Assembly (NCBI RefSeq): GCF_022179465.1
Contig: NZ_BPQV01000008.1
Location: 1-64,000, forward strand
Length of the DNA: 64,000 nucleotides
Direction of reading: 5' to 3'
Origin: Methylobacterium organophilum
Lineage (GTDB): Bacteria > Pseudomonadota > Alphaproteobacteria > Rhizobiales > Beijerinckiaceae
The notes under the pieces are model-generated. The model worked only from the letters and a program-made list of their open reading frames with translations. It did no database searches and was not told the origin of the DNA. Of the stretch, positions 1 to 64,000 are shown piece after piece. The position numbers were made by a program, and so were the translations under genes. The first letter of the stretch is position 1; the number at the start of each line of letters is the position of its first letter.

Positions 1-1
1 T

Positions 2-205
2 GCGTGGGCGAATGTGAAGCCGATGCCCAATCGCAAGCAGGTGCTGGCCTTCAGCCCGTTCCTGTACAAGTACCGTAATCTTGTCGAGCGCTTCTTCAGC
101 AAGATCAAACACTTCCGAGCTGTTGCCACACGCTACGACAAGGACCCAGACAACTTCCTCGCCAGCGTCAAGCTCGCAGCCCTGCGGGTCTGGCTGCGAG
201 CTTAA
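2..205 (+). mobile_element. IS5-family transposase, C-terminal end only
   Basis: The frame is open to the left window edge and ends in TAA at 203-205. The visible part contains the C-terminal DDE-transposase signature of the IS5 group: NLVERFFSKIKH followed by RVATRY-like and LASVKLAALRVWLR-like segments, which carry the third acidic catalytic residue (E of VERFF). Transposases of this group are usually 250-300 residues, so about three quarters of the gene lies outside the window or is lost. The inverted-repeat end of the element should lie within a few tens of bases after 205, but I cannot define it without the left end. It marks the boundary of the accessory region that follows. Confidence 0.85.
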
Positions 206-899
206 TGAGTCCGCGCCCTAGGGGGGCAGAATTGGACGCCGATCCCCAGCCTCACGGGGTCAAAGTTGCAGGCCGAAACACAGACGGAGCCGCTGGCGGT
301 GGAGGGCGTGGCCGGACTCTGCGCATCGGCCGCCGCAAGCCGACCCGCGGCGACCGGCATAGCGCCCGCCGCAGATCGATCCGGCGGAACCTCGCTCGGA
401 GGGTCGGCCACGCAGATGTTGGCCGAGGACGGCGGGCCGTCGTCCAATTGCCCCCCTCCGCGGCGCAGCGGAACCGCCAAATCGATCGCCGCCGGAGAAT
501 GGCGGCGGTCCGCCTCAAGAGGCCGTGTGCCGGCCTCTCGAACGGTCGACGGTCGTCGGGATGCCGAGGTCGCACGGCGGCAATGCAGCTTCCGGCATCC
601 TCGAGCGGCTATGCCTCGGGCGATGCGATGTCGTGGCGGCGTGCACGACGAGCTCTTCCGCTGCGGACAGATATGTGATGATTGAGGCATGGAGCGCCGC
701 CATTGCCGTGCCGCGGTCCGGAAGAGACCTGGGTACGACGGTGCACAGGCAGCCGGCGCGTGGTGCGATCCGCAGGCGTCGGGAGATCTGAAGCCCGCGG
801 TCGGCCTCCAGTTCCGGATCCCCTCCGGGTCCGATCGCAGGATGCCGTCCTCCCGCGACACGGACCTACCCGCAGACCTTATCGGGAACATGTCGAAAG
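206..899. other. Intergenic stretch, no gene supported
   Basis: Several overlapping open frames exist on both strands, but none has a plausible signal, domain or codon pattern; they are Arg/Pro-rich, as expected from shadow translation of GC-rich DNA. The right end of the IS element is probably in the first tens of bases. I see no RNA gene or clear terminator. Confidence 0.5.
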
Positions 900-1205
900 A
901 TGTACGATCTTCTGGATTGGCTGGAGCGCCAGCACGACGGCGTGAATACATACAAAGCCCTGCTGCAACGTCTTCGCTCCGACGAAAGGTTGGCCGCGGC
1001 GCATCCGGCCTTCGTCTTCGTCTTGCGGCACCTCGCGGGCAGGATCGTGAGCCTCTACGAGGAGAGTCCATGCGATGCCGAAACGGGAAGTTCGATATTC
1101 GCGACCATGCTCGGCTACGTGAAAGAAATGGAGCGGTTGGAAGGGCGTCCGGCCGCGGAGCGGCTCGCGCTCCTGGACCGCATGGCGCAGATGAAGCTCG
1201 CCTAG
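900..1205 (+). CDS. Small protein of unknown function, OPRTase-associated family (copy A)
   Basis: A 101-residue, mostly alpha-helical soluble protein with no signal peptide or membrane segment. I do not recognise a named domain. It is homologous to the 126-residue protein at 12011-12391. Both share W-x3-Q-x2-GV-x-T-x3-LLQ-x-L near the N-terminus, a central YEE-x-P block and a hydrophobic L-x3-A-x2-L C-terminus (about 20 identities over 100 positions by eye). Each copy sits next to an orotate phosphoribosyltransferase gene: this one 226 nt before the OPRTase at 1432, the other 24 nt after the OPRTase at 11309. The repeated pairing suggests a role tied to orotate metabolism (partner, inhibitor or stabiliser); that is inference. 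The start is ATG at 900 with a weak purine-rich stretch before it. Confidence 0.65.
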   Translation: MYDLLDWLERQHDGVNTYKALLQRLRSDERLAAAHPAFVFVLRHLAGRIVSLYEESPCDAETGSSIFATMLGYVKEMERLEGRPAAERLALLDRMAQMKLA

Positions 1206-1431
1206 CTTCCCTCGGCTTTGAAGCGGCGCGAGGAAAGGCGCATCCGCTCGCGGGAACCATAGGATGTCCAGACCTCCGGATCGGGCGAAGATCTGTGCTT
1301 CGGCGCGATTTGGATCCGTTTGCGGGTTGACGCGGTCTGCCGTCGGCAGGAAGGAACTTCGCCAGGAGATCGGGCCTCTAGCCTCCAGTGCGAATGCGGG
1401 AGGCGTATCCGTCAACGTTGAGAACACGCGC

Positions 1432-2133
1432 ATGGCCATGTCCTTCCTGCCCATCGACCGGAGCCTGATCGCTCGCGAAGCCGCGAAGATGCTTCTGGAA
1501 ATCAGGGCCGTGAATTTCTACGAGAGCAAGCCGTTCATCTTCACGTCTGGCTGGGCGAGCCCGGTCTATATCGACTGCCGCAAGATCATCTCCTATCCGC
1601 GCCTGCGGTCTACCTTGATCGACTTCGCCGCGGCAACGATCGTGCGCGACATCGGCTACGAGTCGATTACGAACATCGCGGGCGGCGAGACTGCCGGTAT
1701 TCCCTTCGCCGCGTGGATTGCCGACCGCCTGATGTTGCCGATGCAGTACGTGCGCAAGAAGGCCAAAGGGTTTGGCCGGAATGCGCAGATCGAGGGCGAG
1801 GTGATTGTGGGCGCCAAGACTCTGCTTGTCGAGGATCTCGCAACGGACGGACGCAGCAAGGTGAACTTCTGTCAGGCTCTCCGGAATTCCGGGGCGGACG
1901 TCGATCACTGTTTCGTATTCTTCTACTACGACATCTTTCCGAAAAGCCGCGAGTTGATGGACGAGCTGGGTGTCCACCTCCACTACCTGACCACGTGGTG
2001 GGACGTCCTCGCCGTCGCGAAGGATAGCGGGCATTTCGAGGGCGCCGTGCTCGACGAAGTCGAAAGCTTTCTGAACGAGCCGGCCAAATGGTCCGCCGCT
2101 CACGGGGGAATTTCAGAGTTTGGTCAGAGCTGA
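1432..2133 (+). CDS. pyrE: Orotate phosphoribosyltransferase (copy 1)
   Basis: A 233-residue protein of the rhizobial-type OPRTase family, which converts orotate and PRPP to OMP and PPi, reversibly. Visible family blocks are [14 protein letters not shown] (substrate loop), [28 protein letters not shown] (flexible catalytic loop) and the PRPP-binding strand-loop [13 protein letters not shown] at about 130-143. The frame is open from 1264, but residues upstream of 1432 are not conserved in the family, so I place the start at ATG 1432 (or 1438). A second OPRTase lies at 11309-11986, so at least one copy is not the housekeeping enzyme. It stands alone behind the small gene at 900 and is followed by a palindromic repeat at 2147. 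Confidence 0.85.
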
Positions 2134-2146
2134 ACCGATCGTCTCG

Positions 2147-2252
2147 TAGAGCATTTTTCCATGATTCCTGGATCACGAAAATGCTCTATCTATTTGATAG
2201 TGACGCATTTTCTTTCGCGGAACCGGCAGCCGCTTCCGCAGAAAACGCTCTA
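2147..2252. repeat. Pair of intergenic palindromes (TAGAGCATTTT type)
   Basis: TAGAGCATTTT (2147-2157) and AAAATGCTCTA (2178-2188) form a perfect 11-bp inverted repeat. A second, imperfect hairpin follows at about 2205-2252, with a TTCGCGGAA/TTCCGC core and again a GCATTTTC/GAAAACGCT outer arm. A related element starts at 6664. The element lies between convergent genes (OPRTase on + and LOG-like on -), where it may act as a bidirectional terminator. The pattern is that of a dispersed REP-like family. Confidence 0.6.
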
Positions 2253-2909
2253 GGCGGGAGCCAGACCCAGGATCTGCAGACAGATGCCTTCCACCGCATC
2301 GGCCGCGTCCGTACAGCGGCGGACGCCGTCGGGCTCGGGGGCGCCCCCCAGAGTGAAGACCGGTCTCCCGAACTGAAGGGCGAAGGCGATCTCCGACAAG
2401 GTGCCGTTGCCTCCCCCGACGGCGATCATGGCGAAGGCCGCCCGGGCGATGAGAGCGTTGCGTGCGACGCCGATACCGGTGGCGAGCGGAATCGTCACGA
2501 AGTCGTTGGCCCCCGAAACATCCCCGTCGGGCAGGAGCCCGACGCTCACACCGCCCGCCCTCGCCACGCCGCGGCAGACGGCCTCCATCACGCCCTCCCG
2601 GCCGCCGCACAGGACCGTCAGTCCGGCACTGGCCAAGCCCATCCCCACGACCTCCGCCGCGGACCTCTGGGCATCGGTGGCGGCTCGCGTTCCCACTACC
2701 GCCACCGGCCAGCGCAGCGGCGAGCCGCTGTCTCGCTGCAGCCAGCGGACCGCCGCCACGGCATCGACGCACTCGCCGTCGTGCCCGGAACCCGCTTCAC
2801 TCCAGCACCGCGTGTCCGGACGGAAGGACCGACCCCGACCGTCCATGAGCAGATTGCGTGTTCTGTCGACGTGGAGCCGCCGTTCGAGGTCGGCCTCGTC
2901 CCCGTTCAC
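2250..2909 (-). CDS. LOG-like / TIGR00725-type nucleotide phosphoribohydrolase family protein
   Basis: A 219-residue Rossmann-type protein of the LOG/DprA-like superfamily. It has a VAVVGTR strand-turn at about 70, a TVLCGGREGVMEAVCRGVARAGG helix region at about 97-119 and the nucleotide-binding GGGNGTLSE block (family consensus GGxGTxxE) at about 165. LOG enzymes cleave nucleoside 5'-monophosphates into base and ribose-5-phosphate; some relatives are only putative cofactor carriers. The N-terminal 65 residues lack recognisable motifs. It starts with GTG at 2909, inside the stop of the regulator upstream (GTGA overlap), so the two are translationally coupled. In this island it could release a base from a nucleotide, but the substrate is unknown. 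Confidence 0.7.
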   Translation of the reverse strand: MNGDEADLERRLHVDRTRNLLMDGRGRSFRPDTRCWSEAGSGHDGECVDAVAAVRWLQRDSGSPLRWPVAVVGTRAATDAQRSAAEVVGMGLASAGLTVLCGGREGVMEAVCRGVARAGGVSVGLLPDGDVSGANDFVTIPLATGIGVARNALIARAAFAMIAVGGGNGTLSEIAFALQFGRPVFTLGGAPEPDGVRRCTDAADAVEGICLQILGLAPA

Positions 2910-3820
2910 GAGGCGCGCTGCAGGCGGACGGAATCCGGTTCCCCGGATCGATCGAGAACCGTCCGCAGGAGCGCAACGGCATCCGACCCCTTGTGAGCTC
3001 TTTGCCAGAGATCGGCGGTCAGGGACTCATAGAGACGGACCGGTTCCTCGTCGGCGGTCAAGGTCGCGACGCCGGTGCGGATGTTCGGAAGCTCGCCGCC
3101 GAGGCGGAACGGACTGAGGCCGACCATCGTGCGGCGGCTGCCTTTGAAGAGCTGGAAGGTGACGTTCGGCAACGTTTCCTCGATCAAAGCGATCTGCACC
3201 CCCATGGGCTCGCTCTCGATGAGGCGCAGAAGATGCTCAATTTCCAATCGAGCCGCGATCCGGCGACGCGCCAGTTCGTCCTCCGGCAGATCGAAGCGCC
3301 CCACGACGCCGAGGCGGAGGAAACGTTCGATTTCCGGAACCGTCACGAAGTTGACGACACTAAAATGCCTCGTCCTCCGCGCGGCCTTGCGCTCGTTCAG
3401 AACCGCTATCACCGCGTCGATTTCATCGGACTGCTTTTCACTCGGACCCTCAGGGCCGAGCGATTCGACCAACATCTTCCGCAAATGATCTTTGTATTGA
3501 TCGGATGATAACAGGTAAGAAATCGGCGGAAAATGGGCTATGACTTGATCGGACTCTTCTTCGACCTGACGCATGCGCTCAAAATATCCGAGCGCACTGG
3601 AATAGTACTCAACACCGACTCCCAAAAGGGATGCCATCGACGTGCCCAGCACGGTCGAAAGGCGATCAAGCGTTTCGATTTTGATCACCTCACCGGCTTC
3701 GATCTTGTAGACGAGTGCGCGGGACACTCCGAGATCCCTGGCCAGCTCCTCGGCAGTGCGGCCGCTACCGATGCGATAAGCACGTAGGCGCCTTCCGATC
3801 TCTTCGAACACAGTCGCCAT
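2906..3820 (-). CDS. XRE-family transcriptional regulator
   Basis: A 304-residue protein with an N-terminal lambda-repressor-type HTH (about residues 5-65: RLRAYRIGSGRTAEELARDLGVSR as helices 1-3, then a GEVIKIETLDRLSTVLG helix). A roughly 230-residue C-terminal part without a recognised motif probably senses a ligand or mediates oligomerisation. The start ATG at 3820 is preceded on the minus strand by GGGCAAGGAT, a good ribosome-binding site that lies in a tandem 18-bp repeat. It is divergent from the MFS transporter gene at 4269, the usual position for a local regulator. It likely controls the transporter and perhaps the pyrK-D operon, with an orotate-like effector; this is inference. Confidence 0.85.
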   Translation of the reverse strand: MATVFEEIGRRLRAYRIGSGRTAEELARDLGVSRALVYKIEAGEVIKIETLDRLSTVLGTSMASLLGVGVEYYSSALGYFERMRQVEEESDQVIAHFPPISYLLSSDQYKDHLRKMLVESLGPEGPSEKQSDEIDAVIAVLNERKAARRTRHFSVVNFVTVPEIERFLRLGVVGRFDLPEDELARRRIAARLEIEHLLRLIESEPMGVQIALIEETLPNVTFQLFKGSRRTMVGLSPFRLGGELPNIRTGVATLTADEEPVRLYESLTADLWQRAHKGSDAVALLRTVLDRSGEPDSVRLQRAS

Positions 3821-4268
3821 CCATCCTTGCCCAGGTGCCTCGCCTTGCCCAGGTGTCTCGAAAAATAGACTTCAGGGGTTGAACAGGCAAGGTCGATGAG
3901 CCGTCGCATGGCACCCGCCGCGACGCAGCCTTGTTGCACAAATTTCCTGCATGTCCATCAAGCGCGCATGTAATTTACGCATGGCTCAGGCCCTATTTGC
4001 GGAAATCGGCAGCAGAGATCCGACTTGTGCGCATATCTCACTGTTGCGGTGCAATAAAAATAGGTGGGCTGACCACCTCGCGTGCATCCACATTTATAGA
4101 TCTGTCTTGAAATATATACTCGTCCGTGACACTCAAAAACGGACCGGCGGACGACGTCTCCGCTGGATCGGAACCGCCATACAGCCCGGGAAAAGTGGTC
4201 GGCGCGGCACAGCCGCGCGAGCCGATGCGGCGTCGGAACCTCCGCAGGCACCGGGCAGGGAGCATCAG
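3821..4268. promoter_or_regulatory. Divergent control region between XRE regulator and MFS transporter
   Basis: This 448-bp region is locally AT-richer than its surroundings and holds no convincing gene. Two short dyads with the same architecture are visible: TTGTTGCACAA at 3931-3941 and TTGCGGTGCAA at 4044-4054 (pattern TTG-N5-CAA). They are candidate operators for the adjacent XRE protein. A TATATA-containing stretch at about 4108-4116 could supply a -10 element for the transporter. An AGGGAG ribosome-binding site lies directly before ATG 4269. Confidence 0.35.
3825..3860 (-). repeat. 18-bp tandem direct repeat containing the regulator's ribosome-binding site
   Basis: CCTTGCCCAGGTGCCTCG (3825-3842) is immediately followed by a 17/18 identical copy (3843-3860). 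Read on the minus strand, each copy ends in GGGCAAGG. The copy nearer the ATG at 3820 provides the Shine-Dalgarno sequence, and the other is a duplicate 18 nt upstream. It could be a simple slippage duplication or a pair of binding sites for autoregulation. Confidence 0.6.
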
Positions 4269-5522
4269 ATGACACGCACCTTGCCAGCCGAAGAGGCTGT
4301 ATCCACGCCCGGGCTACTGCCGGAGAACGTCGACACAACCGCCCGCAAGGCCCTGGTCGGCTCGGCCCTCGGCTATGCGATGGACGGCTTCGATCTTCTG
4401 ATCCTCGGCTTCATGCTCAAGGTGATCGCCGCCGATCTCGGCCTCAGCCAGTCGGAAGGCGCATCCCTGGTGACGGCGACGCTGGTCGGCTCCGTCATGG
4501 GCGGCCTTCTGTTCGGCATGCTTTCGGATCGCATCGGCCGTGTGAAGGTCCTCACCTGGACGATCATCCTGTTCGCCGTCTTCACCGGCCTCTGCGCCCT
4601 AGCGCAGGGCTATTGGGATCTTCTCGCGTACCGCACGATCGCAGGCCTCGGACTCGGCGGCGAATTCGGGATCGGCATGGCCCTCGTGGCCGAAACGTGG
4701 CCGGCCTCCAAGCGCGCGAGAGCCTCATCCTACGTCGGCCTCGGCTGGCAGTTCGGCGTCCTGAGCGCCGCCCTCGTGACGCCCCTTCTTCTGCCGCACA
4801 TCGGCTGGCGAGGCATGTTCGCGATCGGCGTCCTGCCTGCGGTCATCGCCTACTTCATTCGGCACTCGCTTCATGAGCCGGATGTCTTCGTTGATCGCCA
4901 GCATCGTCAGGCCGCGCCGCGCCTGCCGCTGAAGCTACTGGTCAAGGATGCCGAGACAACCAAGCTGAGCCTGGGAATGGTCATTCTCTGCTCAGTGCAG
5001 AACTTCGGCTATTTCGGCGTGATGATCTGGTTGCCGAACTACCTCTCGACCCGGTTTGGCTATGGCCTCGCTCAATCGGCGACTTGGACGAGCGTGACGA
5101 TTGCCGGCATGGCCACCGGCATCTTCGTCTTCGGACACGTGGCCGACCGGATTGGCCGGCGCCCCGCCTTCCTGACCTACATGATCGGCGCCGCCGTGAT
5201 GGTCGTTCTCTACTCGCGACTGACCGACGCGGCCGCCCTTCTCGTTGCCGGAGCGGTCATGGGCTTCTTCGTGAACGGCATGCTCGGAGGCTACGGGGCG
5301 CTCATCAGCGAACTCTATCCCACCGCTGCCCGGGCGACGGCGCAGAACGTCCTCTTCAACCTCGGACGCGCCGTTGGCGGCCTGGGTCCCGTGGCGGTCG
5401 GCGCGATTGCGACAGCATACGGTTTCAACACCGCGATCAGCCTCCTGTCGCTGCTGTACGTGCTCGACATCTTCGCTCTCCTCTTCCTCATCCCTGAGCG
5501 GCGGGGTGTCGAGCTGACCTGA
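4269..5522 (+). CDS. MFS transporter, metabolite:H+ symporter (AAHS-like)
   Basis: A 417-residue, 12-helix major-facilitator protein. It has the DGFD motif in TM1 (about residues 38-41), as seen in aromatic/organic-acid:H+ symporters, the MFS signature GMLSDRIGR between TM2 and TM3, and its repeat GHVADRIGRR between TM8 and TM9. Family members import monocarboxylated aromatic or heteroaromatic anions. In this setting (class 1B dihydroorotate dehydrogenase, dihydroorotase and OPRTase downstream) orotate, a heteroaromatic carboxylate, is the obvious candidate; this is inference. The frame is open upstream, but the start is set at ATG 4269 because of a good RBS and because the conserved protein begins there. 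It is divergent from the XRE gene. Confidence 0.85.
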   Translation: MTRTLPAEEAVSTPGLLPENVDTTARKALVGSALGYAMDGFDLLILGFMLKVIAADLGLSQSEGASLVTATLVGSVMGGLLFGMLSDRIGRVKVLTWTIILFAVFTGLCALAQGYWDLLAYRTIAGLGLGGEFGIGMALVAETWPASKRARASSYVGLGWQFGVLSAALVTPLLLPHIGWRGMFAIGVLPAVIAYFIRHSLHEPDVFVDRQHRQAAPRLPLKLLVKDAETTKLSLGMVILCSVQNFGYFGVMIWLPNYLSTRFGYGLAQSATWTSVTIAGMATGIFVFGHVADRIGRRPAFLTYMIGAAVMVVLYSRLTDAAALLVAGAVMGFFVNGMLGGYGALISELYPTAARATAQNVLFNLGRAVGGLGPVAVGAIATAYGFNTAISLLSLLYVLDIFALLFLIPERRGVELT

Positions 5523-5536
5523 CGTCGAACCGGAGC

Positions 5537-5565
5537 GGTCGATCCCGCGGGACGCGCGATCGACC
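5537..5565. terminator. Hairpin after the MFS gene
   Basis: GGTCGATC (5537-5544) and GATCGACC (5558-5565) form a perfect 8-bp stem with a 13-nt GC-rich loop, 14 nt after the MFS stop. There is no T-run, so it could be an attenuator, a processing site or a Rho-dependent end. Confidence 0.35.
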
Positions 5566-5715
5566 CGGTGCGGCGGGCCGCCTGCGGGATCGAAGGCCGC
5601 TCCCTTGGACGAACCGGTGCGGTTGAGCCAAGCCGCGCACCGGCTCCGACAGTATTTCCCCCTGAATAAACAGCACTCCCAAGTCCAATTCCCTTATGAG
5701 GGGCACGATATATCC

Positions 5716-6666
5716 ATGAAGCGGATGATTCTTGGAGCCGGCTTCGGTCTCGCAGCGATCGTAGCGGCTCAAGCGGCAGATGCGCCCGCCCCCGTCCACA
5801 CACCCGACGCACCGGCGCCGTCCTTCTTCGTCTTCTCGGATACGACGGCCGGCTACCGCTTCCTCGACGATTCCCGCGAGCCCGGCCTCCGCGCCGTGAA
5901 AGGCGATCCGCGCGAGGGCAGAGGTGTGCCGAAGAATATCACCTTCTTCACGCACGCGGACAACTTCGGCTACGGCACCAACTTTGTGAATATCGATGTC
6001 ATCAAGTCCGGATCGCAGGATCCGACCGGATTTGCCTTTCCGAACAATCGTATCCAGACCGGCGTCGGGGCGACAGAGGTCTATGCCGTCTACCGCGGAT
6101 CGCTGAGCGGAAACGCATTCACCGCGCCGAAAACCTTCGCTGTACCTGGCCTGATCAAAGACTTTTCATTGTCCTACGGTTTCGATCTGAATGGAAAGGA
6201 TACCGCCTTTGGGCCACGCAAGCGCGTTGGAGTGACCGGCTTGGTGTTTGCCCTCGACGTGCCGGCAGGCTTCATCAACGTGGCAGTGCATGCCTACAAA
6301 GAGTTCAACCGCAATGGCATCGTCGTAGAACCCATGCGTAGCGTGGAGTTCAATCTCGTCCCAGAGTTCGAGATCAGCTATAATATTCCGCTGGCATTCA
6401 CCGGCTTGCCGCTTCGTCTTGCCGGGTTCAGCAACATCGTTTTGCCGAAGGGGCGCAACGGTTTCGGACAAGCGACAGAGACGGAGTGGTTGTCGCGCTC
6501 GAATCTCCTTTTCGATCTTGGGAAATACTTCTATAACCAGCCGAACCGCCTTGAGGCCTTTATCGGCTTCCAGTATTGGAGAAACAAGTTCGGAGAGGAC
6601 CAGAGGTACCGCATCGGAGCCGAGTCCAAGAACATCCAGGCTGGCTTCATCATTCACGCCTTCTAG
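5716..6666 (+). CDS. Tsx-like (nucleoside-specific channel family) outer-membrane protein
   Basis: A 316-residue protein with a signal peptide (about residues 1-21, cut after AQA) and a predominantly beta-strand remainder ending in aromatic F, as in outer-membrane barrels. The pattern TFFTHADNFGYGTNF followed by a VYAVYRGSLSG strand and the YWRNKFGED strand near the C-terminus resemble Tsx-like/OmpK channels, which pass nucleosides and related small solutes. The start ATG 5716 is preceded by GAGGGG, and the signal peptide begins there; upstream in-frame residues are not membrane-protein-like. Placed between a symporter and pyrimidine enzymes, it plausibly brings orotate or nucleosides across the outer membrane. 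Family assignment is by eye. Confidence 0.7.
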   Translation: MKRMILGAGFGLAAIVAAQAADAPAPVHTPDAPAPSFFVFSDTTAGYRFLDDSREPGLRAVKGDPREGRGVPKNITFFTHADNFGYGTNFVNIDVIKSGSQDPTGFAFPNNRIQTGVGATEVYAVYRGSLSGNAFTAPKTFAVPGLIKDFSLSYGFDLNGKDTAFGPRKRVGVTGLVFALDVPAGFINVAVHAYKEFNRNGIVVEPMRSVEFNLVPEFEISYNIPLAFTGLPLRLAGFSNIVLPKGRNGFGQATETEWLSRSNLLFDLGKYFYNQPNRLEAFIGFQYWRNKFGEDQRYRIGAESKNIQAGFIIHAF

Positions 6667-6707
6667 AGCATTTTCCGCGGAAGTGGTGCTGCTTCCGCGG
6701 GAGAAAA
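6664..6707. repeat. Palindromic repeat overlapping the OMP stop codon
   Basis: TAGAGCATTTT (starting in the TAG stop of the OMP gene) is followed by CCGCGGAAG (6675-6683) and CTTCCGCGG (6692-6700), a perfect 9-bp stem. It shares its start and its TTCCGCGG core with the elements at 2147-2252. It probably ends transcription of the OMP gene or stabilises its 3' end. Confidence 0.6.
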
Positions 6708-7130
6708 AGCGGCTCTCGCGCAGCTTACAAAACCCTTGATCACCGGGCGTTCTGTCTCTGATAGCGACAGCGCAGCGGGAGTTCTGTGAGCGAGACTGGG
6801 AGCCGTGCCCGCCCAGATTGGGTTGGGTCACGTCTCCAGGTTCGTACCATCACGCTTTCGTTCGACGAACCGGCTCCGTTTCGTCGAAAAGTGCGCCAGA
6901 GGCGGGTTCGCCAGGACGGCTGTGCGCGACGGACAAACGGATGACTCGCCGCGCCCGCCGCGTCTAAAAAAAAAGAAATGTCCTTGTATTTATACGGCGC
7001 CCTGTCACAATCATTGGGCGCGTCGGTGCGTCCTCCCCCTGCCGCGGATCCTTCGAAAGGGCTGCGCTGCGCCCTTTGATCGAAGCGCTGCCGACAGGCC
7101 GGCCTTCCGCTGCGAACTCCGAGCAAGTCG
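6667..7130 (+). promoter_or_regulatory. Long leader/promoter region before pyrK
   Basis: 464 bp without a supported gene. It contains a small dyad CGACGAA/TTCGTCG (6863-6869 and 6880-6886, followed by AAAA). There is also a nine-A run (6966-6974) and a weak sigma70-like pair TTGTAT (6984-6989) and CACAAT (7006-7011) with 16-bp spacing. The position makes it the likely promoter of the pyrK-D-M20-pyrC-pyrE operon. No known riboswitch fold is evident to me. Confidence 0.3.
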
Positions 7131-8000
7131 ATGACCGAGATCGCCCCACCTATCGAATCGTCAATGCATCCGCTCCCGGGGATCATGGGCGGCACATGCT
7201 GGTCGCCTACGATCGTCGCCGAACCTGCCGACATCATCCGAAACGATCCGGTGAATGCGGAGTATCGGCACCTCGTTGTGCGCTGCGGCCAGATCGCAGC
7301 CGCTGCGCAGCCAGGACAGTTCTTCCAACTGCTCTGCCCCCATCCGCTCGGCGAGCAGCCTTATCTCCGCAGACCGATGAGCTTGTACGGTGCCGATCCC
7401 GCTCAGGGCGAGGTCGAGTTCCTCTACAAGGTCACCGGTGCGGGTACGCGTGGTCTCGCAACCCTGAAAGCCGGTGAGCGCCTCGACATCATGGGGCCCC
7501 TCGGTGTCGGCTTTACCCTCGACCCTTCCTGGCGGCACATCGTGGCCGTGGGACGTGGCGCCGGTCTCGCGACCCTGGCGCCGCTCGCGCAGGCCGCGAA
7601 AGCAAAAGGAATCGCTGTCACCGCCCTGTTCAGCGCACGCCGAACCGAGTTGCTCCTCTCTGTCGATCTGTTCCGGTCTCACGGTGCGGACGTCGTCTGT
7701 GTGACGGACGCGGAAAGCACCAGCGGGCCCGCCAATGTCGAGAGGATCCTGCGTGGGCTGATCAAGGAGGATCGCTGCGACGCCTTCTTCACCTGCGGAT
7801 CGAGCCGGCTGATGCGCGTTCAGCAGCGACTCGCCCGTGAATTTGGAATTCCCGGCCAAGTCGCCATGGAACAGCAGATGGCCTGCGGCATCGGCCTCTG
7901 CTACTGCTGTGTCCGCGATTTCAATGTCGGAGGAGAAATAATTCATCGGCGTGTTTGCTGGGACGGGCCTGTATTCGATCTCCAGGAGGCGCTGCCTTGA
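7131..8000 (+). CDS. pyrK: Dihydroorotate dehydrogenase B, electron-transfer subunit
   Basis: A 289-residue ferredoxin-reductase-type protein that passes electrons between NAD(H) and the FMN subunit PyrD through FAD and a 2Fe-2S cluster. Visible features are the FAD-binding RRPMSLYG block (about 82-89), a glycine-rich nucleotide-binding segment VGRGAGLATLAPL (about 140) and, near the C-terminus, C252-x4-C257-x2-C260-x15-C276, the 2Fe-2S ligands of PyrK proteins. The start is uncertain: ATG 7131, 7164 or 7185 are possible. The gene ends in TGA at 7998-8000, overlapping the TTG start of pyrD, which marks tight coupling. Type 1B enzymes are typical of Gram-positives and of anaerobic orotate degraders; alphaproteobacteria normally use the quinone-linked class 2 enzyme. 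Confidence 0.92.
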   Translation: MTEIAPPIESSMHPLPGIMGGTCWSPTIVAEPADIIRNDPVNAEYRHLVVRCGQIAAAAQPGQFFQLLCPHPLGEQPYLRRPMSLYGADPAQGEVEFLYKVTGAGTRGLATLKAGERLDIMGPLGVGFTLDPSWRHIVAVGRGAGLATLAPLAQAAKAKGIAVTALFSARRTELLLSVDLFRSHGADVVCVTDAESTSGPANVERILRGLIKEDRCDAFFTCGSSRLMRVQQRLAREFGIPGQVAMEQQMACGIGLCYCCVRDFNVGGEIIHRRVCWDGPVFDLQEALP

Positions 8001-8941
8001 CCGATCTATCCGTTCAGATTGGCAATTTGAAACTTGCCAATCCCGTCATGCCGGCCTCCGGGACATTTGCCGAGGGTTTGAGCAAGGTCATCGACTTCGA
8101 GCGGCTGGGCGCGTTCGTCACCAAGACGATCACCCGGGAATTGAGGACCGGCAATCCGCTGCCGCGGGTCGCCGAGCGGCCCGGCAGCCTCCTCAACGCC
8201 ATCGGGATTCCGTCCAAAGGGATACCCTATTTCCTGGAGCATACGATGCCGGCCTATGCCGGCTACCGGACGCCGCTCGTCGTCAGCATCTCGGCTCCGA
8301 CCGCGGAAGGCTTCGCCAGTCTCGCGGCCGAGCTGACATTGCCCGGCATCAGTGCGATCGAGGCCAATATCTCCTGTCCGAACATCGAGGAGGACGGCAA
8401 GGCCTTCGCCATGCGCGCCTCCTCCACGGAGGCGGTGATCCGGCAGATGAGGTCGGCGACCACCCTGCCGATCTGGGCCAAGCTGACGCCGAATACCGGC
8501 GAACTGCCCGATGTCGCACGGGCAGCCGAAGCCGCCGGGGCGGACGCCGTGGTCGTCGCCAACACCATCCTCGCGATGGCGATCGATCTGAACACGTTCA
8601 GGCCGTGCCTGGGCAACGTGATGGGCGGCCTGTCCGGTCCGGCGATCAAGCCCATCGTGCTGCGCCATGTCTTCCAATGCGCGCAGGCCGTCCGCATCCC
8701 GGTGATCGGCTGCGGCGGAATCTCGACGACCGAGGATGCGGTCGAATATCTGCTGGCTGGAGCGAGCGCCGTCCAAGTGGGAACCGCGACGTTCGTCCAG
8801 CCGGGTGCGATGACGGCGATCATCGACGGTCTCGGGCGGTTCTGCGAGCGCCGCGAGATCGCGCGCGTCTCCGACCTGATCGGCGCCGTGGTCAACGAGG
8901 AGGCGGACGAGCCGGATCTCGCCTGGGTGGCGCCGCAATGA
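7997..8941 (+). CDS. pyrD: Dihydroorotate dehydrogenase, class 1B catalytic subunit
   Basis: A 314-residue FMN TIM-barrel protein that interconverts dihydroorotate and orotate. The NISCPN loop carries the class 1 catalytic Cys (residue 127); class 2 enzymes have Ser here. Other blocks are PVMPASGTFAEG near the N-terminus, AKLTPN, the VVANT loop, GGLSGPAIKP and the FMN phosphate site IGCGGISTTEDA. The best start is TTG 7997, overlapping the pyrK TGA and preceded by AGGAGG at good spacing. A longer in-frame ATG at 7955 lies inside pyrK and has no RBS. It ends in an ATGA overlap with the M20 gene. With PyrK it forms the NAD-linked heterotetramer. Confidence 0.92.
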   Translation: MTDLSVQIGNLKLANPVMPASGTFAEGLSKVIDFERLGAFVTKTITRELRTGNPLPRVAERPGSLLNAIGIPSKGIPYFLEHTMPAYAGYRTPLVVSISAPTAEGFASLAAELTLPGISAIEANISCPNIEEDGKAFAMRASSTEAVIRQMRSATTLPIWAKLTPNTGELPDVARAAEAAGADAVVVANTILAMAIDLNTFRPCLGNVMGGLSGPAIKPIVLRHVFQCAQAVRIPVIGCGGISTTEDAVEYLLAGASAVQVGTATFVQPGAMTAIIDGLGRFCERREIARVSDLIGAVVNEEADEPDLAWVAPQ

Positions 8942-10230
8942 AACCGTCCACCGCTTCCGCCCTCGGATCGGCGTCGGCCGACGCCGACCGGCAGCTTGCC
9001 GAAACGCTGTTCGACGCCTTGCGGGCTGCCACCGGCGACGGCGTCGGCATTACCCGGGAAGCCTACAGCCCCAAGGAATCCGAAGCCCTGGACATCGTCG
9101 ACGCCGCCGCGCGCCGCGCCGGCCTCGAAACCGCGCGTGATGCGGGCGCCAACCTTGTCGTCACGCTGGAGGGAACCGAGCCGGAGCTGCCGTTCGTGGC
9201 CTGCGGCTCGCACCTCGATTCGGTGCCTCAGGGCGGAAACTTCGACGGTGCCGCGGGCGTCGTCGCAGGCCTCGCGGTCCTCGTCGGCATGTGCCGGGAG
9301 AACGTCCGGCCGCGACGGACGATCAAGCTCTTCGGATTGCGCGGCGAGGAAAGCGCGCGCTTCGGCAAGGCCTATCTCGGATCGCACGCCCTTTTCGGCG
9401 AACTGTCGCCCGCCGATCTCGCGACGGCCGACGGCAGGGGCGAAACCACGCTCGCAACCTGCATGCGGGCGGTCGGCGTGGACGTCGATCGGGTCGAACG
9501 CGGCGAGCCGCTCCTCGACCCGGCAGGCGTGGCGGCTTGGCTCGAACTGCACATCGAACAAGGCCCGGTGCTGACCGCGCGGGGGTTGCCGGTCGGTATC
9601 GTCACCGGCATCCGCGGGAATGTCCGCCACCGCGTCGTCACCTGCCACGGCACGCCGGGGCATTCCGGCGCCGTTCCGCGCTGGCTCCGTAAGGATGCGG
9701 TCTTCGCGGCCTCGGAGCTGATCACCCACCTCGATCGGCACTGGCGCACTCTGCTCGAACGCGGCCGGGATCTGGTCGTCACCTGCGGCGTCGTCGGGAC
9801 CGATGCGGCCGAGCATGCGATCGCACGCATCCCCGGCCTGATCCGCTTCAGCTTCGAGGCGCGCAGCCAGAACCGGGAGACGCTGGAAGCGTTCTACGAC
9901 CTGTTCCGGTCCGAATGCAGCATGATCGAAGAGGATCGCGGTGTCACGTTCGAGTTCGACCGCAGGGTCGAGTCGGCGCCCGCCGTCATGGATGCCGGTC
10001 TCATCGAAGAACTGAAGCGGGCGGCCCGCGAACTCGGACTGCCCGACGAGACGCTGCCCAGCGGCGCCGGACACGACGCGGCGGTGTTCGCGAATGCAGG
10101 GATCCCGACCGGGATGATCTTCGTCCGCAATGAGAACGGTTCGCACAACCCGCTCGAGTCGATGGACCTCGACGACTTCGTGGCCGGCGTCGCCGTGCTG
10201 CGCGGCTGCATCCGCAGGATGTGCGCATGA
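8938..10230 (+). CDS. M20-family N-carbamoyl-L-amino-acid hydrolase (candidate ureidosuccinase)
   Basis: A 430-residue binuclear-metal amidohydrolase of the allantoate amidohydrolase / beta-ureidopropionase / N-carbamoyl-amino-acid hydrolase family. The expected metal ligands are all present: H92 (GSHLDSVPQGG), D103 (NFDGAAGV), E137/E138 (RGEESARFG), H205 (LHIEQGP) and H403 (NGSHNPLE). The family hydrolyses carbamoylated amino acids to the amino acid, CO2 and NH3. Located between dihydroorotate dehydrogenase and dihydroorotase, its natural substrate would be N-carbamoyl-L-aspartate, which dihydroorotase makes from dihydroorotate; that would complete orotate to aspartate. ATG 8938 overlaps the pyrD stop (ATGA), and its own stop overlaps the pyrC start. 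Family assignment is firm; substrate is inferred. Confidence 0.85.
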   Translation: MKPSTASALGSASADADRQLAETLFDALRAATGDGVGITREAYSPKESEALDIVDAAARRAGLETARDAGANLVVTLEGTEPELPFVACGSHLDSVPQGGNFDGAAGVVAGLAVLVGMCRENVRPRRTIKLFGLRGEESARFGKAYLGSHALFGELSPADLATADGRGETTLATCMRAVGVDVDRVERGEPLLDPAGVAAWLELHIEQGPVLTARGLPVGIVTGIRGNVRHRVVTCHGTPGHSGAVPRWLRKDAVFAASELITHLDRHWRTLLERGRDLVVTCGVVGTDAAEHAIARIPGLIRFSFEARSQNRETLEAFYDLFRSECSMIEEDRGVTFEFDRRVESAPAVMDAGLIEELKRAARELGLPDETLPSGAGHDAAVFANAGIPTGMIFVRNENGSHNPLESMDLDDFVAGVAVLRGCIRRMCA

Positions 10231-11312
10231 GCGTGGACGCCCTCTTCGACGCCGTCCCTGCGATGCACCCGGAGCGGATCGTCATCCGCCGCCCCGACGA
10301 CTGGCACGTGCATCTGCGGGACGGCGAAATGCTGAGGGCCGTCCTGCCCTACACCGCCGCGCAGTTCGCACGCGGGATCATCATGCCCAATCTCGTGCCG
10401 CCGGTGACCACGGTCGAGGCCGCCGAGGTCTATCGCGCGCGGATCCTTGCCGCCCTGCCGCCCGGATCCGACTTCCGTCCCCTGATGACCTGCTACCTGA
10501 CCGACGCTGCCGATCCCGGCGAGATCGAGCGGGGGCATGCCGAAGGTGTCTGGCTCGCCGCCAAGCTTTACCCCGCGGGGGCCACTACGAACGCGCACCA
10601 TGGGGTCACCGACATCCCCGGCCTCGCGCCCGTGCTCGAGCGCATGGAGCGGATCGGCATGCCTCTCCTCGTCCACGGAGAGTCTACCGATCCTTCCGTG
10701 GACGTGTTCGACCGGGAGCGCGTCTTCATGGACGAGAGCCTGCGGCCGCTCCTGGCCCGGCATCCAGGCCTGAAGGTGGTCGTGGAGCATGCGACGACAG
10801 CCGAGACGCTGGATCTCGTGCGGGCGCATGCGCCGCGGGTCGCGGCGACGATCACGCCCCACCACCTCGTGATCAACCGGACGTCGTTGTTCCAGGGCGG
10901 CCTGCGGCCCCATCTCTACTGTCTGCCGGTCGCCAAGCGCGAGCGCCACCGCTTGGCCCTGCGCAAAGCGGCGACCTCGGGGGAAGCCTGCTTCTTCATC
11001 GGCACCGATACGGCGCCGCACGTCCGGGAGGCGAAGGAGGCCTCCTGCGGCTGCGCGGGCGTGTTCGTGGGAGCAACCGCCCTGCAGACCTACGTCCAGG
11101 TCTTCGACGAGGAAGGGGCGCTGTGGAACTTCGAGGCCTTCGCCTCCCTCAACGGTGCGCGCTTCCACGGCCTCGATCCGAACTCGGGAACCATCGCGCT
11201 TGAGCGGCGGACCAGCGTCCTCGCCGCGTCCGTCGAAGTCTCGGACACATCAGTCGCCGTCTTCAGGGGAGGCGAGCCGCTTCCCTGGACCATCGCGGAG
11301 GTCGAACCATGA
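10227..11312 (+). CDS. pyrC: Dihydroorotase, class II
   Basis: A 361-residue amidohydrolase of the E. coli PyrC type, which interconverts N-carbamoyl-L-aspartate and L-dihydroorotate. Residues visible: the metal-binding H27-x-H29 (DDWHVHLRD), the carbamylated Lys at about 113 in AAKLYPAGATTN, the HGE and VEHATT blocks with His ligands, ITPHHL, and the catalytic Asp at about 261 in IGTDTAPH. The flexible-loop region is also present. Alphaproteobacterial housekeeping dihydroorotases are usually class I, so this copy looks additional. The start is ATG 10227, overlapping the upstream TGA; GTG 10221 is an alternative. It ends in an ATGA overlap with the following OPRTase gene. Confidence 0.92.
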   Translation: MSVDALFDAVPAMHPERIVIRRPDDWHVHLRDGEMLRAVLPYTAAQFARGIIMPNLVPPVTTVEAAEVYRARILAALPPGSDFRPLMTCYLTDAADPGEIERGHAEGVWLAAKLYPAGATTNAHHGVTDIPGLAPVLERMERIGMPLLVHGESTDPSVDVFDRERVFMDESLRPLLARHPGLKVVVEHATTAETLDLVRAHAPRVAATITPHHLVINRTSLFQGGLRPHLYCLPVAKRERHRLALRKAATSGEACFFIGTDTAPHVREAKEASCGCAGVFVGATALQTYVQVFDEEGALWNFEAFASLNGARFHGLDPNSGTIALERRTSVLAASVEVSDTSVAVFRGGEPLPWTIAEVEP

Positions 11313-11986
11313 CGCAGACGGAGCGCAGGGAGGCGGTCGCACGCCTCCTGCTCGCAAGCGGCGCGATACAGGTCGGCCACAAACGCCCCTTCGTGCTCGC
11401 GGCAGGATGGGCCAGTCCGGTCTACGTCGACTGCCGCCGGCTCCTGGCCGAGGCGGACGTGCGCCGGGACATCTCCTCCATCGCCGTCGACTTCATCCGC
11501 GACAGGTTCTCTGCGGATGCGTTCGACATGGTCGCCGGCGGCGAGACTGCCGGCATCCCGTTCGCCACGACCCTTGCGGACCGCCTCGCATGCCGTCTCG
11601 GCTACGTGCGCAAGCGTCCCCTCGGCGTCGGCCACAACGCGCAGGTCGAAGGCGGCAGCGTCGAAGACCGACGTGTCCTGCTCGTGGACGATCTGACGAC
11701 GGACGGCACCAGCAAGCTGGCCTTCGTCCGCGGTCTGCGCGCCGCTGGGGCGGTCGTCGAGCATGCTCTGACCATCTTCTACCACGACGCTTTTCCCGGC
11801 GCGGAAGACCGTCTGCGGCGCGCAGGAGTGGATCTGCATCCGCTGGCGACCTGGACGGACGTGCTGCGCGTCGCCGGAGACGGCCTCTCCAACAAGGACC
11901 GCGGTATCATCGAGGAATTCCTCTCCGACCCGGTGGCGTGGTCCACGGCGCATGGCGGCCGCGCGCAATCCGCAACTTCCCTCTAG
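11309..11986 (+). CDS. pyrE: Orotate phosphoribosyltransferase (copy 2)
   Basis: A 225-residue OPRTase of the same subfamily as the protein at 1432-2133. It shares the [43 protein letters not shown] and PRPP-site LLVDDLTTDGTSK (about 129-141) blocks. It would convert orotate and PRPP to OMP, linking imported orotate to the nucleotide pool, or run in reverse. ATG 11309 overlaps the pyrC stop, so it is the fifth coupled gene of the operon. It differs from copy 1 at many positions outside the motifs, so the two are old paralogues or separately acquired, not a recent duplication. Confidence 0.9.
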   Translation: MTQTERREAVARLLLASGAIQVGHKRPFVLAAGWASPVYVDCRRLLAEADVRRDISSIAVDFIRDRFSADAFDMVAGGETAGIPFATTLADRLACRLGYVRKRPLGVGHNAQVEGGSVEDRRVLLVDDLTTDGTSKLAFVRGLRAAGAVVEHALTIFYHDAFPGAEDRLRRAGVDLHPLATWTDVLRVAGDGLSNKDRGIIEEFLSDPVAWSTAHGGRAQSATSL

Positions 11987-12010
11987 TTCCAACATCAGAG
12001 TCTCTGAGCG

Positions 12011-12391
12011 ATGCAGAACGAGGATACCGCGCACCTGGACGCGGACGCTGCGGAGGGTCCGCGATACGTGGCGACGGGCAACGACATGGACGAAATTCTG
12101 ATTTGGTTCCGGCAGCAGCCTGGCGGCGTCCGCACGTTCGTGACTCTGCTCCAGAAGCTCGCCGAGCATGGACAATCCCATTCCGGGCATGCGGCGCTGA
12201 CGGCGCTGCTTACCGCGATAGTCCGGACCTACATCTGGAACTACGAGGAGATGCCGTTGAGTGTCGAGGTCGCGGCAGAAGCCCAGCGCCGGATGGTCGA
12301 TCTCCTGGCTGGCTCCTGCCGGTACGACGAGCTCACTCCGGCGAAGCAGGTCGACATTCTGAACGAGTTCGCCCGAATCGAGTTGGGGTAG
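12011..12391 (+). CDS. Small protein of unknown function, OPRTase-associated family (copy B)
   Basis: A 126-residue soluble helical protein, 24 nt after the second OPRTase and probably the last gene of its operon. Residues 26-126 align with the protein at 900-1205 (shared W, Q, GV-x-T, LLQ-x-L, YEE-x-P). The first 25 residues are acidic and poorly conserved; ATG at 12086 would give a protein matching copy A in length. No known domain is recognised. The repeated association with OPRTase genes in this window is the only functional clue. Confidence 0.75.
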   Translation: MQNEDTAHLDADAAEGPRYVATGNDMDEILIWFRQQPGGVRTFVTLLQKLAEHGQSHSGHAALTALLTAIVRTYIWNYEEMPLSVEVAAEAQRRMVDLLAGSCRYDELTPAKQVDILNEFARIELG

Positions 12392-12457
12392 GCTCTCTTC
12401 GGCAAGTATCGGAGAAAAACAGTTTGGCGGCGGGCGGAATTCGAGTCTGCCAAACGG

Positions 12458-12826
12458 ATGAGGGTGGTAATTGCCACTGCTCTTTTGGGAATTTCGTTGT
12501 GCACACCGCCCTCCCCGGCGGCAGCCCAGGAGGGCGAACGGTCCAGCTACCCTCGGGGCTACAACCGCTCCTGGTGGCACGGAAGGGTTTGCCGGGCCGC
12601 GCAACAGACGCAATGCGGTCAAGTCCAAGCGGCTCCGCTCCACTGCTCGCGCCGGCACCAGCCAACGGCATCGCGAGTTGTCGGCACTGCTGGTTCGTGC
12701 GCTGGAAGCCGACAGCTTTGCCGGCAGGTGACCGTGCATCGACGAACCTGCTCCCCATTTGACGGGTGCTCCGAAACATTGCTACGAAGTCTCGGATTGG
12801 AGCGAGCAAAAGCCTTTTATTTGTAA
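12458..12826 (+). CDS. Possible small exported protein (doubtful)
   Basis: A 122-residue frame starting with a convincing signal peptide (MRVVIATALLGISL core, AAA-Q cleavage at about 23). The rest is Cys/Arg-rich and does not look like a normal exported protein, and no RBS is clear. The +1 frame downstream (about 12570-12731) reads more like coding sequence (ending RALEADSFAGR), so the locus may be a frameshifted or decayed exported-protein gene. I include it only because of the leader. Confidence 0.3.
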   Translation: MRVVIATALLGISLCTPPSPAAAQEGERSSYPRGYNRSWWHGRVCRAAQQTQCGQVQAAPLHCSRRHQPTASRVVGTAGSCAGSRQLCRQVTVHRRTCSPFDGCSETLLRSLGLERAKAFYL

Positions 12827-13192
12827 TGGACTAGGGCCTGCCGCGGCGAATCTCTCTGTCTCCGCCACTTTCCAATCAGGCCCTTCCGCGCTGTAAGCCC
12901 GCGCGACAATCCCGCTCTGTGACCGGGATGGTACAGGTGCGCTGGCGCCATCTCGCCCGCAACGACAACGCTCGCGTCTTCCAGATCCGCCCCCCCCAGG
13001 CGGCTCGATCCGGGTGCTCAACGCGCTCCGATCCGCATCAGCCTCGGGTCCGTGCCGAATTCACAAGCACGTCACGCAGCGGACATCTTCGCGGTTCCAG
13101 CGTGGCGCGGATCGAATTCGAACGCATCGGAAAACCGGCCGCTTCCCGCGACCCAGTCGTTGTGCGTCGTTAGCTTGATGAAGCTCGATTTA
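12827..13192. other. Intergenic stretch, nothing recognised
   Basis: 366 bp between the pyrimidine island and the glycosyltransferase gene that ends the adhesin operon. No gene, tRNA or strong hairpin is seen. The DNA is GC-rich with frequent frames on both strands that lack coding character. Confidence 0.5.
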
Positions 13193-14443
13193 TCAATCGA
13201 GGATTATTCGTTCCAGCCGCGGATTGCAGATCGATACCAAGTCGAATGTCTCGATGATGCTTTGGCGGCCAGCGGTTCGCAGGCGGTCGCTGTCGGCCCG
13301 GTCGGCGAGGGCGGCAATGGCGCGCTCGGCGAGCACGTCTGGCGCGAAGAAGGGGAAGACGAGCCCGTTCTCCCGATGGCGGAGGACCTCCCGGACCGGC
13401 GCGGTCTCGGAGGCAAGGACAAGGGCGCCCGCGCTCATCGCCTCGAGCATCGACCAGGAGAGCACGAAGGGATAGGTGGCGTAGACGTGGAGCGCGGCGA
13501 TCCGGAGGACCGCGAGATAGGCCTCGTAGGTCAGCCGGCCGACGAAATGGACGCGGGCGAGATCGAGCCGGGACCCGACCTCCCGGAGGAAGACGTCCTT
13601 CCAGGTCGATCCCTTGGGGGGGGCCGGCCCGTAGCCGCCAGCGGCATCACCGACGATAACCGCCCGGGCCTGCGGCCGGCGCGCGAGGATCTCGGGCAGG
13701 GCCCGCATGAAGACATGGTAGCCCCGGTAGGGCTCCAATGTCCGGTTGACGAAGGTCACGACCTCGTCGCCGGGCCCCAGCGTCAAGGTCCGGCCGGCTG
13801 CCGGGATCGTCAGGGTGAGCGTAGCGTCCGGGCGGGGGCTCACGAGGGCCGTGTCGATACCCTCGTGGGCAATCAGGATCTTCTCCCGCAGGCTAGGCGG
13901 AAAGGTCGAGGCCTGGAAGGCGGTGGGCGCGATGCCGAGATCGGCGTCGACGAGCGCCTGGGTCATCGCGGCGTTACGAGCGCGGACCCGGGCGCGCACC
14001 AGGGGATCTCCGTCGAGAGCGGGGGCGAATTCGGGATCGAAGTCCACGTCGCTGCCCTCCGCCGCGTAGTAGAACTCCGCGTGCAGGATCAGCCGCACCT
14101 TCGGCCAGACGTCGCGCACGAACAGGGTCTCGCCCCAGCCGCCATGGCCGACCACGATATCGGGCTCGTAGCCCGAGGCCTTGAGCGAAGCGAGGAAACG
14201 CGCCACGGCCAGCCCCCGGGCCGTCCGCTTGGCGAAATGCTCGGCCACCGGATGCTCGAAGAGAATAGGATCCGGGCGATGGGGGTAGGCGAGCGTGCGC
14301 ACGATCCGGGGCAGCGCGTTGCCCTCGCGCGTGACGGCGAGAACCTCGACGTCCGGCCGCCGGTCCAGCGCCTGAGCGACGTGCCGGAACTGGGCGGGGA
14401 AGTTCTGGTGGAGGAACAGAACCCGGTAGGGGCGGCGCGCCAT
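13193..14443 (-). CDS. GT-B glycosyltransferase, family 4-like
   Basis: A 416-residue GT-B glycosyltransferase. The N-terminal half begins with a Rossmann strand VLFLHQNFPAQFRH. The C-terminal half has the donor-binding region, including HVYATYPFVLSWSMLEAMSAGALVLAS with the E-x-x-A-x-G pattern of GT4 enzymes (about 335-360) and a preceding VHFVGRLTYEAYLAVL segment. It is the last gene of the minus-strand adhesin operon, 46 nt after the adhesin stop. It may glycosylate the adhesin in the cytoplasm before export, as glycosyltransferases beside other large adhesins do, or act on an exopolysaccharide. Acceptor and donor are unknown. Confidence 0.8.
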   Translation of the reverse strand: MARRPYRVLFLHQNFPAQFRHVAQALDRRPDVEVLAVTREGNALPRIVRTLAYPHRPDPILFEHPVAEHFAKRTARGLAVARFLASLKASGYEPDIVVGHGGWGETLFVRDVWPKVRLILHAEFYYAAEGSDVDFDPEFAPALDGDPLVRARVRARNAAMTQALVDADLGIAPTAFQASTFPPSLREKILIAHEGIDTALVSPRPDATLTLTIPAAGRTLTLGPGDEVVTFVNRTLEPYRGYHVFMRALPEILARRPQARAVIVGDAAGGYGPAPPKGSTWKDVFLREVGSRLDLARVHFVGRLTYEAYLAVLRIAALHVYATYPFVLSWSMLEAMSAGALVLASETAPVREVLRHRENGLVFPFFAPDVLAERAIAALADRADSDRLRTAGRQSIIETFDLVSICNPRLERIILD

Positions 14444-14489
14444 GGCCCGCTGCTCGCTGGATAAGTCCCGGCCTGCCGCCCCGATCCCG

Positions 14490-17400
14490 TCAGGCCACCT
14501 GCAGATGGATGTCGATCTGGGTGTTGTGATCGTCCATCATCTGGAAAACCTCGTAGGTGATGCCGTGCTCGACGGTCGTCGAATGAGTATCCGTCGCCCC
14601 CGAGAGCGTGACCGTATCGCTGCCGGTGCGATTGATGGTCAAGACGTTGCTCGCCGGGGCGAGGTCCGTCAGGATCGTGGAATCGATGGTTGCACTGCTG
14701 CCGCCTCCGAAATCGAGTTCCTCGACCCCCGAGATGCCGGTGAGGACCATGTTGCCGCTGCCGACGAAGTGCACGGCGTCGGAACCCGTACCCCCGTCGA
14801 TCGTGTCGGAGCCTGAGCCATCGACGTAGAAGACGTCGTTGCCTGCACCACCCGAGAGGAATCCTCCGCCGCCGCCCGTGAGGGTGTCGTTGCCGTCTCC
14901 ACCGGATAGGATGCTTCCCCCCGTACCCGTCAGCGCATCGTCATGCGTCGAGCCGACGACGTTCTGGATGTTGGTGAGCGTGTCCCCGGCCGCGTAGCCG
15001 CCGCTCGCGGTGCGGGCCGAGAGGTCGACTACGATGGCGGCGGTGGATTGGCTGAAGTCCACGGTATTCGTCCCGCTGCCGCCGTCGATGACATCGAGGC
15101 CGCCGCCGGCGACGAAGGTGTCGTTGCCCGCGCCGCCGGAGAGGAAGTTGATTCCGGCCCCGCCAGCGATCGTGTCGTTGCCGTCACCGCCATAGAGGTC
15201 GTTGTTCTCTGTCCCGCCCGTGAGCCGGTCGTCGTGGGATGAGCCGACGAGATGCTGGATGCCGGTGAGGGTGTCCCCCTGGGCGTATCCGCCTGAAGCC
15301 GAGCCGTTGGCGAGATTGATGTCGACCGCGGCGTCGGAACTGTGGAAGTCCGCCGTGCCCATGGCGTGGCCGGAAGCATCGAGCGTCTCGCCCGCTCCGC
15401 TCGCGGTGAGCGTGACCTGATCGCTCTCCTGGGCAACCTGCACGGTGATCCCGTAACTGTCCGTCAGGCCGTGGCTGTCGGTGGCCGTGAGCGTCAGCGC
15501 GTAGGAGGATCGGGCAGCGTGGTTGAGGGCGACGCCGGACTTGAGTTCGAGGGTGGTGCCGGAAATCTCGAAGAGGCTGGCATAGGCGCCGGAGAGAGAG
15601 ACCGCAACGCTGTCGCCGGCATCGGGATCGCTGGCCGTGAAACGCGTCACCGAAGCGCCGGCCTGTCCCTCGCCCACGCTCGGCGAGGTGGAGTTCGCAG
15701 TGACATGCGGCGCCTCGTTGACGTTGTCGACGGTGATCTGGAGCGCCTGGCTGGTGCTGGCATGGCCGTCCGAGGCCGCAACCGTCACCTTGTAGATGTT
15801 GTCATGGTCGGCGTCGGAGGGCTGCTCGTAGTCGGGTGACGCCTTGAAGGTGAGAGCGCCCGTCGAGGCGTCGATCGCGAACAGCCCCGCATCCGTGCCG
15901 CTGATGGAATAGGTCAGCGCCGTGCTGCCAGGATCCGTGGCCGTCACCGTGCCCGCAGCCGCCGTATTCTCCGCAACCGTGCGGCTGGCCGCCGAGGTGA
16001 TGGTCGGCGCCACATCCGCAACGGTGATCTGCACCGCCTGGGAGGTGGTGAGATGGCCGTCGGAAGCCACGACCGTCACCTCGTAGATGTTGTCGTGGTC
16101 GCTGTCCGAAGGATTGGTGTAGCTCGGCGCGGCCTTGAAGGTCAGGGCACCGGTCGAGGCATCGATGGCGAACAGCCCCGCATCCGTGCCACTGACGGAA
16201 TAGGTCAGCGCCGTGCTGCCGGGGTCGGTAGCGGTAACGGCACCAGCGCCGGTCTGGCCCTCGTTGACCGTGCGGCTTGCCGCCGAGGTAATGGTCGGCG
16301 CCACATCCGCAACGGTGATCTGCACCGCCTGCGTGGTGGTGAGACGACTGTCGGAGGCTGCGACCGTCACCTCGTAGATGTTGTCATGGTCTTTGTCGGA
16401 GGGACTGGTGTAGCTTGGCGCGTTCCTGAAGCTGAGGGCGCCGGTCGAGGCGTCGATGGTAAAGAGGTTGGCGTCCGCGCCTCCGCTGATCGAGAAGCCG
16501 ATTACGGAGGGGCCGCTGGGATCGGTGGCGGCGACGGTGGCGGCGGCCGTCTGGCCTTCGTTCATCGTGTGGGTCGCCGCCGAGGTCACGGTCGGCGCGA
16601 CATCGGAAACGTTGATCGTGACATCCTGGACGTGGGTCGACCCATCCGAAGCGGTCGCCGTCACCTGCACCATTCGCGTGGCGGCGACGGCGTAGGAGAG
16701 GCTCGCACCACTCGCCAGCACGAGATTGTTGCCGGAGAGCACGAACAAGGAAGCGTCGGCGCCACCAGTGATGGTGTAGGTCTGGGAGGACCCATCGCTC
16801 GACGCGAGAGTTGCAGCAGCGGTCCCCGAGGCGCTGCCCTCGGCGATGGTGTTTTGAGTGACAGCGATGCCCATGCCGGCAATGAGCTGGGCTGCCGTCA
16901 GCGTCCCGTCATCGAACTGGAACTTCTCGACATTCTTGACGGTGTCGGTCCCGTCGGGCCCCGCGATCGTATAGGTCACCGTCGAGAGGGCGTAGGTGAC
17001 AGTATAGGCCGAGCGATTCCCGGAATAGACGGCCGTGTCGGTTCCCATACCGCCGTCGATGATGTCGTTTCCGGCGCCGCCCGTGATGGTGTCGTCCCCG
17101 CCCGCGGTGGCATCGCCGATGACGCCAGAGCCCGGAACGTTGATGTTGTCGACGGCGAAGCTCTCATTGTTGCTGGCTTCGTTGAAATTGGCGCCGAAGC
17201 CGAGGGTCAGTACACCGTTCGAGGGCGTGGGCAGCGTGATGGTGAGTGAGATCTTGTTGTCGTTGCCGCTCCAATACGACGAATAGTTTCCCTGGGTCAG
17301 GTTCGCCGTGTAGGTTACGTCCGCAGCGCTCTGAAACGTGAGGTTCGAGAGACTCAAATTTCCCGACCAGCCGGTGCTGTTTGTCACCGTGAGAATCGCG

Positions 17401-20400
17401 GCACCATTCGCATAAATCCGGACGCCTTCTCCGCCATCGGCGGAATCGAGCACGTAGACGTCGAGACTTATCGTGGTCGTAGCAGTGGAAGGATCCGTGA
17501 GCTGGTAGCTCCTCGAAATCTGCTGCGCCCAGGTGCTGTTGTTGCCGCTTCCAGCAATGTTGCCCAGGACGGCGTTGCCGTCGAGGAGTTGCACGGTCGG
17601 GACGACACTTCCCCCAGCTGTCATCCAGCTGGAGTTCCCGGTGTCAAAGGTCTCGAGGCCAATCGATCCAAAGGAGTCCGCGTCACCGCTGATGAAGTCG
17701 TTGCCGATGCCGCCAACGATCATGTCGTTGCCGAGCCCGCCGATGACCCGGTCATTGCCGTCGCCGCCGTCGATGCGATCGTTACCGTAGCCGCCATCGA
17801 GCGTGTCGTCGCCGCCACCACCGGTGATGGAATCGTTGCCGCCCGCCTCCATCACGACGGCGTTGTCGAGCATGATCGAGCCGCCGTCTGACGAAGCGAG
17901 CTTGAACTCGACCTTGTCGCTGCCGGTGCCGGTGAAGAGGTAATCGAAGGTCTGCCAGGAGTTCGGGAAGGCACCGATTCCGACCGTGTCGATCTTCGTG
18001 CCGTTGACCAAGATACTGAGCTGCGCGGAATAGTTGGCGAGATTTCCGAGGTCGAACTGGACGAGATAGGTACGGCCGGCGGTGGTCGAGACCGTCTGCC
18101 AGACGTCCGTGGTCCCACCCATGAACATGCGCAGCGACTGGTTCTCCGCGGAGCCGCTGGCGAGATAGACGCTGTCGCTGATCTGGATCTGGTTGTTCGC
18201 GGTCTGCCAGCCGGTACCGACGTAGCCCGATCCCGTCGCGACGTTGCCGTTCGTGTAGCGGCCGGTGGAATAAGCCTCGAAGTTGCCGTTGGTGAGAAGG
18301 TTCTGGCCGTTCGCGACGGCCACCGCGTAGGTCGTCAGCTTGCCGAGGTCGTCATCGCCCCTGATCGTGTCGTTGCCGGCGCCGCCCGTGAGGGTGTCAT
18401 TGCCGGCGCCGCCCGTGAGCGTGGAGCCCGTATCCGTCGCCGTCAGCGTGTCGTGATAGGTCGAGCCGGTCACGCTCTCGATGGAGGTGAGGGTGTCGCC
18501 TTGGGCATCACCGCCACTTGCCGTCTGGTTGGCGAGGTTCACGGTCACCGCGGCGGCCGATGTGACGTAGGATGTCGTGTCCGTTCCGGCGCCCCCGTCG
18601 AGGATGTCGGCGCCTGCTCCCCCGACGAGCGTGTCGTCGCCCGCCCCGCCGATGAGCGTGTCGTCGCCCGCCCCGCCATCAAGGACGTTGGCGCCCCCAT
18701 CGCCCGTCAGCGTATCGGCGTAATCCGTTCCGGTGAGATTCTCGATCTGCGCGAGGGTATCGGTGACGAGGCCGGCGGATTCGAGCCCGCTCGCCTGGGT
18801 GGCAAGCTGCTTGATCTCCGACTGGGTCAGCGCCGTGTTGAAGACCGCGAAGTCATCGACCTGGCCATCGAGGAGATTGGCGGCGTTGGAGTCGCGGCCG
18901 AGATAGTTGCTGGTGAAGGTCCCGCCCGTCGGGAGGATGACCGCGCTGTCCGTATTCGAGGCCAGATCACCGTTGATGTAGAGGGAAAGCCGTCCCGCCT
19001 GATAGGTCACGGCGACGTTCATCCACTGATCGGCGACGATGTAGCTCGAGGAGGCGGCAACGCCCGCGATGCTCTGTCCGAGGGTCGTCGCCCCAGCGAG
19101 ATCGCCACGGATTTCGGCGTAGAGGTTTCCGTTGGATTGCTTCTGTAGGAACAGCCACTGATTGTTAGCGGTGCCGATCTTCCAGACGCCCTCTTGTACG
19201 CCGCTCGTCGGATTGTCGAAGTTCACCCAGGTGGAGATGGTGAAGCTGTCGCCGAGCGACAGCGTGCCGATGGTCGCCGTATCGTTGGAGCCGCGGCCCT
19301 TGAAATCGAGGGCCGAGCTGTGGTTCGTCGGGCCGGCGGTCCAGCTCGTCTGGCCGTTGAGCGCAATCGCGGTACCGGTGTTGATCGCCGTTGCCGTGGC
19401 GCCACTGCCCTCCAAGAAGCCCCAACCCGCGACGAGGCTCGCATTGGTGTAGGCCGTCGCCGCTCCTTGCGTACCGGCGTCGCCGCCATAGGCGATGCCG
19501 GTGGCGAGGTTCGCGGTCACGCCGGAGGAGGAACCGGCCCAGCTTGCCGTATCCGTGCCCGCGCCGCCGATCAGGGCGTCCGCTCCCGCGCCGCCCATCA
19601 GCGTGTCGTTGCCGCTTCCGCCGAAGAGGATGTCGTCGCCTGCACCGCCCTTGAGGACGTCGTTGCCGCCGCCGCCGTCGAGGGCGTTGGTACTGGAATC
19701 ACCGGCGAGATAGTCGCCGGTGCTCGAACCGACGAGGTTCTCGACGCCGGTGAACCAATCGCCCATGGCGTATCCGCCCCAGGCCCGCGTCGCGTTGGTG
19801 GTAGCCACGGCGAGATCGACGGTGACGCCGCCGCCCCAGAAGCTGCCCGAGAAGGTGACCGTGTCGATGCCGGCCCCGCCGTCGATCAGGCCATTGTTGC
19901 CGTTGTCATAGATGAGGTCGTTGCCGCTCCCCGCGTTGACCTGGATGCCGCCGTATTGAAGGTTGATGATGTCCGAGTAATTCGAGCCGACGATGACCTC
20001 GAAGCTCGACGTGACGTCGATGCCAGCGCCAACGGTGTTGTAGGACAATGCGTAGTTCGGCAGGAGCCGCACGGCGCTCGTTGCGCTCGCATAGCTGAGC
20101 GTATCGTTGCCGGCGCCTCCGTCGAGGGTATCGTTGCCCGCGCCACCTTCGATCGTGTCGCTGCCCGCTCCGCCACTGAGGGCGTTGGCGTTGGCATCGC
20201 CAGTCAGCACGTCGTTGTAACTGGAGCCGCTGAGGCTCTCGACGTTCGAGAGGCGGTCCCCCGCAGCATATCCTCCGGAGGCGGTCCCAGCGGCGAGATT
20301 CACCGTCACGGCGGCGTTGGACCAGGAATAGTCGACCGTATCGCTGCCGGCACCGCCATCGATCGTATCGGTCCCGGCACCGGCGATGACGGTGTCATTG

Positions 20401-23400
20401 CCGGTGCCGAGGGCGATCAAGCCTCCCGATCCATTGACATAGACGTAGTCGGCGAAGGCCGAACCGACGACATTCTGAATGTTCGTGTAGGTATCGCCCG
20501 TGGCGTAGCCGCTTGCCCCGGTTCCCGCGGCGGCATAGGCGCCGGCGGTAGAACCGACATTGACCGTCACCCCGACGGTGGACAGCGCGTAGTCGACCGT
20601 GTTCGTGCCGTTGCCGCCGTCGAGGGTGTCCGCCCCGGCACCGGCGACGAGGGTGTCGTTCCCGTCCCCACCCTGGAGGAAACTCCCGGCGCTGCCGGAC
20701 GCCGAGAGGATCGCGGTAAGCCTGTCGTCGTAGGCCGAGCCGATGATGTTCTCGACGTTGCTGAGGACGTCGCCATTGGCATCGCCCGTAGAGGTCTGCG
20801 CGGTGGCGAGCATCAGGTCCACCGTCACTCCGGTGGTAGAATTCGCGTACGACACCGTATCGGTGTCCGCGCCACCGTCGATCGTGTCCGCACCCGCACC
20901 GGAGATCAGCGTGTCATTGCCCGCCCCGCCCGCAAGAGCGCTGCCGGCAGCGAGCGCCGTCAGGCTGTCGGCAAAGGCAGAGCCGATGAGGTTCTCGATG
21001 TCGGTGAGGATATCGCCCGCGGCGTGGCCGGGGGAATTCTGCGCCGTCGCGAGATTGAGGTCGACGGTGACGCCTGCGGTGGAGGCCGCATAGGACGCGG
21101 TGTCCGATCCGGAGCCACCGTTGAGGGTGTCGTTGCCCGCGCCCGAAACCAGCGTGTCGTTGCCGGTACCGCCGGAGAGGACGCTGCCGTCCGAGCCGGC
21201 GGCAGAGACCAGCGCCGTCAGCGTGTCATCGTAGGCTGAACCCGTGAGGTTCTCGAAATTCGTCAGGACATCGCCGGACGCGTCGCCATTCGAGAGCTGT
21301 GCGGTGGTGAGGTTCAGGTCGACGATGACGCCTACCGCCGCGTTCGTGTAGGCGACCGTGTCGATGCCGGCGCCGCCATCGAGGGTGTCCGCCCCGCCGA
21401 GCCCCTCGATCGTGTCGTTGCCCGCACCACCCGAGAGGTCGTTCGCCGTCGCGTTGCCAGTGAGCGTGTCGTTATAGGACGAGCCCATGACCCGCTCGAT
21501 CGAGATCAGCGTGTCGCCCCGGGCGTAGCCGCCGGACGCCGCGCCCGTCGAGAGGTTGAGGGTCACGGCGGCGGTCGAATAGCTGTAATCGGCCAAGTCG
21601 CTGCCAGTGCCACCGTCGAGGGTGTCCGCGCCCGCTTTGGCGATGAGGGTGTCGTCCCCCGCCCCGCCCGTGAGCCGTCCTCCGTTCTCGTTCGCAGCGA
21701 GCACGTCGGCATAGGCCGAGCCGATGATGTTCTGGATGTTCAGGAGCGTGTCACCCTGGGCGTCGCCCTTGGTGCCGGTGCCCGCGGCGACGGTGACGCT
21801 GAAGGCTTGGATCGAGAAGGTGCCCGCGAGGTTGACGCCGACCCCGGCTGCGGAGGCCGAGTAGTCCGCGGTGTTCGACCCGGTGCCGCCGTCGAGGGTA
21901 TCCGCCCCGCCGAGGCCAGCGAGGGTGTCGTCCCCCGCCCCACCCTTGAGGAGGTTGGCATTGGCGTCGCCGGTGAGAACGTCGGCATAGGTCGAGCCGA
22001 CGATATTCTCGATCGAGACAAGGACGTCGCCGTCGGCATTGCCACCCGATCCCATCCCGGTGGAGAGGTTCACGGAGACGGCGAGGCCGGAGGCGGCATA
22101 GTCGGCGGTGTCGGTGCCCGCACCGCCGTCGAGGGTATCCGCGCCCCCGCCGCCGATCAGGGTGTCGTTGCCGGCGCCGCCGGAGAGGAGATTGGCGTTG
22201 CCGTCACCGATCAGACTGTCGTCGTAGGCCGAGCCGACGACGTTCTCGACGTCGAGGATCGTGTCGCCGTCCGCATCGCCGCCGACATTGATTCCCGTCG
22301 CGAGGTTGACCGTGATCGCGGCGCTCGAAGCCGCGTAGTCTGCCGTATCGATGCCGGCGCCGCCGTCGAGGGTGTCCGTCCCCGCGCCGCCCTTGAGGGT
22401 GTCGTTGCCGTCACCGCCTCTGAGAGCGCTTCCCGCCGCCGCGGCGACGAGGGTGTCGGCGAAGGCCGAGCCGATCACGCCCTCGATGGACATCAACGTG
22501 TCCCCGGCCGCGTCACCGCCGGAGCCGGTCCCCGCGGCGAGGCTAACCGTCACGGCTGTGGCGGAGGCGGAGTAGTCGGCAATATCCGTGCCCGCGCCAC
22601 CGTCGAGGGTATCGGCACCCGAACCACCCGCCAGAGTGTCGTTGCCGGCGCCGCCGGAGAGAAAGTTGGCGTGGGAATCGCCGGTCAGGCGGTCGGCAAA
22701 GGACGATCCCGTGAGGTCCTCGACGTTGAGCAGCACGTCGCCCGCAGCGTCGCCGCCGGAATTGAGGTTTGTCGCGAGATTCACGGTCACCCCGGTGGAG
22801 GAAGCCGCGTAGGTGGCGGTATCGGTACCGGCGCCGCCGTCGAGGGTGTCCGCCCCCGCACCACCCGCCAGGGTGTCGTTGCCGGTGCCGCCGGAGAGGA
22901 GGTTGGCGGTGGCGTCGCCGGTGAGGGTGTCCGCGTAGGCCGAACCGACGAGGTTCTCGATCAGGGTGAGGGTATCGCCCTGCGCGTAGCCCCCCGAGGC
23001 CGTCCCGGCCCCGAGACTCACCGTCACCGCGGCGGTCGAGGCCGAATAATCCGCGGTGTCCGTGCCCACGCCGCCGTCGAGGGTGTCGTTGCCGGCCCCC
23101 GAGACCAGGGTGTCGTTGCCGGTTTCGCCTTTCAGGAGGCTGCCCGAGGCGCCTCCGGAGCCGACGAGCGCGATCAAGCGGTCGTCATAGGCCGACCCGA
23201 GGACGGCTTGGAAGTTGGCGACGACATCCCCCGAAGCGTCGCCGGAGGAGACCTGGGCGGTGGTCAGGTTGAGGTCCACGGTCACGCCGGCCGTGGAGTT
23301 CGCATAGGAGAGGGTGTTCGTGCCGGTGCCGCCGTCCAGGGTGTCCGCCCCGCCGAGGCCTTCGATGGTGTCGTTGCCGGCGCCGCCGAGGATCGTGTTG

Positions 23401-26400
23401 GCCGCCGCGCTGCCGGTCAGCGTGTCGTTGTAGGCGGAGCCCGTGAGGCCCTCGACGTTCAGGACGCCGTCGCCGGCCGCGTAGCCGCCCGCCGCGGCCC
23501 CGGTGGCGAGGTTCACCGTCACGGCGGCGTTCGACAGGGCGTAGCTGACGACATCCGTCCCGGCGCCGCCGTCGAGGCTGTCTGCCCCCGCCCCGGCGAC
23601 CAGGGTGTCGTTGCCCGCGCCAGCCTGGAGGCTTCCCCCCGCGGCCGCCGCATAGAGGGTGTCCGCGAAGGCGGAGCCGATGACGTTCTGGAGGCCGGCA
23701 TAGCTGTCGCCCGCGGCATGGCCCCCGAGGCCGGCGCCCGCAGCGACGGTGCCGAAGGCGCCGGTCTGGCTCGCGGTGGTTAGGTTGACCGTAACGCCCG
23801 CAGTGGAGGCGGAATAGTCGACGGTGTTCGTCCCGGCGCCGCCGTCGAGGCTGTCCGCGCCGGCCCCGGCAACCAGGGTGTCGTTGCCCGCGCCGCCCTT
23901 CAGGGTGCTGCCGCCGGTCGATGCGGTGAGCGTGTCGGCATAGGCGGACCCGATCACGGTCTCGATGGAGACGAGCACGTCTCCCTGGGCATAGCCGCCG
24001 CTGCCGAACCCGGTGGCGAGGTTGACGGAGACGCCCGCCGTCGACGCAGCGTAACTCGCGGTGTCCGAGCCTGCGCCGCCGTCGAGGGTGTCGGCGCCCG
24101 CCCCCGCCGCGAGGGTGTCGTTCCCCGCGCCGCCCTGGAGACGCCCCGCGGTCGATCCGGCATAGAGCGTATCGGCGAAGGCCGAGCCGACGACGTTCTC
24201 CACCCCGAGATAGCTGTCCCCGTCGGCATAGCCGCCGAGGCCGGCGCCGGCGGCGACGGTCCCCAAGGCGCTGTTCTGGCTCGTGGCCGTCAGGTTGACC
24301 GCGACCGCGGCCGTGGAGGCGGAGTAGTCCACGGTGTCGGACCCGCTGCCGCCGTCGAGGCTGTCGATTCCGGCGCCCGCGACGAGGGTGTCGTTCCCCG
24401 CGCTGCCGGAGAGGGAGCTGCCCCCCGCCGCCGCGGTCAAAAGGTCGTCATAGGCCGATCCGACCGCGTTCTCGATGGAGACGAGGGTGTCGCCCTGCGC
24501 GAAGCCGCCGGAGGCGGTGCCGGCGGCGAGGTTGATGCCGACCGCGGCGCTGGAGGCGGAATAGTCGACCGTGTCGCGCCCGCTGCCGCCGTCGAGGGTG
24601 TCCGCGCTCGCGCCGGCCACCAGGGTATCGTCGCCCGCACCCGCCCGCAGCACGCTGCCGGTGGCCGCGGCGGTGAGGGTGTCGGCGAAGGCCGAGCCGA
24701 TCACGCTCTCGATGGAGACGAAGGTGTCGCCCTGCGCGGCGCCGCCTGTTCCCTGGCCCGTGGCCAGATTGACGCCGACCGCCGCCGCGGAGGCGGAGTA
24801 ATCGGCCGTGTCCTGGCCGGAGCCGCCGTCCAGCATGTCGGCCCCGGCCCCGGCGACGAGGGTGTCGTCCCCCGCCCCGCCCGTGAGGCGGCTGCCCGCC
24901 GCCGCGGCGGTCAGGGTGTCGGCGAAGGCCGAGCCGATCACGCCCTCGATGGAGACGAGGCTGTCGCCCTGCGCGGAGCCGCCGGAGGCCGTGCGTGCGT
25001 CGAGGTCGACGGTGACGGCCCCGGTGGAGGCGGAATAATCGACCGTATCGGAGCCCGCGCCGCCATCGAGGCTGTCCGCGCCCGACCCGGCCACGAGGGT
25101 GTCTTCCCCCGCTCCACCCTGGAGCGCGCTGCCCGCCGCCGCCGCGGCGAGGCGGTCGGCGAAGGCCGATCCCACCACGCTCTCGATGCCGGTGAGGAGA
25201 TCGCCCTGGGCGTAGCCCCCCGAGCCCTGCCCGGTGGCGAGGTCCACGCTCACCGCCCCGGTAGAGGCGGAATAGTCCACCGTGTCGTTGCCGGCCCCGC
25301 CATCAAGGCTGTCCGCCCCCATGCCGGCCACGAGGGTGTCGTCCCCCGTTCCACCCTGGAGCGCGCTGCCCGCCGCCGCGGCGATGAGGCGGTCGGCGAA
25401 GGCGGAGCCCGTCACGTTCTCGATGGAGGCGAGGACATCGCCCTGGGCATAGCCCCCCGAGCCCTGCCCGGTGGCGAGGTCCACGCGCACCGCCCCGGTG
25501 GAGGCCGAATAGTCCACGGTGTCGCTGCCGGCGCCGCCATCCAGCGTATCCGCCCCGATCCCGGCCGTCAGGGTGTCGTTGCCGCCGCCCCCCTTCAGGG
25601 TGCTGCCGCCGGCGGCGGCCATGAGCCGGTCGGCATAGGCCGATCCGATCACGCCCTCGATCGAGACGAGAATGTCGCCCGCCGCATCGCCAGCCGAAAC
25701 CTGGGCGGTGGCCCGCGCGAGATCGACGGTCACGCCCGCGGTGGAGGTCGCGTAGGAGACCGTGTCCGTGCCGCCGCCGCCATCGAGGCTGTCCGCGCCC
25801 GACCCGGCAACGAGGGTGTCGTCCCCCAGCCCCGCATACAGCGCGCCGCCGACGGCCGATGCGGTGAGGGTGTCGGCATAGGCCGAGCCGATCACGGTCT
25901 CGATGTTCGAGAGGACGTCGCCCTGGGCATCCCCGCCGGCCCCGCGCCCGGTGGCGAGGTTGACCGCGACGCCGGCCGAGGAGGCGGAGTAATCGACGGT
26001 ATCCGACCCGGTGCCGCCGTCGAGGGTGTCGGCGCCGCCCCCGGCCACCAGGGTGTCGTCGCCGGCCCCGCCGGCGAGGAGACTGCCGGTGGCCCCGGCC
26101 ACGAGCCGATCGGCGAAGGCGGATCCGACCACGCTCTCGATGGAGAGGAGCGTGTCGCCGTCGGCGCTCCCGCCGCCGACGAGGCCGGTGGCGAGATTCA
26201 CGCTGATGCCGGCGCTCGATCCGGAATAATCGACGATGTCCGTCCCGGCGCCGCCGTCCAGGAGGTCGGCCCCGACGCCCGCGACGAGGGTGTCGTCGCC
26301 CGCGCCCCCGTGCAGGGCGCTCCCCACCGCTGCGGCCGTGAGCCGGTCGGCGAAGGCCGAGCCGACCGCGCTCTCGATGGAGACGAGGATATCGCCCTGG

Positions 26401-29400
26401 GCGTACCCGCCCATTCCCTGCCCGGCGGCGAGATCGACCGTCACGCCGGAGGCGGAGGCGGTGTAGTCGACGGTGTCGGATCCCGTGCCGCCGTCGAGGG
26501 TATCGAGCCCCGCGCCGGCCACGAGGGTGTCGTCGCCGGCCCCGCCATACAGAGCGCTTCCTGCCGCGGCGGCGATGAACCGGTCGGCGAAGGCCGATCC
26601 GACGACGCTCTCGATCGAGATGAGCGTATCGCCCGCGGCGGCGGCGCCCGAAGCCGTTCCGGCGACGAGATCGACGATCAGGCCGGAGGTGGCGGCGGAG
26701 TAGTCCACCGTATCGCGTCCGGCGCCGCCGTCGAGGGTGTCGGCCCCGAGGCCGGCGACGAGAGTGTCGTCGCCCGCGCCACCGGAGAGGAGGCTGCCCG
26801 TGGTCCCGGCCGTGAGCCGGTCGGCGAAGGCCGAGCCGACCACGCTCTCGATGGAGACGAGGGTATCGCCCGCGGCATCCCCGCCGCTCGCGGAGCCGGC
26901 GGCGAGGTCGACCGTGACACCAGCCGAGGAGGCGGAATAGTCCGCGATGTCCCGGCCGCTGCCGCCGTCGAGGGTGTCGGCCCCGAGGCCCGCGACGAGG
27001 GTGTCGTCGCCCGCACCGCCGACGAGGAGGCTGCCGGGGACCCCGGCCGCGAGCCGGTCGGCGAAGGCCGATCCGAGGATGTTCTCGATGGAGACGAGGG
27101 TGTCGCCCTGCGCGTCCCCGCCGCCGACGATGCCCGTCGAGAGATCGACGGAGACACCGGCCGCCGAGGCGGAGTAGTCGGCGGTGTCGCGCCCGGCGCC
27201 ACCGTCGAGGGTATCGGCCCCCGCGCCGCCCACGAGGGTGTCGTTGCCCGCCCCGCCGGAGAGCAGGTTGGCGGCCGCATCGCCGATGAGCATGTCCGCA
27301 CCGGCCGAGCCGATCACGGATTCGATCCCGATCAGCCGGTCGCCCTGGGCGCTGCCGCCCGCGCCGGTCCCCCGGGCGAGGGAGACGCTGACCGCGTCGG
27401 CGGAGGCGGCGTAGTCGACGGTGTCGCTGCCGGTGCCGCCGTCGAGGATGTCGGCCCCGAGGCCGGCGACGAGGGTGTCGTCGCCCGCGCCGCCGGAGAG
27501 GCGGCTGCCGCCCTGCCCGGCGACGAGACGGTCGGCGAAGGCGGAGCCGACGGCGTTCTGGATGTTGACGAGGAGATCCCCCTGGGCGGCGCCCCCGGCG
27601 ACCGCCCCCGTGGCGAGATCGACGCGGACCGCGGCCGAGGAGGCGGAGTAGTCGGCGGTGTTCGTGTCGGCCCCGCCGTCGAGGGTGTCGGCCCCCGCCC
27701 CCGAGACGAGGGTGTCGTCCCCTGCCCCACCCTGGAGCAGGCTGCCCGTCGCGCCGGCGGTCAGCGTGTCGGCGAAGGCCGACCCGATCACGCCCTCGAT
27801 GGAGACGAGGGTGTCGCCCTCGGCATAGGCGCCGGCACCGAGGCCCGTCGCGAGGTTGACGGAGACCCCCGTGGTCGAGGCTGCGTAGTCGGCGATGTCC
27901 GTGCCCGCGCCGCCGTCGAGGGTGTCGTGCCCGGCGCCCGCGGCGAGGGTGTCGTCGCCGGCGCCGCCCTGCAGCAGGCTGCCGCTCGCGGAGGCCGTGA
28001 GGGCATCCGCGAAGGCGGAGCCGATGACGTTCTCGACCGAGGTCAGGAGGTCGCCCTGGGCGCTGCCGCCGCGGCCGAGGCCGAGGGCGAGATCGACGCT
28101 GACGGCCGCCGTGGAGGCGGAATAGTCGACGGTGTCGATCCCGACCCCGCCGTCGAGCGTGTCCGGCCCGAGCCCCGAAACCAGGGTGTCGTCGCCCGCC
28201 CCGCCCGCGAGGCCGCTCCCCGCCGCCCCGGAGGTCAGGAGGTCGCCGAAGGCCGAGCCGACGAGGTTCGTGATGCCGACGAGGACGTCGCCTGCGGCGT
28301 CGCCCCCCAAGCCCGTACCCGCTGCGAGATCGACGGTCACGGCAGCGGCGGAGGTGGCGTAGTCGGCCGTGTCGATGCCGCCGCCGCCTTCGAGGGTGTC
28401 CGCGCCGGCCCCGCCGATCAGCGTGTTGGCGCCGCCATCGCCGATCAGGTGATCGGCGGAGCGGCTTCCCTCCACGGATTGGAAGTTGGTGAAGCGGTCG
28501 CCGCGGGCGTATCCGCCGGCCGCCTCCCCGGTCGCGAGGTTGATCGTGACCCCCGCATTGGACGTCTCGTAGGAGAGCAGGTTCGTCCCGGCGCCGCCGT
28601 CCAGCGTGTCGGGCCCCGCCCCGGCGATCACCGTGTCGTCGCCGAGGCCCGCATCGACGGCGGTCCCGGGCGGGTTCGCCCAGAGCACGTAGACCGGGAG
28701 GCCGGTCACCGGATCCGTGTAGGCGGCGCTCGCCTCGTCGGTCACGTCGCGGACGGCGAACTGCACGGTGCCCGCGGTGGTGGTCGCGGTGTGCAGGCTG
28801 TCGCTCGCGATGTCGTAGTCCAGCTTGAGACTGAAGAACCCGTAGAACCCGTTGGCGTCCTTCTGCGTCAGGCCGTCCGGCAGGGTGTATTGCAGGTTGA
28901 GCGTGGTCGCCGACGGGTTCGCCGGATCGAAGGGGAGCGTGTAGACGCCGTTGACCGCCGTCACCCCGACGAGGCTCACCCCCGCCGGCAGATCGGAGAC
29001 GTGCACGCCCTTGATGACCCAATCCGTGTTGGGCATCGCGGTCGTGATCTGCACCGTGCGGGAGGTCGTCCCGACCCCGGCATAGGTCGGGTCGTCCGCG
29101 TGGATGACATCCGCGAAGGCGGTTCCCGTGATGGTGTCCGTCGCCGACTGGGCCGCGTAATGCGTGTCCGTGTCGGCGGGCGCCACGGTCAGGGCGCCGC
29201 CGATCTCCTCACCTCCGGCCGCGAGCGCCTTCGTCGCGACGCCGACGATCCCGAACAGCGCCGCCGTGATCTTCGGCGTCGGGATGTCGTACTGCCCGGC
29301 TCCGACCCCGGTCCCGTTGCCGACGTGGTCGGTATCGCCGGTCCCGGTATGGTCGCTGGTGCCGTTGTTGGTGAAATTGCTCGTGCCGGTGTTCGCGTAT

Positions 29401-30212
29401 TCGCTGGTGCCGTTATGGGCGTGATCGCTGGTGCCGGTGTTCGTGTAGTCGCTGGTGCCGTTGTTGGCGTGATCGCTGGTGCCGTTATGGGCGTGATCCG
29501 TGGTGCCGTTGCCCGAGCCGGTCTTGTCCCCGTCGGACGACGCGGTCGGGGGCGTCGTGTAGTCGCCGGTATGGGTGTTCTCGACGACCTTCTTCGACGA
29601 GGAACCGGGCGTGGCGTCGCTGGCAGGCGCGGCTTTCGCAGGCGGCAGCGGCGGAGCGGGAGGCGTGTCGTAGTCGCCGGTGTGGGTGTTGGCGGCTTGA
29701 ACGTTGTCGTTGCTCTTGGGCTTGGGCGGCTCGGCCTTCACCTCCACGACCGGCGACGCGGGGGGCTGGGGCGGAGGCGGCTCCTTTCCCGCCTCCTTCT
29801 GGGACAGGGTCTTGGGCGCCTCCTGCGAGCTCATGTTCGGGACGATCGGAACGTCCGACGCCACGAAGTTGCTCACCAGCGCGAGCAGCGACTGGGCATT
29901 GAGGGGCGCGCCGTTGACGGTGAGCGAGGCCGCGCTCTCGTTGAGAAGGCGCAGACCGAACTCGAGCAGCACCAGGGACGCGCCATCGGGGAAGGTGATG
30001 ACGAGATCGACGTCCCGCATCTCGACCTTCGCCCCTTCGAGGGGGAAGGTCAGCGCGATGCGCTGCCCTTCGACGGTCGGGACGATGTGGGTCTGCCCGC
30101 CCTCGGGCCGACCGACGCTCAGCACGCCGGCGCCGTTCGCGGGGCTCAGGCCCTCCTTCGGGGCCTCCGCCGTCGCGCTCTGCCCGCTGCCGTTGGAGGG
30201 TTCAGTTGCCAT
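14490..30212 (-). CDS. Giant RTX-repeat adhesin exported by type I secretion
   Basis: A 5240-residue acidic, Gly/Asp/Ala-rich surface protein without a Sec signal. Order: N-terminal region (about 30-115) resembling an adhesin retention module; a Pro-rich linker with two THTGDY motifs; eight octapeptide repeats (235-298); a LAAGG motif near 329; an array of about three dozen 79-residue RTX units (about 520-3575), each with GGAGDDTL and DTLDGG Ca2+-binding turns; a LamG-like lectin domain (about 3594-3809); more RTX turns; a DUF642-like jelly roll (about 3960-4124); another jelly-roll-like domain (about 4180-4364); cadherin-like domains (about 4447-4927); final RTX turns and a C-terminus ending DIHLQVA, suited to an uncleaved type I signal. 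The ABC, HlyD and TolC genes needed for its export are in the same locus. Likely role: Ca2+-dependent attachment to surfaces or glycans and biofilm. Confidence 0.93.
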   Translation of the reverse strand: MATEPSNGSGQSATAEAPKEGLSPANGAGVLSVGRPEGGQTHIVPTVEGQRIALTFPLEGAKVEMRDVDLVITFPDGASLVLLEFGLRLLNESAASLTVNGAPLNAQSLLALVSNFVASDVPIVPNMSSQEAPKTLSQKEAGKEPPPPQPPASPVVEVKAEPPKPKSNDNVQAANTHTGDYDTPPAPPLPPAKAAPASDATPGSSSKKVVENTHTGDYTTPPTASSDGDKTGSGNGTTDHAHNGTSDHANNGTSDYTNTGTSDHAHNGTSEYANTGTSNFTNNGTSDHTGTGDTDHVGNGTGVGAGQYDIPTPKITAALFGIVGVATKALAAGGEEIGGALTVAPADTDTHYAAQSATDTITGTAFADVIHADDPTYAGVGTTSRTVQITTAMPNTDWVIKGVHVSDLPAGVSLVGVTAVNGVYTLPFDPANPSATTLNLQYTLPDGLTQKDANGFYGFFSLKLDYDIASDSLHTATTTAGTVQFAVRDVTDEASAAYTDPVTGLPVYVLWANPPGTAVDAGLGDDTVIAGAGPDTLDGGAGTNLLSYETSNAGVTINLATGEAAGGYARGDRFTNFQSVEGSRSADHLIGDGGANTLIGGAGADTLEGGGGIDTADYATSAAAVTVDLAAGTGLGGDAAGDVLVGITNLVGSAFGDLLTSGAAGSGLAGGAGDDTLVSGLGPDTLDGGVGIDTVDYSASTAAVSVDLALGLGRGGSAQGDLLTSVENVIGSAFADALTASASGSLLQGGAGDDTLAAGAGHDTLDGGAGTDIADYAASTTGVSVNLATGLGAGAYAEGDTLVSIEGVIGSAFADTLTAGATGSLLQGGAGDDTLVSGAGADTLDGGADTNTADYSASSAAVRVDLATGAVAGGAAQGDLLVNIQNAVGSAFADRLVAGQGGSRLSGGAGDDTLVAGLGADILDGGTGSDTVDYAASADAVSVSLARGTGAGGSAQGDRLIGIESVIGSAGADMLIGDAAANLLSGGAGNDTLVGGAGADTLDGGAGRDTADYSASAAGVSVDLSTGIVGGGDAQGDTLVSIENILGSAFADRLAAGVPGSLLVGGAGDDTLVAGLGADTLDGGSGRDIADYSASSAGVTVDLAAGSASGGDAAGDTLVSIESVVGSAFADRLTAGTTGSLLSGGAGDDTLVAGLGADTLDGGAGRDTVDYSAATSGLIVDLVAGTASGAAAAGDTLISIESVVGSAFADRFIAAAAGSALYGGAGDDTLVAGAGLDTLDGGTGSDTVDYTASASGVTVDLAAGQGMGGYAQGDILVSIESAVGSAFADRLTAAAVGSALHGGAGDDTLVAGVGADLLDGGAGTDIVDYSGSSAGISVNLATGLVGGGSADGDTLLSIESVVGSAFADRLVAGATGSLLAGGAGDDTLVAGGGADTLDGGTGSDTVDYSASSAGVAVNLATGRGAGGDAQGDVLSNIETVIGSAYADTLTASAVGGALYAGLGDDTLVAGSGADSLDGGGGTDTVSYATSTAGVTVDLARATAQVSAGDAAGDILVSIEGVIGSAYADRLMAAAGGSTLKGGGGNDTLTAGIGADTLDGGAGSDTVDYSASTGAVRVDLATGQGSGGYAQGDVLASIENVTGSAFADRLIAAAAGSALQGGTGDDTLVAGMGADSLDGGAGNDTVDYSASTGAVSVDLATGQGSGGYAQGDLLTGIESVVGSAFADRLAAAAAGSALQGGAGEDTLVAGSGADSLDGGAGSDTVDYSASTGAVTVDLDARTASGGSAQGDSLVSIEGVIGSAFADTLTAAAAGSRLTGGAGDDTLVAGAGADMLDGGSGQDTADYSASAAAVGVNLATGQGTGGAAQGDTFVSIESVIGSAFADTLTAAATGSVLRAGAGDDTLVAGASADTLDGGSGRDTVDYSASSAAVGINLAAGTASGGFAQGDTLVSIENAVGSAYDDLLTAAAGGSSLSGSAGNDTLVAGAGIDSLDGGSGSDTVDYSASTAAVAVNLTATSQNSALGTVAAGAGLGGYADGDSYLGVENVVGSAFADTLYAGSTAGRLQGGAGNDTLAAGAGADTLDGGAGSDTASYAASTAGVSVNLATGFGSGGYAQGDVLVSIETVIGSAYADTLTASTGGSTLKGGAGNDTLVAGAGADSLDGGAGTNTVDYSASTAGVTVNLTTASQTGAFGTVAAGAGLGGHAAGDSYAGLQNVIGSAFADTLYAAAAGGSLQAGAGNDTLVAGAGADSLDGGAGTDVVSYALSNAAVTVNLATGAAAGGYAAGDGVLNVEGLTGSAYNDTLTGSAAANTILGGAGNDTIEGLGGADTLDGGTGTNTLSYANSTAGVTVDLNLTTAQVSSGDASGDVVANFQAVLGSAYDDRLIALVGSGGASGSLLKGETGNDTLVSGAGNDTLDGGVGTDTADYSASTAAVTVSLGAGTASGGYAQGDTLTLIENLVGSAYADTLTGDATANLLSGGTGNDTLAGGAGADTLDGGAGTDTATYAASSTGVTVNLATNLNSGGDAAGDVLLNVEDLTGSSFADRLTGDSHANFLSGGAGNDTLAGGSGADTLDGGAGTDIADYSASATAVTVSLAAGTGSGGDAAGDTLMSIEGVIGSAFADTLVAAAAGSALRGGDGNDTLKGGAGTDTLDGGAGIDTADYAASSAAITVNLATGINVGGDADGDTILDVENVVGSAYDDSLIGDGNANLLSGGAGNDTLIGGGGADTLDGGAGTDTADYAASGLAVSVNLSTGMGSGGNADGDVLVSIENIVGSTYADVLTGDANANLLKGGAGDDTLAGLGGADTLDGGTGSNTADYSASAAGVGVNLAGTFSIQAFSVTVAAGTGTKGDAQGDTLLNIQNIIGSAYADVLAANENGGRLTGGAGDDTLIAKAGADTLDGGTGSDLADYSYSTAAVTLNLSTGAASGGYARGDTLISIERVMGSSYNDTLTGNATANDLSGGAGNDTIEGLGGADTLDGGAGIDTVAYTNAAVGVIVDLNLTTAQLSNGDASGDVLTNFENLTGSAYDDTLTALVSAAGSDGSVLSGGTGNDTLVSGAGNDTLNGGSGSDTASYAASTAGVTVDLNLATAQNSPGHAAGDILTDIENLIGSAFADSLTALAAGSALAGGAGNDTLISGAGADTIDGGADTDTVSYANSTTGVTVDLMLATAQTSTGDANGDVLSNVENIIGSAYDDRLTAILSASGSAGSFLQGGDGNDTLVAGAGADTLDGGNGTNTVDYALSTVGVTVNVGSTAGAYAAAGTGASGYATGDTYTNIQNVVGSAFADYVYVNGSGGLIALGTGNDTVIAGAGTDTIDGGAGSDTVDYSWSNAAVTVNLAAGTASGGYAAGDRLSNVESLSGSSYNDVLTGDANANALSGGAGSDTIEGGAGNDTLDGGAGNDTLSYASATSAVRLLPNYALSYNTVGAGIDVTSSFEVIVGSNYSDIINLQYGGIQVNAGSGNDLIYDNGNNGLIDGGAGIDTVTFSGSFWGGGVTVDLAVATTNATRAWGGYAMGDWFTGVENLVGSSTGDYLAGDSSTNALDGGGGNDVLKGGAGDDILFGGSGNDTLMGGAGADALIGGAGTDTASWAGSSSGVTANLATGIAYGGDAGTQGAATAYTNASLVAGWGFLEGSGATATAINTGTAIALNGQTSWTAGPTNHSSALDFKGRGSNDTATIGTLSLGDSFTISTWVNFDNPTSGVQEGVWKIGTANNQWLFLQKQSNGNLYAEIRGDLAGATTLGQSIAGVAASSSYIVADQWMNVAVTYQAGRLSLYINGDLASNTDSAVILPTGGTFTSNYLGRDSNAANLLDGQVDDFAVFNTALTQSEIKQLATQASGLESAGLVTDTLAQIENLTGTDYADTLTGDGGANVLDGGAGDDTLIGGAGDDTLVGGAGADILDGGAGTDTTSYVTSAAAVTVNLANQTASGGDAQGDTLTSIESVTGSTYHDTLTATDTGSTLTGGAGNDTLTGGAGNDTIRGDDDLGKLTTYAVAVANGQNLLTNGNFEAYSTGRYTNGNVATGSGYVGTGWQTANNQIQISDSVYLASGSAENQSLRMFMGGTTDVWQTVSTTAGRTYLVQFDLGNLANYSAQLSILVNGTKIDTVGIGAFPNSWQTFDYLFTGTGSDKVEFKLASSDGGSIMLDNAVVMEAGGNDSITGGGGDDTLDGGYGNDRIDGGDGNDRVIGGLGNDMIVGGIGNDFISGDADSFGSIGLETFDTGNSSWMTAGGSVVPTVQLLDGNAVLGNIAGSGNNSTWAQQISRSYQLTDPSTATTTISLDVYVLDSADGGEGVRIYANGAAILTVTNSTGWSGNLSLSNLTFQSAADVTYTANLTQGNYSSYWSGNDNKISLTITLPTPSNGVLTLGFGANFNEASNNESFAVDNINVPGSGVIGDATAGGDDTITGGAGNDIIDGGMGTDTAVYSGNRSAYTVTYALSTVTYTIAGPDGTDTVKNVEKFQFDDGTLTAAQLIAGMGIAVTQNTIAEGSASGTAAATLASSDGSSQTYTITGGADASLFVLSGNNLVLASGASLSYAVAATRMVQVTATASDGSTHVQDVTINVSDVAPTVTSAATHTMNEGQTAAATVAATDPSGPSVIGFSISGGADANLFTIDASTGALSFRNAPSYTSPSDKDHDNIYEVTVAASDSRLTTTQAVQITVADVAPTITSAASRTVNEGQTGAGAVTATDPGSTALTYSVSGTDAGLFAIDASTGALTFKAAPSYTNPSDSDHDNIYEVTVVASDGHLTTSQAVQITVADVAPTITSAASRTVAENTAAAGTVTATDPGSTALTYSISGTDAGLFAIDASTGALTFKASPDYEQPSDADHDNIYKVTVAASDGHASTSQALQITVDNVNEAPHVTANSTSPSVGEGQAGASVTRFTASDPDAGDSVAVSLSGAYASLFEISGTTLELKSGVALNHAARSSYALTLTATDSHGLTDSYGITVQVAQESDQVTLTASGAGETLDASGHAMGTADFHSSDAAVDINLANGSASGGYAQGDTLTGIQHLVGSSHDDRLTGGTENNDLYGGDGNDTIAGGAGINFLSGGAGNDTFVAGGGLDVIDGGSGTNTVDFSQSTAAIVVDLSARTASGGYAAGDTLTNIQNVVGSTHDDALTGTGGSILSGGDGNDTLTGGGGGFLSGGAGNDVFYVDGSGSDTIDGGTGSDAVHFVGSGNMVLTGISGVEELDFGGGSSATIDSTILTDLAPASNVLTINRTGSDTVTLSGATDTHSTTVEHGITYEVFQMMDDHNTQIDIHLQVA
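19490..28650 (-). repeat. 237-bp tandem repeat array coding 79-residue RTX units
   Basis: Roughly 36 units, most exactly 237 bp long, encode repeats of the form GGAGDDTL-VAGAGADTLDGG-x-DTVDYSAS, then a VTVDLATG-x-GGYAQGD strand and a GSAFADTL block. Some units have inserts (extra GSGGASGS-type segments or longer strands). Regularity is highest between about 24.3 and 28.4 kb, where neighbouring units differ at few positions, and decays towards the protein C-terminus. The array is a likely site for unequal recombination and for assembly collapse. Confidence 0.9.
29319..29510 (-). repeat. Eight 24-bp repeats coding octapeptides NGTSDHAN-like
   Basis: Eight consecutive 24-nt units encode variants of [N/T]-G-T-[S/T]-[D/E/N]-[H/Y/F]-[A/T]-[H/N] at adhesin residues 235-298. 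The last unit is degenerate (TGDTDHVG). Every unit carries a G-T-S/T or related hydroxyl cluster, and several contain N-x-T/S sequons (for example NGT). The tract lies in the flexible linker before the repeat array. Confidence 0.85.
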
Positions 30213-30269
30213 GTCGCGTCAGGCCTTCGAAAGCACGCTCCACCCCATGGACGTGGCGGGAGAACCCGC

Positions 30270-30632
30270 TCAAGCCATGGCGTCCGATTTCGAGAACTCA
30301 AGAATATTCTCAAGGTCTTCCCGCCCAAGGATCGACTTGAGGCGCAGACCGTAACCGTATTCGGTTGTATTCATGAGAGCGGCTTCCAGACTGAAGGGTC
30401 CGAACTCCACCAGAACGTCGTCTCCTCCTCTTCTGCGGAGGAGGTAAGTCAGCGCGGGGCGCACGCGCAGGCCGCCCGCCGAGACTTCGTTCACCACCCC
30501 GTCGATGGAGAAGCCACGCTCGACGAACAGGATTTTCCCGCGGATCATGCAGGGAAACCGCTCGTGCACCCGGCGCGCGCGACCGCTGAACCGCCCGAAG
30601 GCCCGGGAGAGGCTCGGCACCGTGGCGATCAT
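30270..30632 (-). CDS. PilZ-domain protein
   Basis: A 120-residue single-domain PilZ protein. The c-di-GMP-binding N-terminal motif RVHER (RxxxR, about residues 21-25) is intact. The second motif reads EVSAGG, where the consensus is [D/N]xSxxG, so Glu replaces the usual Asp/Asn and binding may be altered. The start ATG overlaps the stop of the MotA-like gene (ATGA), and the gene ends 57 nt before the giant adhesin. The coupling suggests that c-di-GMP acts directly on the proton channel/export apparatus or on adhesin synthesis. That is inferred from gene order. Confidence 0.8.
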   Translation of the reverse strand: MIATVPSLSRAFGRFSGRARRVHERFPCMIRGKILFVERGFSIDGVVNEVSAGGLRVRPALTYLLRRRGGDDVLVEFGPFSLEAALMNTTEYGYGLRLKSILGREDLENILEFSKSDAMA

Positions 30633-32173
30633 CGTGTCTCCCTCCGCAGGGCGTTCGTGAGCAGAGCCCCGGCGGCGGGCACCGCGGCCGAGCCGGGATG
30701 GACCGACCGCGTCTCCGCATAGGCCGACAACCGGCGCAGGCGTCGCACGTCGCCGGGATCGAGCGGCGTCGAGGCGATCAGACGGTCGAGATCGGCGATG
30801 ACGTCGGTGACGGATTCGACCTCGGCGAACCGGTCCGGACCGATGGGCGTCCCGGACAGCCGCCCGGCGACCGAAGCTTCCAGAGCCGCGATCCTCTCGG
30901 TGATCTGGCGCAGCCCCTCCGAGGTGCGATTCAGGCCGTCATGCAGGCGGCCATCCTCGGATCGCTGCAGGTCGAGGCGCAGCTGGCTGGCCCGGGCGGA
31001 GGCTTCGGTGATGTCGTTCAGCCGCGTGATCGCCGCCGTGAGCTGGCGCTGGGACGCCGCGAAGCCGCTGCCGATCGCTTCGATCCGCGCGTCCCGCTCC
31101 GTCTGCTCGGCGCGCGCCTGTTCCATGGCCTCCGCGATCCGCTCCAGCAGACTGCGCTGCCGCGCGATCTCCCGGTGCGATTCCGCCATGGTCGCGGTCA
31201 GCGAGGTCGTCTGCTCGGTGAGCCGTGCCGTGGCGGCGACGGTGGAGCGGGCGACCCGGAGAATGGTGCGCAGATGCGGCTCCGCCATCGGTCGGACCGC
31301 GGCCTGGGAGTCTTCCGACTGGGACGCGGCGACCCGCACTTTCGCGAGCGCATCGTCCTTCCGGGCCTGCTCCGCCGCCTCGATCTGCACGGTCTTGCTG
31401 ATCCAGGTCTCGAACTCGTGCTTGAGCCGGAAGGCGGCCTTGCTGTCGACCTTGCTCAGGCAGCCGATGATCAGGGATCCGATCAGCCCGAACAGCGAGG
31501 CGCCGAAGCCGGTCGACATGCCCTCGAGCGGGCGCTTGAGGCTCTCGATCAAGCCCGCGATCGCCCCCGCTCCGGCCGAGCCCGAGAGATCGAGGCTCCC
31601 CAGGATGCCGCCGACCGATTCCAGGGTGTGCATCAGGCCGATGAAGGTCCCGAGCAGCCCGAGGAGCACCATGAGCGCACCCAGATAGTGGCTCATGCCC
31701 TGCCGGTCGTCGAGCTTCGTCTCGACGTCGGAGACGAGCACCTGCATGGTCCCGGTCGGGATGCGGAACGATCCGTTGCGTTGAACCTCCTCCACGATGA
31801 GGTTGTAGGCCGTGGCGAGGACCGAGGGCGTGTTGTAGAGGACGGCGGGGTGGCGGATCCGGCGCAGCTGCGCGAGCTTCGCCTCGTCGGGCGCCCTGAG
31901 CATCCAATGGGCGTCCTCGTAGATCTCCTTCATCGCTTCGAGGGCGACGAACTCGTTCGCGAGCTTATGCGTGCCCGACACGGCGTTGTAGATGCCGAAA
32001 AGGCCCGCACTGAAGAGCAGCGTGAAGATATAGAGGTCCGCGGCCGCCGCCTGGGCAACGAAGTGGCGCTGCCACACGCCGAGGGCCACGATGACGGCGA
32101 CGATACCGACCTGCTTCGCGACCTCGTTGCGGACAGCGTAGCCACGCCTGGTACCGGAATGCGTCGTTCCCAC
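30629..32173 (-). CDS. MotA/TolQ/ExbB-like proton-channel protein (SiiB-like)
   Basis: A 514-residue inner-membrane protein. TM segments lie at about 22-40 and 46-66, followed by a cytoplasmic loop, then TM helices at about 165-186 (LGALMVLLGLLGTFIGLMHTL) and 210-233 (GFGASLFGLIGSLIIGCL). This is the TM3-TM4 arrangement of MotA/TolQ/ExbB, with the conserved LLGTFIGL segment. The C-terminal half (about 260-490) is a long charged coiled coil. The partner is the MotB-like protein encoded just upstream (95-nt gap). In Salmonella SPI-4 the SiiA/SiiB pair is a MotAB-like channel that supports export and function of the giant adhesin SiiE; location here suggests the same role. Confidence 0.82.
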   Translation of the reverse strand: MGTTHSGTRRGYAVRNEVAKQVGIVAVIVALGVWQRHFVAQAAAADLYIFTLLFSAGLFGIYNAVSGTHKLANEFVALEAMKEIYEDAHWMLRAPDEAKLAQLRRIRHPAVLYNTPSVLATAYNLIVEEVQRNGSFRIPTGTMQVLVSDVETKLDDRQGMSHYLGALMVLLGLLGTFIGLMHTLESVGGILGSLDLSGSAGAGAIAGLIESLKRPLEGMSTGFGASLFGLIGSLIIGCLSKVDSKAAFRLKHEFETWISKTVQIEAAEQARKDDALAKVRVAASQSEDSQAAVRPMAEPHLRTILRVARSTVAATARLTEQTTSLTATMAESHREIARQRSLLERIAEAMEQARAEQTERDARIEAIGSGFAASQRQLTAAITRLNDITEASARASQLRLDLQRSEDGRLHDGLNRTSEGLRQITERIAALEASVAGRLSGTPIGPDRFAEVESVTDVIADLDRLIASTPLDPGDVRRLRRLSAYAETRSVHPGSAAVPAAGALLTNALRRETR

Positions 32174-32268
32174 CGATCTGTCCCATGCGCGCGAGCGAGA
32201 AGCCGCCGTTCTAGGGCCCCCGAGTCAACATGGCGTTAAAAGTCTAGATCCAGACAGTTTTCGTCCGC

Positions 32269-33189
32269 TCAGGGCTTGGCAAAAACTCTGACGACATCCA
32301 TCTCCTCGGGGGAGATGGACTCCCTGATCTTGACTTCGATCCGCGTCGCGGGGACTCCGGTCTTGACGAGCTCAGTCCGCGTTTGCATCGCACGGTAGTA
32401 TGCAATGCGCCTTGCTTCGCTAATCGAACCAACCGTTGATTGAGCGAAGGCACGAATCTCCAGAGTTCCGCCTGTTACGCTCCTGTTGGCGCCGAGGAAG
32501 GCCTGAAGCTCCGTCGAGGCGGTGGGATCGATCTTGAAATGCCCCCGCCCGAACTTGAGGCTCAAGAACGCCTGAGACCGCTTCACCTCCACCGGCGCGG
32601 CCGGCGTGGGCGCGAGTTCCTCGGAGGCGATCTCGATATCCTTCGTCGCGGTGGCGACGCTGCGCACCGACAGATTGGTGACGCCCGCGATCTCGTCCGC
32701 CTGCCGCACCCGGCGGGCCTGGGCCGCGACGTAGGCGCCTGCGGCCCCCGTGTCGGCTTCGGCGCTGGGGGGCGTGGCAGGGGCATCGGCCGGGGGCGAT
32801 TGCGGGATGGCAGCGGTCTCCACCCGCGCCGGTTCGGCCTTCGGGGTCGCCTCGACGCCCGGCTGCGCTGGCGGGACCGGGCCGCGCGAGGTCGACGGCG
32901 GGGCGGCTGCAACGGCCTCCGCCCGCGCCGGCTCGGCTTTCGGGGCGGCCTCGGCGCTCGGCGGCGGCGCAGGGGGGACCGGGGCGCCCGCAGTCGGCCG
33001 CTGGATCTCCTCGGTCTTCTCGCGCTCGGCCTTGACCGCGTTCTCCACCGCCACCTTCGTGATCTGCTGCGAGAGCGCGAAGATCGCCATACCGAGGATG
33101 ACGACGAGGAAGATCACGACCATCAGGATGTTCGAGAGAACGTCCACGAAGCCGGCCCAGGGATCCTCCTGCTGATGCTTGCTTGCCAT
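32269..33189 (-). CDS. MotB/OmpA-like stator-type protein (SiiA-like)
   Basis: A 306-residue protein with one N-terminal TM helix (about 15-40) preceded by an Asp in the FVDVLSN motif, the position of the proton-carrying Asp in MotB/TolR/ExbD. A long Pro/Ala/Glu-rich periplasmic linker follows (about 60-190; PPAPPPS, PAEPAR-type repeats). A C-terminal OmpA-like domain is at about 205-306 (TLEIRAFAQST, then SEARRIAYYRA, then GVPATRIEVK). The usual GHTD-type Asp of the peptidoglycan site is replaced (RAFAQ) while the helix Arg residues remain, so cell-wall binding may be modified. The gene starts 7 nt after the ABC gene ends. It is predicted to form a proton channel with the MotA-like protein. 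Confidence 0.8.
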   Translation of the reverse strand: MASKHQQEDPWAGFVDVLSNILMVVIFLVVILGMAIFALSQQITKVAVENAVKAEREKTEEIQRPTAGAPVPPAPPPSAEAAPKAEPARAEAVAAAPPSTSRGPVPPAQPGVEATPKAEPARVETAAIPQSPPADAPATPPSAEADTGAAGAYVAAQARRVRQADEIAGVTNLSVRSVATATKDIEIASEELAPTPAAPVEVKRSQAFLSLKFGRGHFKIDPTASTELQAFLGANRSVTGGTLEIRAFAQSTVGSISEARRIAYYRAMQTRTELVKTGVPATRIEVKIRESISPEEMDVVRVFAKP

Positions 33190-33196
33190 GACGCCC

Positions 33197-35272
33197 TCAC
33201 GCGGCCCGTGTCGCCACCTGGCTCATGACCTCGCGGGTCGGGCCGTCGGCGACGATGCGGCCGTTCTCCAGCCAGACGAGGCGGTCGACGAGGGACAGGA
33301 CGGGCGCCCGGTGGCTGGCGACGATCACGGTGCGGCCTGCGAGGAACGGCCGGAGCCGCTCGATGATCCGCGCCTCGAACTGGCTGTCCATGGCCGCCGT
33401 GGGCTCGTCGAGGACGAGGACCGGCGCGTCGCGCATCAGCGCACGGGCGAGGCAGATGGCCTGTCTCTCACCGCCGGACATCCGCCGCCCGTGCGGGCCG
33501 ACCTCCATGCCGTATCCCGAAGGATGATTGGCGACGAGATCCTTCACCGTGCTCGCATGGACCGCGGCCTGGAAGACCGTCTCGTCCACCTCGGGCAAGC
33601 CGCGCACGATGTTCTCGCGGATCGTCCCGTCGAAGAGCTCGCAGTCCTGGGGCATGAACGCGACCTGCCGGCGCAGCCAGCGGGGATCGAACTGGCGGAT
33701 GTCGTGCTCGTCGACGAGGACATGGCCGGTATCCGGGGCATAGAGGCGCGGGATGAGGTGGGCCAGGGTGCTCTTGCCCGAACCGATACGGCCGATGATG
33801 CCGACCCGCTCCCCCGGCGCGATCGTCAGGTTGATGCCCTCGAGCGCCGGCCTGGGCTCGTTCGGGTAGCGGAAGGAGACCTCCGTCAGCCGGAGCCCCC
33901 CGGCGATCGGCGTCTTCGGCCGCAGCACGTCGCCGGCCTGCTCGCTCGGAACGTGGCCCAGGGCCGTCGCATGCTTGAGGGATTCGCCCAGGCTGAAGGC
34001 GCGCACGAGGTTGGCGGCGAGAGCGGCGACCGGCGAGATCACGCGGCTCGTCAGAAGGATCGAGGCCACCAGGGCGCCGGTGGTCATGCGCCCGGAATTG
34101 ATGAGGAAAACGCCGATCACGAGGGAGAGCACGTTGCTGCCCTGGAGGAGCGTGCTCGCGGCGAGGCCGGCGAAGGCCGAGGCGTTCCGGCCGAGATGCC
34201 CGTGGTAGCCCATGGAATCCGCGAGCCGCGCCCAGCGCGCCGAGGCCACCCGCTCGAAGCCCGCCGCCTTGACGGCCTCGAGGGCCCGGGTGCTCTCCTC
34301 GATCAGCGCGGCGCGATGCACCTGGCTGCGGGCGCTCGCATGGTGCGCCCGGCGCCCGGCGAGATAGGCGCCGACATTGACGCCGACGACGGCGAGGATG
34401 GTCAGGACCGGGGCTACCACCACCCATTCCGCGAGGAAGGCGACGTAGAAGAGGGTGGCGACCGCGAAGGGCAGATCGACGAGGAGGCCGGCGAGGAGCG
34501 GCGGGGCGGCGAGGCAGGCTCCCTCGATCGCCGAGAAGGCGCTCGACACGATCCCCGACCGCCGCTGGGCATGGGCGAGCTCGGCGTTCATGAGGCGGCC
34601 GAAGAGGCCCTGCTGCAGCGCGAGGCTCGTCGAGATCCCGATCGCCTCCTGGATCCGGCCGCGCATCCGCCGGCAGAAGAGATCGACGAGGAGAACGATC
34701 ACGATGCCCCCGGTCATCGCCCAGAGGGTCTCCACCGCGTGATGGGGAATGATCCGGTCGTAGACCGCCATGCTGTAGAGCGGGAGGGCGAGGACGAAGA
34801 GGTTTCCCAGAGCGGCGGCGAGGAGAAGCTGCGGGAAGAGCCGCGAGGCGAGGGTCGCCTTCACGATCCGCCGGACGAGGTCCGGGTCCCCGGGGGGCAG
34901 GGCCGGCGTCTCTTCGACCGGTTCCGCGCGGGCCGGCACGAGCACCGTCCCGGAATAGGCCTGATCGAGTGCGTCGCCGGAGAGCGTTTCCTCGCCCTCC
35001 GCGGTACGGCATCGGAAGGTGCCATCGGCCTCGCGCGCCAGGAGGCCGATCCCCGTCCCGTCGCGCAGGACCGCCACGCAGGGGAGCACGGCGGCATCGA
35101 TGGCGGCGAGCGGACGGCTTTCCATGGCCATGCCGCCGGCCTGCAACGGCAGCTTGTCGAAAGCGGCGACGAGGTGCTCGCCCCTCGTAACGGACGGTTG
35201 TATAGATCGGGGACGACGGACGGCGCGCAAGGCCCTCGACCAGTCCATCGGATTTCTTCGTACGGCCGCCAT
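33197..35272 (-). CDS. Type I secretion ABC transporter
   Basis: A 691-residue exporter of the LapB/HlyB class. The N-terminal part (about 55-110, AVLPCVAVLRDGTGIGLLA then a GTVLVPA strand) is a C39-like domain without protease activity signs, as in RTX exporters. A six-helix TM domain follows (about 145-430). The nucleotide-binding domain has Walker A GRIGSGKST (about 493), signature MSGGERQ (about 598; LSGGQ variant), Walker [13 protein letters not shown] (about 620) and H-loop ASHR. It starts at ATG 35272, divergent from the HlyD gene, with an AAGG ribosome-binding site. It is first in the minus-strand operon that includes the adhesin, its likely substrate. Confidence 0.93.
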   Translation of the reverse strand: MAAVRRNPMDWSRALRAVRRPRSIQPSVTRGEHLVAAFDKLPLQAGGMAMESRPLAAIDAAVLPCVAVLRDGTGIGLLAREADGTFRCRTAEGEETLSGDALDQAYSGTVLVPARAEPVEETPALPPGDPDLVRRIVKATLASRLFPQLLLAAALGNLFVLALPLYSMAVYDRIIPHHAVETLWAMTGGIVIVLLVDLFCRRMRGRIQEAIGISTSLALQQGLFGRLMNAELAHAQRRSGIVSSAFSAIEGACLAAPPLLAGLLVDLPFAVATLFYVAFLAEWVVVAPVLTILAVVGVNVGAYLAGRRAHHASARSQVHRAALIEESTRALEAVKAAGFERVASARWARLADSMGYHGHLGRNASAFAGLAASTLLQGSNVLSLVIGVFLINSGRMTTGALVASILLTSRVISPVAALAANLVRAFSLGESLKHATALGHVPSEQAGDVLRPKTPIAGGLRLTEVSFRYPNEPRPALEGINLTIAPGERVGIIGRIGSGKSTLAHLIPRLYAPDTGHVLVDEHDIRQFDPRWLRRQVAFMPQDCELFDGTIRENIVRGLPEVDETVFQAAVHASTVKDLVANHPSGYGMEVGPHGRRMSGGERQAICLARALMRDAPVLVLDEPTAAMDSQFEARIIERLRPFLAGRTVIVASHRAPVLSLVDRLVWLENGRIVADGPTREVMSQVATRAA

Positions 35273-35371
35273 GTGAGCCTTTGCAGTCTTAGTCCGGGCT
35301 AGACTGGTAAACGGGCATGCTTAGCTGTCGATTAACAAAGCCGGAGCATAAGGAGCTATCGCATAACGGGG
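35273..35371. promoter_or_regulatory. Divergent promoter region of the secretion locus
   Basis: 99 bp separate the ABC gene (minus) from the HlyD gene (plus). It contains GTCTTAGTCCGGGCTAGAC, a gapped dyad (GTCTTAG / CTAGAC), and a short TTAACAAAG stretch. Both transcripts of the locus must start here or upstream, so the site would coordinate adhesin and translocon expression. No regulator gene is adjacent. Confidence 0.4.
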
Positions 35372-36691
35372 ATGGTGAGGATGACGGACGAAGCGTTTCG
35401 GGCGCCGGCATGGAGAGCCGAGTCGCCGGAGCCGCCGCTCTGCGACCAGCTCGTGCGCGAGACGCACCGGACCGTCCTCCTAGGTCTCGCCGCCGGGATG
35501 ATCGCCCTGCTGGCCTGGGCGAGCCTGACGCAGATCGATGCGGTGACGCGCAGCACCGGCATGATCGTGCCCTTCACGCAGAACCAGATCGTGCAGCATC
35601 TCGAAGGCGGCATCGTCTCGGAGATCCTGGTGCGCGAGGGCGATCGCGTCGAGAAGGATCAGGTCCTGGTGCGGATCCGCGACGTGCAGTCGGAGACGAC
35701 GCTCCAGCAGACCCGGACGCAGCTCGCCGCCAAGCGCGCGACTCTGGCGCGCCTGGAGGCCGAGCTCGCGGGCGCGCCGGCGGTCACCTTTCCCACCGAC
35801 CTCGCGGAGAACCGCATCCTCGACAGCGAGCGGGAGCTCTTCAGCCAGCGCCAGCGGGACCATAGCGAGCAGATCTTCATCCTGGAGGACAAGATCCGCC
35901 AGCAGGAGCTCGCCCTCGCGGGGCTGAAGGCCCGGCGCTCGAACCTGCAGCGGGAGCGCGAGCTCTCCGCGCAGCGCGCGCAGAGCCTCCAGCGCCTGAG
36001 CGACCTCGGGGCCGTGTCGAAGAACGAGCTCCTCCAGGCGCTCACCGCGCTCCAGCAGATCGACACCCGGATCGAGGATCTGGCGCACGACATCCCGCAG
36101 ACGGAGGCGGCACTGAGCGAAGCGGCCCGCCAGCGCAATGCCGCCCTCCTGAAGTTCCGCTCCGACGCGGTGGAGGAGAAGACGAAGGTCTTTGTCGAGA
36201 TCAGCCAGCTGATCGAGGCCGTCGCCGCCCTGAAGGAGCGTGCGGTCCGCACCGACATCCGGGCGCCGGTGTCGGGAACCGTCAACAAGCAGATGATCGC
36301 GACCGTGGGCGGCGTCATCGCCGCGGGCGCTCCGATCATGGAGATCGTCCCGCGCAGCGACACCATCGCCATCGAGGCGCAGCTCCCGCCGCAGGACCGG
36401 GCCGACATCTGGCCCGGCACCAAGGCGGTGGTGAAGATCACGGCCTACGAATATTCCGTCTACGGCTCCCTCGACGCGCAGGTCGTGGACATCTCCCCCG
36501 ACATCATCAAGGAGAAGGACACGCCGCCCTATTTCCGGGTCCGGCTGAACGCGCCCAACCGCCTCGGCGACAACCGCCCGATCATCCCCGGCATGATGGC
36601 GAATGTCGACATCCTCACCAAGCGGCACACGGTGCTGCAATATCTGCTGACCCCCCTCGCGGAGGTTCGCGACATGGCCTTCCGCCGCTGA
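35372..36691 (+). CDS. HlyD-family periplasmic adaptor of type I secretion
   Basis: A 439-residue membrane-fusion protein. A single N-terminal TM helix (about 33-53) is followed by a lipoyl half-motif (QHLEGGIVSEILVREGDRVEKDQVL, about 75-100), a long coiled-coil hairpin (about 110-290) and the second lipoyl half with RTDIRAPVSGTVN (about 297). A beta-barrel domain then leads to the HlyD C-terminal signature region with PGMMANVDI (about 413). It links the ABC transporter to the TolC-like protein. Starts at ATG 35372 or 35381 are both possible. It is divergent from the ABC gene. Confidence 0.92.
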   Translation: MVRMTDEAFRAPAWRAESPEPPLCDQLVRETHRTVLLGLAAGMIALLAWASLTQIDAVTRSTGMIVPFTQNQIVQHLEGGIVSEILVREGDRVEKDQVLVRIRDVQSETTLQQTRTQLAAKRATLARLEAELAGAPAVTFPTDLAENRILDSERELFSQRQRDHSEQIFILEDKIRQQELALAGLKARRSNLQRERELSAQRAQSLQRLSDLGAVSKNELLQALTALQQIDTRIEDLAHDIPQTEAALSEAARQRNAALLKFRSDAVEEKTKVFVEISQLIEAVAALKERAVRTDIRAPVSGTVNKQMIATVGGVIAAGAPIMEIVPRSDTIAIEAQLPPQDRADIWPGTKAVVKITAYEYSVYGSLDAQVVDISPDIIKEKDTPPYFRVRLNAPNRLGDNRPIIPGMMANVDILTKRHTVLQYLLTPLAEVRDMAFRR

Positions 36692-37048
36692 TCGAAGGAG
36701 CGGCCCAAGGTCCGGAATCGCCTGGCCGGGCCACGTCGCCCGTGGCCGAAGGGTCCCGGACGAGCGGTCCCCTCGCGCGATGCGCCGCCCGATCGAGAAC
36801 GTGGCGGCCTAGCGTGGCCCTTATGTCAGTCACCACGCGCTGCCTCAGCATTTGCAACTGCTCGTAGAAGCCCTGTTCCGAAATTTGGACAAGACCCCGC
36901 CAATATTACATCCTACGATTTCATTTTTCAGACTTGAACCACAGGATAGAACCCGGCGACCTTCAGTCTTGGCGGAGCGACACGATAAATTTAACTATAT
37001 GTTAAGGATAAGAAACCGTTAAATGCCCGGATCAACCGGGGTCCAGGA
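36692..37048 (+). promoter_or_regulatory. Intergenic region between HlyD and TolC-like genes
   Basis: 357 bp with no gene. It holds a GC hairpin GGCCACG/CGTGGCC (36729-36735 and 36741-36747) shortly after the HlyD stop and an AT-rich block (about 36890-37020) with the small dyad TTAAC-tatat-GTTAA. The AT-rich block probably carries a separate promoter for the TolC-like gene. Confidence 0.4.
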
Positions 37049-38548
37049 ATGTTCGGTCGCAGGCGGCTCATCGCGAAAAGACTTTTTGCGATCGCGCTGC
37101 TGTCGCTCTCCACCGCCGGCTGCGTCAGCCAGCGTGCCGCTCCGTGCGTCGGGACGGAAGACTACCCCGTTCCCTCGAATCTCTGCCGCGAATTCCCGAC
37201 GGCGACGATCCTCCCGCCCCCGTCCGAGACCGCGGAGCCTTCGCCGGCGGCCGACGGGAGCGGCCGCCCCGGCAAGGGAAAGGCCGGCGACACGGCGGTG
37301 GGGCCGAAGCCGGCCAAACAGGGAAGCCTGACGGTCCCCGAGACCGTCCGGCTGCTCATCCGGGAGAACCCCGACATCGGCATCGCCGCGGCCCGCGAGA
37401 AGGAGGCCTTCGCCGCCATCGACGGCGCCCGCGCCAGCCTCCTGCCCTCGGTCGACCTCTCCACGGCCGTCGGGCCGCAGCGGAACTGGGAGACGCACCC
37501 TGCCGGCAACGCGATCCGGCGCGAGGCGGGCGTCAGCATCCGGCAGAGCGTCTACGATTTCGGCGCGGCGGCGAGCAACATCGAGAGGGCGGCCCTCTCC
37601 TACGACAGCAGCACCAAGGCCCGCATCGCCAAGACGGAGCAGACGGTGTTCGACATGCTCGATCTTCTGATGAAGGTCGAGCAGATCGATGAGAACATCC
37701 ATCTTACCAAGAGGAACATCAAGGCGCACGAGACGATCCTCGACATCATCAAGACGAACGAGTCGAACGGCAACTCCACGGTCGCCGACATCAAGCGGGT
37801 GACCACACGCCTTGATGCGGCCCGCACGGCACTGATCGACCTCGTGACGGACCGGACCAACGCGGCCGATGCGTTCCGGCGCCTGACGGCGATGGACGTC
37901 GATCGGATCGCCGACACGGTGACCCCCCGGTTGAAGGACGACGTGATGGCCCTGGACGACGGCCAGCTCGATCGGAACCCCGAGATCCTCGCGATCCAGT
38001 ACGAGATCTCGTCGCTCCGGGAGCAGCTCCACGCGGCCGAGCTCGGCCTGATGCCGAATGTCGGCATCGAGGCCGGCTGGCGGGTCGGTCGGCAGATGAC
38101 CGAGCCGGACACGACTATCGATCGCCGCATGTACGGGAACGTCCTCCTGTCCATCCGGATGCCGATTCTGGACGGCGGCGCGAATACGAGCCTGCGCCAG
38201 CAGATCGCCGCCCGCCTCGAAGCCGCGACCCTCAAGCTCGACAAGCGTCGTCGCGAATTGCGCGAGGACGCACAGGGCGCCTCGCGCATCACGTCATCCG
38301 ATCAGGACAAGTCCGGAACGCTCGCCTCGCGGGTGGCTGCGGCCCGCAAAGTCCAGGATCTCTCCCTGGAGCAGTTCAGGAACGGCGGCCGGACCGTCTT
38401 CGAGCTGCTCGACAGCCAAGTCGATCTCGTGAAGGCGGAGCAAGATCTGATCGCCCAAACCTACGCCCGACGCCGGGCGCAGATCCGGTTCCTGCTCCTG
38501 AACGGCACCCTCGTCAGCCGAATCCTCTCCTCGAAGACGTCCATCTAG
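37049..38548 (+). CDS. TolC-family outer-membrane factor of type I secretion
   Basis: A 499-residue TolC-like protein with a lipoprotein-type leader (LLSLSTAGC, Cys at about 25). A disordered Pro/Gly/Lys-rich stretch (about 50-90) precedes two long helical repeats (TVPETVRLLIRENPDIGIA, about 94; the second repeat begins near LDRNPEILAIQ, about 308). A RQSVYDFGAAASN strand and a MPILDGGANTSLR strand mark the two beta elements, as in AggA/TolC proteins. It completes the trans-envelope channel for the adhesin. Cys acylation would be unusual for TolC but is seen in LapE/OprM-like relatives. Confidence 0.88.
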   Translation: MFGRRRLIAKRLFAIALLSLSTAGCVSQRAAPCVGTEDYPVPSNLCREFPTATILPPPSETAEPSPAADGSGRPGKGKAGDTAVGPKPAKQGSLTVPETVRLLIRENPDIGIAAAREKEAFAAIDGARASLLPSVDLSTAVGPQRNWETHPAGNAIRREAGVSIRQSVYDFGAAASNIERAALSYDSSTKARIAKTEQTVFDMLDLLMKVEQIDENIHLTKRNIKAHETILDIIKTNESNGNSTVADIKRVTTRLDAARTALIDLVTDRTNAADAFRRLTAMDVDRIADTVTPRLKDDVMALDDGQLDRNPEILAIQYEISSLREQLHAAELGLMPNVGIEAGWRVGRQMTEPDTTIDRRMYGNVLLSIRMPILDGGANTSLRQQIAARLEAATLKLDKRRRELREDAQGASRITSSDQDKSGTLASRVAAARKVQDLSLEQFRNGGRTVFELLDSQVDLVKAEQDLIAQTYARRRAQIRFLLLNGTLVSRILSSKTSI

Positions 38549-38571
38549 ACTCGGTCGCCGCCTCGCCCCCC

Positions 38572-38991
38572 TTAGGATGACGTGCGTTTCATGCCTTCGA
38601 TGCGAGCGCTCCGTCGCGCCGCGAACTCCCAGATCGGGATGCCGTGGGGCCGCCCGGGCAAGTCGCGATAGTAGGTCGACGTATCGAAGCTGATCCGATC
38701 CTCGCTGACGGCCGTTACGCGCCGGTCGGGCAGCATCAGGGCGCCGCACCAGCAGGTCCGCATCGTGCCCAGATCCGGATGCACACCGAACAATTCGACG
38801 TCGCTCCACCCGTAGTGGGCGGCCTCCGCCCCGAAGCGGTCGATGAAATCGAGGGCGGATTCGGAGATCCGCCGCCAGTCTTCGCCGCTCAAGTTCGGGC
38901 AGGGCGATGAAGGCTGCAGGGCGCTGAGGGCCGCCTGCCAGGCGGCCGCCTTCGGAGGGAGGAGATCAGAGGACAAGAGGGTGTCGGACAT
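38572..38991 (-). CDS. Conserved-looking hypothetical protein
   Basis: A 139-residue soluble protein convergent with the TolC-like gene. It has a helical N-terminus (WRRISESALDFIDRFGAEAAHYGW) followed by DVELFGVHPDLGTMRTCWCGALMLPDRRV and a beta-rich C-terminus. The segment GWSDVELFGVHP resembles a class of small alphaproteobacterial proteins of unknown function, often near mobile DNA. The start could also be GTG 38997; neither has a strong RBS. No function is proposed. Confidence 0.6.
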   Translation of the reverse strand: MSDTLLSSDLLPPKAAAWQAALSALQPSSPCPNLSGEDWRRISESALDFIDRFGAEAAHYGWSDVELFGVHPDLGTMRTCWCGALMLPDRRVTAVSEDRISFDTSTYYRDLPGRPHGIPIWEFAARRSARIEGMKRTSS

Positions 38992-38997
38992 TCTCAC

Positions 38998-39904
38998 GGT
39001 AGGGCTGGCCGCGCGTGGCGGCGATGGATGGCGGACAATCCCGCGGCTGCTCCCGACGGCGTCATGCCGACACAGTGCGAGGGAAGCGGGCGTGAACGAG
39101 ACGCGCGACGAGGGTCATCCTACCCTCGTCAAAGGATGGGAAGCAGTCAGAGGAGCTTCCGACTGCAAAACCTCCAAAATTCTATCACATTTCGCCAACT
39201 TTCTATTTTGGTGGAACAACTACAAAAATCAAAAAGGCACCTGATAAAAAATCAAAACAAATCATACACCAATAATATAATATTAAAAATAACCCTGCCA
39301 TAATGACAGTAAATATGTTATAACATTTGCGCTTGACGCAATCGTGTCACATGTATGGAATTACTTCACTGGCTTTTCAGATTGTATTCCTAATATAACA
39401 TCTGTTTATTTTTGAGACCTTGCTAGCATCCGTAAATATTTATATATATATGATTAATCTGTCTGTTATCTACATTTCAGTCAGCGAGCTCTCGGCGTGG
39501 TTCGGGCGCGAGCCCCCTTCCGGGAGAGAGGCTCTCCTGATCCTGGCCCGCCGTCGAAGGCCCTTGCCCCCGCCCGCCGGTCTTACGGAAAGGCGCAGCC
39601 GCACAGGGCCCCGGGACAGACCGGGGCCAACAGCGTCGGTGGAGGCCTCTCTCGATCGGAGCCGGATTTTGCGTGCCGGCCCACCACAGGGCCTTTCCGG
39701 TTGGCTCGGATCGCCCGATCGCCGAGATAGGGCCATCGGGTCCCCGCTTGCCGCAACGGCAGAAGCTCTCTCGGCCGGGAAAGCCTGCCGACGGCTCCGC
39801 CATCGGCGGCGACCCTATCGGCGCCTCGGTCCTCTACGGCCGGACCCGCCCCCGACGCAGACCGGCGCGGCAGGTTCTTCCGCCGTTCAGAGCGAAGAGC
39901 CGTC
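38998..39904. other. Intergenic region with AT-rich island
   Basis: 907 bp without a supported gene. From about 39165 to 39480 the DNA is strikingly AT-rich (runs such as AATAATATAATATTAAAAA and TATTTATATATATA), against about two-thirds GC around it. A sigma70-like TTGACG lies at about 39332. The part from 39480 to 39900 is GC-rich again with open frames lacking coding character. The island may be recently acquired DNA or a strong regulatory/nucleoid-binding region. Confidence 0.6.
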
Positions 39905-41224
39905 TCAGATCCCGGAACGGGCCTCTGGCACGGTCGATCCGGCCGGGAGAAAATCGCGACCGCTGTCGATCCGCGCCGGCCGGTCCGGCAGGCAAAGCTC
40001 GGTGATGCGCGGCGGGTTTTTCGCGATGACCTTGCCGCGCCGCAGGACGAGGAGCCGCGTCGGCTTCAGCCGCAGGGCCTCCACCACGTCCGCCGCCTGC
40101 AGGACGACGAGATCGGCATGGCAGCCGACCGCGAGGCCGTAGCCTTCGAGCCCCATGAGGCGGGCGGAATGGGTGGTGACGGCCTCGAAGATCCGGTGCT
40201 TGTCCGCGACGCTGCCCATCTGCGCCACATGGATCGCCATATGCGCGACCTCGAGCATGTCGGCCGAGCCCATCGCGTACCAGGGGTCCATGGTGCAGTC
40301 CTGGCCGAGGGCGACGGTGAGGCCGGCGTCCATCAGTTCGCGCACCCGCGTCAGGCCGCGCCGCTTCGGATAGGTGTCGTGCCGGCCCTGGAGCATGATG
40401 TTGATGAGCGGATTGGCGATGACCTGCATCCGCGCCTCGGCCATCAGGGGAATGAGTTTCGAGACGTAGTAATTGTCCATGGAATGCATGGAGGTGAGGT
40501 GCGAGCCGGTCACCCGCCCCTGCAACCCGAAGCGGACGGTCTCGGCGGCCAGGGTCTCGACATGGCGCGAGAGCGGATCGTCGGTCTCGTCGCAATGCAC
40601 GTCGACCGGCAGGCCCCGCTCCGCCGCGATCCGGCAGATCGCCTCCAGCGAGCGGGCGCCCTCGGCCATGGTGCGCTCGAAATGCGGGATGGCGCCGACG
40701 ACGTCGAGGCCCATGTCGAGGGCGCGTTCGAGGGAGCGCGGCCCCTCCGGCGCACGGTAATAGCCGTCCTGCGGGAAGGCGACGAGCTGGAGGTCAATGT
40801 AGGAACGGACCCGCTCGCGCACCTCCAGGAGCGCTTCCGCCGTGACGAGGCGCGGATCGGAGGTATCGACGTGGCTGCGGATGTGGAGGAGCCCCTGCGA
40901 GACCGCCAGGTCGCAGTAGCGCAGGGCCCGCTCGACCAGGGCCTCCTTCGTCAGGAGCGGCCGCAATTCGCCCCAGAGGGCAATGCCCTCGAGCAGCGTG
41001 CCGGAGACGTTCATCCGCGGCAGGCCGAGGGAGAGCGTCGCGTCCATGTGGAAATGCGGATCGACGAAGGGCGGGGAGACGAGGCGCCCGCCGACGTCGA
41101 TCACCTCGCCGGCCTCGGCCGCGATCGCCAGGGCCAGGGCGGCGATGCGCCCTCCCCTCACGGCGATGTCGATGCCCTGGCGGCCGTCGGGAAGCGTGGC
41201 GTTGCGCAGGATCAGGTCGAACAT
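39905..41224 (-). CDS. CodA-like cytosine (modified-cytosine) deaminase
   Basis: A 439-residue amidohydrolase very similar in blocks to E. coli cytosine deaminase: metal-binding FVDPHFHMD, HCDETDDP (catalytic Glu), SHLTSMHS (His), INIMLQGRHDTYPKRRG and GQDCTMDPWY. In CodA the last block is GHDDVFDPWY. The metal-binding Asp (D309 here) is kept, but the next residue, CodA Asp314, which contacts the substrate ring, is Cys310. Substitutions at this position change specificity towards 5-substituted cytosines. It is the last gene of a BMP/ABC uptake operon, 23 nt after a permease gene. Start ATG 41224 matches the family N-terminus. Confidence 0.88.
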   Translation of the reverse strand: MFDLILRNATLPDGRQGIDIAVRGGRIAALALAIAAEAGEVIDVGGRLVSPPFVDPHFHMDATLSLGLPRMNVSGTLLEGIALWGELRPLLTKEALVERALRYCDLAVSQGLLHIRSHVDTSDPRLVTAEALLEVRERVRSYIDLQLVAFPQDGYYRAPEGPRSLERALDMGLDVVGAIPHFERTMAEGARSLEAICRIAAERGLPVDVHCDETDDPLSRHVETLAAETVRFGLQGRVTGSHLTSMHSMDNYYVSKLIPLMAEARMQVIANPLINIMLQGRHDTYPKRRGLTRVRELMDAGLTVALGQDCTMDPWYAMGSADMLEVAHMAIHVAQMGSVADKHRIFEAVTTHSARLMGLEGYGLAVGCHADLVVLQAADVVEALRLKPTRLLVLRRGKVIAKNPPRITELCLPDRPARIDSGRDFLPAGSTVPEARSGI

Positions 41225-41247
41225 GGGCTCTTTCCGGAGGAAGCGGA

Positions 41248-42192
41248 TCAGCGCTCGCCGCGCCGATAGGGCTGCATCAGGGCCTGCGGCACGCGGGCGT
41301 TGCGCGCCATGGCGGCGAGCGCCGCGATGGACAGGAGATAGGGGATCATCAGGAAGAGCTGATACGGCACGGCGCCGTTCAGCACCGTCTGCAGCCGGAG
41401 CTGGAAGCCGTCGAAGAAGGCGAAGAGCAGCGCGCCGAGAAGGGCGCGGCCCGGCCGCCAGGAGGCGAAGACCACCAGGGCGATGCAGATCCAGCCGCGG
41501 CCCTGCATCATGGTCGGGAAGAAGCTGTTGAAGGCCGACAGCGTCAGGTAGGCGCCGCCCAGGCCCATCAGGGCGCTGCCCACCACGACGGCGCCGTAGC
41601 GCAGGACAATCGGGTCGATCCCCTGCGCCTCCGCCGCATGCGGGTTCTCGCCCGTCAGGCGCAGGGCGAGGCCGAGGGGCGTGCGGGCAAGGATATAGGC
41701 CAGGACCAGGGCGAGGAGGATGGCGAGATAGGTCGGCGGCGTCTGGGAGAACAGGGACGGGCCGACCAGGGGCAGCGTCGACAGGCCCGGGAGCTCGACC
41801 GGCTGGAACGGCGTGATCGTCGGCGGGGTGCCGGCCACCGGCACCATCAGCCGGAAGACGTAGTAGCCGAAGCTCGACGCGAACAGCGTCACCCCGAGGC
41901 CCACCACGTGCTGGGACAGGCCGAGGGTGACGGTGAGCACCGCGTGGAGCAGGCCGAAGGCCGCCCCCGCCAGCCCCGCGACCAGCAGCCCCGTCCAGAG
42001 GTCGGCCCCGCGATAGACCGCGAGCCAGCCGATCATGGCGCCGAAGGTCATGATGCCCTCGATGCCGAGATTGAGGACGCCCGCCCGCTCGCAGAGGAGC
42101 GCGCCGAGGGTGCCGAAGATCAGGGGCGTGGCGATGCGCAGGACCGCCGCCCACAATCCCGCCGAGGAGAGGATGTCGAGGAGATCCATCAT
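41248..42192 (-). CDS. ABC transporter permease, nucleoside/BMP type (second permease)
   Basis: A 314-residue hydrophobic protein with about 8-9 TM helices, of the RbsC-like permease family found with BMP binding proteins. The typical segment GTLGALLCERAGVLNLGIEGIM (about 29-50) is present, as is the GENPHAAEAQGID coupling loop (about 178). It overlaps the stop of the first permease gene (ATGA) and is 23 nt before the deaminase gene. Together with the other permease it forms the membrane channel of the importer. Confidence 0.92.
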   Translation of the reverse strand: MMDLLDILSSAGLWAAVLRIATPLIFGTLGALLCERAGVLNLGIEGIMTFGAMIGWLAVYRGADLWTGLLVAGLAGAAFGLLHAVLTVTLGLSQHVVGLGVTLFASSFGYYVFRLMVPVAGTPPTITPFQPVELPGLSTLPLVGPSLFSQTPPTYLAILLALVLAYILARTPLGLALRLTGENPHAAEAQGIDPIVLRYGAVVVGSALMGLGGAYLTLSAFNSFFPTMMQGRGWICIALVVFASWRPGRALLGALLFAFFDGFQLRLQTVLNGAVPYQLFLMIPYLLSIAALAAMARNARVPQALMQPYRRGER

Positions 42193-43238
42193 CGCGCGAT
42201 GCGGTACTGCGTGAAGAAGAGCGCCACGAGCATGGCGAGGAGCGAGAGCGCCACGGTGACGTCGGCGATGTAGGTGGGAATGCCCATGCCGCGGCTCATG
42301 CCGTCCGCCCCGACGAACATCGCCGCGATGAACAGGGCCGCCAGCACGGCGCCGAGCGGTTGCAGATTGGCGAGCATGGCGACCACGATGCCGGAATAGC
42401 CGTAGCCCGGCGACAGATCGGTCGTGACATAGCCCTTCACGCCCATCACCTCGACCGCGCCGGCGAGCCCCGCCAGGCCGCCCGACATCATCGCCACCAG
42501 GACCAGCGTGCGCCCGAGCGGCACCCCGGCGAAGCGCGCGCCCGCCGGGCTGAGGCCCGCCGCCCGCGCCCGCAGGCCGAAAGTGGTGCGGGCCTGGACG
42601 AACTGGACGACCAGGGCCAGCAGGACCGCGATGGCGAGGCCGATGTGAAGGCGCGAGCGATCCAGCAGCTTCGGCAGGCGCGCGGCGTCCGCGACCGAAT
42701 CCGATTGCGGCCAGCCGAAGGCCAGGGGATCCTTGAGCACCGTGTCGATCAGCATCGAGACGAAGAGGACGGCAACGAAGTTGAGGAGCAGCGTCGTCAC
42801 CACCTCGTCGACGGAGAAGCGCAGGCGCAGCCAGAGCGGCAGCAGCAGGAGCAGCATCCCGGCCGCCGCCCCGACGACGAGGAGCAGCGGGATCTGGACC
42901 GCGGGGGGCCAGTCGCCGACGAGATGGGCGCTCACGGCCGCCACGGCGATCGCGCCGAGATAGAGCTGGCCCTCCGCGCCGATGTTCCAGAGTCGGGCCC
43001 GGAACGCGACTGCGGCCGCGAGCCCCGTCAGGATCAGGGGCGTCGCCCGCGTCAGGGTCTCGGTCGTGGCGAGGCGGGAGCCGAAGGCGCCCTGGAGGAT
43101 GCGCAGATAGGCCTCGGGGACCGACGCCCCGGCCAGCGCGATGAGCAGGCCGGCCACGGCAAGCGCCGCGAGGACGGCGATGACCGGCGTCGCCAGCACG
43201 AGCAGGGCCGGGCGATGCGCGCGCCGCTCAAACCGCAT
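42189..43238 (-). CDS. ABC transporter permease, nucleoside/BMP type (first permease)
   Basis: A 349-residue permease with about 9-10 TM helices. The N-terminal part includes RATPLILTGLAAAVAFRARLWNIGAEGQ (about 65-92), a block characteristic of the larger permease in nucleoside-type BMP systems, and the TFGLRARAAGLSPAGARFAG coupling region (about 215). It overlaps the end of the ATPase gene by 11 nt and the next permease by 4 nt. Confidence 0.92.
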   Translation of the reverse strand: MRFERRAHRPALLVLATPVIAVLAALAVAGLLIALAGASVPEAYLRILQGAFGSRLATTETLTRATPLILTGLAAAVAFRARLWNIGAEGQLYLGAIAVAAVSAHLVGDWPPAVQIPLLLVVGAAAGMLLLLLPLWLRLRFSVDEVVTTLLLNFVAVLFVSMLIDTVLKDPLAFGWPQSDSVADAARLPKLLDRSRLHIGLAIAVLLALVVQFVQARTTFGLRARAAGLSPAGARFAGVPLGRTLVLVAMMSGGLAGLAGAVEVMGVKGYVTTDLSPGYGYSGIVVAMLANLQPLGAVLAALFIAAMFVGADGMSRGMGIPTYIADVTVALSLLAMLVALFFTQYRIAR

Positions 43239-44751
43239 GGGAGACTCCGTCCTTCGTCCATTCCCCGGCCATCATCAGCCCGAGCCTTTGGCGGTCGACG
43301 GCCTCCGCCGCGACCGGGGGCGACAGGCGCCCGCCGACGATGGCCTGGACCCGGTCGGCCAGGGCCAGCACCTCGTCGAGGTCCTCGGAGATCAGCAGGA
43401 CCGCCGTGCCGGCCCGGCGCGCCGCCAGGAGGTGCCCGTGGACGGCGGCCACGGCGCCCTCGTCGAGCCCGCGCGCCGGCTGGGCCGCGACCAGGATGCG
43501 AGGATGCTCCACGAGATTGCGCCCCAGGATCAGCTTCTGCATGTTGCCGCCGGAGAGAAGGCGGATGCGGCTTGTCGGCCTGCCGCCGCGCACGTCGAAC
43601 CCCTCGATGATGCGCTGGGCGAAGGCGATGCCGGCCCGGCGGTCGACGAGGCCACGCCGCGAGAAATGCGGCAGGCGTTCGAGCACGGCGTTCTCCCAGA
43701 GCGCCATCTCGCCGATCGCGCCCTCCCGGTTGCGATCCTCGGGGATGCGGCCGATGCCCGCCGCGATCGCCTCCGCCACGCCGAACCGCTCGACCTCGCG
43801 GCCGAACAGGAGGAGGGAGCCGGCGCTCTGGCGCGCGGTGCCGCCGAGGAGCCGCGCCAGATCCGCCTGGCCGTTGCCCGAGACGCCGACGATGCCGAGC
43901 ACCTCGCCGGCCCGCAGCTTGAAATCCACCGCCTTGAGGCGATCGACACCGCCCTGGCGCAGGGTGATGCCCACCGCCTCCAGCACGGTCTCGCCGGGGG
44001 TCGAGGCCTCGCGGCGCGGACGCGTCACGGCGCGGCCGACCATCAGCGCGGCGAGTTCCGCCTTGCTCGTCGCGCCGACGGCGCGCTCGGCGACCCGCTT
44101 GCCGCCGCGCAGCACGACGATGCGGTCGGCGGTGGCCATCACCTCGTCGAGCTTGTGCGAGATGAAGATCAGGGAGAGCCCCTGCCGGGCCATCGCCTTC
44201 AGGGTCGCGAACAGCCGCTCCGCTTCGGGATTGGTGAGCACCGCCGTCGGCTCGTCGAGGACGAGGATCCGCGCGTCGCCGTAAAGCGCCTTCAGGATCT
44301 CGACCCGCTGCTGCTCGCCGACGGACAGATCGCCCACCCGCGCATCCGGATCGACCTCGAGACCGAAGCGGGCGGCGATCTCCGCGAGCTTGGCGCGGGC
44401 CGCCCCGGTCCGGGCGCGCAGCGACCAGAGCCGCTCCGTGCCGGCCGTGACGTTCTCGAGGACGGTGAGGTTCGGCGCCAGCGAGAAGTGCTGGTGCACC
44501 ATGCCCACCCCGGCGCGGATCGCCGCCCGCGGCCGGCCCGGCGGCAGCGCGGCGCCCATCACCCGCACCGTGCCGCGATCGGGCGTGTAATGCCCGAACA
44601 GGATGCTCATCAGCGTGGTCTTGCCGGCACCGTTCTCGCCGAGGAGCGCGACGATCTCGCCCTTCGCCAGGGTGAGGGAGATGTCGTCGTTGGCGAGGTG
44701 GGCGCCGAAGCGCTTGCTGACGTTGCGCAGCTCCAGGACCGGACCGCTCAC
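43228..44751 (-). CDS. ABC transporter ATPase, duplicated (nucleoside/sugar-type)
   Basis: A 507-residue protein with two fused ABC domains. Domain 1 has Walker [10 protein letters not shown] (about 38), signature [11 protein letters not shown] (about 143) and Walker [12 protein letters not shown] (about 165). Domain 2 has a degenerate Walker [10 protein letters not shown] (about 286), signature LLSGGNMQK (about 395) and a degenerate Walker B ([10 protein letters not shown]), as in RbsA/NupO-type ATPases. The start is GTG 44751, overlapping the amidase stop (GTGA). The long open frame upstream of this GTG lies inside the amidase gene and is not coding. Confidence 0.92.
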
Positions 44752-46160
44752 GGCTCGAGCCCCGCCACGGGGAAGCGGTGGCGCCAGCGCCCCTCCGCCT
44801 CGAGCAGGCCGGCGAGCTCCAAGAGCCGCGGCTCGCCGCCCATCGGCGCCAGGAGCTGCACCGGCAGCGGCAGGCCGTCGCGATCCGCGCCGAAGGCCAG
44901 GGTCAGGGCGGGAAAGCCGGAGACATTGGCGAGCGGCGCGAGAGGCGCGAAGGTGAGCATACGATGGAAATGCAGATCGATGTCGTCGTGATCGCTCGGG
45001 AAGCTGCCGAGCGGCCGGGGCGCCTCCGCCAGCATCGGCGCGAGGAGCACGTCGATCCCCTCGAAGACCTGCCAGAGATCGCGGCCGACGAGGACCATGT
45101 CCCGCATCAGCGCCCAGATCTCCATGGCGCGCATCGCCTGGCCCCGCGCCGCCACCGCCTGCGTCACCGCTTCCGTCTTCGACAGGTCGAGGCGCAGCCG
45201 GGCCGCCACCTCCGCCAGGTTGACGGCGACGATGCCGGCGAAGATGCGCCCGCTGTCCAGGGCCAGCCGCTCGATGGCGGCGGCATCGAGCGGAACGAGG
45301 CGATGGCCGAGGCGCTCCAGCGCCCGTCCCGCCGCCTCGACGGCCTCCGAACGCTCCGGGCTCGTCGGCAGGGCAGCACCCGTTTCCGTGAGGAGGCCGA
45401 TGCGCAGGGGCGCGGCGGCCGTCGCCGGGGCGAAGGCCGGCGGCGGGAAGGGTCCCCGCGTCTCGCCGGCAAGGGCATGGAAGATCGCGGCCGCGTCCCG
45501 CACCGAGCGGCAGACGGCGAGCTCGCTCGCCAGGCCGCCGACATGGTTGCCATAGGCGGGACCGCCCGGGATCGAGCCCCTGCCGGGCTTGAGGCCGACG
45601 AGCCCGCAACAAGCCGCCGGAACGCGGATGGAGCCGCCGGCATCCGTGGCATGGGCGATGGCGACGATGCCGGCCGCCACCGCCGCGGCCGCGCCGCCGG
45701 AGGAGCCGCCCGCCATGCGCTCCGGCGCGAGCGGATTGCGGCAGGCGGGCCCGGCGGCCGGCTCGCTGGCGAGGGAGAGGCCGAATTCCGGGCTGGTGGT
45801 CAGGCCGAAGGGGCAGAGGCCGGCCGCGCGGAAGCGGGCGGCGAGCACGCTGTCGGCGCTGGCGTCGGAGCGCGGAACCGCCCGCGACCCCGCCGCCACC
45901 GGCAGGCCGGCGAAGGGACCGCCGAGGTCCTTGGCCAGCGTCGGGACGCCGGCGAAGGGCATGGTGGCCCGCGGCGCGGCATCGACGGGCATGGCGTCGA
46001 TCGCGGCCGCCAGGGCCCGACCGCGATCGGGGGCCTCGAAGACGATCGCGCCGAGCGCGCCCTGCGCCGCCCCGGCCGCGATCGCCGCCTCCATCGCGGT
46101 GCCGGCCGTGAGGCGCCCCGCGGCGAGGGCGGCGGCGAGGGCGGTCGCATCCGCGAGCAT
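44748..46160 (-). CDS. Amidase signature family enzyme
   Basis: A 470-residue amidase with the Ser-cisSer-Lys triad region: Lys in PTLAKDLGG (about 76), the [14 protein letters not shown] loop (about 150-163) with the cis-Ser, and [12 protein letters not shown] (about 170-181) with the nucleophile Ser. The family includes allophanate hydrolase-like, carbamoyl and other amide hydrolases, so the substrate cannot be read. It lies in a solute-uptake operon between the BMP protein and the ATPase. It therefore probably cleaves an amide derived from the imported compound or from a breakdown product. Confidence 0.88.
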
Positions 46161-46166
46161 GGCCGC

Positions 46167-47150
46167 CTACTTCGGCTCCGTCTTCACCTGCGGAACCACG
46201 AAGCCGCCGGTCTTGATCGCCGACCGCCGCTCCTCCATCGCCGCCTCCGCCTCGGCGGGCGCCACGCCCTTCACATAGGCAATGTCGCTGCCGCCCTCCT
46301 TCATCAGCCCGTAGGCCGTGTAGTCGCGCCCCGCCGGCTTGCCGGCAGCGACATCGGCCAGCGCGGCATCGAGGATCGGCCGGAAGTTCCAGAGCGCGTT
46401 GGCGAAGACCGTGCCCGGATAGCGCGGGGTGTAGTCGATCAGCGATCCGACCGCCTTGATGCCGCGCTCCTTGGCGGCATCCGCCGTGCCGATGCGCTCG
46501 CCGAACAGGATGTCCGCCCCGGCATCGATCTGGGCGAGGCCGGCCTCGCGCGCCTTGGGCGGATCGAAGAAGGTGCCGATGAAGGTCACCCGGTGCTTGG
46601 CCTGCGGATTGACCGCCTTCACCCCGGCGGCGAAGGCGTTGATCAGCATGTTGACCTCGGGGATCGGCATGGCGCCGACCGAGCCCACGATATTCGACTT
46701 CGTCATCCGCCCGGCCAGCATGCCGGCGAGGTAGGCCCCGTCGAAGTTCCAGGTGCCGAAGGTGCCGAAATTGTCCCCTGCGGGCTGGCCGCTGGAGCCC
46801 ATCACGAAGGCCGTCTTGGGGTAGTCGGCGGCGACCTCGCGCGCCAGCTTCTCGACCGGGAAGGTCTCGCCCACGACGAGCCGCGCCCCCTGCTCGGCAT
46901 ATTCGCGCATGGCGCGGGGATAGTCGGTACCCGAGACGCCCTCGGAGAAGACGTACTCGATCAGGCCCTCCCGGGCGGCGTCCTGCAGGGCCTTGTGGAG
47001 CACCGCGTTCCAGGCATTCTCGACCGGAGAGCCGTGGATGCCCGCGACCTTGAGGGGCGTGGCCGCCCGGGCGGGAACCAGGGAGCCGGCGCCGAGGGCC
47101 AAGCCGGAGGCCAGCACCGAACGCCGGGACACAAGACCTTTCTGCGCCAT
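46167..47150 (-). CDS. BMP-family ABC transporter substrate-binding protein
   Basis: A 327-residue periplasmic binding protein of the basic-membrane-protein (PnrA/Med) family. A Tat-like leader SRRSVLASGLALGAGSLVPARA (RR at about 9-10; cleavage after ARA) precedes two Rossmann lobes. Visible blocks are the DAAREGLIEY and the DYPRAMREYAEQGARLVVG regions, GTWNFDGAYLAGMLAG (about 135) and DAGADILFGE. BMP proteins bind nucleosides, nucleobases or autoinducer-like molecules; with a CodA-like deaminase here, a pyrimidine base or nucleoside is likely. First gene of the operon, with a palindrome 15 nt before the start codon. Confidence 0.9.
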   Translation of the reverse strand: MAQKGLVSRRSVLASGLALGAGSLVPARAATPLKVAGIHGSPVENAWNAVLHKALQDAAREGLIEYVFSEGVSGTDYPRAMREYAEQGARLVVGETFPVEKLAREVAADYPKTAFVMGSSGQPAGDNFGTFGTWNFDGAYLAGMLAGRMTKSNIVGSVGAMPIPEVNMLINAFAAGVKAVNPQAKHRVTFIGTFFDPPKAREAGLAQIDAGADILFGERIGTADAAKERGIKAVGSLIDYTPRYPGTVFANALWNFRPILDAALADVAAGKPAGRDYTAYGLMKEGGSDIAYVKGVAPAEAEAAMEERRSAIKTGGFVVPQVKTEPK

Positions 47151-47164
47151 CGAACCCGATTCCC

Positions 47165-47188
47165 GTTTTTTACCATTTGGTAAAAAAC
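47165..47188. promoter_or_regulatory. Perfect palindrome, probable operator of the BMP operon
   Basis: GTTTTTTACCA (47165-47175), TT, TGGTAAAAAAC (47178-47188) gives 11-bp arms with a 2-bp spacer. The inner TTTACCA/TGGTAAA dyad has the size and symmetry of operators for GntR- or LacI-like dimers. It lies 15-38 nt upstream of the BMP start, so binding would block transcription start or the RBS. The candidate regulator is not in the window next to it. Confidence 0.65.
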
Positions 47189-47472
47189 AGCTAGAATCTG
47201 CCTAAAATACTGTCAAGTTTGCTTTCGCCCAAACAATGGGCATTGCCTGGCCCAATATCAGGCTGCCACACCGCAAAAGGCCAACCGCCCGCTCCGCAAC
47301 AGGGGCGCGCGATGCGGGGTGATCCGTTCTAATCGGGCCGTCTCGGGGCAAGCGACATCGGCCGCACCGTCCTGCAGGACGATACGCGACAACACCTTCC
47401 TATCGAGAAGGCGCGGGCTCTAGCCGGATAATCTGTCTGAAGTCTTTGCGGATCAGCGCTTGAGGCCGCTGA

Positions 47473-47557
47473 TGGTGCCCAGGAAAGGACTCGAACCTTC
47501 ACCTCTTGCGAGACTGGTACCTGAAACCAGCGCGTCTACCAATTCCGCCACCTGGGC
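47473..47557 (-). tRNA. tRNA-Leu (CAG anticodon)
   Basis: Read on the minus strand from 47557: acceptor GCCCAGG pairs with CCTGGGC at the 3' end, followed by A-CCA, which is encoded. The D-arm has GGCGGAATTGGTAGACGC, the anticodon arm CTGGT-TTCAGGT-ACCAG gives anticodon CAG, a long variable arm (type II) follows, and the T-arm is GGTTCGAGTCC. Length is 85 nt including CCA. Confidence 0.97.
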
Positions 47558-47768
47558 GCGCGGACCTTTGCGGTCGGCGACGGGGTTCGTTTAGGGGGCA
47601 ACGGGCGGGGCGTCAATCGCTGAAATCGCCCCTTCGCCTCGAAAACGCTTCGGAGCCGCGCCCCGAAGGCCTCGAAGCCGAACCGCGAGGGCTTCGAGGC
47701 CGTCTCGCGGGGCTTCGGGCCGGCCGAAGGCGCCGCGGCCCACGCCGCGGCGCCTCCGAAAACCCGCC

Positions 47769-49178
47769 TCAGCCGCGCCAGTCGCGGATATCGACGAAGC
47801 GGCCGGCCACCGCCGCCGCGGCCGCCATGGCCGGGGAGACCAGGTGGGTGCGCCCGCGCGGGCCCTGGCGGCCCTCGAAATTGCGGTTCGAGGTGGAGGC
47901 GCAGCGCTCGCCCGGCTTCAACTTGTCCGGGTTCATGCCGAGGCACATCGAGCAGCCCGGCTCGCGCCAGTCGAAGCCCGCCGCCTTCAGGATCCGGTCG
48001 AGCCCCTCGGCCTCGGCCTGGGCCTTCACCAGGCCGGAGCCGGGCACGATCATGGCCGAGACCCGCTCGTGCACCTTGCGGCCCTCGACCACCTTGGCAA
48101 CCGCGCGCAGATCCTCGATGCGCCCGTTGGTGCAGGAGCCGATGAAGACCCGGTCCAGTGCGATGTCGGTCATCTTCGTGCCGGGGGTGAGGCCCATATA
48201 GGCCAGGGCCTTCTCCTTGGACTGCCGCTTGTTCTCGTCGGCGATCGCCGCCGGATCCGGCACGGTGCCCTGAATCGAGACCACGTCCTCCGGGCTGGTG
48301 CCCCAGGAGACGATGGGCGGCAGGTTGGCCGCATCGAGCCGGATCTCCCGGTCGAAATGCGCGCCCTCGTCGCTCACCAGGCTCTCCCAGTAGCGCCGGG
48401 CGGCGTCGAAGGCGGGGCCCTTGGGCGCCTTCGGCCGGTCCTTCACATAGGCGAAGGTGGTCGCGTCCGGCGCGACCATGCCGGCCCGCGCCCCGCCCTC
48501 GATCGACATGTTGCAGATCGTCATGCGCCCCTCCATCGAGAGGGCGCGGATCGCCTCGCCGGCATATTCGATGACGTGGCCGGTGCCGCCGGCGGTGCCG
48601 ATCTCGCCGATGATCGCCAGGATGATGTCCTTGGCGGTCACGCCGGGGGGCAGGGCCCCGTCGACGGTGACGCGCATGTTCCTGGCCTTGCGCTGGATCA
48701 GCGTCTGCGTGGCGAGCACGTGCTCGACCTCGGATGTGCCGATGCCGTGGGCCAGCGCCCCGAAGGCACCGTGGGTCGAGGTGTGGCTGTCGCCGCAGAC
48801 GATGGTCTGGCCCGGCAGGGTAAAACCCTGCTCCGGCCCGATGATGTGGACGATGCCCTGGCGGCGGTCCAGCGCGTCGTAGAACTCGATGCCGAAATCG
48901 CGCACGTTCTCGGCGAGCGCCTCGAGCTGGGTGCGGCTCTCGGGATCCTCGATGCCCTTGCTGCGGTCCGAGGTCTGCACGTTGTGGTCGACGACGGCGA
49001 GCGTCTTGCCCGGGGCGCGCACCTTGCGCCCGGCCACGCGAAGCCCCTCGAAGGCCTGGGGGGAGGTCACCTCGTGCACGAGGTGGCGGTCGATGTAGAG
49101 GAGCGCGGAGCCGTCCGGCTGAACATCGACGACGTGGTCGTCCCAGATCTTGTCGTAGAGGGTGCGGGGCGCGGTCAT
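47769..49178 (-). CDS. leuC: 3-isopropylmalate dehydratase, large subunit
   Basis: A 469-residue aconitase-family protein for leucine biosynthesis (isomerises 2- to 3-isopropylmalate with LeuD). Blocks include the N-terminal [25 protein letters not shown] (about 129-142) and the 4Fe-4S ligands: Cys in FIGSCTNGR (about 347) and both Cys in GCSMCLGMN (about 407 and 410), then the RNFEGRQG loop (about 434). Length matches LeuC. LeuD is not within the window next to it. The start ATG 49178 gives the family N-terminus [10 protein letters not shown]. Confidence 0.97.
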
Positions 49179-49921
49179 GGCCTTCGGATCTTCATCGGGT
49201 GCATCATCCGCCCGGGCCGAAGCCCGACGACAGGGCTGCCGGCGAAATCTGCGTGGAGCGCTTCTAATAATATCGCGGGTGGGGTTTCGGAAGGGGGCCG
49301 GGCGCGGGGGTTGGGGTGAGGAGGCTCGCGGCCTTTGAGGGCCGTCGGACGCGTTACCAAGCGCGGGGAACCTCGTGCTCGGAGACGGATCGCGCGGCAG
49401 GCGCCACGAAGACGGTATCCGGGGCGGTCAGGGATCGAACGCGGCGGATTGCCAGCGAAACCGCCTGGGTCCGCCTCGCAGCCATAGTCTCTCCTCGATC
49501 GACTCAGCCACATCCCACGACCGGACGCTCTCGTTGCAAACCTTTCAGGTCTGGACGGGCTCGGGAGGCCCCCTGGAACCGCACGACCAAAACCGCCGCT
49601 TTCGACCCCGTGTAGACCTTGCGTCTGAAACGTGCGGGCGTCCGCACCACTCCGGATAGCGGACGCCATGACGCATGTCCTGCACAGCCGTCGAGCTGTG
49701 ACGCACGGCACATCATTCAAGGTGACGCCGCAGATATCCGACCCATTATCTTGTAATTATTCTAGATTTATAATGTTACATTGCAGCAACAGGATTATTT
49801 CGAGTCTTATATAAGCAACAAATTCATTGTGACGGAAGCCTACATGCGGAATAGAGGTGACCGCCTGATGCGTTGAGTGCCGATCTGCTCGCAACGCTAC
49901 ACAACTTGGGATCACGTCTGC
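49179..49921. other. Intergenic region before the TonB-dependent receptor
   Basis: 743 bp without a supported gene. The last 150 bp are AT-rich (about 49740-49830), including GTAATTATTCTAGATTTATAA, which resembles half of an iron-control-element type motif (TTCTAGA core). This likely holds the receptor's promoter and iron-responsive site. The rest has open frames on both strands without coding character. Confidence 0.45.
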
Positions 49922-52099
49922 ATGCCGAGCCACGGAAACCGTCGTGTCAGCCTCTGTCTTGCTCCGCTGATCATCGTCGGTATCGTGTCCCAAGCGATCG
50001 CGCAGGGGGAAGTCCGGCTCGATGAACTCTCCGTGGAGGCGCGCGGCAACGGGAGGCCTGTGCCGATGGCCTCGACAGCCGTCGTCGGACCGCCCCCGCC
50101 CGCCTATCCCGGCGGCGTGGTCGCCTCCGGCTCGCGCCTCGGGCTTCTCGGCAACCGCAACGTCTTCGACCAGCCGTTCAGCTCGACCAGCTACACCGAG
50201 AAGCTGGTCCGCGATCAGCAGGCCCGCAACGTTCAGGACGTGGTCAACAACGACCCTTCGATCCGAACCAACGTGCCGGCCTTTTCCGGCATCCTCGGCT
50301 TCTTCATCCGTGGCTTTCCGGTCTTCGCACAGGATATGGCCTTCAACGGCCTGTTCGGCGTGGCCGATTCCTTCAATCCGGCCATCGAGCCGATCGAGCG
50401 CGTCGAGGTGCTGCGCGGCCCCTCGACCCTGCTGTCGGGCGTGCCGCCCTTCGGGAATATCGGCGGCATCATCAACCTGATCCCGAAGCGGGCCGGGGAC
50501 GAGCCGCTCAACCGCGTCACCCTCGGCTACGCCTCCGATGCGACGATCTACAAGGCCGTGGATTTCAGCCGGCGCTTCGGGGATGCCAAGGAATGGGGCA
50601 TCCGCTTCAACGGCGCCTTCAACAACGGCAACACGCCGATCGACAACCAGAGCCTTCACTTCGGCATCGCCGCGCTCGCCCTCGATTATCGCGGCGAGCG
50701 CCTGCGGGCGAGCCTCGACCTCGGCTATCAGGAGCTGGATTTCACCTCGCCCCTGCGCAACCGCAACGTGGCCGCCGGAATCCGCATCCCCCGGGCGCCC
50801 GACCTGAGCCTGAACCAGCATCAGCCCTGGGAATACCGCGACAGCGCCAACCAGCAGCTCGCCACCCGGATCGAATACGATCTGACCCCGGACCTGACGC
50901 TCTACGGCGCCTATGGCCGCTCGAACTTCCGGCAGGAATATTTCGGCGGCGTGCTGACGATCTTCAACACGCGCGGCGATTACCGCGACCCGATCGGCTA
51001 CCTGCCGTTCTACATCGTCAACCAGACGGCGGAGGCGGGCCTGCGCGGCACGGTCGAGACCGGCCCGATCAAGCACAGCTTCGGCCTCGCCGCCGTCGGC
51101 TTCTGGCAGGATCTCGCCCAGCCGGCCGCGCAGAATGTCGGCGCGACCATCGTGTCGAACCTCTATAATCCGGTCTACGTGGCCCCGCGCTCGACCATCG
51201 GCCTGTCGAACGCGACGCCGCGCACGTCGAGCCGGATCAACCGCAGCATCGCCATCGCCGACACCCTGTCGATCCTCGACGACAGGATCCTGCTCACGAT
51301 CGGCGGGCGCTGGCAGAGCCTGGACGTGAATTCCTACAATCAGACCACCGGCTTCCGCACCGGAGCGAGCGAGAGCGGCGCGTTCTCGCCGGGTGTCGGC
51401 CTCGTGGTGAAGCCGGTGGAGCGGCTCTCGCTCTACGCCAACTACATCGAGGGACTGACCTCACCGGCTCCGCCGATTTCCGCGAGAAACGCCAACGAGG
51501 CCTTCCCCGCCGCAGTGTCCCGTCAGACGGAGGTCGGCGCCAAATACGATTTCGGCACGGTCGGCGTCGGCTTCGCTGCCTTCGAGATCGAGCAACCCTT
51601 CGGCTTCCTCAACCCGACCACGGCGATCTTCTCGGTCGACGGGCGCCAACGCAACAGCGGCGTCGAGCTGACCGTGTTCGGCGAGCCGCTCCCCGGCATC
51701 CGCGTGCTCGGCGGCGTCACCCTGCTCGACGGCGTGCAAGTGCGGGCGCAGGATCCGCGCAATGTCGGCCGGGTCGCGGTCGGCGTGCCGGATGCGCAGG
51801 TGAACCTCTACGGCGAGTACGACCTGCCGCCGGGCCTCATCCCGGGTCTGACCCTGACGGGACGGGTGATCTACACAGCCGCCCAGTACTACGACCTCGC
51901 CAATAACCAGAAGATCCCCGACTGGGCGACGCTCGATGTCGGGCTGCGCTATGCCACCACGTTCCAGGACCGGCCGCTGACCCTGCGGGCGAACGTGGTC
52001 AACGTGACGGGCAACAACTATTGGGCCTCGACCGGCCGTGGCATCCTGAGCCAGGGCACCCCACGGACCTTCCTGCTCTCGGCTTCGATGGATTTCTGA
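49922..52099 (+). CDS. TonB-dependent siderophore-type receptor
   Basis: A 725-residue outer-membrane receptor. The signal peptide (about 1-26, ending VSQAIAQ) is followed by LDELSVEA, a probable TonB box. The plug domain shows QNVQDVVNNDPSIRT-like and GFFIRGFPV segments and the PIERVEVLRGPSTLLSG motif (about 158-175). A 22-strand barrel ends in aromatic F (ASMDF). There is no N-terminal STN signalling domain, so it does not control its own expression by an FecR/sigma route. The substrate is probably a ferric siderophore. ATG 49922 starts the signal peptide; an in-frame GTG 45 nt earlier is less likely. Confidence 0.92.
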   Translation: MPSHGNRRVSLCLAPLIIVGIVSQAIAQGEVRLDELSVEARGNGRPVPMASTAVVGPPPPAYPGGVVASGSRLGLLGNRNVFDQPFSSTSYTEKLVRDQQARNVQDVVNNDPSIRTNVPAFSGILGFFIRGFPVFAQDMAFNGLFGVADSFNPAIEPIERVEVLRGPSTLLSGVPPFGNIGGIINLIPKRAGDEPLNRVTLGYASDATIYKAVDFSRRFGDAKEWGIRFNGAFNNGNTPIDNQSLHFGIAALALDYRGERLRASLDLGYQELDFTSPLRNRNVAAGIRIPRAPDLSLNQHQPWEYRDSANQQLATRIEYDLTPDLTLYGAYGRSNFRQEYFGGVLTIFNTRGDYRDPIGYLPFYIVNQTAEAGLRGTVETGPIKHSFGLAAVGFWQDLAQPAAQNVGATIVSNLYNPVYVAPRSTIGLSNATPRTSSRINRSIAIADTLSILDDRILLTIGGRWQSLDVNSYNQTTGFRTGASESGAFSPGVGLVVKPVERLSLYANYIEGLTSPAPPISARNANEAFPAAVSRQTEVGAKYDFGTVGVGFAAFEIEQPFGFLNPTTAIFSVDGRQRNSGVELTVFGEPLPGIRVLGGVTLLDGVQVRAQDPRNVGRVAVGVPDAQVNLYGEYDLPPGLIPGLTLTGRVIYTAAQYYDLANNQKIPDWATLDVGLRYATTFQDRPLTLRANVVNVTGNNYWASTGRGILSQGTPRTFLLSASMDF

Positions 52100-52488
52100 A
52101 AACGCGGACAGGCGTGCGCTTCTATAACCGCACTGTCCGCTAAGTCGCGCGATCCAGACCTTCATTCGGTGATGATCAAACGTCTGGTTCCGATCCTATC
52201 CAGATTTCGGTCAGCAGCGGTCCGATTGTCCGCTTATGTTAGCAATGAGACTTTCATTTGATCTGCATCAAATTTTTACATTGCAAGATATTCTTCAAAT
52301 TTGATGGATATTTAGAGAAAAGATTCAGATTTTCATAAAATCAAAGCGCTTAAATACTGAATGATTGTATTATACAATATAAATCTTTTAAAAAATAAAC
52401 TATTATTTACATCGATCGTATAATATAAATGCCGCCTCGGCACAACACTCTGTTAGGCGTTGGTTTTAGACGCACCGCTGGCTCCCCC
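52100..52488. other. Intergenic region with hairpin and AT-rich island
   Basis: GCGGACAG (52104-52111) and CTGTCCGC (52133-52140) form a perfect 8-bp stem just after the receptor stop, without a T-run. From about 52240 to 52435 the DNA is very AT-rich (for example TTAAAAAATAAACTATTATTTA). No gene is seen. The island may be non-native DNA or a terminator/regulatory zone between convergent genes. Confidence 0.55.
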
Positions 52489-52887
52489 TCACTGCCCCCC
52501 ACAGCTCATATCCCCCTCCGGGCAATCCAGCTGGCCCTGGAGTTGGCGGGTGCGGGCCTCGGTGAGGCGGGTCTTGCACTCGGCCAGCACCATCGGGTGG
52601 ATGGAGCCGTCGCGGGTGCCGAAGGTCTCGAAGGTGCATTCCTGGTCGCGGAAGGCGATCCAGCTGCGCTGGGCCTGGCGGAGCGCGTCCTGGCCGGCCG
52701 GCGAGAGTGTTTCGAGGAGACGGCCATAGGTGCGGTTGAGGGCCGCATCCGCCTTCGCGAAGCGTTGGCCGGCCTGCTGGTTCAGGTCGAACTGCGTCTG
52801 CGCGGCAGCCGGCCCCGCCAAGGCCGGCATCAGCCCAAGGGCCGGCATCAGCCCCAAGGCCGCGATCAGGCTCGGCCGGACAGGCAT
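52489..52887 (-). CDS. LprI-family (DUF1311-like) exported protein
   Basis: A 132-residue exported protein. Signal peptide about 1-30, ending GPAAAQ, with an internal direct repeat (ALGLMPALGLMPAL). The mature part matches the LprI/DUF1311 pattern: LNRTYGRLLETLSPAGQDALRQAQRSWIAFRDQECTFE, with the WxxFRDxxC core and further Cys residues (AECKTRLTEAR, CPEGDMSC). Some family members inhibit lysozyme. The start at 52887 begins the signal peptide; an in-frame ATG 36 nt upstream adds a basic non-leader stretch. Confidence 0.8.
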   Translation of the reverse strand: MPVRPSLIAALGLMPALGLMPALAGPAAAQTQFDLNQQAGQRFAKADAALNRTYGRLLETLSPAGQDALRQAQRSWIAFRDQECTFETFGTRDGSIHPMVLAECKTRLTEARTRQLQGQLDCPEGDMSCGGQ

Positions 52888-53378
52888 GCGGGGTCTTCCT
52901 CTCGCCGGTGGGGTGCGGGCCAAAGGCGGCCGCCGGCGGGATCGCCGGGGGGTGGAGGGTTTCAGATCCGGGGGGCGGCGTCGAGCGGGGGTTTTCAGGG
53001 ATCCGGGATCGGCGCGGGGCGCGCCGGGGCCCCTTCTCCCCGCCCGCGGCGCTCGTGTTCACCCCTCTCATCGCGTGCCGGCTCGATCGGCACGGTCTGC
53101 GGCGGATCTTTCCTCTCCCCCCTGGGAGAGATGGCCGCGAAGCGGACGGAGAGGGCAGCGCGGTGTCCGGCATCGCCCGCGCTGCGCCCCCTCCACCCCG
53201 CTTCGCGCGGTTCCCCTCGCCCGAGGGCGAGGAAAGGCGCGCGCGGCCGCCGTGCCATAGGGCGATGGCGTGAAGGCCGGCCGGTGGGAGGCGCCCCCGG
53301 CGCTTCCGCTCGATTGCCCCTCCCCGGGCGCGGCGCTAAGGCCGGGGGGTTGCGTGGCCGTGAGGGAGCCCGGTTGCC
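52888..53378. other. Intergenic region, no gene
   Basis: 491 bp. It contains the pattern CTCTCCCCCTGGGAGAGATGG, a short dyad (CTCTCCC/GGGAGAG), and an inverted CCCTCGCCCGAGGGCGAGG about 100 bp on. These look like dispersed GC-rich intergenic repeats. No coding sequence is supported. Confidence 0.45.
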
Positions 53379-54353
53379 GTGGGCGAGCGCCGAGAGACAC
53401 CCGAGATCCTGCTCCTGAAGACGTTGCAGCCGAGCGTGATGGAGGCGCTCGCGGCGCGCTTCCGGCTGCACGCCCTGCACGCGGCAGCGGACCGGGACGC
53501 CTTCCTGCGGGAGGTCGGGCCGAACATCCGCGGGATGGCGGTGGCGGCGCATGCGCCGATCGACGCCGCCCTGCTCGACCGGCTGCCGCGGCTCGAGATC
53601 GTGTCGAGCTTCGGAGTCGGCTACGAGACCATCGACGTGGCCGAGGCCGCCCGGCGCGGGGTGATCGTCACCCACACGCCGGACGTGCTCTCCGACGAGG
53701 TGGCCGACCTCGCCCTCGGGCTGCTGCTCGCCACCGTGCGCCAGATCCCCCAGGCCGACCGCTACCTGCGGGCCGGGCGCTGGCTCCAAAAATCCTATCC
53801 GCTGACCGCGACCCTGCGGGAGCGCCGGGTCGGCATCCTCGGGCTCGGGCGGATCGGGCTCGCCATCGCCAAGCGGCTGGAGGGCTTCGGGGTGGCGATC
53901 GCCTATCACGGGCGCCGGAAGCGGCCGGAGATCCCCTACGCCTATCACGACAGCCTGATCGGGATGGCCGAGGCCGTCGACACCCTGATGATCGTGGCCC
54001 CGGGCGGGCCGGAGACCCGGGGGCTGGTCGATGCCGCCGTGCTGGCCGCGCTCGGGCCGGAGGGCATCGTCGTCAACGTGGCCCGCGGCAGCCTCGTCGA
54101 CGAGCCGGCCCTGATCGCCGCGCTCCAGGCGGGCACGATCCACGCCGCCGGGCTCGACGTCTTCGCCGGGGAGCCGCATGTGCCGGAGGCGCTGCTGGGG
54201 CTGGAGAATGTGGTGCTGCTGCCCCATGTCGGCTCCGGCTCGGTCCATACGCGCCGGGCGATGGGGCGGCTTCAGGTCGACAACCTGATCGCCTGGTTCG
54301 ACGGCAAGGGGCCGCTCACCCCCGTGCCCGAGACGCCCTGGACGCCACGATGA
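53379..54353 (+). CDS. D-isomer-specific 2-hydroxyacid dehydrogenase
   Basis: A 324-residue NAD(P)-dependent dehydrogenase of the glyoxylate/hydroxypyruvate reductase type. Features: SFGVGYETIDV (about 85), the Rossmann GLGRIGLAIAKRL (GxGxxG, about 154), the substrate-binding Arg in NVARGSLVDE (about 232), the catalytic Glu in DVFAGEPHVPE (about 262) and the catalytic His in LLPHVGSGS (about 281). It starts with GTG 53379. The stop overlaps the next gene (ATGA). Substrate may be glyoxylate or hydroxypyruvate, relevant to one-carbon metabolism, but this cannot be fixed from sequence. Confidence 0.9.
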   Translation: MGERRETPEILLLKTLQPSVMEALAARFRLHALHAAADRDAFLREVGPNIRGMAVAAHAPIDAALLDRLPRLEIVSSFGVGYETIDVAEAARRGVIVTHTPDVLSDEVADLALGLLLATVRQIPQADRYLRAGRWLQKSYPLTATLRERRVGILGLGRIGLAIAKRLEGFGVAIAYHGRRKRPEIPYAYHDSLIGMAEAVDTLMIVAPGGPETRGLVDAAVLAALGPEGIVVNVARGSLVDEPALIAALQAGTIHAAGLDVFAGEPHVPEALLGLENVVLLPHVGSGSVHTRRAMGRLQVDNLIAWFDGKGPLTPVPETPWTPR

Positions 54354-55237
54354 AGATCCCCGCCACCGCCTGCGCCCTCGCCTGCGCCGCCTGGCTGAGC
54401 GCCGCCCCCGCCCGCGGGCAGGAGCCCCCGGGGACCGGGATGGCCCTGCCGGAGGGCGAGGCCCCGGCCCTCGGGCGGACGCTGCCCGATTCCTTGAGCG
54501 AGGCGGAAGGCACCTGGGACCTCGCCAACGAGGGCGGCAGCCGGCGCTGCATGCTCACCCTCTCCCTGGAAAGCGGGCCGAACGGGCGCGCCGTGCGCTT
54601 CCCTGCCGGCTGCCGGCGGGCGCTGCCCCTGCTCGGCAAGGTGGCGGGCTGGCTGATCGGCGACGGCAAGATCCGCCTCGTCGACAGCAATGTGCGCCCG
54701 CTCCTGATCTTCTCGAAGAGCGCGGACGAGCGCAGCCTCACGGCCAGCGCCGAGGACGGCACCCGCTACCATTTCGTGCCCCTCCAGATCGCGCTGATGG
54801 CGCCGAAGCCGGCCGCGGGCGAACCGCAGGCCCCGGCGGAAGCGGAGGCGGGGGCGAGCCGCACCATCCCCGGCGCGGCGCCGGTTCTGCCCGCCGACGC
54901 CCTGAGGCCGGCCGAAGCCGCCGCACCGCCCGCCCCGGCACCGGCCCGGGCCGGCTTCACCCCGGGGATCTACGCCCTCGACCGCTTCGCCGAGAGCGAC
55001 ACCTGCCGGCTCTCCCTGGAGCCCGGCGCCGATCCGTCTCCGGCCCGGCTGATGCCCGAATGCCGGGACCGCGGCATCAAGACCTTCGACCCGGTCTCCT
55101 GGCACTTCGCCGACGGCCACCTCACGCTCAAGGCCCGCCGCGGCCACGCCCTGGCCCTGGTCCGGACCCCGGACGGCACCTGGCGGCGCGACCCGGATGT
55201 CGGCACCACCTTCGTGCTGCGGCGGGTGGGGCCCTAG
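54350..55237 (+). CDS. Exported protein with two AprI/Inh-type protease-inhibitor domains
   Basis: A 295-residue exported protein (signal peptide about 1-23, ending ARGQ). Domain 1 (about 60-145) and domain 2 (about 200-295) both show the Inh barrel pattern of a W/YxL-type strand, a Cys pair and a closing F-V/L-x-x strand: CMLTLS...CRRALP in the first and CRLSLEP...CRDRGI in the second. They are joined by an Ala/Pro-rich linker. Inh proteins inhibit serralysin-type metalloproteases in the periplasm. No serralysin gene is in the window. ATG 54350 overlaps the dehydrogenase stop; the gene's TAG overlaps the convergent der stop. Confidence 0.75.
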
Positions 55238-56583
55238 CCCTTGTCGAACGGGTTCTTGGTGGTGCGCAGGGACAGGCGGATCGGCGTGCCGGGCAGGTCG
55301 AAGGTCTCGCGCAGGCCGTTGACGAGGTAGCGGGTGTAGGATTTCGGCAAGGCGTCGAGCTGGTTGCCGAACAGGGCGAAATGCGGCGGCCGGCTCTTCA
55401 CCTGGGTCGCGTAGCGGATCTTGATGCGCCGGCCCGAGACGGCGGGCGGCGGGTTGCGCTGCACGGCATCGGTGAGCCAGGCGTTGATCTTGGCGGTGGG
55501 CATGCGCTTCTCCCACACCTCGGAAGCCCCGACCACGGCCTGCATCAGCCGGTCGATGCCCTCGCCGGCGAGCCCCGAGAGCGGCACCACGGCGACGCCG
55601 CGCACCTGCGGCAGCAGGCGGGTGCAATCCTCCCGCAGGGTCTTGAGGAGGCCGGGCTGGTCGGCGACGAGGTCCCACTTGTTGAGGCCGATCACCAGGG
55701 CGCGGCCCTCGCTCTCGACGAGATCGACGATGGTGAGGTCCTGCTTCTCGAAAGGAATGGTCGCGTCGAGGAGCACCACCACCACCTCGGCGAAGCGCAC
55801 GGCGCGCAGGCCGTCCGAGACCGCGAGCTTTTCCAGCTTGTCGTCGATGCGGGCGCGGCGGCGCATGCCGGCGGTGTCGTGCAGCTTGATCTTGCGGCCG
55901 CGCCAGATCCAGTCGAGGGAGATGGAATCGCGGGTGATGCCCGCCTCCGGGCCGACCAGAAGCCGGTCCTCGCCGAGCATGCGGTTGATCAGCGTCGACT
56001 TGCCGGCATTGGGCCGGCCGACGATGGCGACGCGCAGGCTGCGCCCGCCGGGGCCCTCCTCCGCATCCTCGTCCTCCGCGTCGGGCTCGGGCAGGGCCTC
56101 CCGCAGGGCGTCGTGCAACTCGCCCAGGCCCTCGCCATGCTCGGCGGAGAAGGGGATCGGGTCGCCGAGGCCGAGGGCGAAGGATTCGTAGGCGCCGGCC
56201 ATGCCGGCCCCGCCCTCCGCCTTGTTGGCGATCAGGATCACCGGGCAGCCGGCCCGGCGCACCAGTTCGGCGAAGGGCTGGTCGGCGGGGAGCAGGCCGG
56301 CCCGGGCGTCGATCACGAACAGGACGACATCCGCCTCGAGGATCGCCGCCTCGGTCTGGGCGCGCATGCGGCCGGTGAGCGAATCGGCATCCGCCTCCTC
56401 CAGGCCGGCGGTGTCGATCACCCGGAACTTGAGGCCGCCGAAGGCGACGTCGCCCTCGCGGCGGTCCCGGGTCACGCCGGGCCGGTCGTCGACCAGGGCG
56501 AGCTTGCGGCCGACGAGGCGGTTGAACAGGGTCGACTTGCCGACATTCGGGCGGCCGACGATCGCGACGGTCGGCAGATCCAT
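55234..56583 (-). CDS. der: Ribosome-assembly GTPase Der (EngA)
   Basis: A 449-residue double GTPase. G domain 1: [14 protein letters not shown] (about 7-20), DRPGVTRDR switch I, DTAGLEE (G3) and NKAE (G4). G domain 2: [14 protein letters not shown] (about 180), [15 protein letters not shown] and NKWD. A C-terminal KH-like domain has [10 protein letters not shown]-type and [14 protein letters not shown] segments. It is required for 50S subunit maturation. The start is ATG 56583 ([10 protein letters not shown]); an upstream in-frame ATG at 56601 adds six residues. It is followed at its 3' end by a convergent protease-inhibitor gene with overlapping stops. Confidence 0.97.
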
Positions 56584-56713
56584 GGGGTCAGTTCCGGTCA
56601 AGAGGCGTCCGGCGCCCGCGAAGGGCCGCCGGAGAGAGCAGGTTTAAAAGCATCAACGGGCGAAGGGGAATGCCCTTCGCCCGATGGAACGGGATGGCGG
56701 TGGCGGAAGACCC

Positions 56714-57424
56714 CTACCGCGTGATCGGCGGGGGCGCCGCGGCCTCGGGCTGGGCCGCGGTGAGCGTGACCGGGCCGCCGGCCACCAGGGCCTCGTAGAC
56801 CTCGATGCGCTGGCGCAGGCCCTGCGGGGTCTCGCCGTCCTCGGCGATCTGCCCGAACCACTTGGCCGCGCCGTCATAGTCGCCCTTGCGCAGGGCGGTC
56901 AGCCCCAGCATCTCGCGGGCGGTGTGGCGGAAGATGCCGGTGGGGGCGGCGAGCCCCTGCAGGCTCGCCAGCGCCGGGGCCGGATCGGCCGCATCGAGCC
57001 GCAGCAGGGCGGCGCGCAGCCGGGCGAGCTCCTGCAGGCCGTCGCCCACCGCAGGATCGGTGGCGAGCTTGTCGTAGGCCGCAGCGGCACCGGCGGCATC
57101 GGTCTTCGAGGTCTCGGCGGCGGCGCGGAAGCGGGCGAGCACGGCGTAACCCTTCGGCCCCTCCGTCTCCAGCGCGGCGAAGGCCTTGCCGGCCTCGGCG
57201 CTGTTGCCGCCCTGGGCGAGCTTGGCCGCCTTGTCGAACTGCTCGGAGGCAGCCTCCGCCCGCGTGCGCTGGACATGCTCCCAGTAGCGCCAGCCGCCCA
57301 CGCCCGCGACGAGGAGCACGGCGAGGGCGATGAACAGCCCGCTGTAGCGCTTCCAGACCTTGGCGATCTGGTCGCGGCGATAATCCTCGTCGACCTCGCG
57401 GAAGAACTCGTTGTTCTCGGCCAT
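56714..57424 (-). CDS. Membrane-anchored TPR protein (YfgM-like)
   Basis: A 236-residue protein with a short cytoplasmic N-terminus, one TM helix (about 28-48, GLFIALAVLLVAGVGGWRYW) and a periplasmic TPR-like domain. It matches the TPR_21/YfgM type, which in other bacteria sits before der and assists envelope-protein folding. The order here (TPR protein then der on the same strand) fits, though the usual BamB-like gene is missing between them. ATG 57424 begins MAENNEFFREVDEDYRRDQ, the family start. Confidence 0.88.
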   Translation of the reverse strand: MAENNEFFREVDEDYRRDQIAKVWKRYSGLFIALAVLLVAGVGGWRYWEHVQRTRAEAASEQFDKAAKLAQGGNSAEAGKAFAALETEGPKGYAVLARFRAAAETSKTDAAGAAAAYDKLATDPAVGDGLQELARLRAALLRLDAADPAPALASLQGLAAPTGIFRHTAREMLGLTALRKGDYDGAAKWFGQIAEDGETPQGLRQRIEVYEALVAGGPVTLTAAQPEAAAPPPITR

Positions 57425-58006
57425 CGTCCCTCGGGCGCCGCTCCGGCGCCGATCCCTCGTGGAGCCCTGCCCGCCTGCGTTGCGCCGGGCCCGGCTCCAA
57501 AACCTGTCATTCGCGGCGGCCCCGTTCCGCCGGACCATCCCCGGCCCGGCACAGAGCGCTCACGCCGCCGCCGCGCCTAGCACAGTCGGTTCCGGTTGGC
57601 GACTGGGCGGGGTTTTGAGGGGTGGGAGGCCGGAAGGGCGAAGTTCGAGGCGCGGTGCGGTTCCCTCGCGCGATCGTAGGCAGATATCTGGCGGGGGTTG
57701 GACGCGACCTGCGACCGGGCTGGCTTAGGTTCGCTCTACGCCCCGAGCGAAGATGTCGGCTGTACCGATCAAGGTCTTCTGGGAGTGGAAAGCGGCGATT
57801 CGCTCGCCGCCCGCAAGCGGACGTGCCGCCTTGTCCCCACAACCGGTCATTTGACCGTGTTCCGCCGCATCTTCGAAGCAGACATGGACGCCGTGCTGGC
57901 GTGGACACGGCGCGCCTGTACCGAGCGCTCCACGCCCAGATGGCACTTGCGGCAACCTCGAGCATTGCCTTGCGCAGAAGGCCCGATCCTGCGAGGCGCG
58001 ACACGC
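57425..58006. other. Intergenic region, no gene
   Basis: 582 bp between divergent genes. Several frames cross it without coding character. Likely promoters of the TPR-der unit (minus) and the TAXI gene (plus) are here, but I see no clear elements. Confidence 0.4.
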
Positions 58007-59419
58007 ATGCTTCCCGTTCCAGCCTGGCTGATGCGCCGCGAGACGCTGCTCCTGGCGGCCACCCTCGCGGTCGGTGCGAGCGCGGTCGCGGCCTGGTACC
58101 TCTTGCAGGCCAGCGTGCTCACCATCGCGGTCGCCCCGCGGGACGGCACGGAGCCGGAGCTGATCAAGGCCTACGCCGATGCCCTGGACGCGGGCCAAGA
58201 GGGCGTCCGCCTCAAAATCCTCTCCTTCGACGACGTGCGCGAGAGCGCGGCTGCCCTTCAGGACGGGCGCGCCGACCTCGCGGTGGTCCGGCCCGATGTG
58301 CTGCTCCCCACCAACGGGCTGACGCTCGCGATCCTGCGCGATCAGGCGATGATCATCGCCTCACCGGCACAGGCTGGCATCAAGAGCTTTCCGAAGCTTG
58401 CCGGCAAGCGGCTCGGCATCGCGGCCCACCGGGACGCCGACTTCTCGCTTTTGAAAAACATCCTCGGCTACCACGGCCTGGCCCTCGATACCGAAGCGGC
58501 CGGCGGGCCCGTCCGGGAGGGCGCAGTCCATCTCGTCCGGGTCGATCAGGATGCTGTCGCAGCTGCATTCCGCGACAAGCGGATCGATGCTTTCGTCAGC
58601 ATCATCGCACCCTCGGCACCCAAAGCTTTGGCCCTGGTGGGTGCCGTACGCTCGGTTGCCCGCAACGGCAAGATCGAGTTCGTGGCGGTCGAGGACGATG
58701 GCGCCATCATTGAGCGCTTCCCGCGCCTTCAGGCCGTGACGATCCCGGGCGGCCTCTTCGCGGGTGACCCCAAGCTGCCCGCCGACGACGTGAAGACGGT
58801 GGGAGCCTCCTACCGACTGATGGCGCGCGCCTCCCTCAGTCGCGTCGTGGCGGCCGATGTTACGCAGCAGCTCTTCGAGAAGCGCACTGCGGCCACCGAG
58901 AAGACGGATGCCGCCGAGTACGTCCAGGCGCCGGCCTACGACACGACCGCCGCGGCGACGAGCGCGCGTGTCCCGATCCATCCTGGGGCCATCGACTACT
59001 ACGAGCGCGAGCAGCACGGCTTCGTCGACCGCTACGGCGACACCCTCTACCTGCTCGGCGCTCTGGCCGGCGGCTTGTTCTCGGCGCTCGCATGGCTGCG
59101 CCAGCGCTTGTCCAGCCTGCGCCGCGAGCGGATCGACGAGATCATTGACCGTTTGCTGGAGGTCACCGAGCAGGCCCGGACGCTGACAGATCCGGCAGCC
59201 ATCGAGGCGCTCAATGTCGAGGTCGACCGGCTTGCCACGGACGTTGTGCGCTACGCTCGGGAGCGCGACCCGGACGAGCGGACGATGTCAGCGGTCTCGA
59301 TTGCCATCGACACGGCCAAGGCGACGATCAAAGACTGCCGCCATCTCGCATCCCCTTCCAAAGATCAGGGGTCGCTTCGATCGCTGAGACCTCTTCTTGC
59401 GCATGGATCGGACGCGTGA
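58007..59419 (+). CDS. TAXI-family solute-binding protein, membrane-anchored at both ends
   Basis: A 470-residue protein. An N-terminal TM/uncleaved leader (about 9-33) is followed by a periplasmic TAXI-type binding domain (about 38-335; TIAVAPRDGTEPELIKAYADAL start, GRADLAVVRPD, FPKLAGKRLGI, VDAFVSI-like blocks). A second TM helix is at about 345-365 (LYLLGALAGGLFSALAWL), and a charged cytoplasmic coiled-coil tail reaches the end. Typical TAXI proteins feed TRAP transporters, but no TRAP permease is adjacent and the tail is an extension. It may act as a sensor or receptor. ATG 58007 begins the leader. Confidence 0.75.
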   Translation: MLPVPAWLMRRETLLLAATLAVGASAVAAWYLLQASVLTIAVAPRDGTEPELIKAYADALDAGQEGVRLKILSFDDVRESAAALQDGRADLAVVRPDVLLPTNGLTLAILRDQAMIIASPAQAGIKSFPKLAGKRLGIAAHRDADFSLLKNILGYHGLALDTEAAGGPVREGAVHLVRVDQDAVAAAFRDKRIDAFVSIIAPSAPKALALVGAVRSVARNGKIEFVAVEDDGAIIERFPRLQAVTIPGGLFAGDPKLPADDVKTVGASYRLMARASLSRVVAADVTQQLFEKRTAATEKTDAAEYVQAPAYDTTAAATSARVPIHPGAIDYYEREQHGFVDRYGDTLYLLGALAGGLFSALAWLRQRLSSLRRERIDEIIDRLLEVTEQARTLTDPAAIEALNVEVDRLATDVVRYARERDPDERTMSAVSIAIDTAKATIKDCRHLASPSKDQGSLRSLRPLLAHGSDA

Positions 59420-59509
59420 GCGAACGGGGTCAGCAAGGTTGCTGGCAAGCAGACGTTGCAAAGGGCCGGAAGCGGCCGCCCCTCCGCGCCGGCGGCGCAC
59501 CGCGCCCCC

Positions 59510-60106
59510 TCAGCCCTGCCCCGGCCAGGCCTGCACGCCGATCAGGAGCGGGTGCAGGTACTTGCCGAAGACGAACCAGACCACGAGGCCGCCGAGGACG
59601 GCGGTGATGTCGCGGCGCCAGCCGGCGGGGGCGGGCTTCGGCAGCTTGGCGACGGGCTCGTCCCGGCGGCGCTTCAGGCTGATCCGCGCCGAGACCGCCC
59701 AGGCCAAGAAGCCGCCGAAGAGCAGGATCGAGCCGAGATCGCCGTTGGCGATCAGATGCGCCGTCGCCCAGATCTTCACGCCGAGCAGCATCGGGTGCTT
59801 CACGGCGGCCTGGATGTGGCTCGGCTTCTTGCCCGCGGCGGCGAGGCTGATGAAGGCGAAGAGCGTGAGCAGCACCGCGAGATGGCGCGTCCAGACCGGC
59901 GGGTCCCAGACCGGGATCATGCCGTTCGCCCGGTAGAGCTGATAGCCGTAGACCGTGAGCCCGAGGCCGAGGATCGACAGGGCGGTGTAGCCGAGCTTGT
60001 ACCCGTTCTCGCCGAAGCGGCCGATCAGCCCGGCGCGCGGGCCCCGCAGCATGGTGAAGGCATGCGTGCCCAGGAACAGCACGAGACCGAGGATCAGGAT
60101 CGCCAT
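59510..60106 (-). CDS. NnrU-family membrane protein
   Basis: A 198-residue integral membrane protein with about 5-6 TM helices matching the NnrU family: GTHAFTMLRGPRA (about 13-25), GYQLYRANGMIPVWDPP, and HPMLLGVKIWATAHLIANGD (about 102-121). NnrU was linked to nitric-oxide/nitrite reduction in denitrifiers and is related to isoprenoid cis-trans isomerase-type proteins; its role here is unknown. The start ATG 60106 fits the family; the longer open frame upstream covers another gene's strand. Confidence 0.88.
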   Translation of the reverse strand: MAILILGLVLFLGTHAFTMLRGPRAGLIGRFGENGYKLGYTALSILGLGLTVYGYQLYRANGMIPVWDPPVWTRHLAVLLTLFAFISLAAAGKKPSHIQAAVKHPMLLGVKIWATAHLIANGDLGSILLFGGFLAWAVSARISLKRRRDEPVAKLPKPAPAGWRRDITAVLGGLVVWFVFGKYLHPLLIGVQAWPGQG

Positions 60107-60217
60107 GCGTGCACCCGGAACGGTTGGCTGTGGATGCGGCGCCCCCTTCGGGCGAGCGCCAAGCTCTTTGTAACCGTTCAAGACACTAGACTTGGCCGCT
60201 TTGTCCAGGCCGACACG

Positions 60218-61402
60218 ATGACCCACCGCCGCGCCGGCCTTCTTCTCCTGCTGGCCCTGCTGCTTCCCGCGACGCTGCCCGCCCGGGCGGGCACCGAGCC
60301 GCCGCTCTCGGCCCTGACCCTGGTCGGGCCGCCGGTGCCGATCTTCCGCGCGCAAAAGGATGCCTGCGACGGGGCCGACGTGCCCGATGCCTCCGCCCGC
60401 GCCTTCCGGGAGGCGGGGGGCGGGCTCGCCCTGTTCGGGCTGCATTACCGCAACCGGCGCCTGCGCGGGCCGGACTTCGACCATCTCCGGATCGATTGCG
60501 GGGTCGTGCTCGAGTCGGGGGAGAAGCCCGATCCGGCCGCCTATGACGACCGCTCCTGGATCACCGCGACCTGGACCGAGGACGGCACGGCCGTCGCCGC
60601 CCTGCTCCACCACGAATACCAGGCCAACGCGCATCCGGGCCGCTGCCGCTCGAAGGTCTATCTGGAGTGCTGGTACAACACGATCACCGCCGCCGCCTCG
60701 CGGGACGGCGGCGCCCGCTTCACCCGGACGGACCCGCCCGCGGTGGTGGCCGCCGCCCCCTTCCGGCAGGAGGTGGACCAGGGCCGGCACCGGGGCTTCT
60801 TCAACCCCTCCAACATCGTCGGCGACGGGCGCTGGCGCTACGTCTTCGTCTCGACCACGGGCTGGGAGCGGCCGGGCAGCGACCAGGCGGGGGGCGCCTG
60901 CCTGTTCCGCACCGACGACCCCGCCGATCCCGGCCGCTGGCGGGCCTGGACCGGGCGCGGCTTCAGCGCCGCCTTCCCCGACCCGTACCGAACGCCCGTC
61001 AAGCCGCCGGCGACCTGCGCAGCCATCGCCCCCTTCCCCGCCCCCGTGGGCGCCGTGGTGCGCCACCGCGGCACCGGGGCCTGGATCGCCGTGTTCATGG
61101 CCAAGGCCGGCGGGCTGTTCCCGCAATCGGGCTTCTACTGGACGAGCTCGCGCGATCTCCTGACCTGGGACGCCCCGCGGCTGCTCCTCGCCGGGCCCAC
61201 CCTCTACGACGATCCCTGCGGGGCCGGCGGCGGGCTGATCGCCTATCCCGCCCTGCTCGATCCGCAGGCGGAGGGGCGCAACTTCGACGATGTCGGCGAC
61301 ACAGCACTCCTCACCTACGCGACCCTGCGCGTCGAGGGCTGCGCCATCACCTCCGACCGCGACCTCGTGAAGCGGCCCGTGGCGATCAAGGTCTGGCCCT
61401 GA
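60218..61402 (+). CDS. Exported protein of unknown function, possible beta-propeller
   Basis: A 394-residue protein with a signal peptide (about 1-25, LLLLLALLLPATLPARAG). The mature part has repeated Trp/Asp-rich strands, for example ASRDGGARFTRTDPPAV, FFNPSNIVGDGRWRYVFVST, RTDDPADPGRWRAW and TSSRDLLTWDAPRLLL. These resemble Asp-box-like blades of sialidase/glycosidase-type beta-propellers. No catalytic residues of a named family were identified. The start ATG 60218 begins the signal peptide. Confidence 0.7.
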   Translation: MTHRRAGLLLLLALLLPATLPARAGTEPPLSALTLVGPPVPIFRAQKDACDGADVPDASARAFREAGGGLALFGLHYRNRRLRGPDFDHLRIDCGVVLESGEKPDPAAYDDRSWITATWTEDGTAVAALLHHEYQANAHPGRCRSKVYLECWYNTITAAASRDGGARFTRTDPPAVVAAAPFRQEVDQGRHRGFFNPSNIVGDGRWRYVFVSTTGWERPGSDQAGGACLFRTDDPADPGRWRAWTGRGFSAAFPDPYRTPVKPPATCAAIAPFPAPVGAVVRHRGTGAWIAVFMAKAGGLFPQSGFYWTSSRDLLTWDAPRLLLAGPTLYDDPCGAGGGLIAYPALLDPQAEGRNFDDVGDTALLTYATLRVEGCAITSDRDLVKRPVAIKVWP

Positions 61403-61430
61403 CCCGCCTCGCCCGGGCGGCGCCCTCCCC

Positions 61431-62129
61431 TCAGCCCCCGAGCGCGATCGCCCGGGCGAAGGCGGCGGCGAAGCCGGACATCGGGACCGTGATCGTGGTC
61501 GGCTCCGTCGCCTCGGGCTTGGTGCCGGACACGGTGAGGTTCTGGGCGGTCTTCATCGTGTCGGTGGCAAGCGTCGGCAGGCTGATCGGCACGAGGCAGC
61601 CATCGTTGACGCAGAAGGAATAGGGCGCGCCCTTGCCCAGCGCCCGGTCGTCGAGCTTGAAGCTCACGCCCGGCTCGATCTGGAGGCCGAAAGGCATCAG
61701 GATCAGGCCCTCGGCCCGGCCGTCCTTCGGGGTGCGCAGCTCGATGCTGAACTGGCGGCGGCCGGTGCGGCGGTCGCCCTGGGACTGGATGACGACGCAG
61801 TCCGGCTTGCCCTCGGTGCGGTTGCAGTTGACGTTCCAGTCGCCGTAGCTCTCGCTGACGGCGCTGGCGCCGTTGGGCCAGGGGGCCGAGCCGGCCGCGG
61901 CCTGGCCCGGCTCCAGCAGCGTGCCCTCCTGCCCGGCGGCCTTGGCCGCCTCCTCTTTCTTCGGGGCGGGCTTCGGCCGGGGCTTGGGCTTGGCCTTGGG
62001 GGCGGGGGCCGCCTCCGGCGCGGCCTCGGGGGCGGCTTCCGGCGCCGCGTCCTGGGCGAGGGCCGGCCCGGCGAGGGCGAGGCTCAGGCTCAGCAGGGCG
62101 GCGCGGGCGGACAGGAGATGCGACGGCAT
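61431..62129 (-). CDS. Invasion-associated locus B (IalB)-family exported protein
   Basis: A 232-residue exported protein. Signal peptide about 1-19 (ending ALAQ), then a low-complexity EAAPEAAPEAAP and KAKPKPRPKPAPKK linker. The IalB domain (about 85-225) has YGDWNVNCN, CVVIQSQ, QIEPGVSFKLDDR and SFCVNDGCLVPISLP with its Cys pair. The family is widespread in Hyphomicrobiales with periplasmic or surface roles. ATG 62129 starts the leader; ATG 62150 is upstream and less likely. Confidence 0.88.
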   Translation of the reverse strand: MPSHLLSARAALLSLSLALAGPALAQDAAPEAAPEAAPEAAPAPKAKPKPRPKPAPKKEEAAKAAGQEGTLLEPGQAAAGSAPWPNGASAVSESYGDWNVNCNRTEGKPDCVVIQSQGDRRTGRRQFSIELRTPKDGRAEGLILMPFGLQIEPGVSFKLDDRALGKGAPYSFCVNDGCLVPISLPTLATDTMKTAQNLTVSGTKPEATEPTTITVPMSGFAAAFARAIALGG

Positions 62130-62404
62130 GCGGGACGGCCTCTCGAGCACGGGATGGTCACGTTTTCCCGCGCCGCCTAGCTCCGCAGGCGCGACGATGC
62201 AATCGCACCCTCGACGGTTTTCCCGCTGTTGTGTCCTGTTCGACCGGTCTACTCTGGAATGTCTCCAAGCAATGCCGCCTACTCAGGCTTGCGCAATCCT
62301 CCCGGTCCGCAGACAAAGGCCGCTACAACTGAACAATGCACGATCCTGCACTTGCCGATCCTTGGAAGAGCGGCGATGCAGGACGGCCGTGAGAAGGGCC
62401 CGAC

Positions 62405-62896
62405 ATGCGCGACATCTACGCCTTCGCCCCCCGGGACGCGGCGGGCGAGCCCCATGCCCTCGACCGCTACCGCGGCAAGGTGCTCCTGATCGTCAACACC
62501 GCCTCGAAATGCGGCTTCACCCCGCAATACGAGGGGCTGGAGGCCCTGTGGCGGCGCTACGGCGCGGCGGGGCTGGTGGTGCTCGGCCTGCCCTGCAACC
62601 AGTTCGGCGCCCAGGAGCCGGGTGATGCGGCGGAGATCGCGCAGTTCTGCTCCCTCACCTACGACGTCACCTTCCCCGTCCTCGCCAAGGTGGCGGTGAA
62701 CGGCGACGGGGCCGAGCCGCTCTACGAGCACCTGAAGCGGGAGAAGGCGGGGCTGCTCGGCACCCGGGCGATCAAGTGGAACTTCACCAAGTTCCTGGTC
62801 GGCCGCGACGGGACGGTGCTCGCCCGTTTCGGCCCCCGGACGAAGCCCGCCGCGCTCACGGACGCCATCGAGACAGCCCTCGCCGCGCCGGCCTGA
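62405..62896 (+). CDS. Glutathione peroxidase family protein
   Basis: A 163-residue thioredoxin-fold peroxidase. The catalytic tetrad is visible: Cys36 (NTASKCGFTPQY), Gln70 (NQFGAQEP), Trp125 and Asn126 (KWNFTKF). It is a Cys form, so many members use thioredoxin rather than glutathione. It reduces hydroperoxides in the cytoplasm. ATG 62405 has weak RBS support but matches the family N-terminus. Confidence 0.95.
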   Translation: MRDIYAFAPRDAAGEPHALDRYRGKVLLIVNTASKCGFTPQYEGLEALWRRYGAAGLVVLGLPCNQFGAQEPGDAAEIAQFCSLTYDVTFPVLAKVAVNGDGAEPLYEHLKREKAGLLGTRAIKWNFTKFLVGRDGTVLARFGPRTKPAALTDAIETALAAPA

Positions 62897-62972
62897 GGCC
62901 CGGAGGCCCGCCGGAACGGTTCAGCTCGCGCGCTCGTTTGCTTCCGTACGAACGACAGCCAGGAGTTGATCC

Positions 62973-63212
62973 ATGCGCCTGACGCTTCCCCTTGCCGCGG
63001 CCCTCATGGCCGCGGCTGCCCCGGCGCTCGCCCAGACCACGATCATCGAGCGCGACGAGCCCGCCGTGGTCGTGCGCGATCGCCCCGCCGCGGTGATCGA
63101 GCGCCGCGACGTCGAGGTCCCGCCCCGCGTCGGCGGCTGCGAGCGCACCACCGTGACCCGCGAGAACGACGACGGGGACCGCGAGACGGTCCAGAAGGAG
63201 CGCTGCGACTGA
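62973..63212 (+). CDS. Small exported protein of unknown function
   Basis: A 79-residue protein with a signal peptide (about 1-20, ending ALAQ) and a short charged mature part rich in Val/Glu/Arg. Two Cys residues (about 56 and 78) could form a disulphide. No family is recognised. A good GGAG-like RBS (AGGAG) lies before ATG 62973. Confidence 0.7.
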   Translation: MRLTLPLAAALMAAAAPALAQTTIIERDEPAVVVRDRPAAVIERRDVEVPPRVGGCERTTVTRENDDGDRETVQKERCD

Positions 63213-63323
63213 GCGCGCATCGCTTTGCCACGCCCATCCTTACCGATGCGCGCGAACCGCCCCCGGGCGCCGCATCGTCCGGACCCATCGCGCCCCGGGC
63301 GGAGCGCCCGCGACGAACGAGCT

Positions 63324-63337
63324 TGAAAACGTTTTCA
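63324..63337. promoter_or_regulatory. Perfect palindrome TGAAAACGTTTTCA
   Basis: A 14-bp perfect palindrome with a central CG, the form typical of LacI-family operators. It lies in the 374-bp gap after the small exported protein and about 100 bp before the candidate sRNA. It may control a transcript in this gap. Confidence 0.4.
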
Positions 63338-63427
63338 TGCGTTTCTGGTATGCCAGGTACGCGCGGAACCGGTTTGTGCGGCGCAGCGTGAGGTGGCAGA
63401 AGGTCGTCACCCACCGCCGCGATGGCG

Positions 63428-63501
63428 TCGCGACGGTGTGCCCTTCATTGGGCGTTTCCTCCCTAGACTTCGGGCCGCTCCTTCGTGGAGCGGCCTCTTT
63501 T
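63428..63501 (+). ncRNA. Candidate alpha-r8 / MmgR-like small RNA
   Basis: The segment has a short hairpin GCCC-ttcatt-GGGC (63440-63453), then the single-stranded motif TTTCCTCCCT (63455-63464), then a strong Rho-independent terminator (63473-63501). This order, and the exact 10-nt CU-rich motif, is that of the alphaproteobacterial MmgR (alpha-r8) sRNAs known from Sinorhizobium, which are about 77 nt long. The 5' end is estimated from that length. The CU-rich stretch could pair with Shine-Dalgarno sequences of target mRNAs. Confidence 0.65.
63473..63501 (+). terminator. Rho-independent terminator
   Basis: GGCCGCTCC (63473-63481), loop TTCGT, GGAGCGGCC (63487-63495), then TCTTTT. A perfect 9-bp GC-rich stem followed by a U-run. 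It forms the 3' end of the candidate sRNA. Confidence 0.9.
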
Positions 63502-63586
63502 ATGTCTGGGTAGCCCCGCCACCGGATCTCCCCCTCTTCTTCTAGGAACGCGCGACCACCGCCGCGTCATCCCGAGACAGGGGCTC

Positions 63587-64000
63587 CTAAGCTTCGAGCC
63601 GGTCCGCCACATCCTCTGCCAGCGAGAGCGAGGCCGTCAGCCCCGGGCTCTCGATGCCGAAGAGATGCACCAGCCCCGTCAGGCCGTGCTCCGCGGGACC
63701 CTCGATCCTGAAATCGGCGGCCGGCGCCTCCGGGCCGGTGAGCTTCGGGCGGATGCCCGCATAATCCGGAACCAGGGCGCCCTCCGGCAGGCCGGGCCAG
63801 TAGCGCCGGATCGCCGCCGCGAAGGAGGCCGCCCGGGCTGGATCGACGGCATAGTCCACCTGCGCCGGATCGACGGTGTCGAGCCATTCCACATCGGGGC
63901 CGAAGCGCATGCGCCCGGCGAGATCGAGGGTGAGATGCGTGCCGAGGCCGCCCACCACCGGCGCCGGATAGATCAGCCGCGAGAAGGCGGGCCTGGCGGC
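63587..64000 (-). CDS. FAD-dependent oxidoreductase, L-2-hydroxyglutarate dehydrogenase-like (C-terminal part)
   Basis: The frame is open to the right window edge and stops at TAG 63587-63589. The visible 137 residues contain [41 protein letters not shown] and a [23 protein letters not shown] end. This is the C-terminal FAD-binding pattern ([10 protein letters not shown]-type, last FAD contact) of L-2-hydroxyglutarate dehydrogenase/LhgO-like DAO-family enzymes. The N-terminal FAD motif would lie to the right. The function is inferred from this end only. Confidence 0.82.

Follow-up and report, generated by a model that had tools for sequence, protein, structure and literature searches.

The 64,000-nucleotide window analysed here, that is, positions 1-64,000 of the forward strand of contig NZ_BPQV01000008.1 (Methylobacterium organophilum, assembly GCF_022179465.1), carries at 13193-38548 a locus composed of the genes for a type I secretion system (T1SS; ABC, HlyD and TolC), a MotA/MotB-like pair, a PilZ protein, an RTX adhesin and a glycosyltransferase (Table 1). 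The eight genes that an earlier note on this DNA had claimed are all present where it had placed them.

Table 1. Genes and features of the adhesin secretion locus in the window.
Feature	Length	Position	Strand	Evidence or remark
Family-4 glycosyltransferase	416 aa	13193..14443	-	Pfam Glyco_trans_4_3 174.8 bits, Glycos_transf_1
Giant RTX adhesin	5240 aa	14490..30212	-	Presumed T1SS substrate
PilZ protein	120 aa	30270..30632	-	Pfam PilZ 20.1 bits, structure model
MotA/ExbB-like motor subunit	514 aa	30629..32173	-	MotA_ExbB 19.8 bits
MotB/SiiA-like subunit	306 aa	32269..33189	-	OmpA 21.9 bits, PRK09039-type N-terminus 6e-7
T1SS ABC transporter, LssB/HlyB type	691 aa	33197..35272	-	TIGR03375 533 bits, ABC_tran 103 bits
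Divergent intergenic region	99 bp	35273..35371		Between the ABC-motor-PilZ-adhesin genes and hlyD-tolC
HlyD-type membrane fusion protein	439 aa	35372..36691	+	TIGR01843 331.8 bits
TolC-type outer-membrane channel	499 aa	37049..38548	+	OEP 145.3 bits, TIGR01844 153.2 bits

The locus belongs to the T1SS class in that genes for an ABC exporter, a HlyD adaptor and a TolC channel accompany that of a large RTX-type substrate. The HlyD protein scores above the TIGR01843 cut-off; the ABC and TolC proteins pass the Pfam cut-offs (ABC_tran and OEP) and stay below those of TIGR03375 (693 bits) and TIGR01844 (225 bits), respectively. The intergenic region between the divergent gene sets may hold promoters. 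Within the longer set, the start ATG of the PilZ gene overlaps the stop codon of the MotA-like gene as ATGA, and the glycosyltransferase gene follows that of the adhesin after 46 bp. The adhesin contains no cysteine, and its C-terminal 2240 residues comprise 15 passing RTX-repeat stretches, four cadherin stretches, a laminin-G-like lectin domain and a sub-threshold DUF642 match. The domain-family scan covered residues 1-520, which gave no Pfam or NCBIfam match, and 3001-5240, while residues 521-3000 were read as RTX repeats. Conserved blocks in the N-terminal region align in all six N-termini tested, and the C-terminal ends of the adhesins at related loci (see below) look alike by eye, the likeness from which the export signal was judged. 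The presumed substrates are shown by this to have common N-terminal and C-terminal regions. They are also very long: the frames that could be followed to the N-terminus measure from 5240 to at least 8959 residues.

The MotA-like protein has hydrophobic segments near residues 22-40, 43-65, 163-181 and 221-239, according to hydropathy, and a long predicted coiled-coil tail. Its MotA_ExbB score as a single protein lies below the cut-off of 22.9 bits and reaches 23.8 bits with its neighbours in frame. Against the PDB sequence set, the MotA profile matched coiled-coil and designed-bundle entries through the tail, with no motor protein among the best 60 of 76 matches, and the PilZ and MotB profiles matched nothing clear. 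The MotB-like partner consists of one transmembrane helix with Asp16 (WAGFVDVLS), a disordered linker at about 64-205 and an OmpA-like domain at 206-306. Read alone, this domain falls just below the Pfam gathering score of 27.2 bits; its identity is settled by family-level evidence and by the models. The modelled periplasmic domain adopts an OmpA-like fold, with SiiA (6qvp) among its best matches, tied with many OmpA-like domains, while a sequence search of the PDB set from the MotB-like protein did not find SiiA. The membrane aspartate lies in the single transmembrane helix of 24 of 25 related ORFs; the remaining one is split, and its aspartate is found in the other half. The canonical OmpA-type motifs of MotB are GH(T/A)D with LSxxRA. 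The former occurs in 63 of 78 housekeeping MotB ORFs and in none of the 25 MotB-like ORFs (65/78 and 2/25 with a laxer pattern), and an LSxxRA-type motif is missing from all 25 as well. As GH(T/A)D is absent, anchoring may differ from that of MotB. Conversely, the pattern R..[YF][YF]R....R is present in 25/25 and in 0/78, and an invariant arginine pair five residues apart, R261 and R266, marks the domain. The PilZ protein is likewise just below its gathering score (22.5 bits) when read alone, and its identity, too, is settled by family-level evidence and a model (pLDDT 81), the closest folds of which are PilZ domains including those of YcgR and MotI. The model has the six-strand barrel, and the 120 residues hold no N-terminal YcgR-type domain.

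The earlier note had proposed to look in other genomes for MotA-like/MotB-like/PilZ triples next to T1SS adhesins, and these were found. A search with the MotA-like protein alone returned 27 distinct loci, in which PilZ lies directly downstream of the MotA-like gene at all 25 assessable module loci, compared with none of the 71 nearest-paralogue MotA loci. The gene order ABC-MotB-MotA-PilZ is kept in the module loci and missing from the paralogue loci; no PilZ, HlyD, TolC or RTX gene was seen near housekeeping MotA in the 71 controls. In a tree holding 22 housekeeping MotA proteins for comparison and no flagellar MotA, the 27 module MotA-like proteins form one clade with support of 100/100. 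The PilZ profile has matches in 16 of 288 genomes of the window organism's order, all 16 of which carry the module; the module genomes G701, G742 and G750 are absent from these 16 and may lie outside the 288. The PilZ and MotA-like profiles select the same genomes. Because of the number of loci, the strict PilZ adjacency against the controls and the agreement of the two profiles, the association is beyond chance and no accident of one genome. The claim that a MotAB-like pair, a PilZ protein and a T1SS adhesin form one unit is thereby borne out as a conserved module, separate from housekeeping MotA.

Further features of the module vary. HlyD and ABC genes lie on opposite strands wherever both are visible, and an RTX gene is absent on the visible flank of two loci (L080 and L081). 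A relative of the glycosyltransferase follows the RTX gene after 28 bp in L219 (genome G1022), and another lies beside MotB in L078; with the window included, the enzyme is found in three of 27 module loci as against 0/71 control loci, and it may be an accessory acting on the adhesin or the surface. In the first class search, the matches to four genomes (G137, G144, G253 and G259) extended far into the N-terminus; in the short stretch examined, G137, G253 and G259 have no PilZ, and a MotB-like ORF follows MotA. A scan of genome contigs with the alignment of MotA-like proteins, of which the best 80 matches were kept, did find matches, whereas the single window protein as query gave none. Among 72,556 plasmid records, no MotA-like match was obtained at E 1e-15, and the empty-site test demonstrated no insertion site, since conservation of the downstream flank is already low within the genus. 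A motif scan for GGDEF/EAL near the 25 loci pointed to an AmtB-GGDEF-EAL gene in L040; a second ORF, in L213, overlaps hlyD and was judged spurious.

On these observations we consider it probable, though well short of certain, that the holding and display of the giant RTX adhesin are controlled by a proton-driven motor of the SiiAB type, to which PilZ belongs as a dedicated subunit. The HlyB-type ABC protein, HlyD and TolC would export the adhesin C-terminus first, and its conserved N-terminal region would stay in the channel as an anchor. The MotA/MotB-like proteins would assemble into a 5:2 motor; by analogy with what has been proposed for SiiAB, it would draw on the proton-motive force to determine whether the anchored adhesin is kept or set free. 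PilZ, presumably made by translation coupled to that of the MotA-like protein, would sit on the cytoplasmic face of the latter, just as flagellar stators carry MotI, FlgZ or YcgR, and would raise or lower motor activity with c-di-GMP. Adhesin display would then depend on c-di-GMP and membrane energy, and LapD would have no part in it. It is a bolder and doubtful step to see here a third c-di-GMP route to adhesion beside LapD and transcription, wherein PilZ acts as a clutch on the proton-driven 5:2 motor, and the force exerted by this motor lets the cell mechanically tighten, release or even move a channel-held giant adhesin according to c-di-GMP and membrane energy.

Whether PilZ reads the ligand at all is the first point at which the proposed control can be challenged. 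Its motifs in the window are RVHER, which fits RxxxR, and EVSAGG, which departs from the canonical (D/N)xSxxG. Across the module, with counts read by eye off an alignment in which the L040 protein is cut at the end of its stretch, RxxxR is in register in 22 of 25 PilZ proteins. The first position of the second motif in the 22 proteins that keep it is E in 17, S in four and D in one, such that the canonical D/N is replaced by E or S in 21/22 and the motif mostly reads ExSxxG. In the remaining three proteins, all of one clade and including those of L204 and L081, the second motif is lost and the first is out of register or incomplete, and yet the gene is kept, as it is in every assessable locus. 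These substitutions and this persistence would suit a PilZ that acts as a partner to the MotA-like protein in structure or assembly and has lost, or never had, the ability to read c-di-GMP, so that membrane energy alone controls the motor as in SPI-4. We regard this as possible but unlikely: the joint retention of RxxxR and S..G in 22 of 25 proteins is hard to explain without a ligand, and the canonical D is found in L219, which is the lowest-scoring module genome. Judging from the motifs, c-di-GMP binding by PilZ is likely.

A second alternative, which we rate as less probable again, is that the motor contributes to export itself, by pulling the very long chain through the channel or clearing it, and does not serve to hold or release an adhesin already completed. 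The extreme length of the adhesin frames and the tie of the trio to T1SS genes are consistent with such a role. However, ATP powers ABC transport, and no such motor takes part in the export of many other giant RTX adhesins. Further, in the nearest studied case, SiiE secretion continued after deletion of SiiA and SiiB, according to the available text of PMC12607715, which still calls the part of the MotAB-like motor in SPI-4 adhesin display unclear. As the deletion did not stop secretion, the role of such motors is unsettled. It is quite improbable that the motor moves the anchored adhesin, much as GldLM does with SprB, and so drives movement over surfaces or the sensing of force; motor-type genes occur together with a giant adhesin and the MotA-like protein has a long tail, but nothing observed at these loci links the motor to movement. 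Finally, the chance presence here of a flagellar stator, of a housekeeping pair of the MotA/PRK09039 type or of a Zorya defence system was rejected as scarcely credible, since the distant ZorA matches (ZorA3 at 7e-8, down to 8e-9 overall) and the MotA-like relatives in 60 of 61 genomes searched are outweighed by the fully supported clade apart from 22 housekeeping MotA proteins, by the existence of five further MotA_ExbB matches in this genome, by a PilZ/T1SS/RTX context that is missing from the 71 paralogue loci and by ZorB matches of E 0.01-0.04 only, over the N-terminus.

Control of adhesin holding by a motor with its own PilZ subunit would matter beyond this locus. The 27 distinct loci lie in other bacteria than that of SPI-4 and have a built-in regulatory handle, and the module makes testable both the action of the proton-motive force on retention or on export and the gating of a non-flagellar motor by PilZ. 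The same gene set in distantly related bacteria suggests that the cell relies on a powered motor and on a signal from within to time its sticking. Should c-di-GMP prove to be the ligand, LapD-free control of adhesion would be explained for this group.

Comparison with known systems delimits what is new. Closest by sequence is the housekeeping alphaproteobacterial MotA/PRK09039-type MotB pair, which is likely to be the source of the module's pair; there, MotB follows MotA in 66 of 69 controls, whereas the module order is reversed. Zorya ZorAB shares a MotA-like protein with a long tail and the distant ZorA score, unlike which, in a scan of four window proteins, the ZorB resemblance was marginal and the context here is adhesin export. 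LapA/LapD/LapG also serve a giant T1SS adhesin with c-di-GMP input, as proposed here, but control in the module would be cytoplasmic, via PilZ and the motor. LapD_MoxY_N was matched in two of 20 module genomes: the window genome, with one match over the cut-off (a MoxY-like histidine kinase) and one under it, and G570 with two. The LapG-type peptidase family occurs in 19 of 20 module genomes; it was dropped as a discriminator because the count covers module genomes alone and so offers no contrast with the rest of the order. The PilZ regulators of flagellar stators (MotI/DgrA, FlgZ, YcgR and MotL) are likewise encoded directly beside motor genes, as with MotL, a PilZ-only protein whose gene lies directly downstream of motAB (available text of PMC8203827), and the folds of MotI and YcgR are close to the module PilZ model. 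In contrast, the partner here is not a flagellar stator, the motif is ExSxxG in place of DhSxxG, and the N-terminal domain of YcgR is missing.

The likeness to Salmonella SPI-4 (SiiABCDEF) drawn by the earlier note holds for the architecture, in which a T1SS and its giant adhesin are accompanied by a Mot/Exb/Tol-type pair, and for the modelled periplasmic fold, which resembles SiiA as closely as it does many OmpA-like domains and in which R261 and R266 are spaced as are R162 and R167 of SiiA, both required for peptidoglycan binding (available text of PMC12607715). It does not extend to the substrate, an RTX protein with cadherin and LamG domains instead of the BIg repeats of SiiE, with no BIg domain in the 2760 of 5240 residues scanned. 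A PilZ gene, an occasional glycosyltransferase, the failure of sequence searches of the PDB set to reach SiiA and the other bacterial hosts also set the module apart. Related literature exists (PMC12607715, PMC6272769, PMC8203827 and PMC12204202, each in its available text), and the earlier note's unawareness of a precedent for PilZ, a MotAB-like pair and a T1SS adhesin together agrees with the titles and abstract openings of the open-licence PMC papers listed, which describe no such combination, including those papers that join several of the terms (PMC9100107, PMC9228545, PMC13037157, PMC8506656, PMC12288465, PMC7378377 and three more). Collectively, the module departs from SPI-4 in its RTX substrate and added PilZ, and it is also unlike LapA/LapD.

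The gene set of type I secretion genes, MotA/MotB-like pair, PilZ gene and giant RTX adhesin gene recurs, in whole or in part, at 27 distinct loci. PilZ lies directly 3' of MotA in all 25 loci whose contig continues past MotA, the contigs of L080 and L082 stopping within that gene. MotA-like/MotB-like/PilZ triples beside type I secreted adhesins, which the earlier note proposed to look for elsewhere, recur. Two duplicate contigs (L209 and L210) were dropped from the locus set, and the sole pair of loci more than 90% identical is L037/L076 (97% in MotA). As the loci were picked by MotA alone, their PilZ, secretion and RTX context is independent evidence. Searched with the same profiles, 71 control loci of the housekeeping (nearest paralogous) MotA, including five shorter than 8 kb, contained no PilZ, HlyD, TolC or RTX gene, and PilZ was found in 0/29 additional loci of the class search (~3.5 kb each). 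A profile of the module PilZ (E ≤ 1e-10, up to 14 candidates scored per genome) had a single hit in each of 16 genomes, out of 288 from the order, and every time at the module locus; three module genomes by MotA profile (G701, G742 and G750) are not among the 16 and possibly lie outside the 288-genome sample.

Other members of the module are less constant. The ABC exporter is present in 23/27 loci; the contigs of L077 and L214 are cut, and no exporter was found in the 21 kb scanned of L078 or the 34 kb scanned of L218. The RTX giant gene is present in 16/27 loci, usually adjoining HlyD, TolC or PilZ, and in genome G669 it lies ~7.5 kb away from HlyD. On the flank covered, L080 and L081 carry genes other than RTX past HlyD; in the remaining nine loci lacking the giant, one or both sides are truncated. 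TolC was found in 4/27 loci (the window, L039, L075 and L215). A clade of L081, L083 and L204 (with L080) keeps the PilZ gene where covered, with decayed c-di-GMP motifs; L080 and L081 are among the loci without RTX on the flank covered, and L204 has no RTX gene in 36 kb downstream. At L205:10947-11915 the MotB-like gene is in two ORFs, through mutation or assembly error.

The distribution is sparse. Against 60 relatives, the matches of the window MotA-like protein were weak, at the level of paralogues, in 36 genomes of the same genus (best 6.5e-25), and strong in three further families belonging to the order. Around the latter, HlyD, ABC, MotB and MotA are in the same arrangement in 3/3 families, PilZ is present in 3/3 and the RTX giant in 2/3, the third neighbourhood ending at a contig edge. 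A profile of module MotA proteins matched 19/397 genomes of the order at E ≤ 6.1e-114 (up to three candidates scored per genome; next best 2.4e-54). The window genome was alone among 385 of the class sample at E ≤ 1e-57; in the phylum sample (398 genomes), it was joined by G1022, from another order of the same class, which matched at 1.6e-104, and all others were at 3e-49 or weaker. The best 80 loci of a contig scan comprised nine module loci (L075-L083) and the 71 housekeeping ones, the former from Chthonobacter albigriseus, of the same order as the window organism, and MAGs labelled Hyphomicrobiales, Aquisalinus, Sphingomonadales and Alphaproteobacteria.

In the tree, module MotA proteins fall on one side of a branch with 100/100 support, against 22 hand-picked housekeeping proteins; the program flagged one long branch, L094. 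The housekeeping MotA of L102, from a MAG titled Mesoflavibacter ih5 and labelled Bacteroidota, groups with Aestuariispiraceae; this record is probably mislabelled or contaminated. Pairwise distances agree across genes (PilZ-MotA r 0.91, ABC-HlyD 0.90, MotA-MotB 0.88, MotA-ABC 0.77; lowest, MotB-ABC 0.71), with 0 of 2000 permutations each, kinship of species not being taken into account.

Genes of the module locus in the window
Gene	Position	Strand	Place in transcription order
ABC exporter	33197-35272	minus	first
MotB-like	32269-33189	minus	second
MotA-like	30629-32173	minus	third
PilZ	30270-30632	minus	fourth
RTX adhesin, 5240 residues	14490-30212	minus	fifth
Glycosyltransferase	13193-14443	minus	last
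HlyD	35372-36691	plus	divergent from minus-strand genes
TolC	37049-38548	plus	divergent from minus-strand genes

The coordinates, in a genome of 5.06 Mb, bear out the layout described in the earlier note, from exporter to glycosyltransferase on one strand with HlyD and TolC on the other. Minus-strand gaps calculated from them are, in order, 7, 95, -4, 57 and 46 bp, the -4 reflecting an ATGA in which the stop codon of the MotA-like gene and the PilZ start codon overlap. Scored singly, three window proteins fall slightly below Pfam gathering cut-offs, and their proposed names therefore required proof; structure models bear out the fold of PilZ and that of the OmpA-like domain.

The adhesin was likewise rightly called RTX-type. 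The library scan covered residues 1-520, which matched no Pfam or NCBIfam family, and 3001-5240, where RTX repeats occur together with four cadherin stretches, a lectin domain of LamG-like type and, as a weak match, DUF642. Six N-termini (window, G570, G602, G047, G057 and G1022) can be aligned: they share two conserved parts, the first a block with D-V-D and F-x-D-G, separated by a linker that varies. Their open frames span 5240 to 8959 residues, the longest cut at an edge. Of the whole adhesin, the common N-terminal region is the likeliest to be retained in the channel. C-terminal ends, where reached, appear similar by eye. The glycosyltransferase is an occasional accessory (3/27 loci): besides the window, relatives occur in L219 (G1022), 28 bp 3' of the RTX gene, and in L078, adjoining MotB, with none in the 71 control loci.

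LapD_MoxY_N, a domain of the c-di-GMP receptor LapD, matched in 2/20 module genomes. The window genome's match over the cut-off is a MoxY-like histidine kinase bearing this domain (L220:4236-5723, 4.2 kb past the window end), and was rejected as LapD; the gene 3' of it reads as a LuxR-type response regulator. The LapG-type peptidase family matched in 19/20 module genomes, so a peptidase step may also operate. Away from the module locus, the window genome has two LapG-like peptidase genes adjoining the gene of a protein of 208 residues that matches PilZ twice (L221, G000:C2:383000-393000, 3874-6209, minus), possibly a second PilZ/adhesin-processing cluster. In G057, a 1138-residue AmtB-like protein running into PAS, GGDEF and EAL regions by eye and motif (L040:15071-18487) is encoded on the opposite strand, with the MotB-like gene on one side and the MotA-like gene on the other; it is a probable c-di-GMP enzyme within the module.

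The individual parts are of known kinds. In the literature searched, judged by titles and abstract openings, no report that brings together PilZ, a MotAB-like pair and a type I secreted adhesin was found, in keeping with the earlier note, which knew of none; as far as searched, the combination is undescribed as a dedicated, recurring module. The analysis establishes the gene set and its conservation and, through models, the folds; we infer proton use, ligand, contact and effect as its working steps: a SiiAB-type motor would govern adhesin retention, and PilZ could be a clutch on it. Stator-binding PilZ proteins named in PMC8203827 are MotI, FlgZ and YcgR; there, the MotL gene lies directly 3' of motAB, and contact between MotL and MotAB could not be demonstrated. 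In Salmonella SPI-4, PMC6272769 describes SiiA and SiiB as a proton channel, with more SiiE retained at higher proton-motive force and less with uncoupler, and PMC12607715 reports intact secretion and reduced invasion upon SiiA/SiiB deletion. SiiAB and ZorAB are said in PMC12204202 to belong to the pentamer:dimer motor family.
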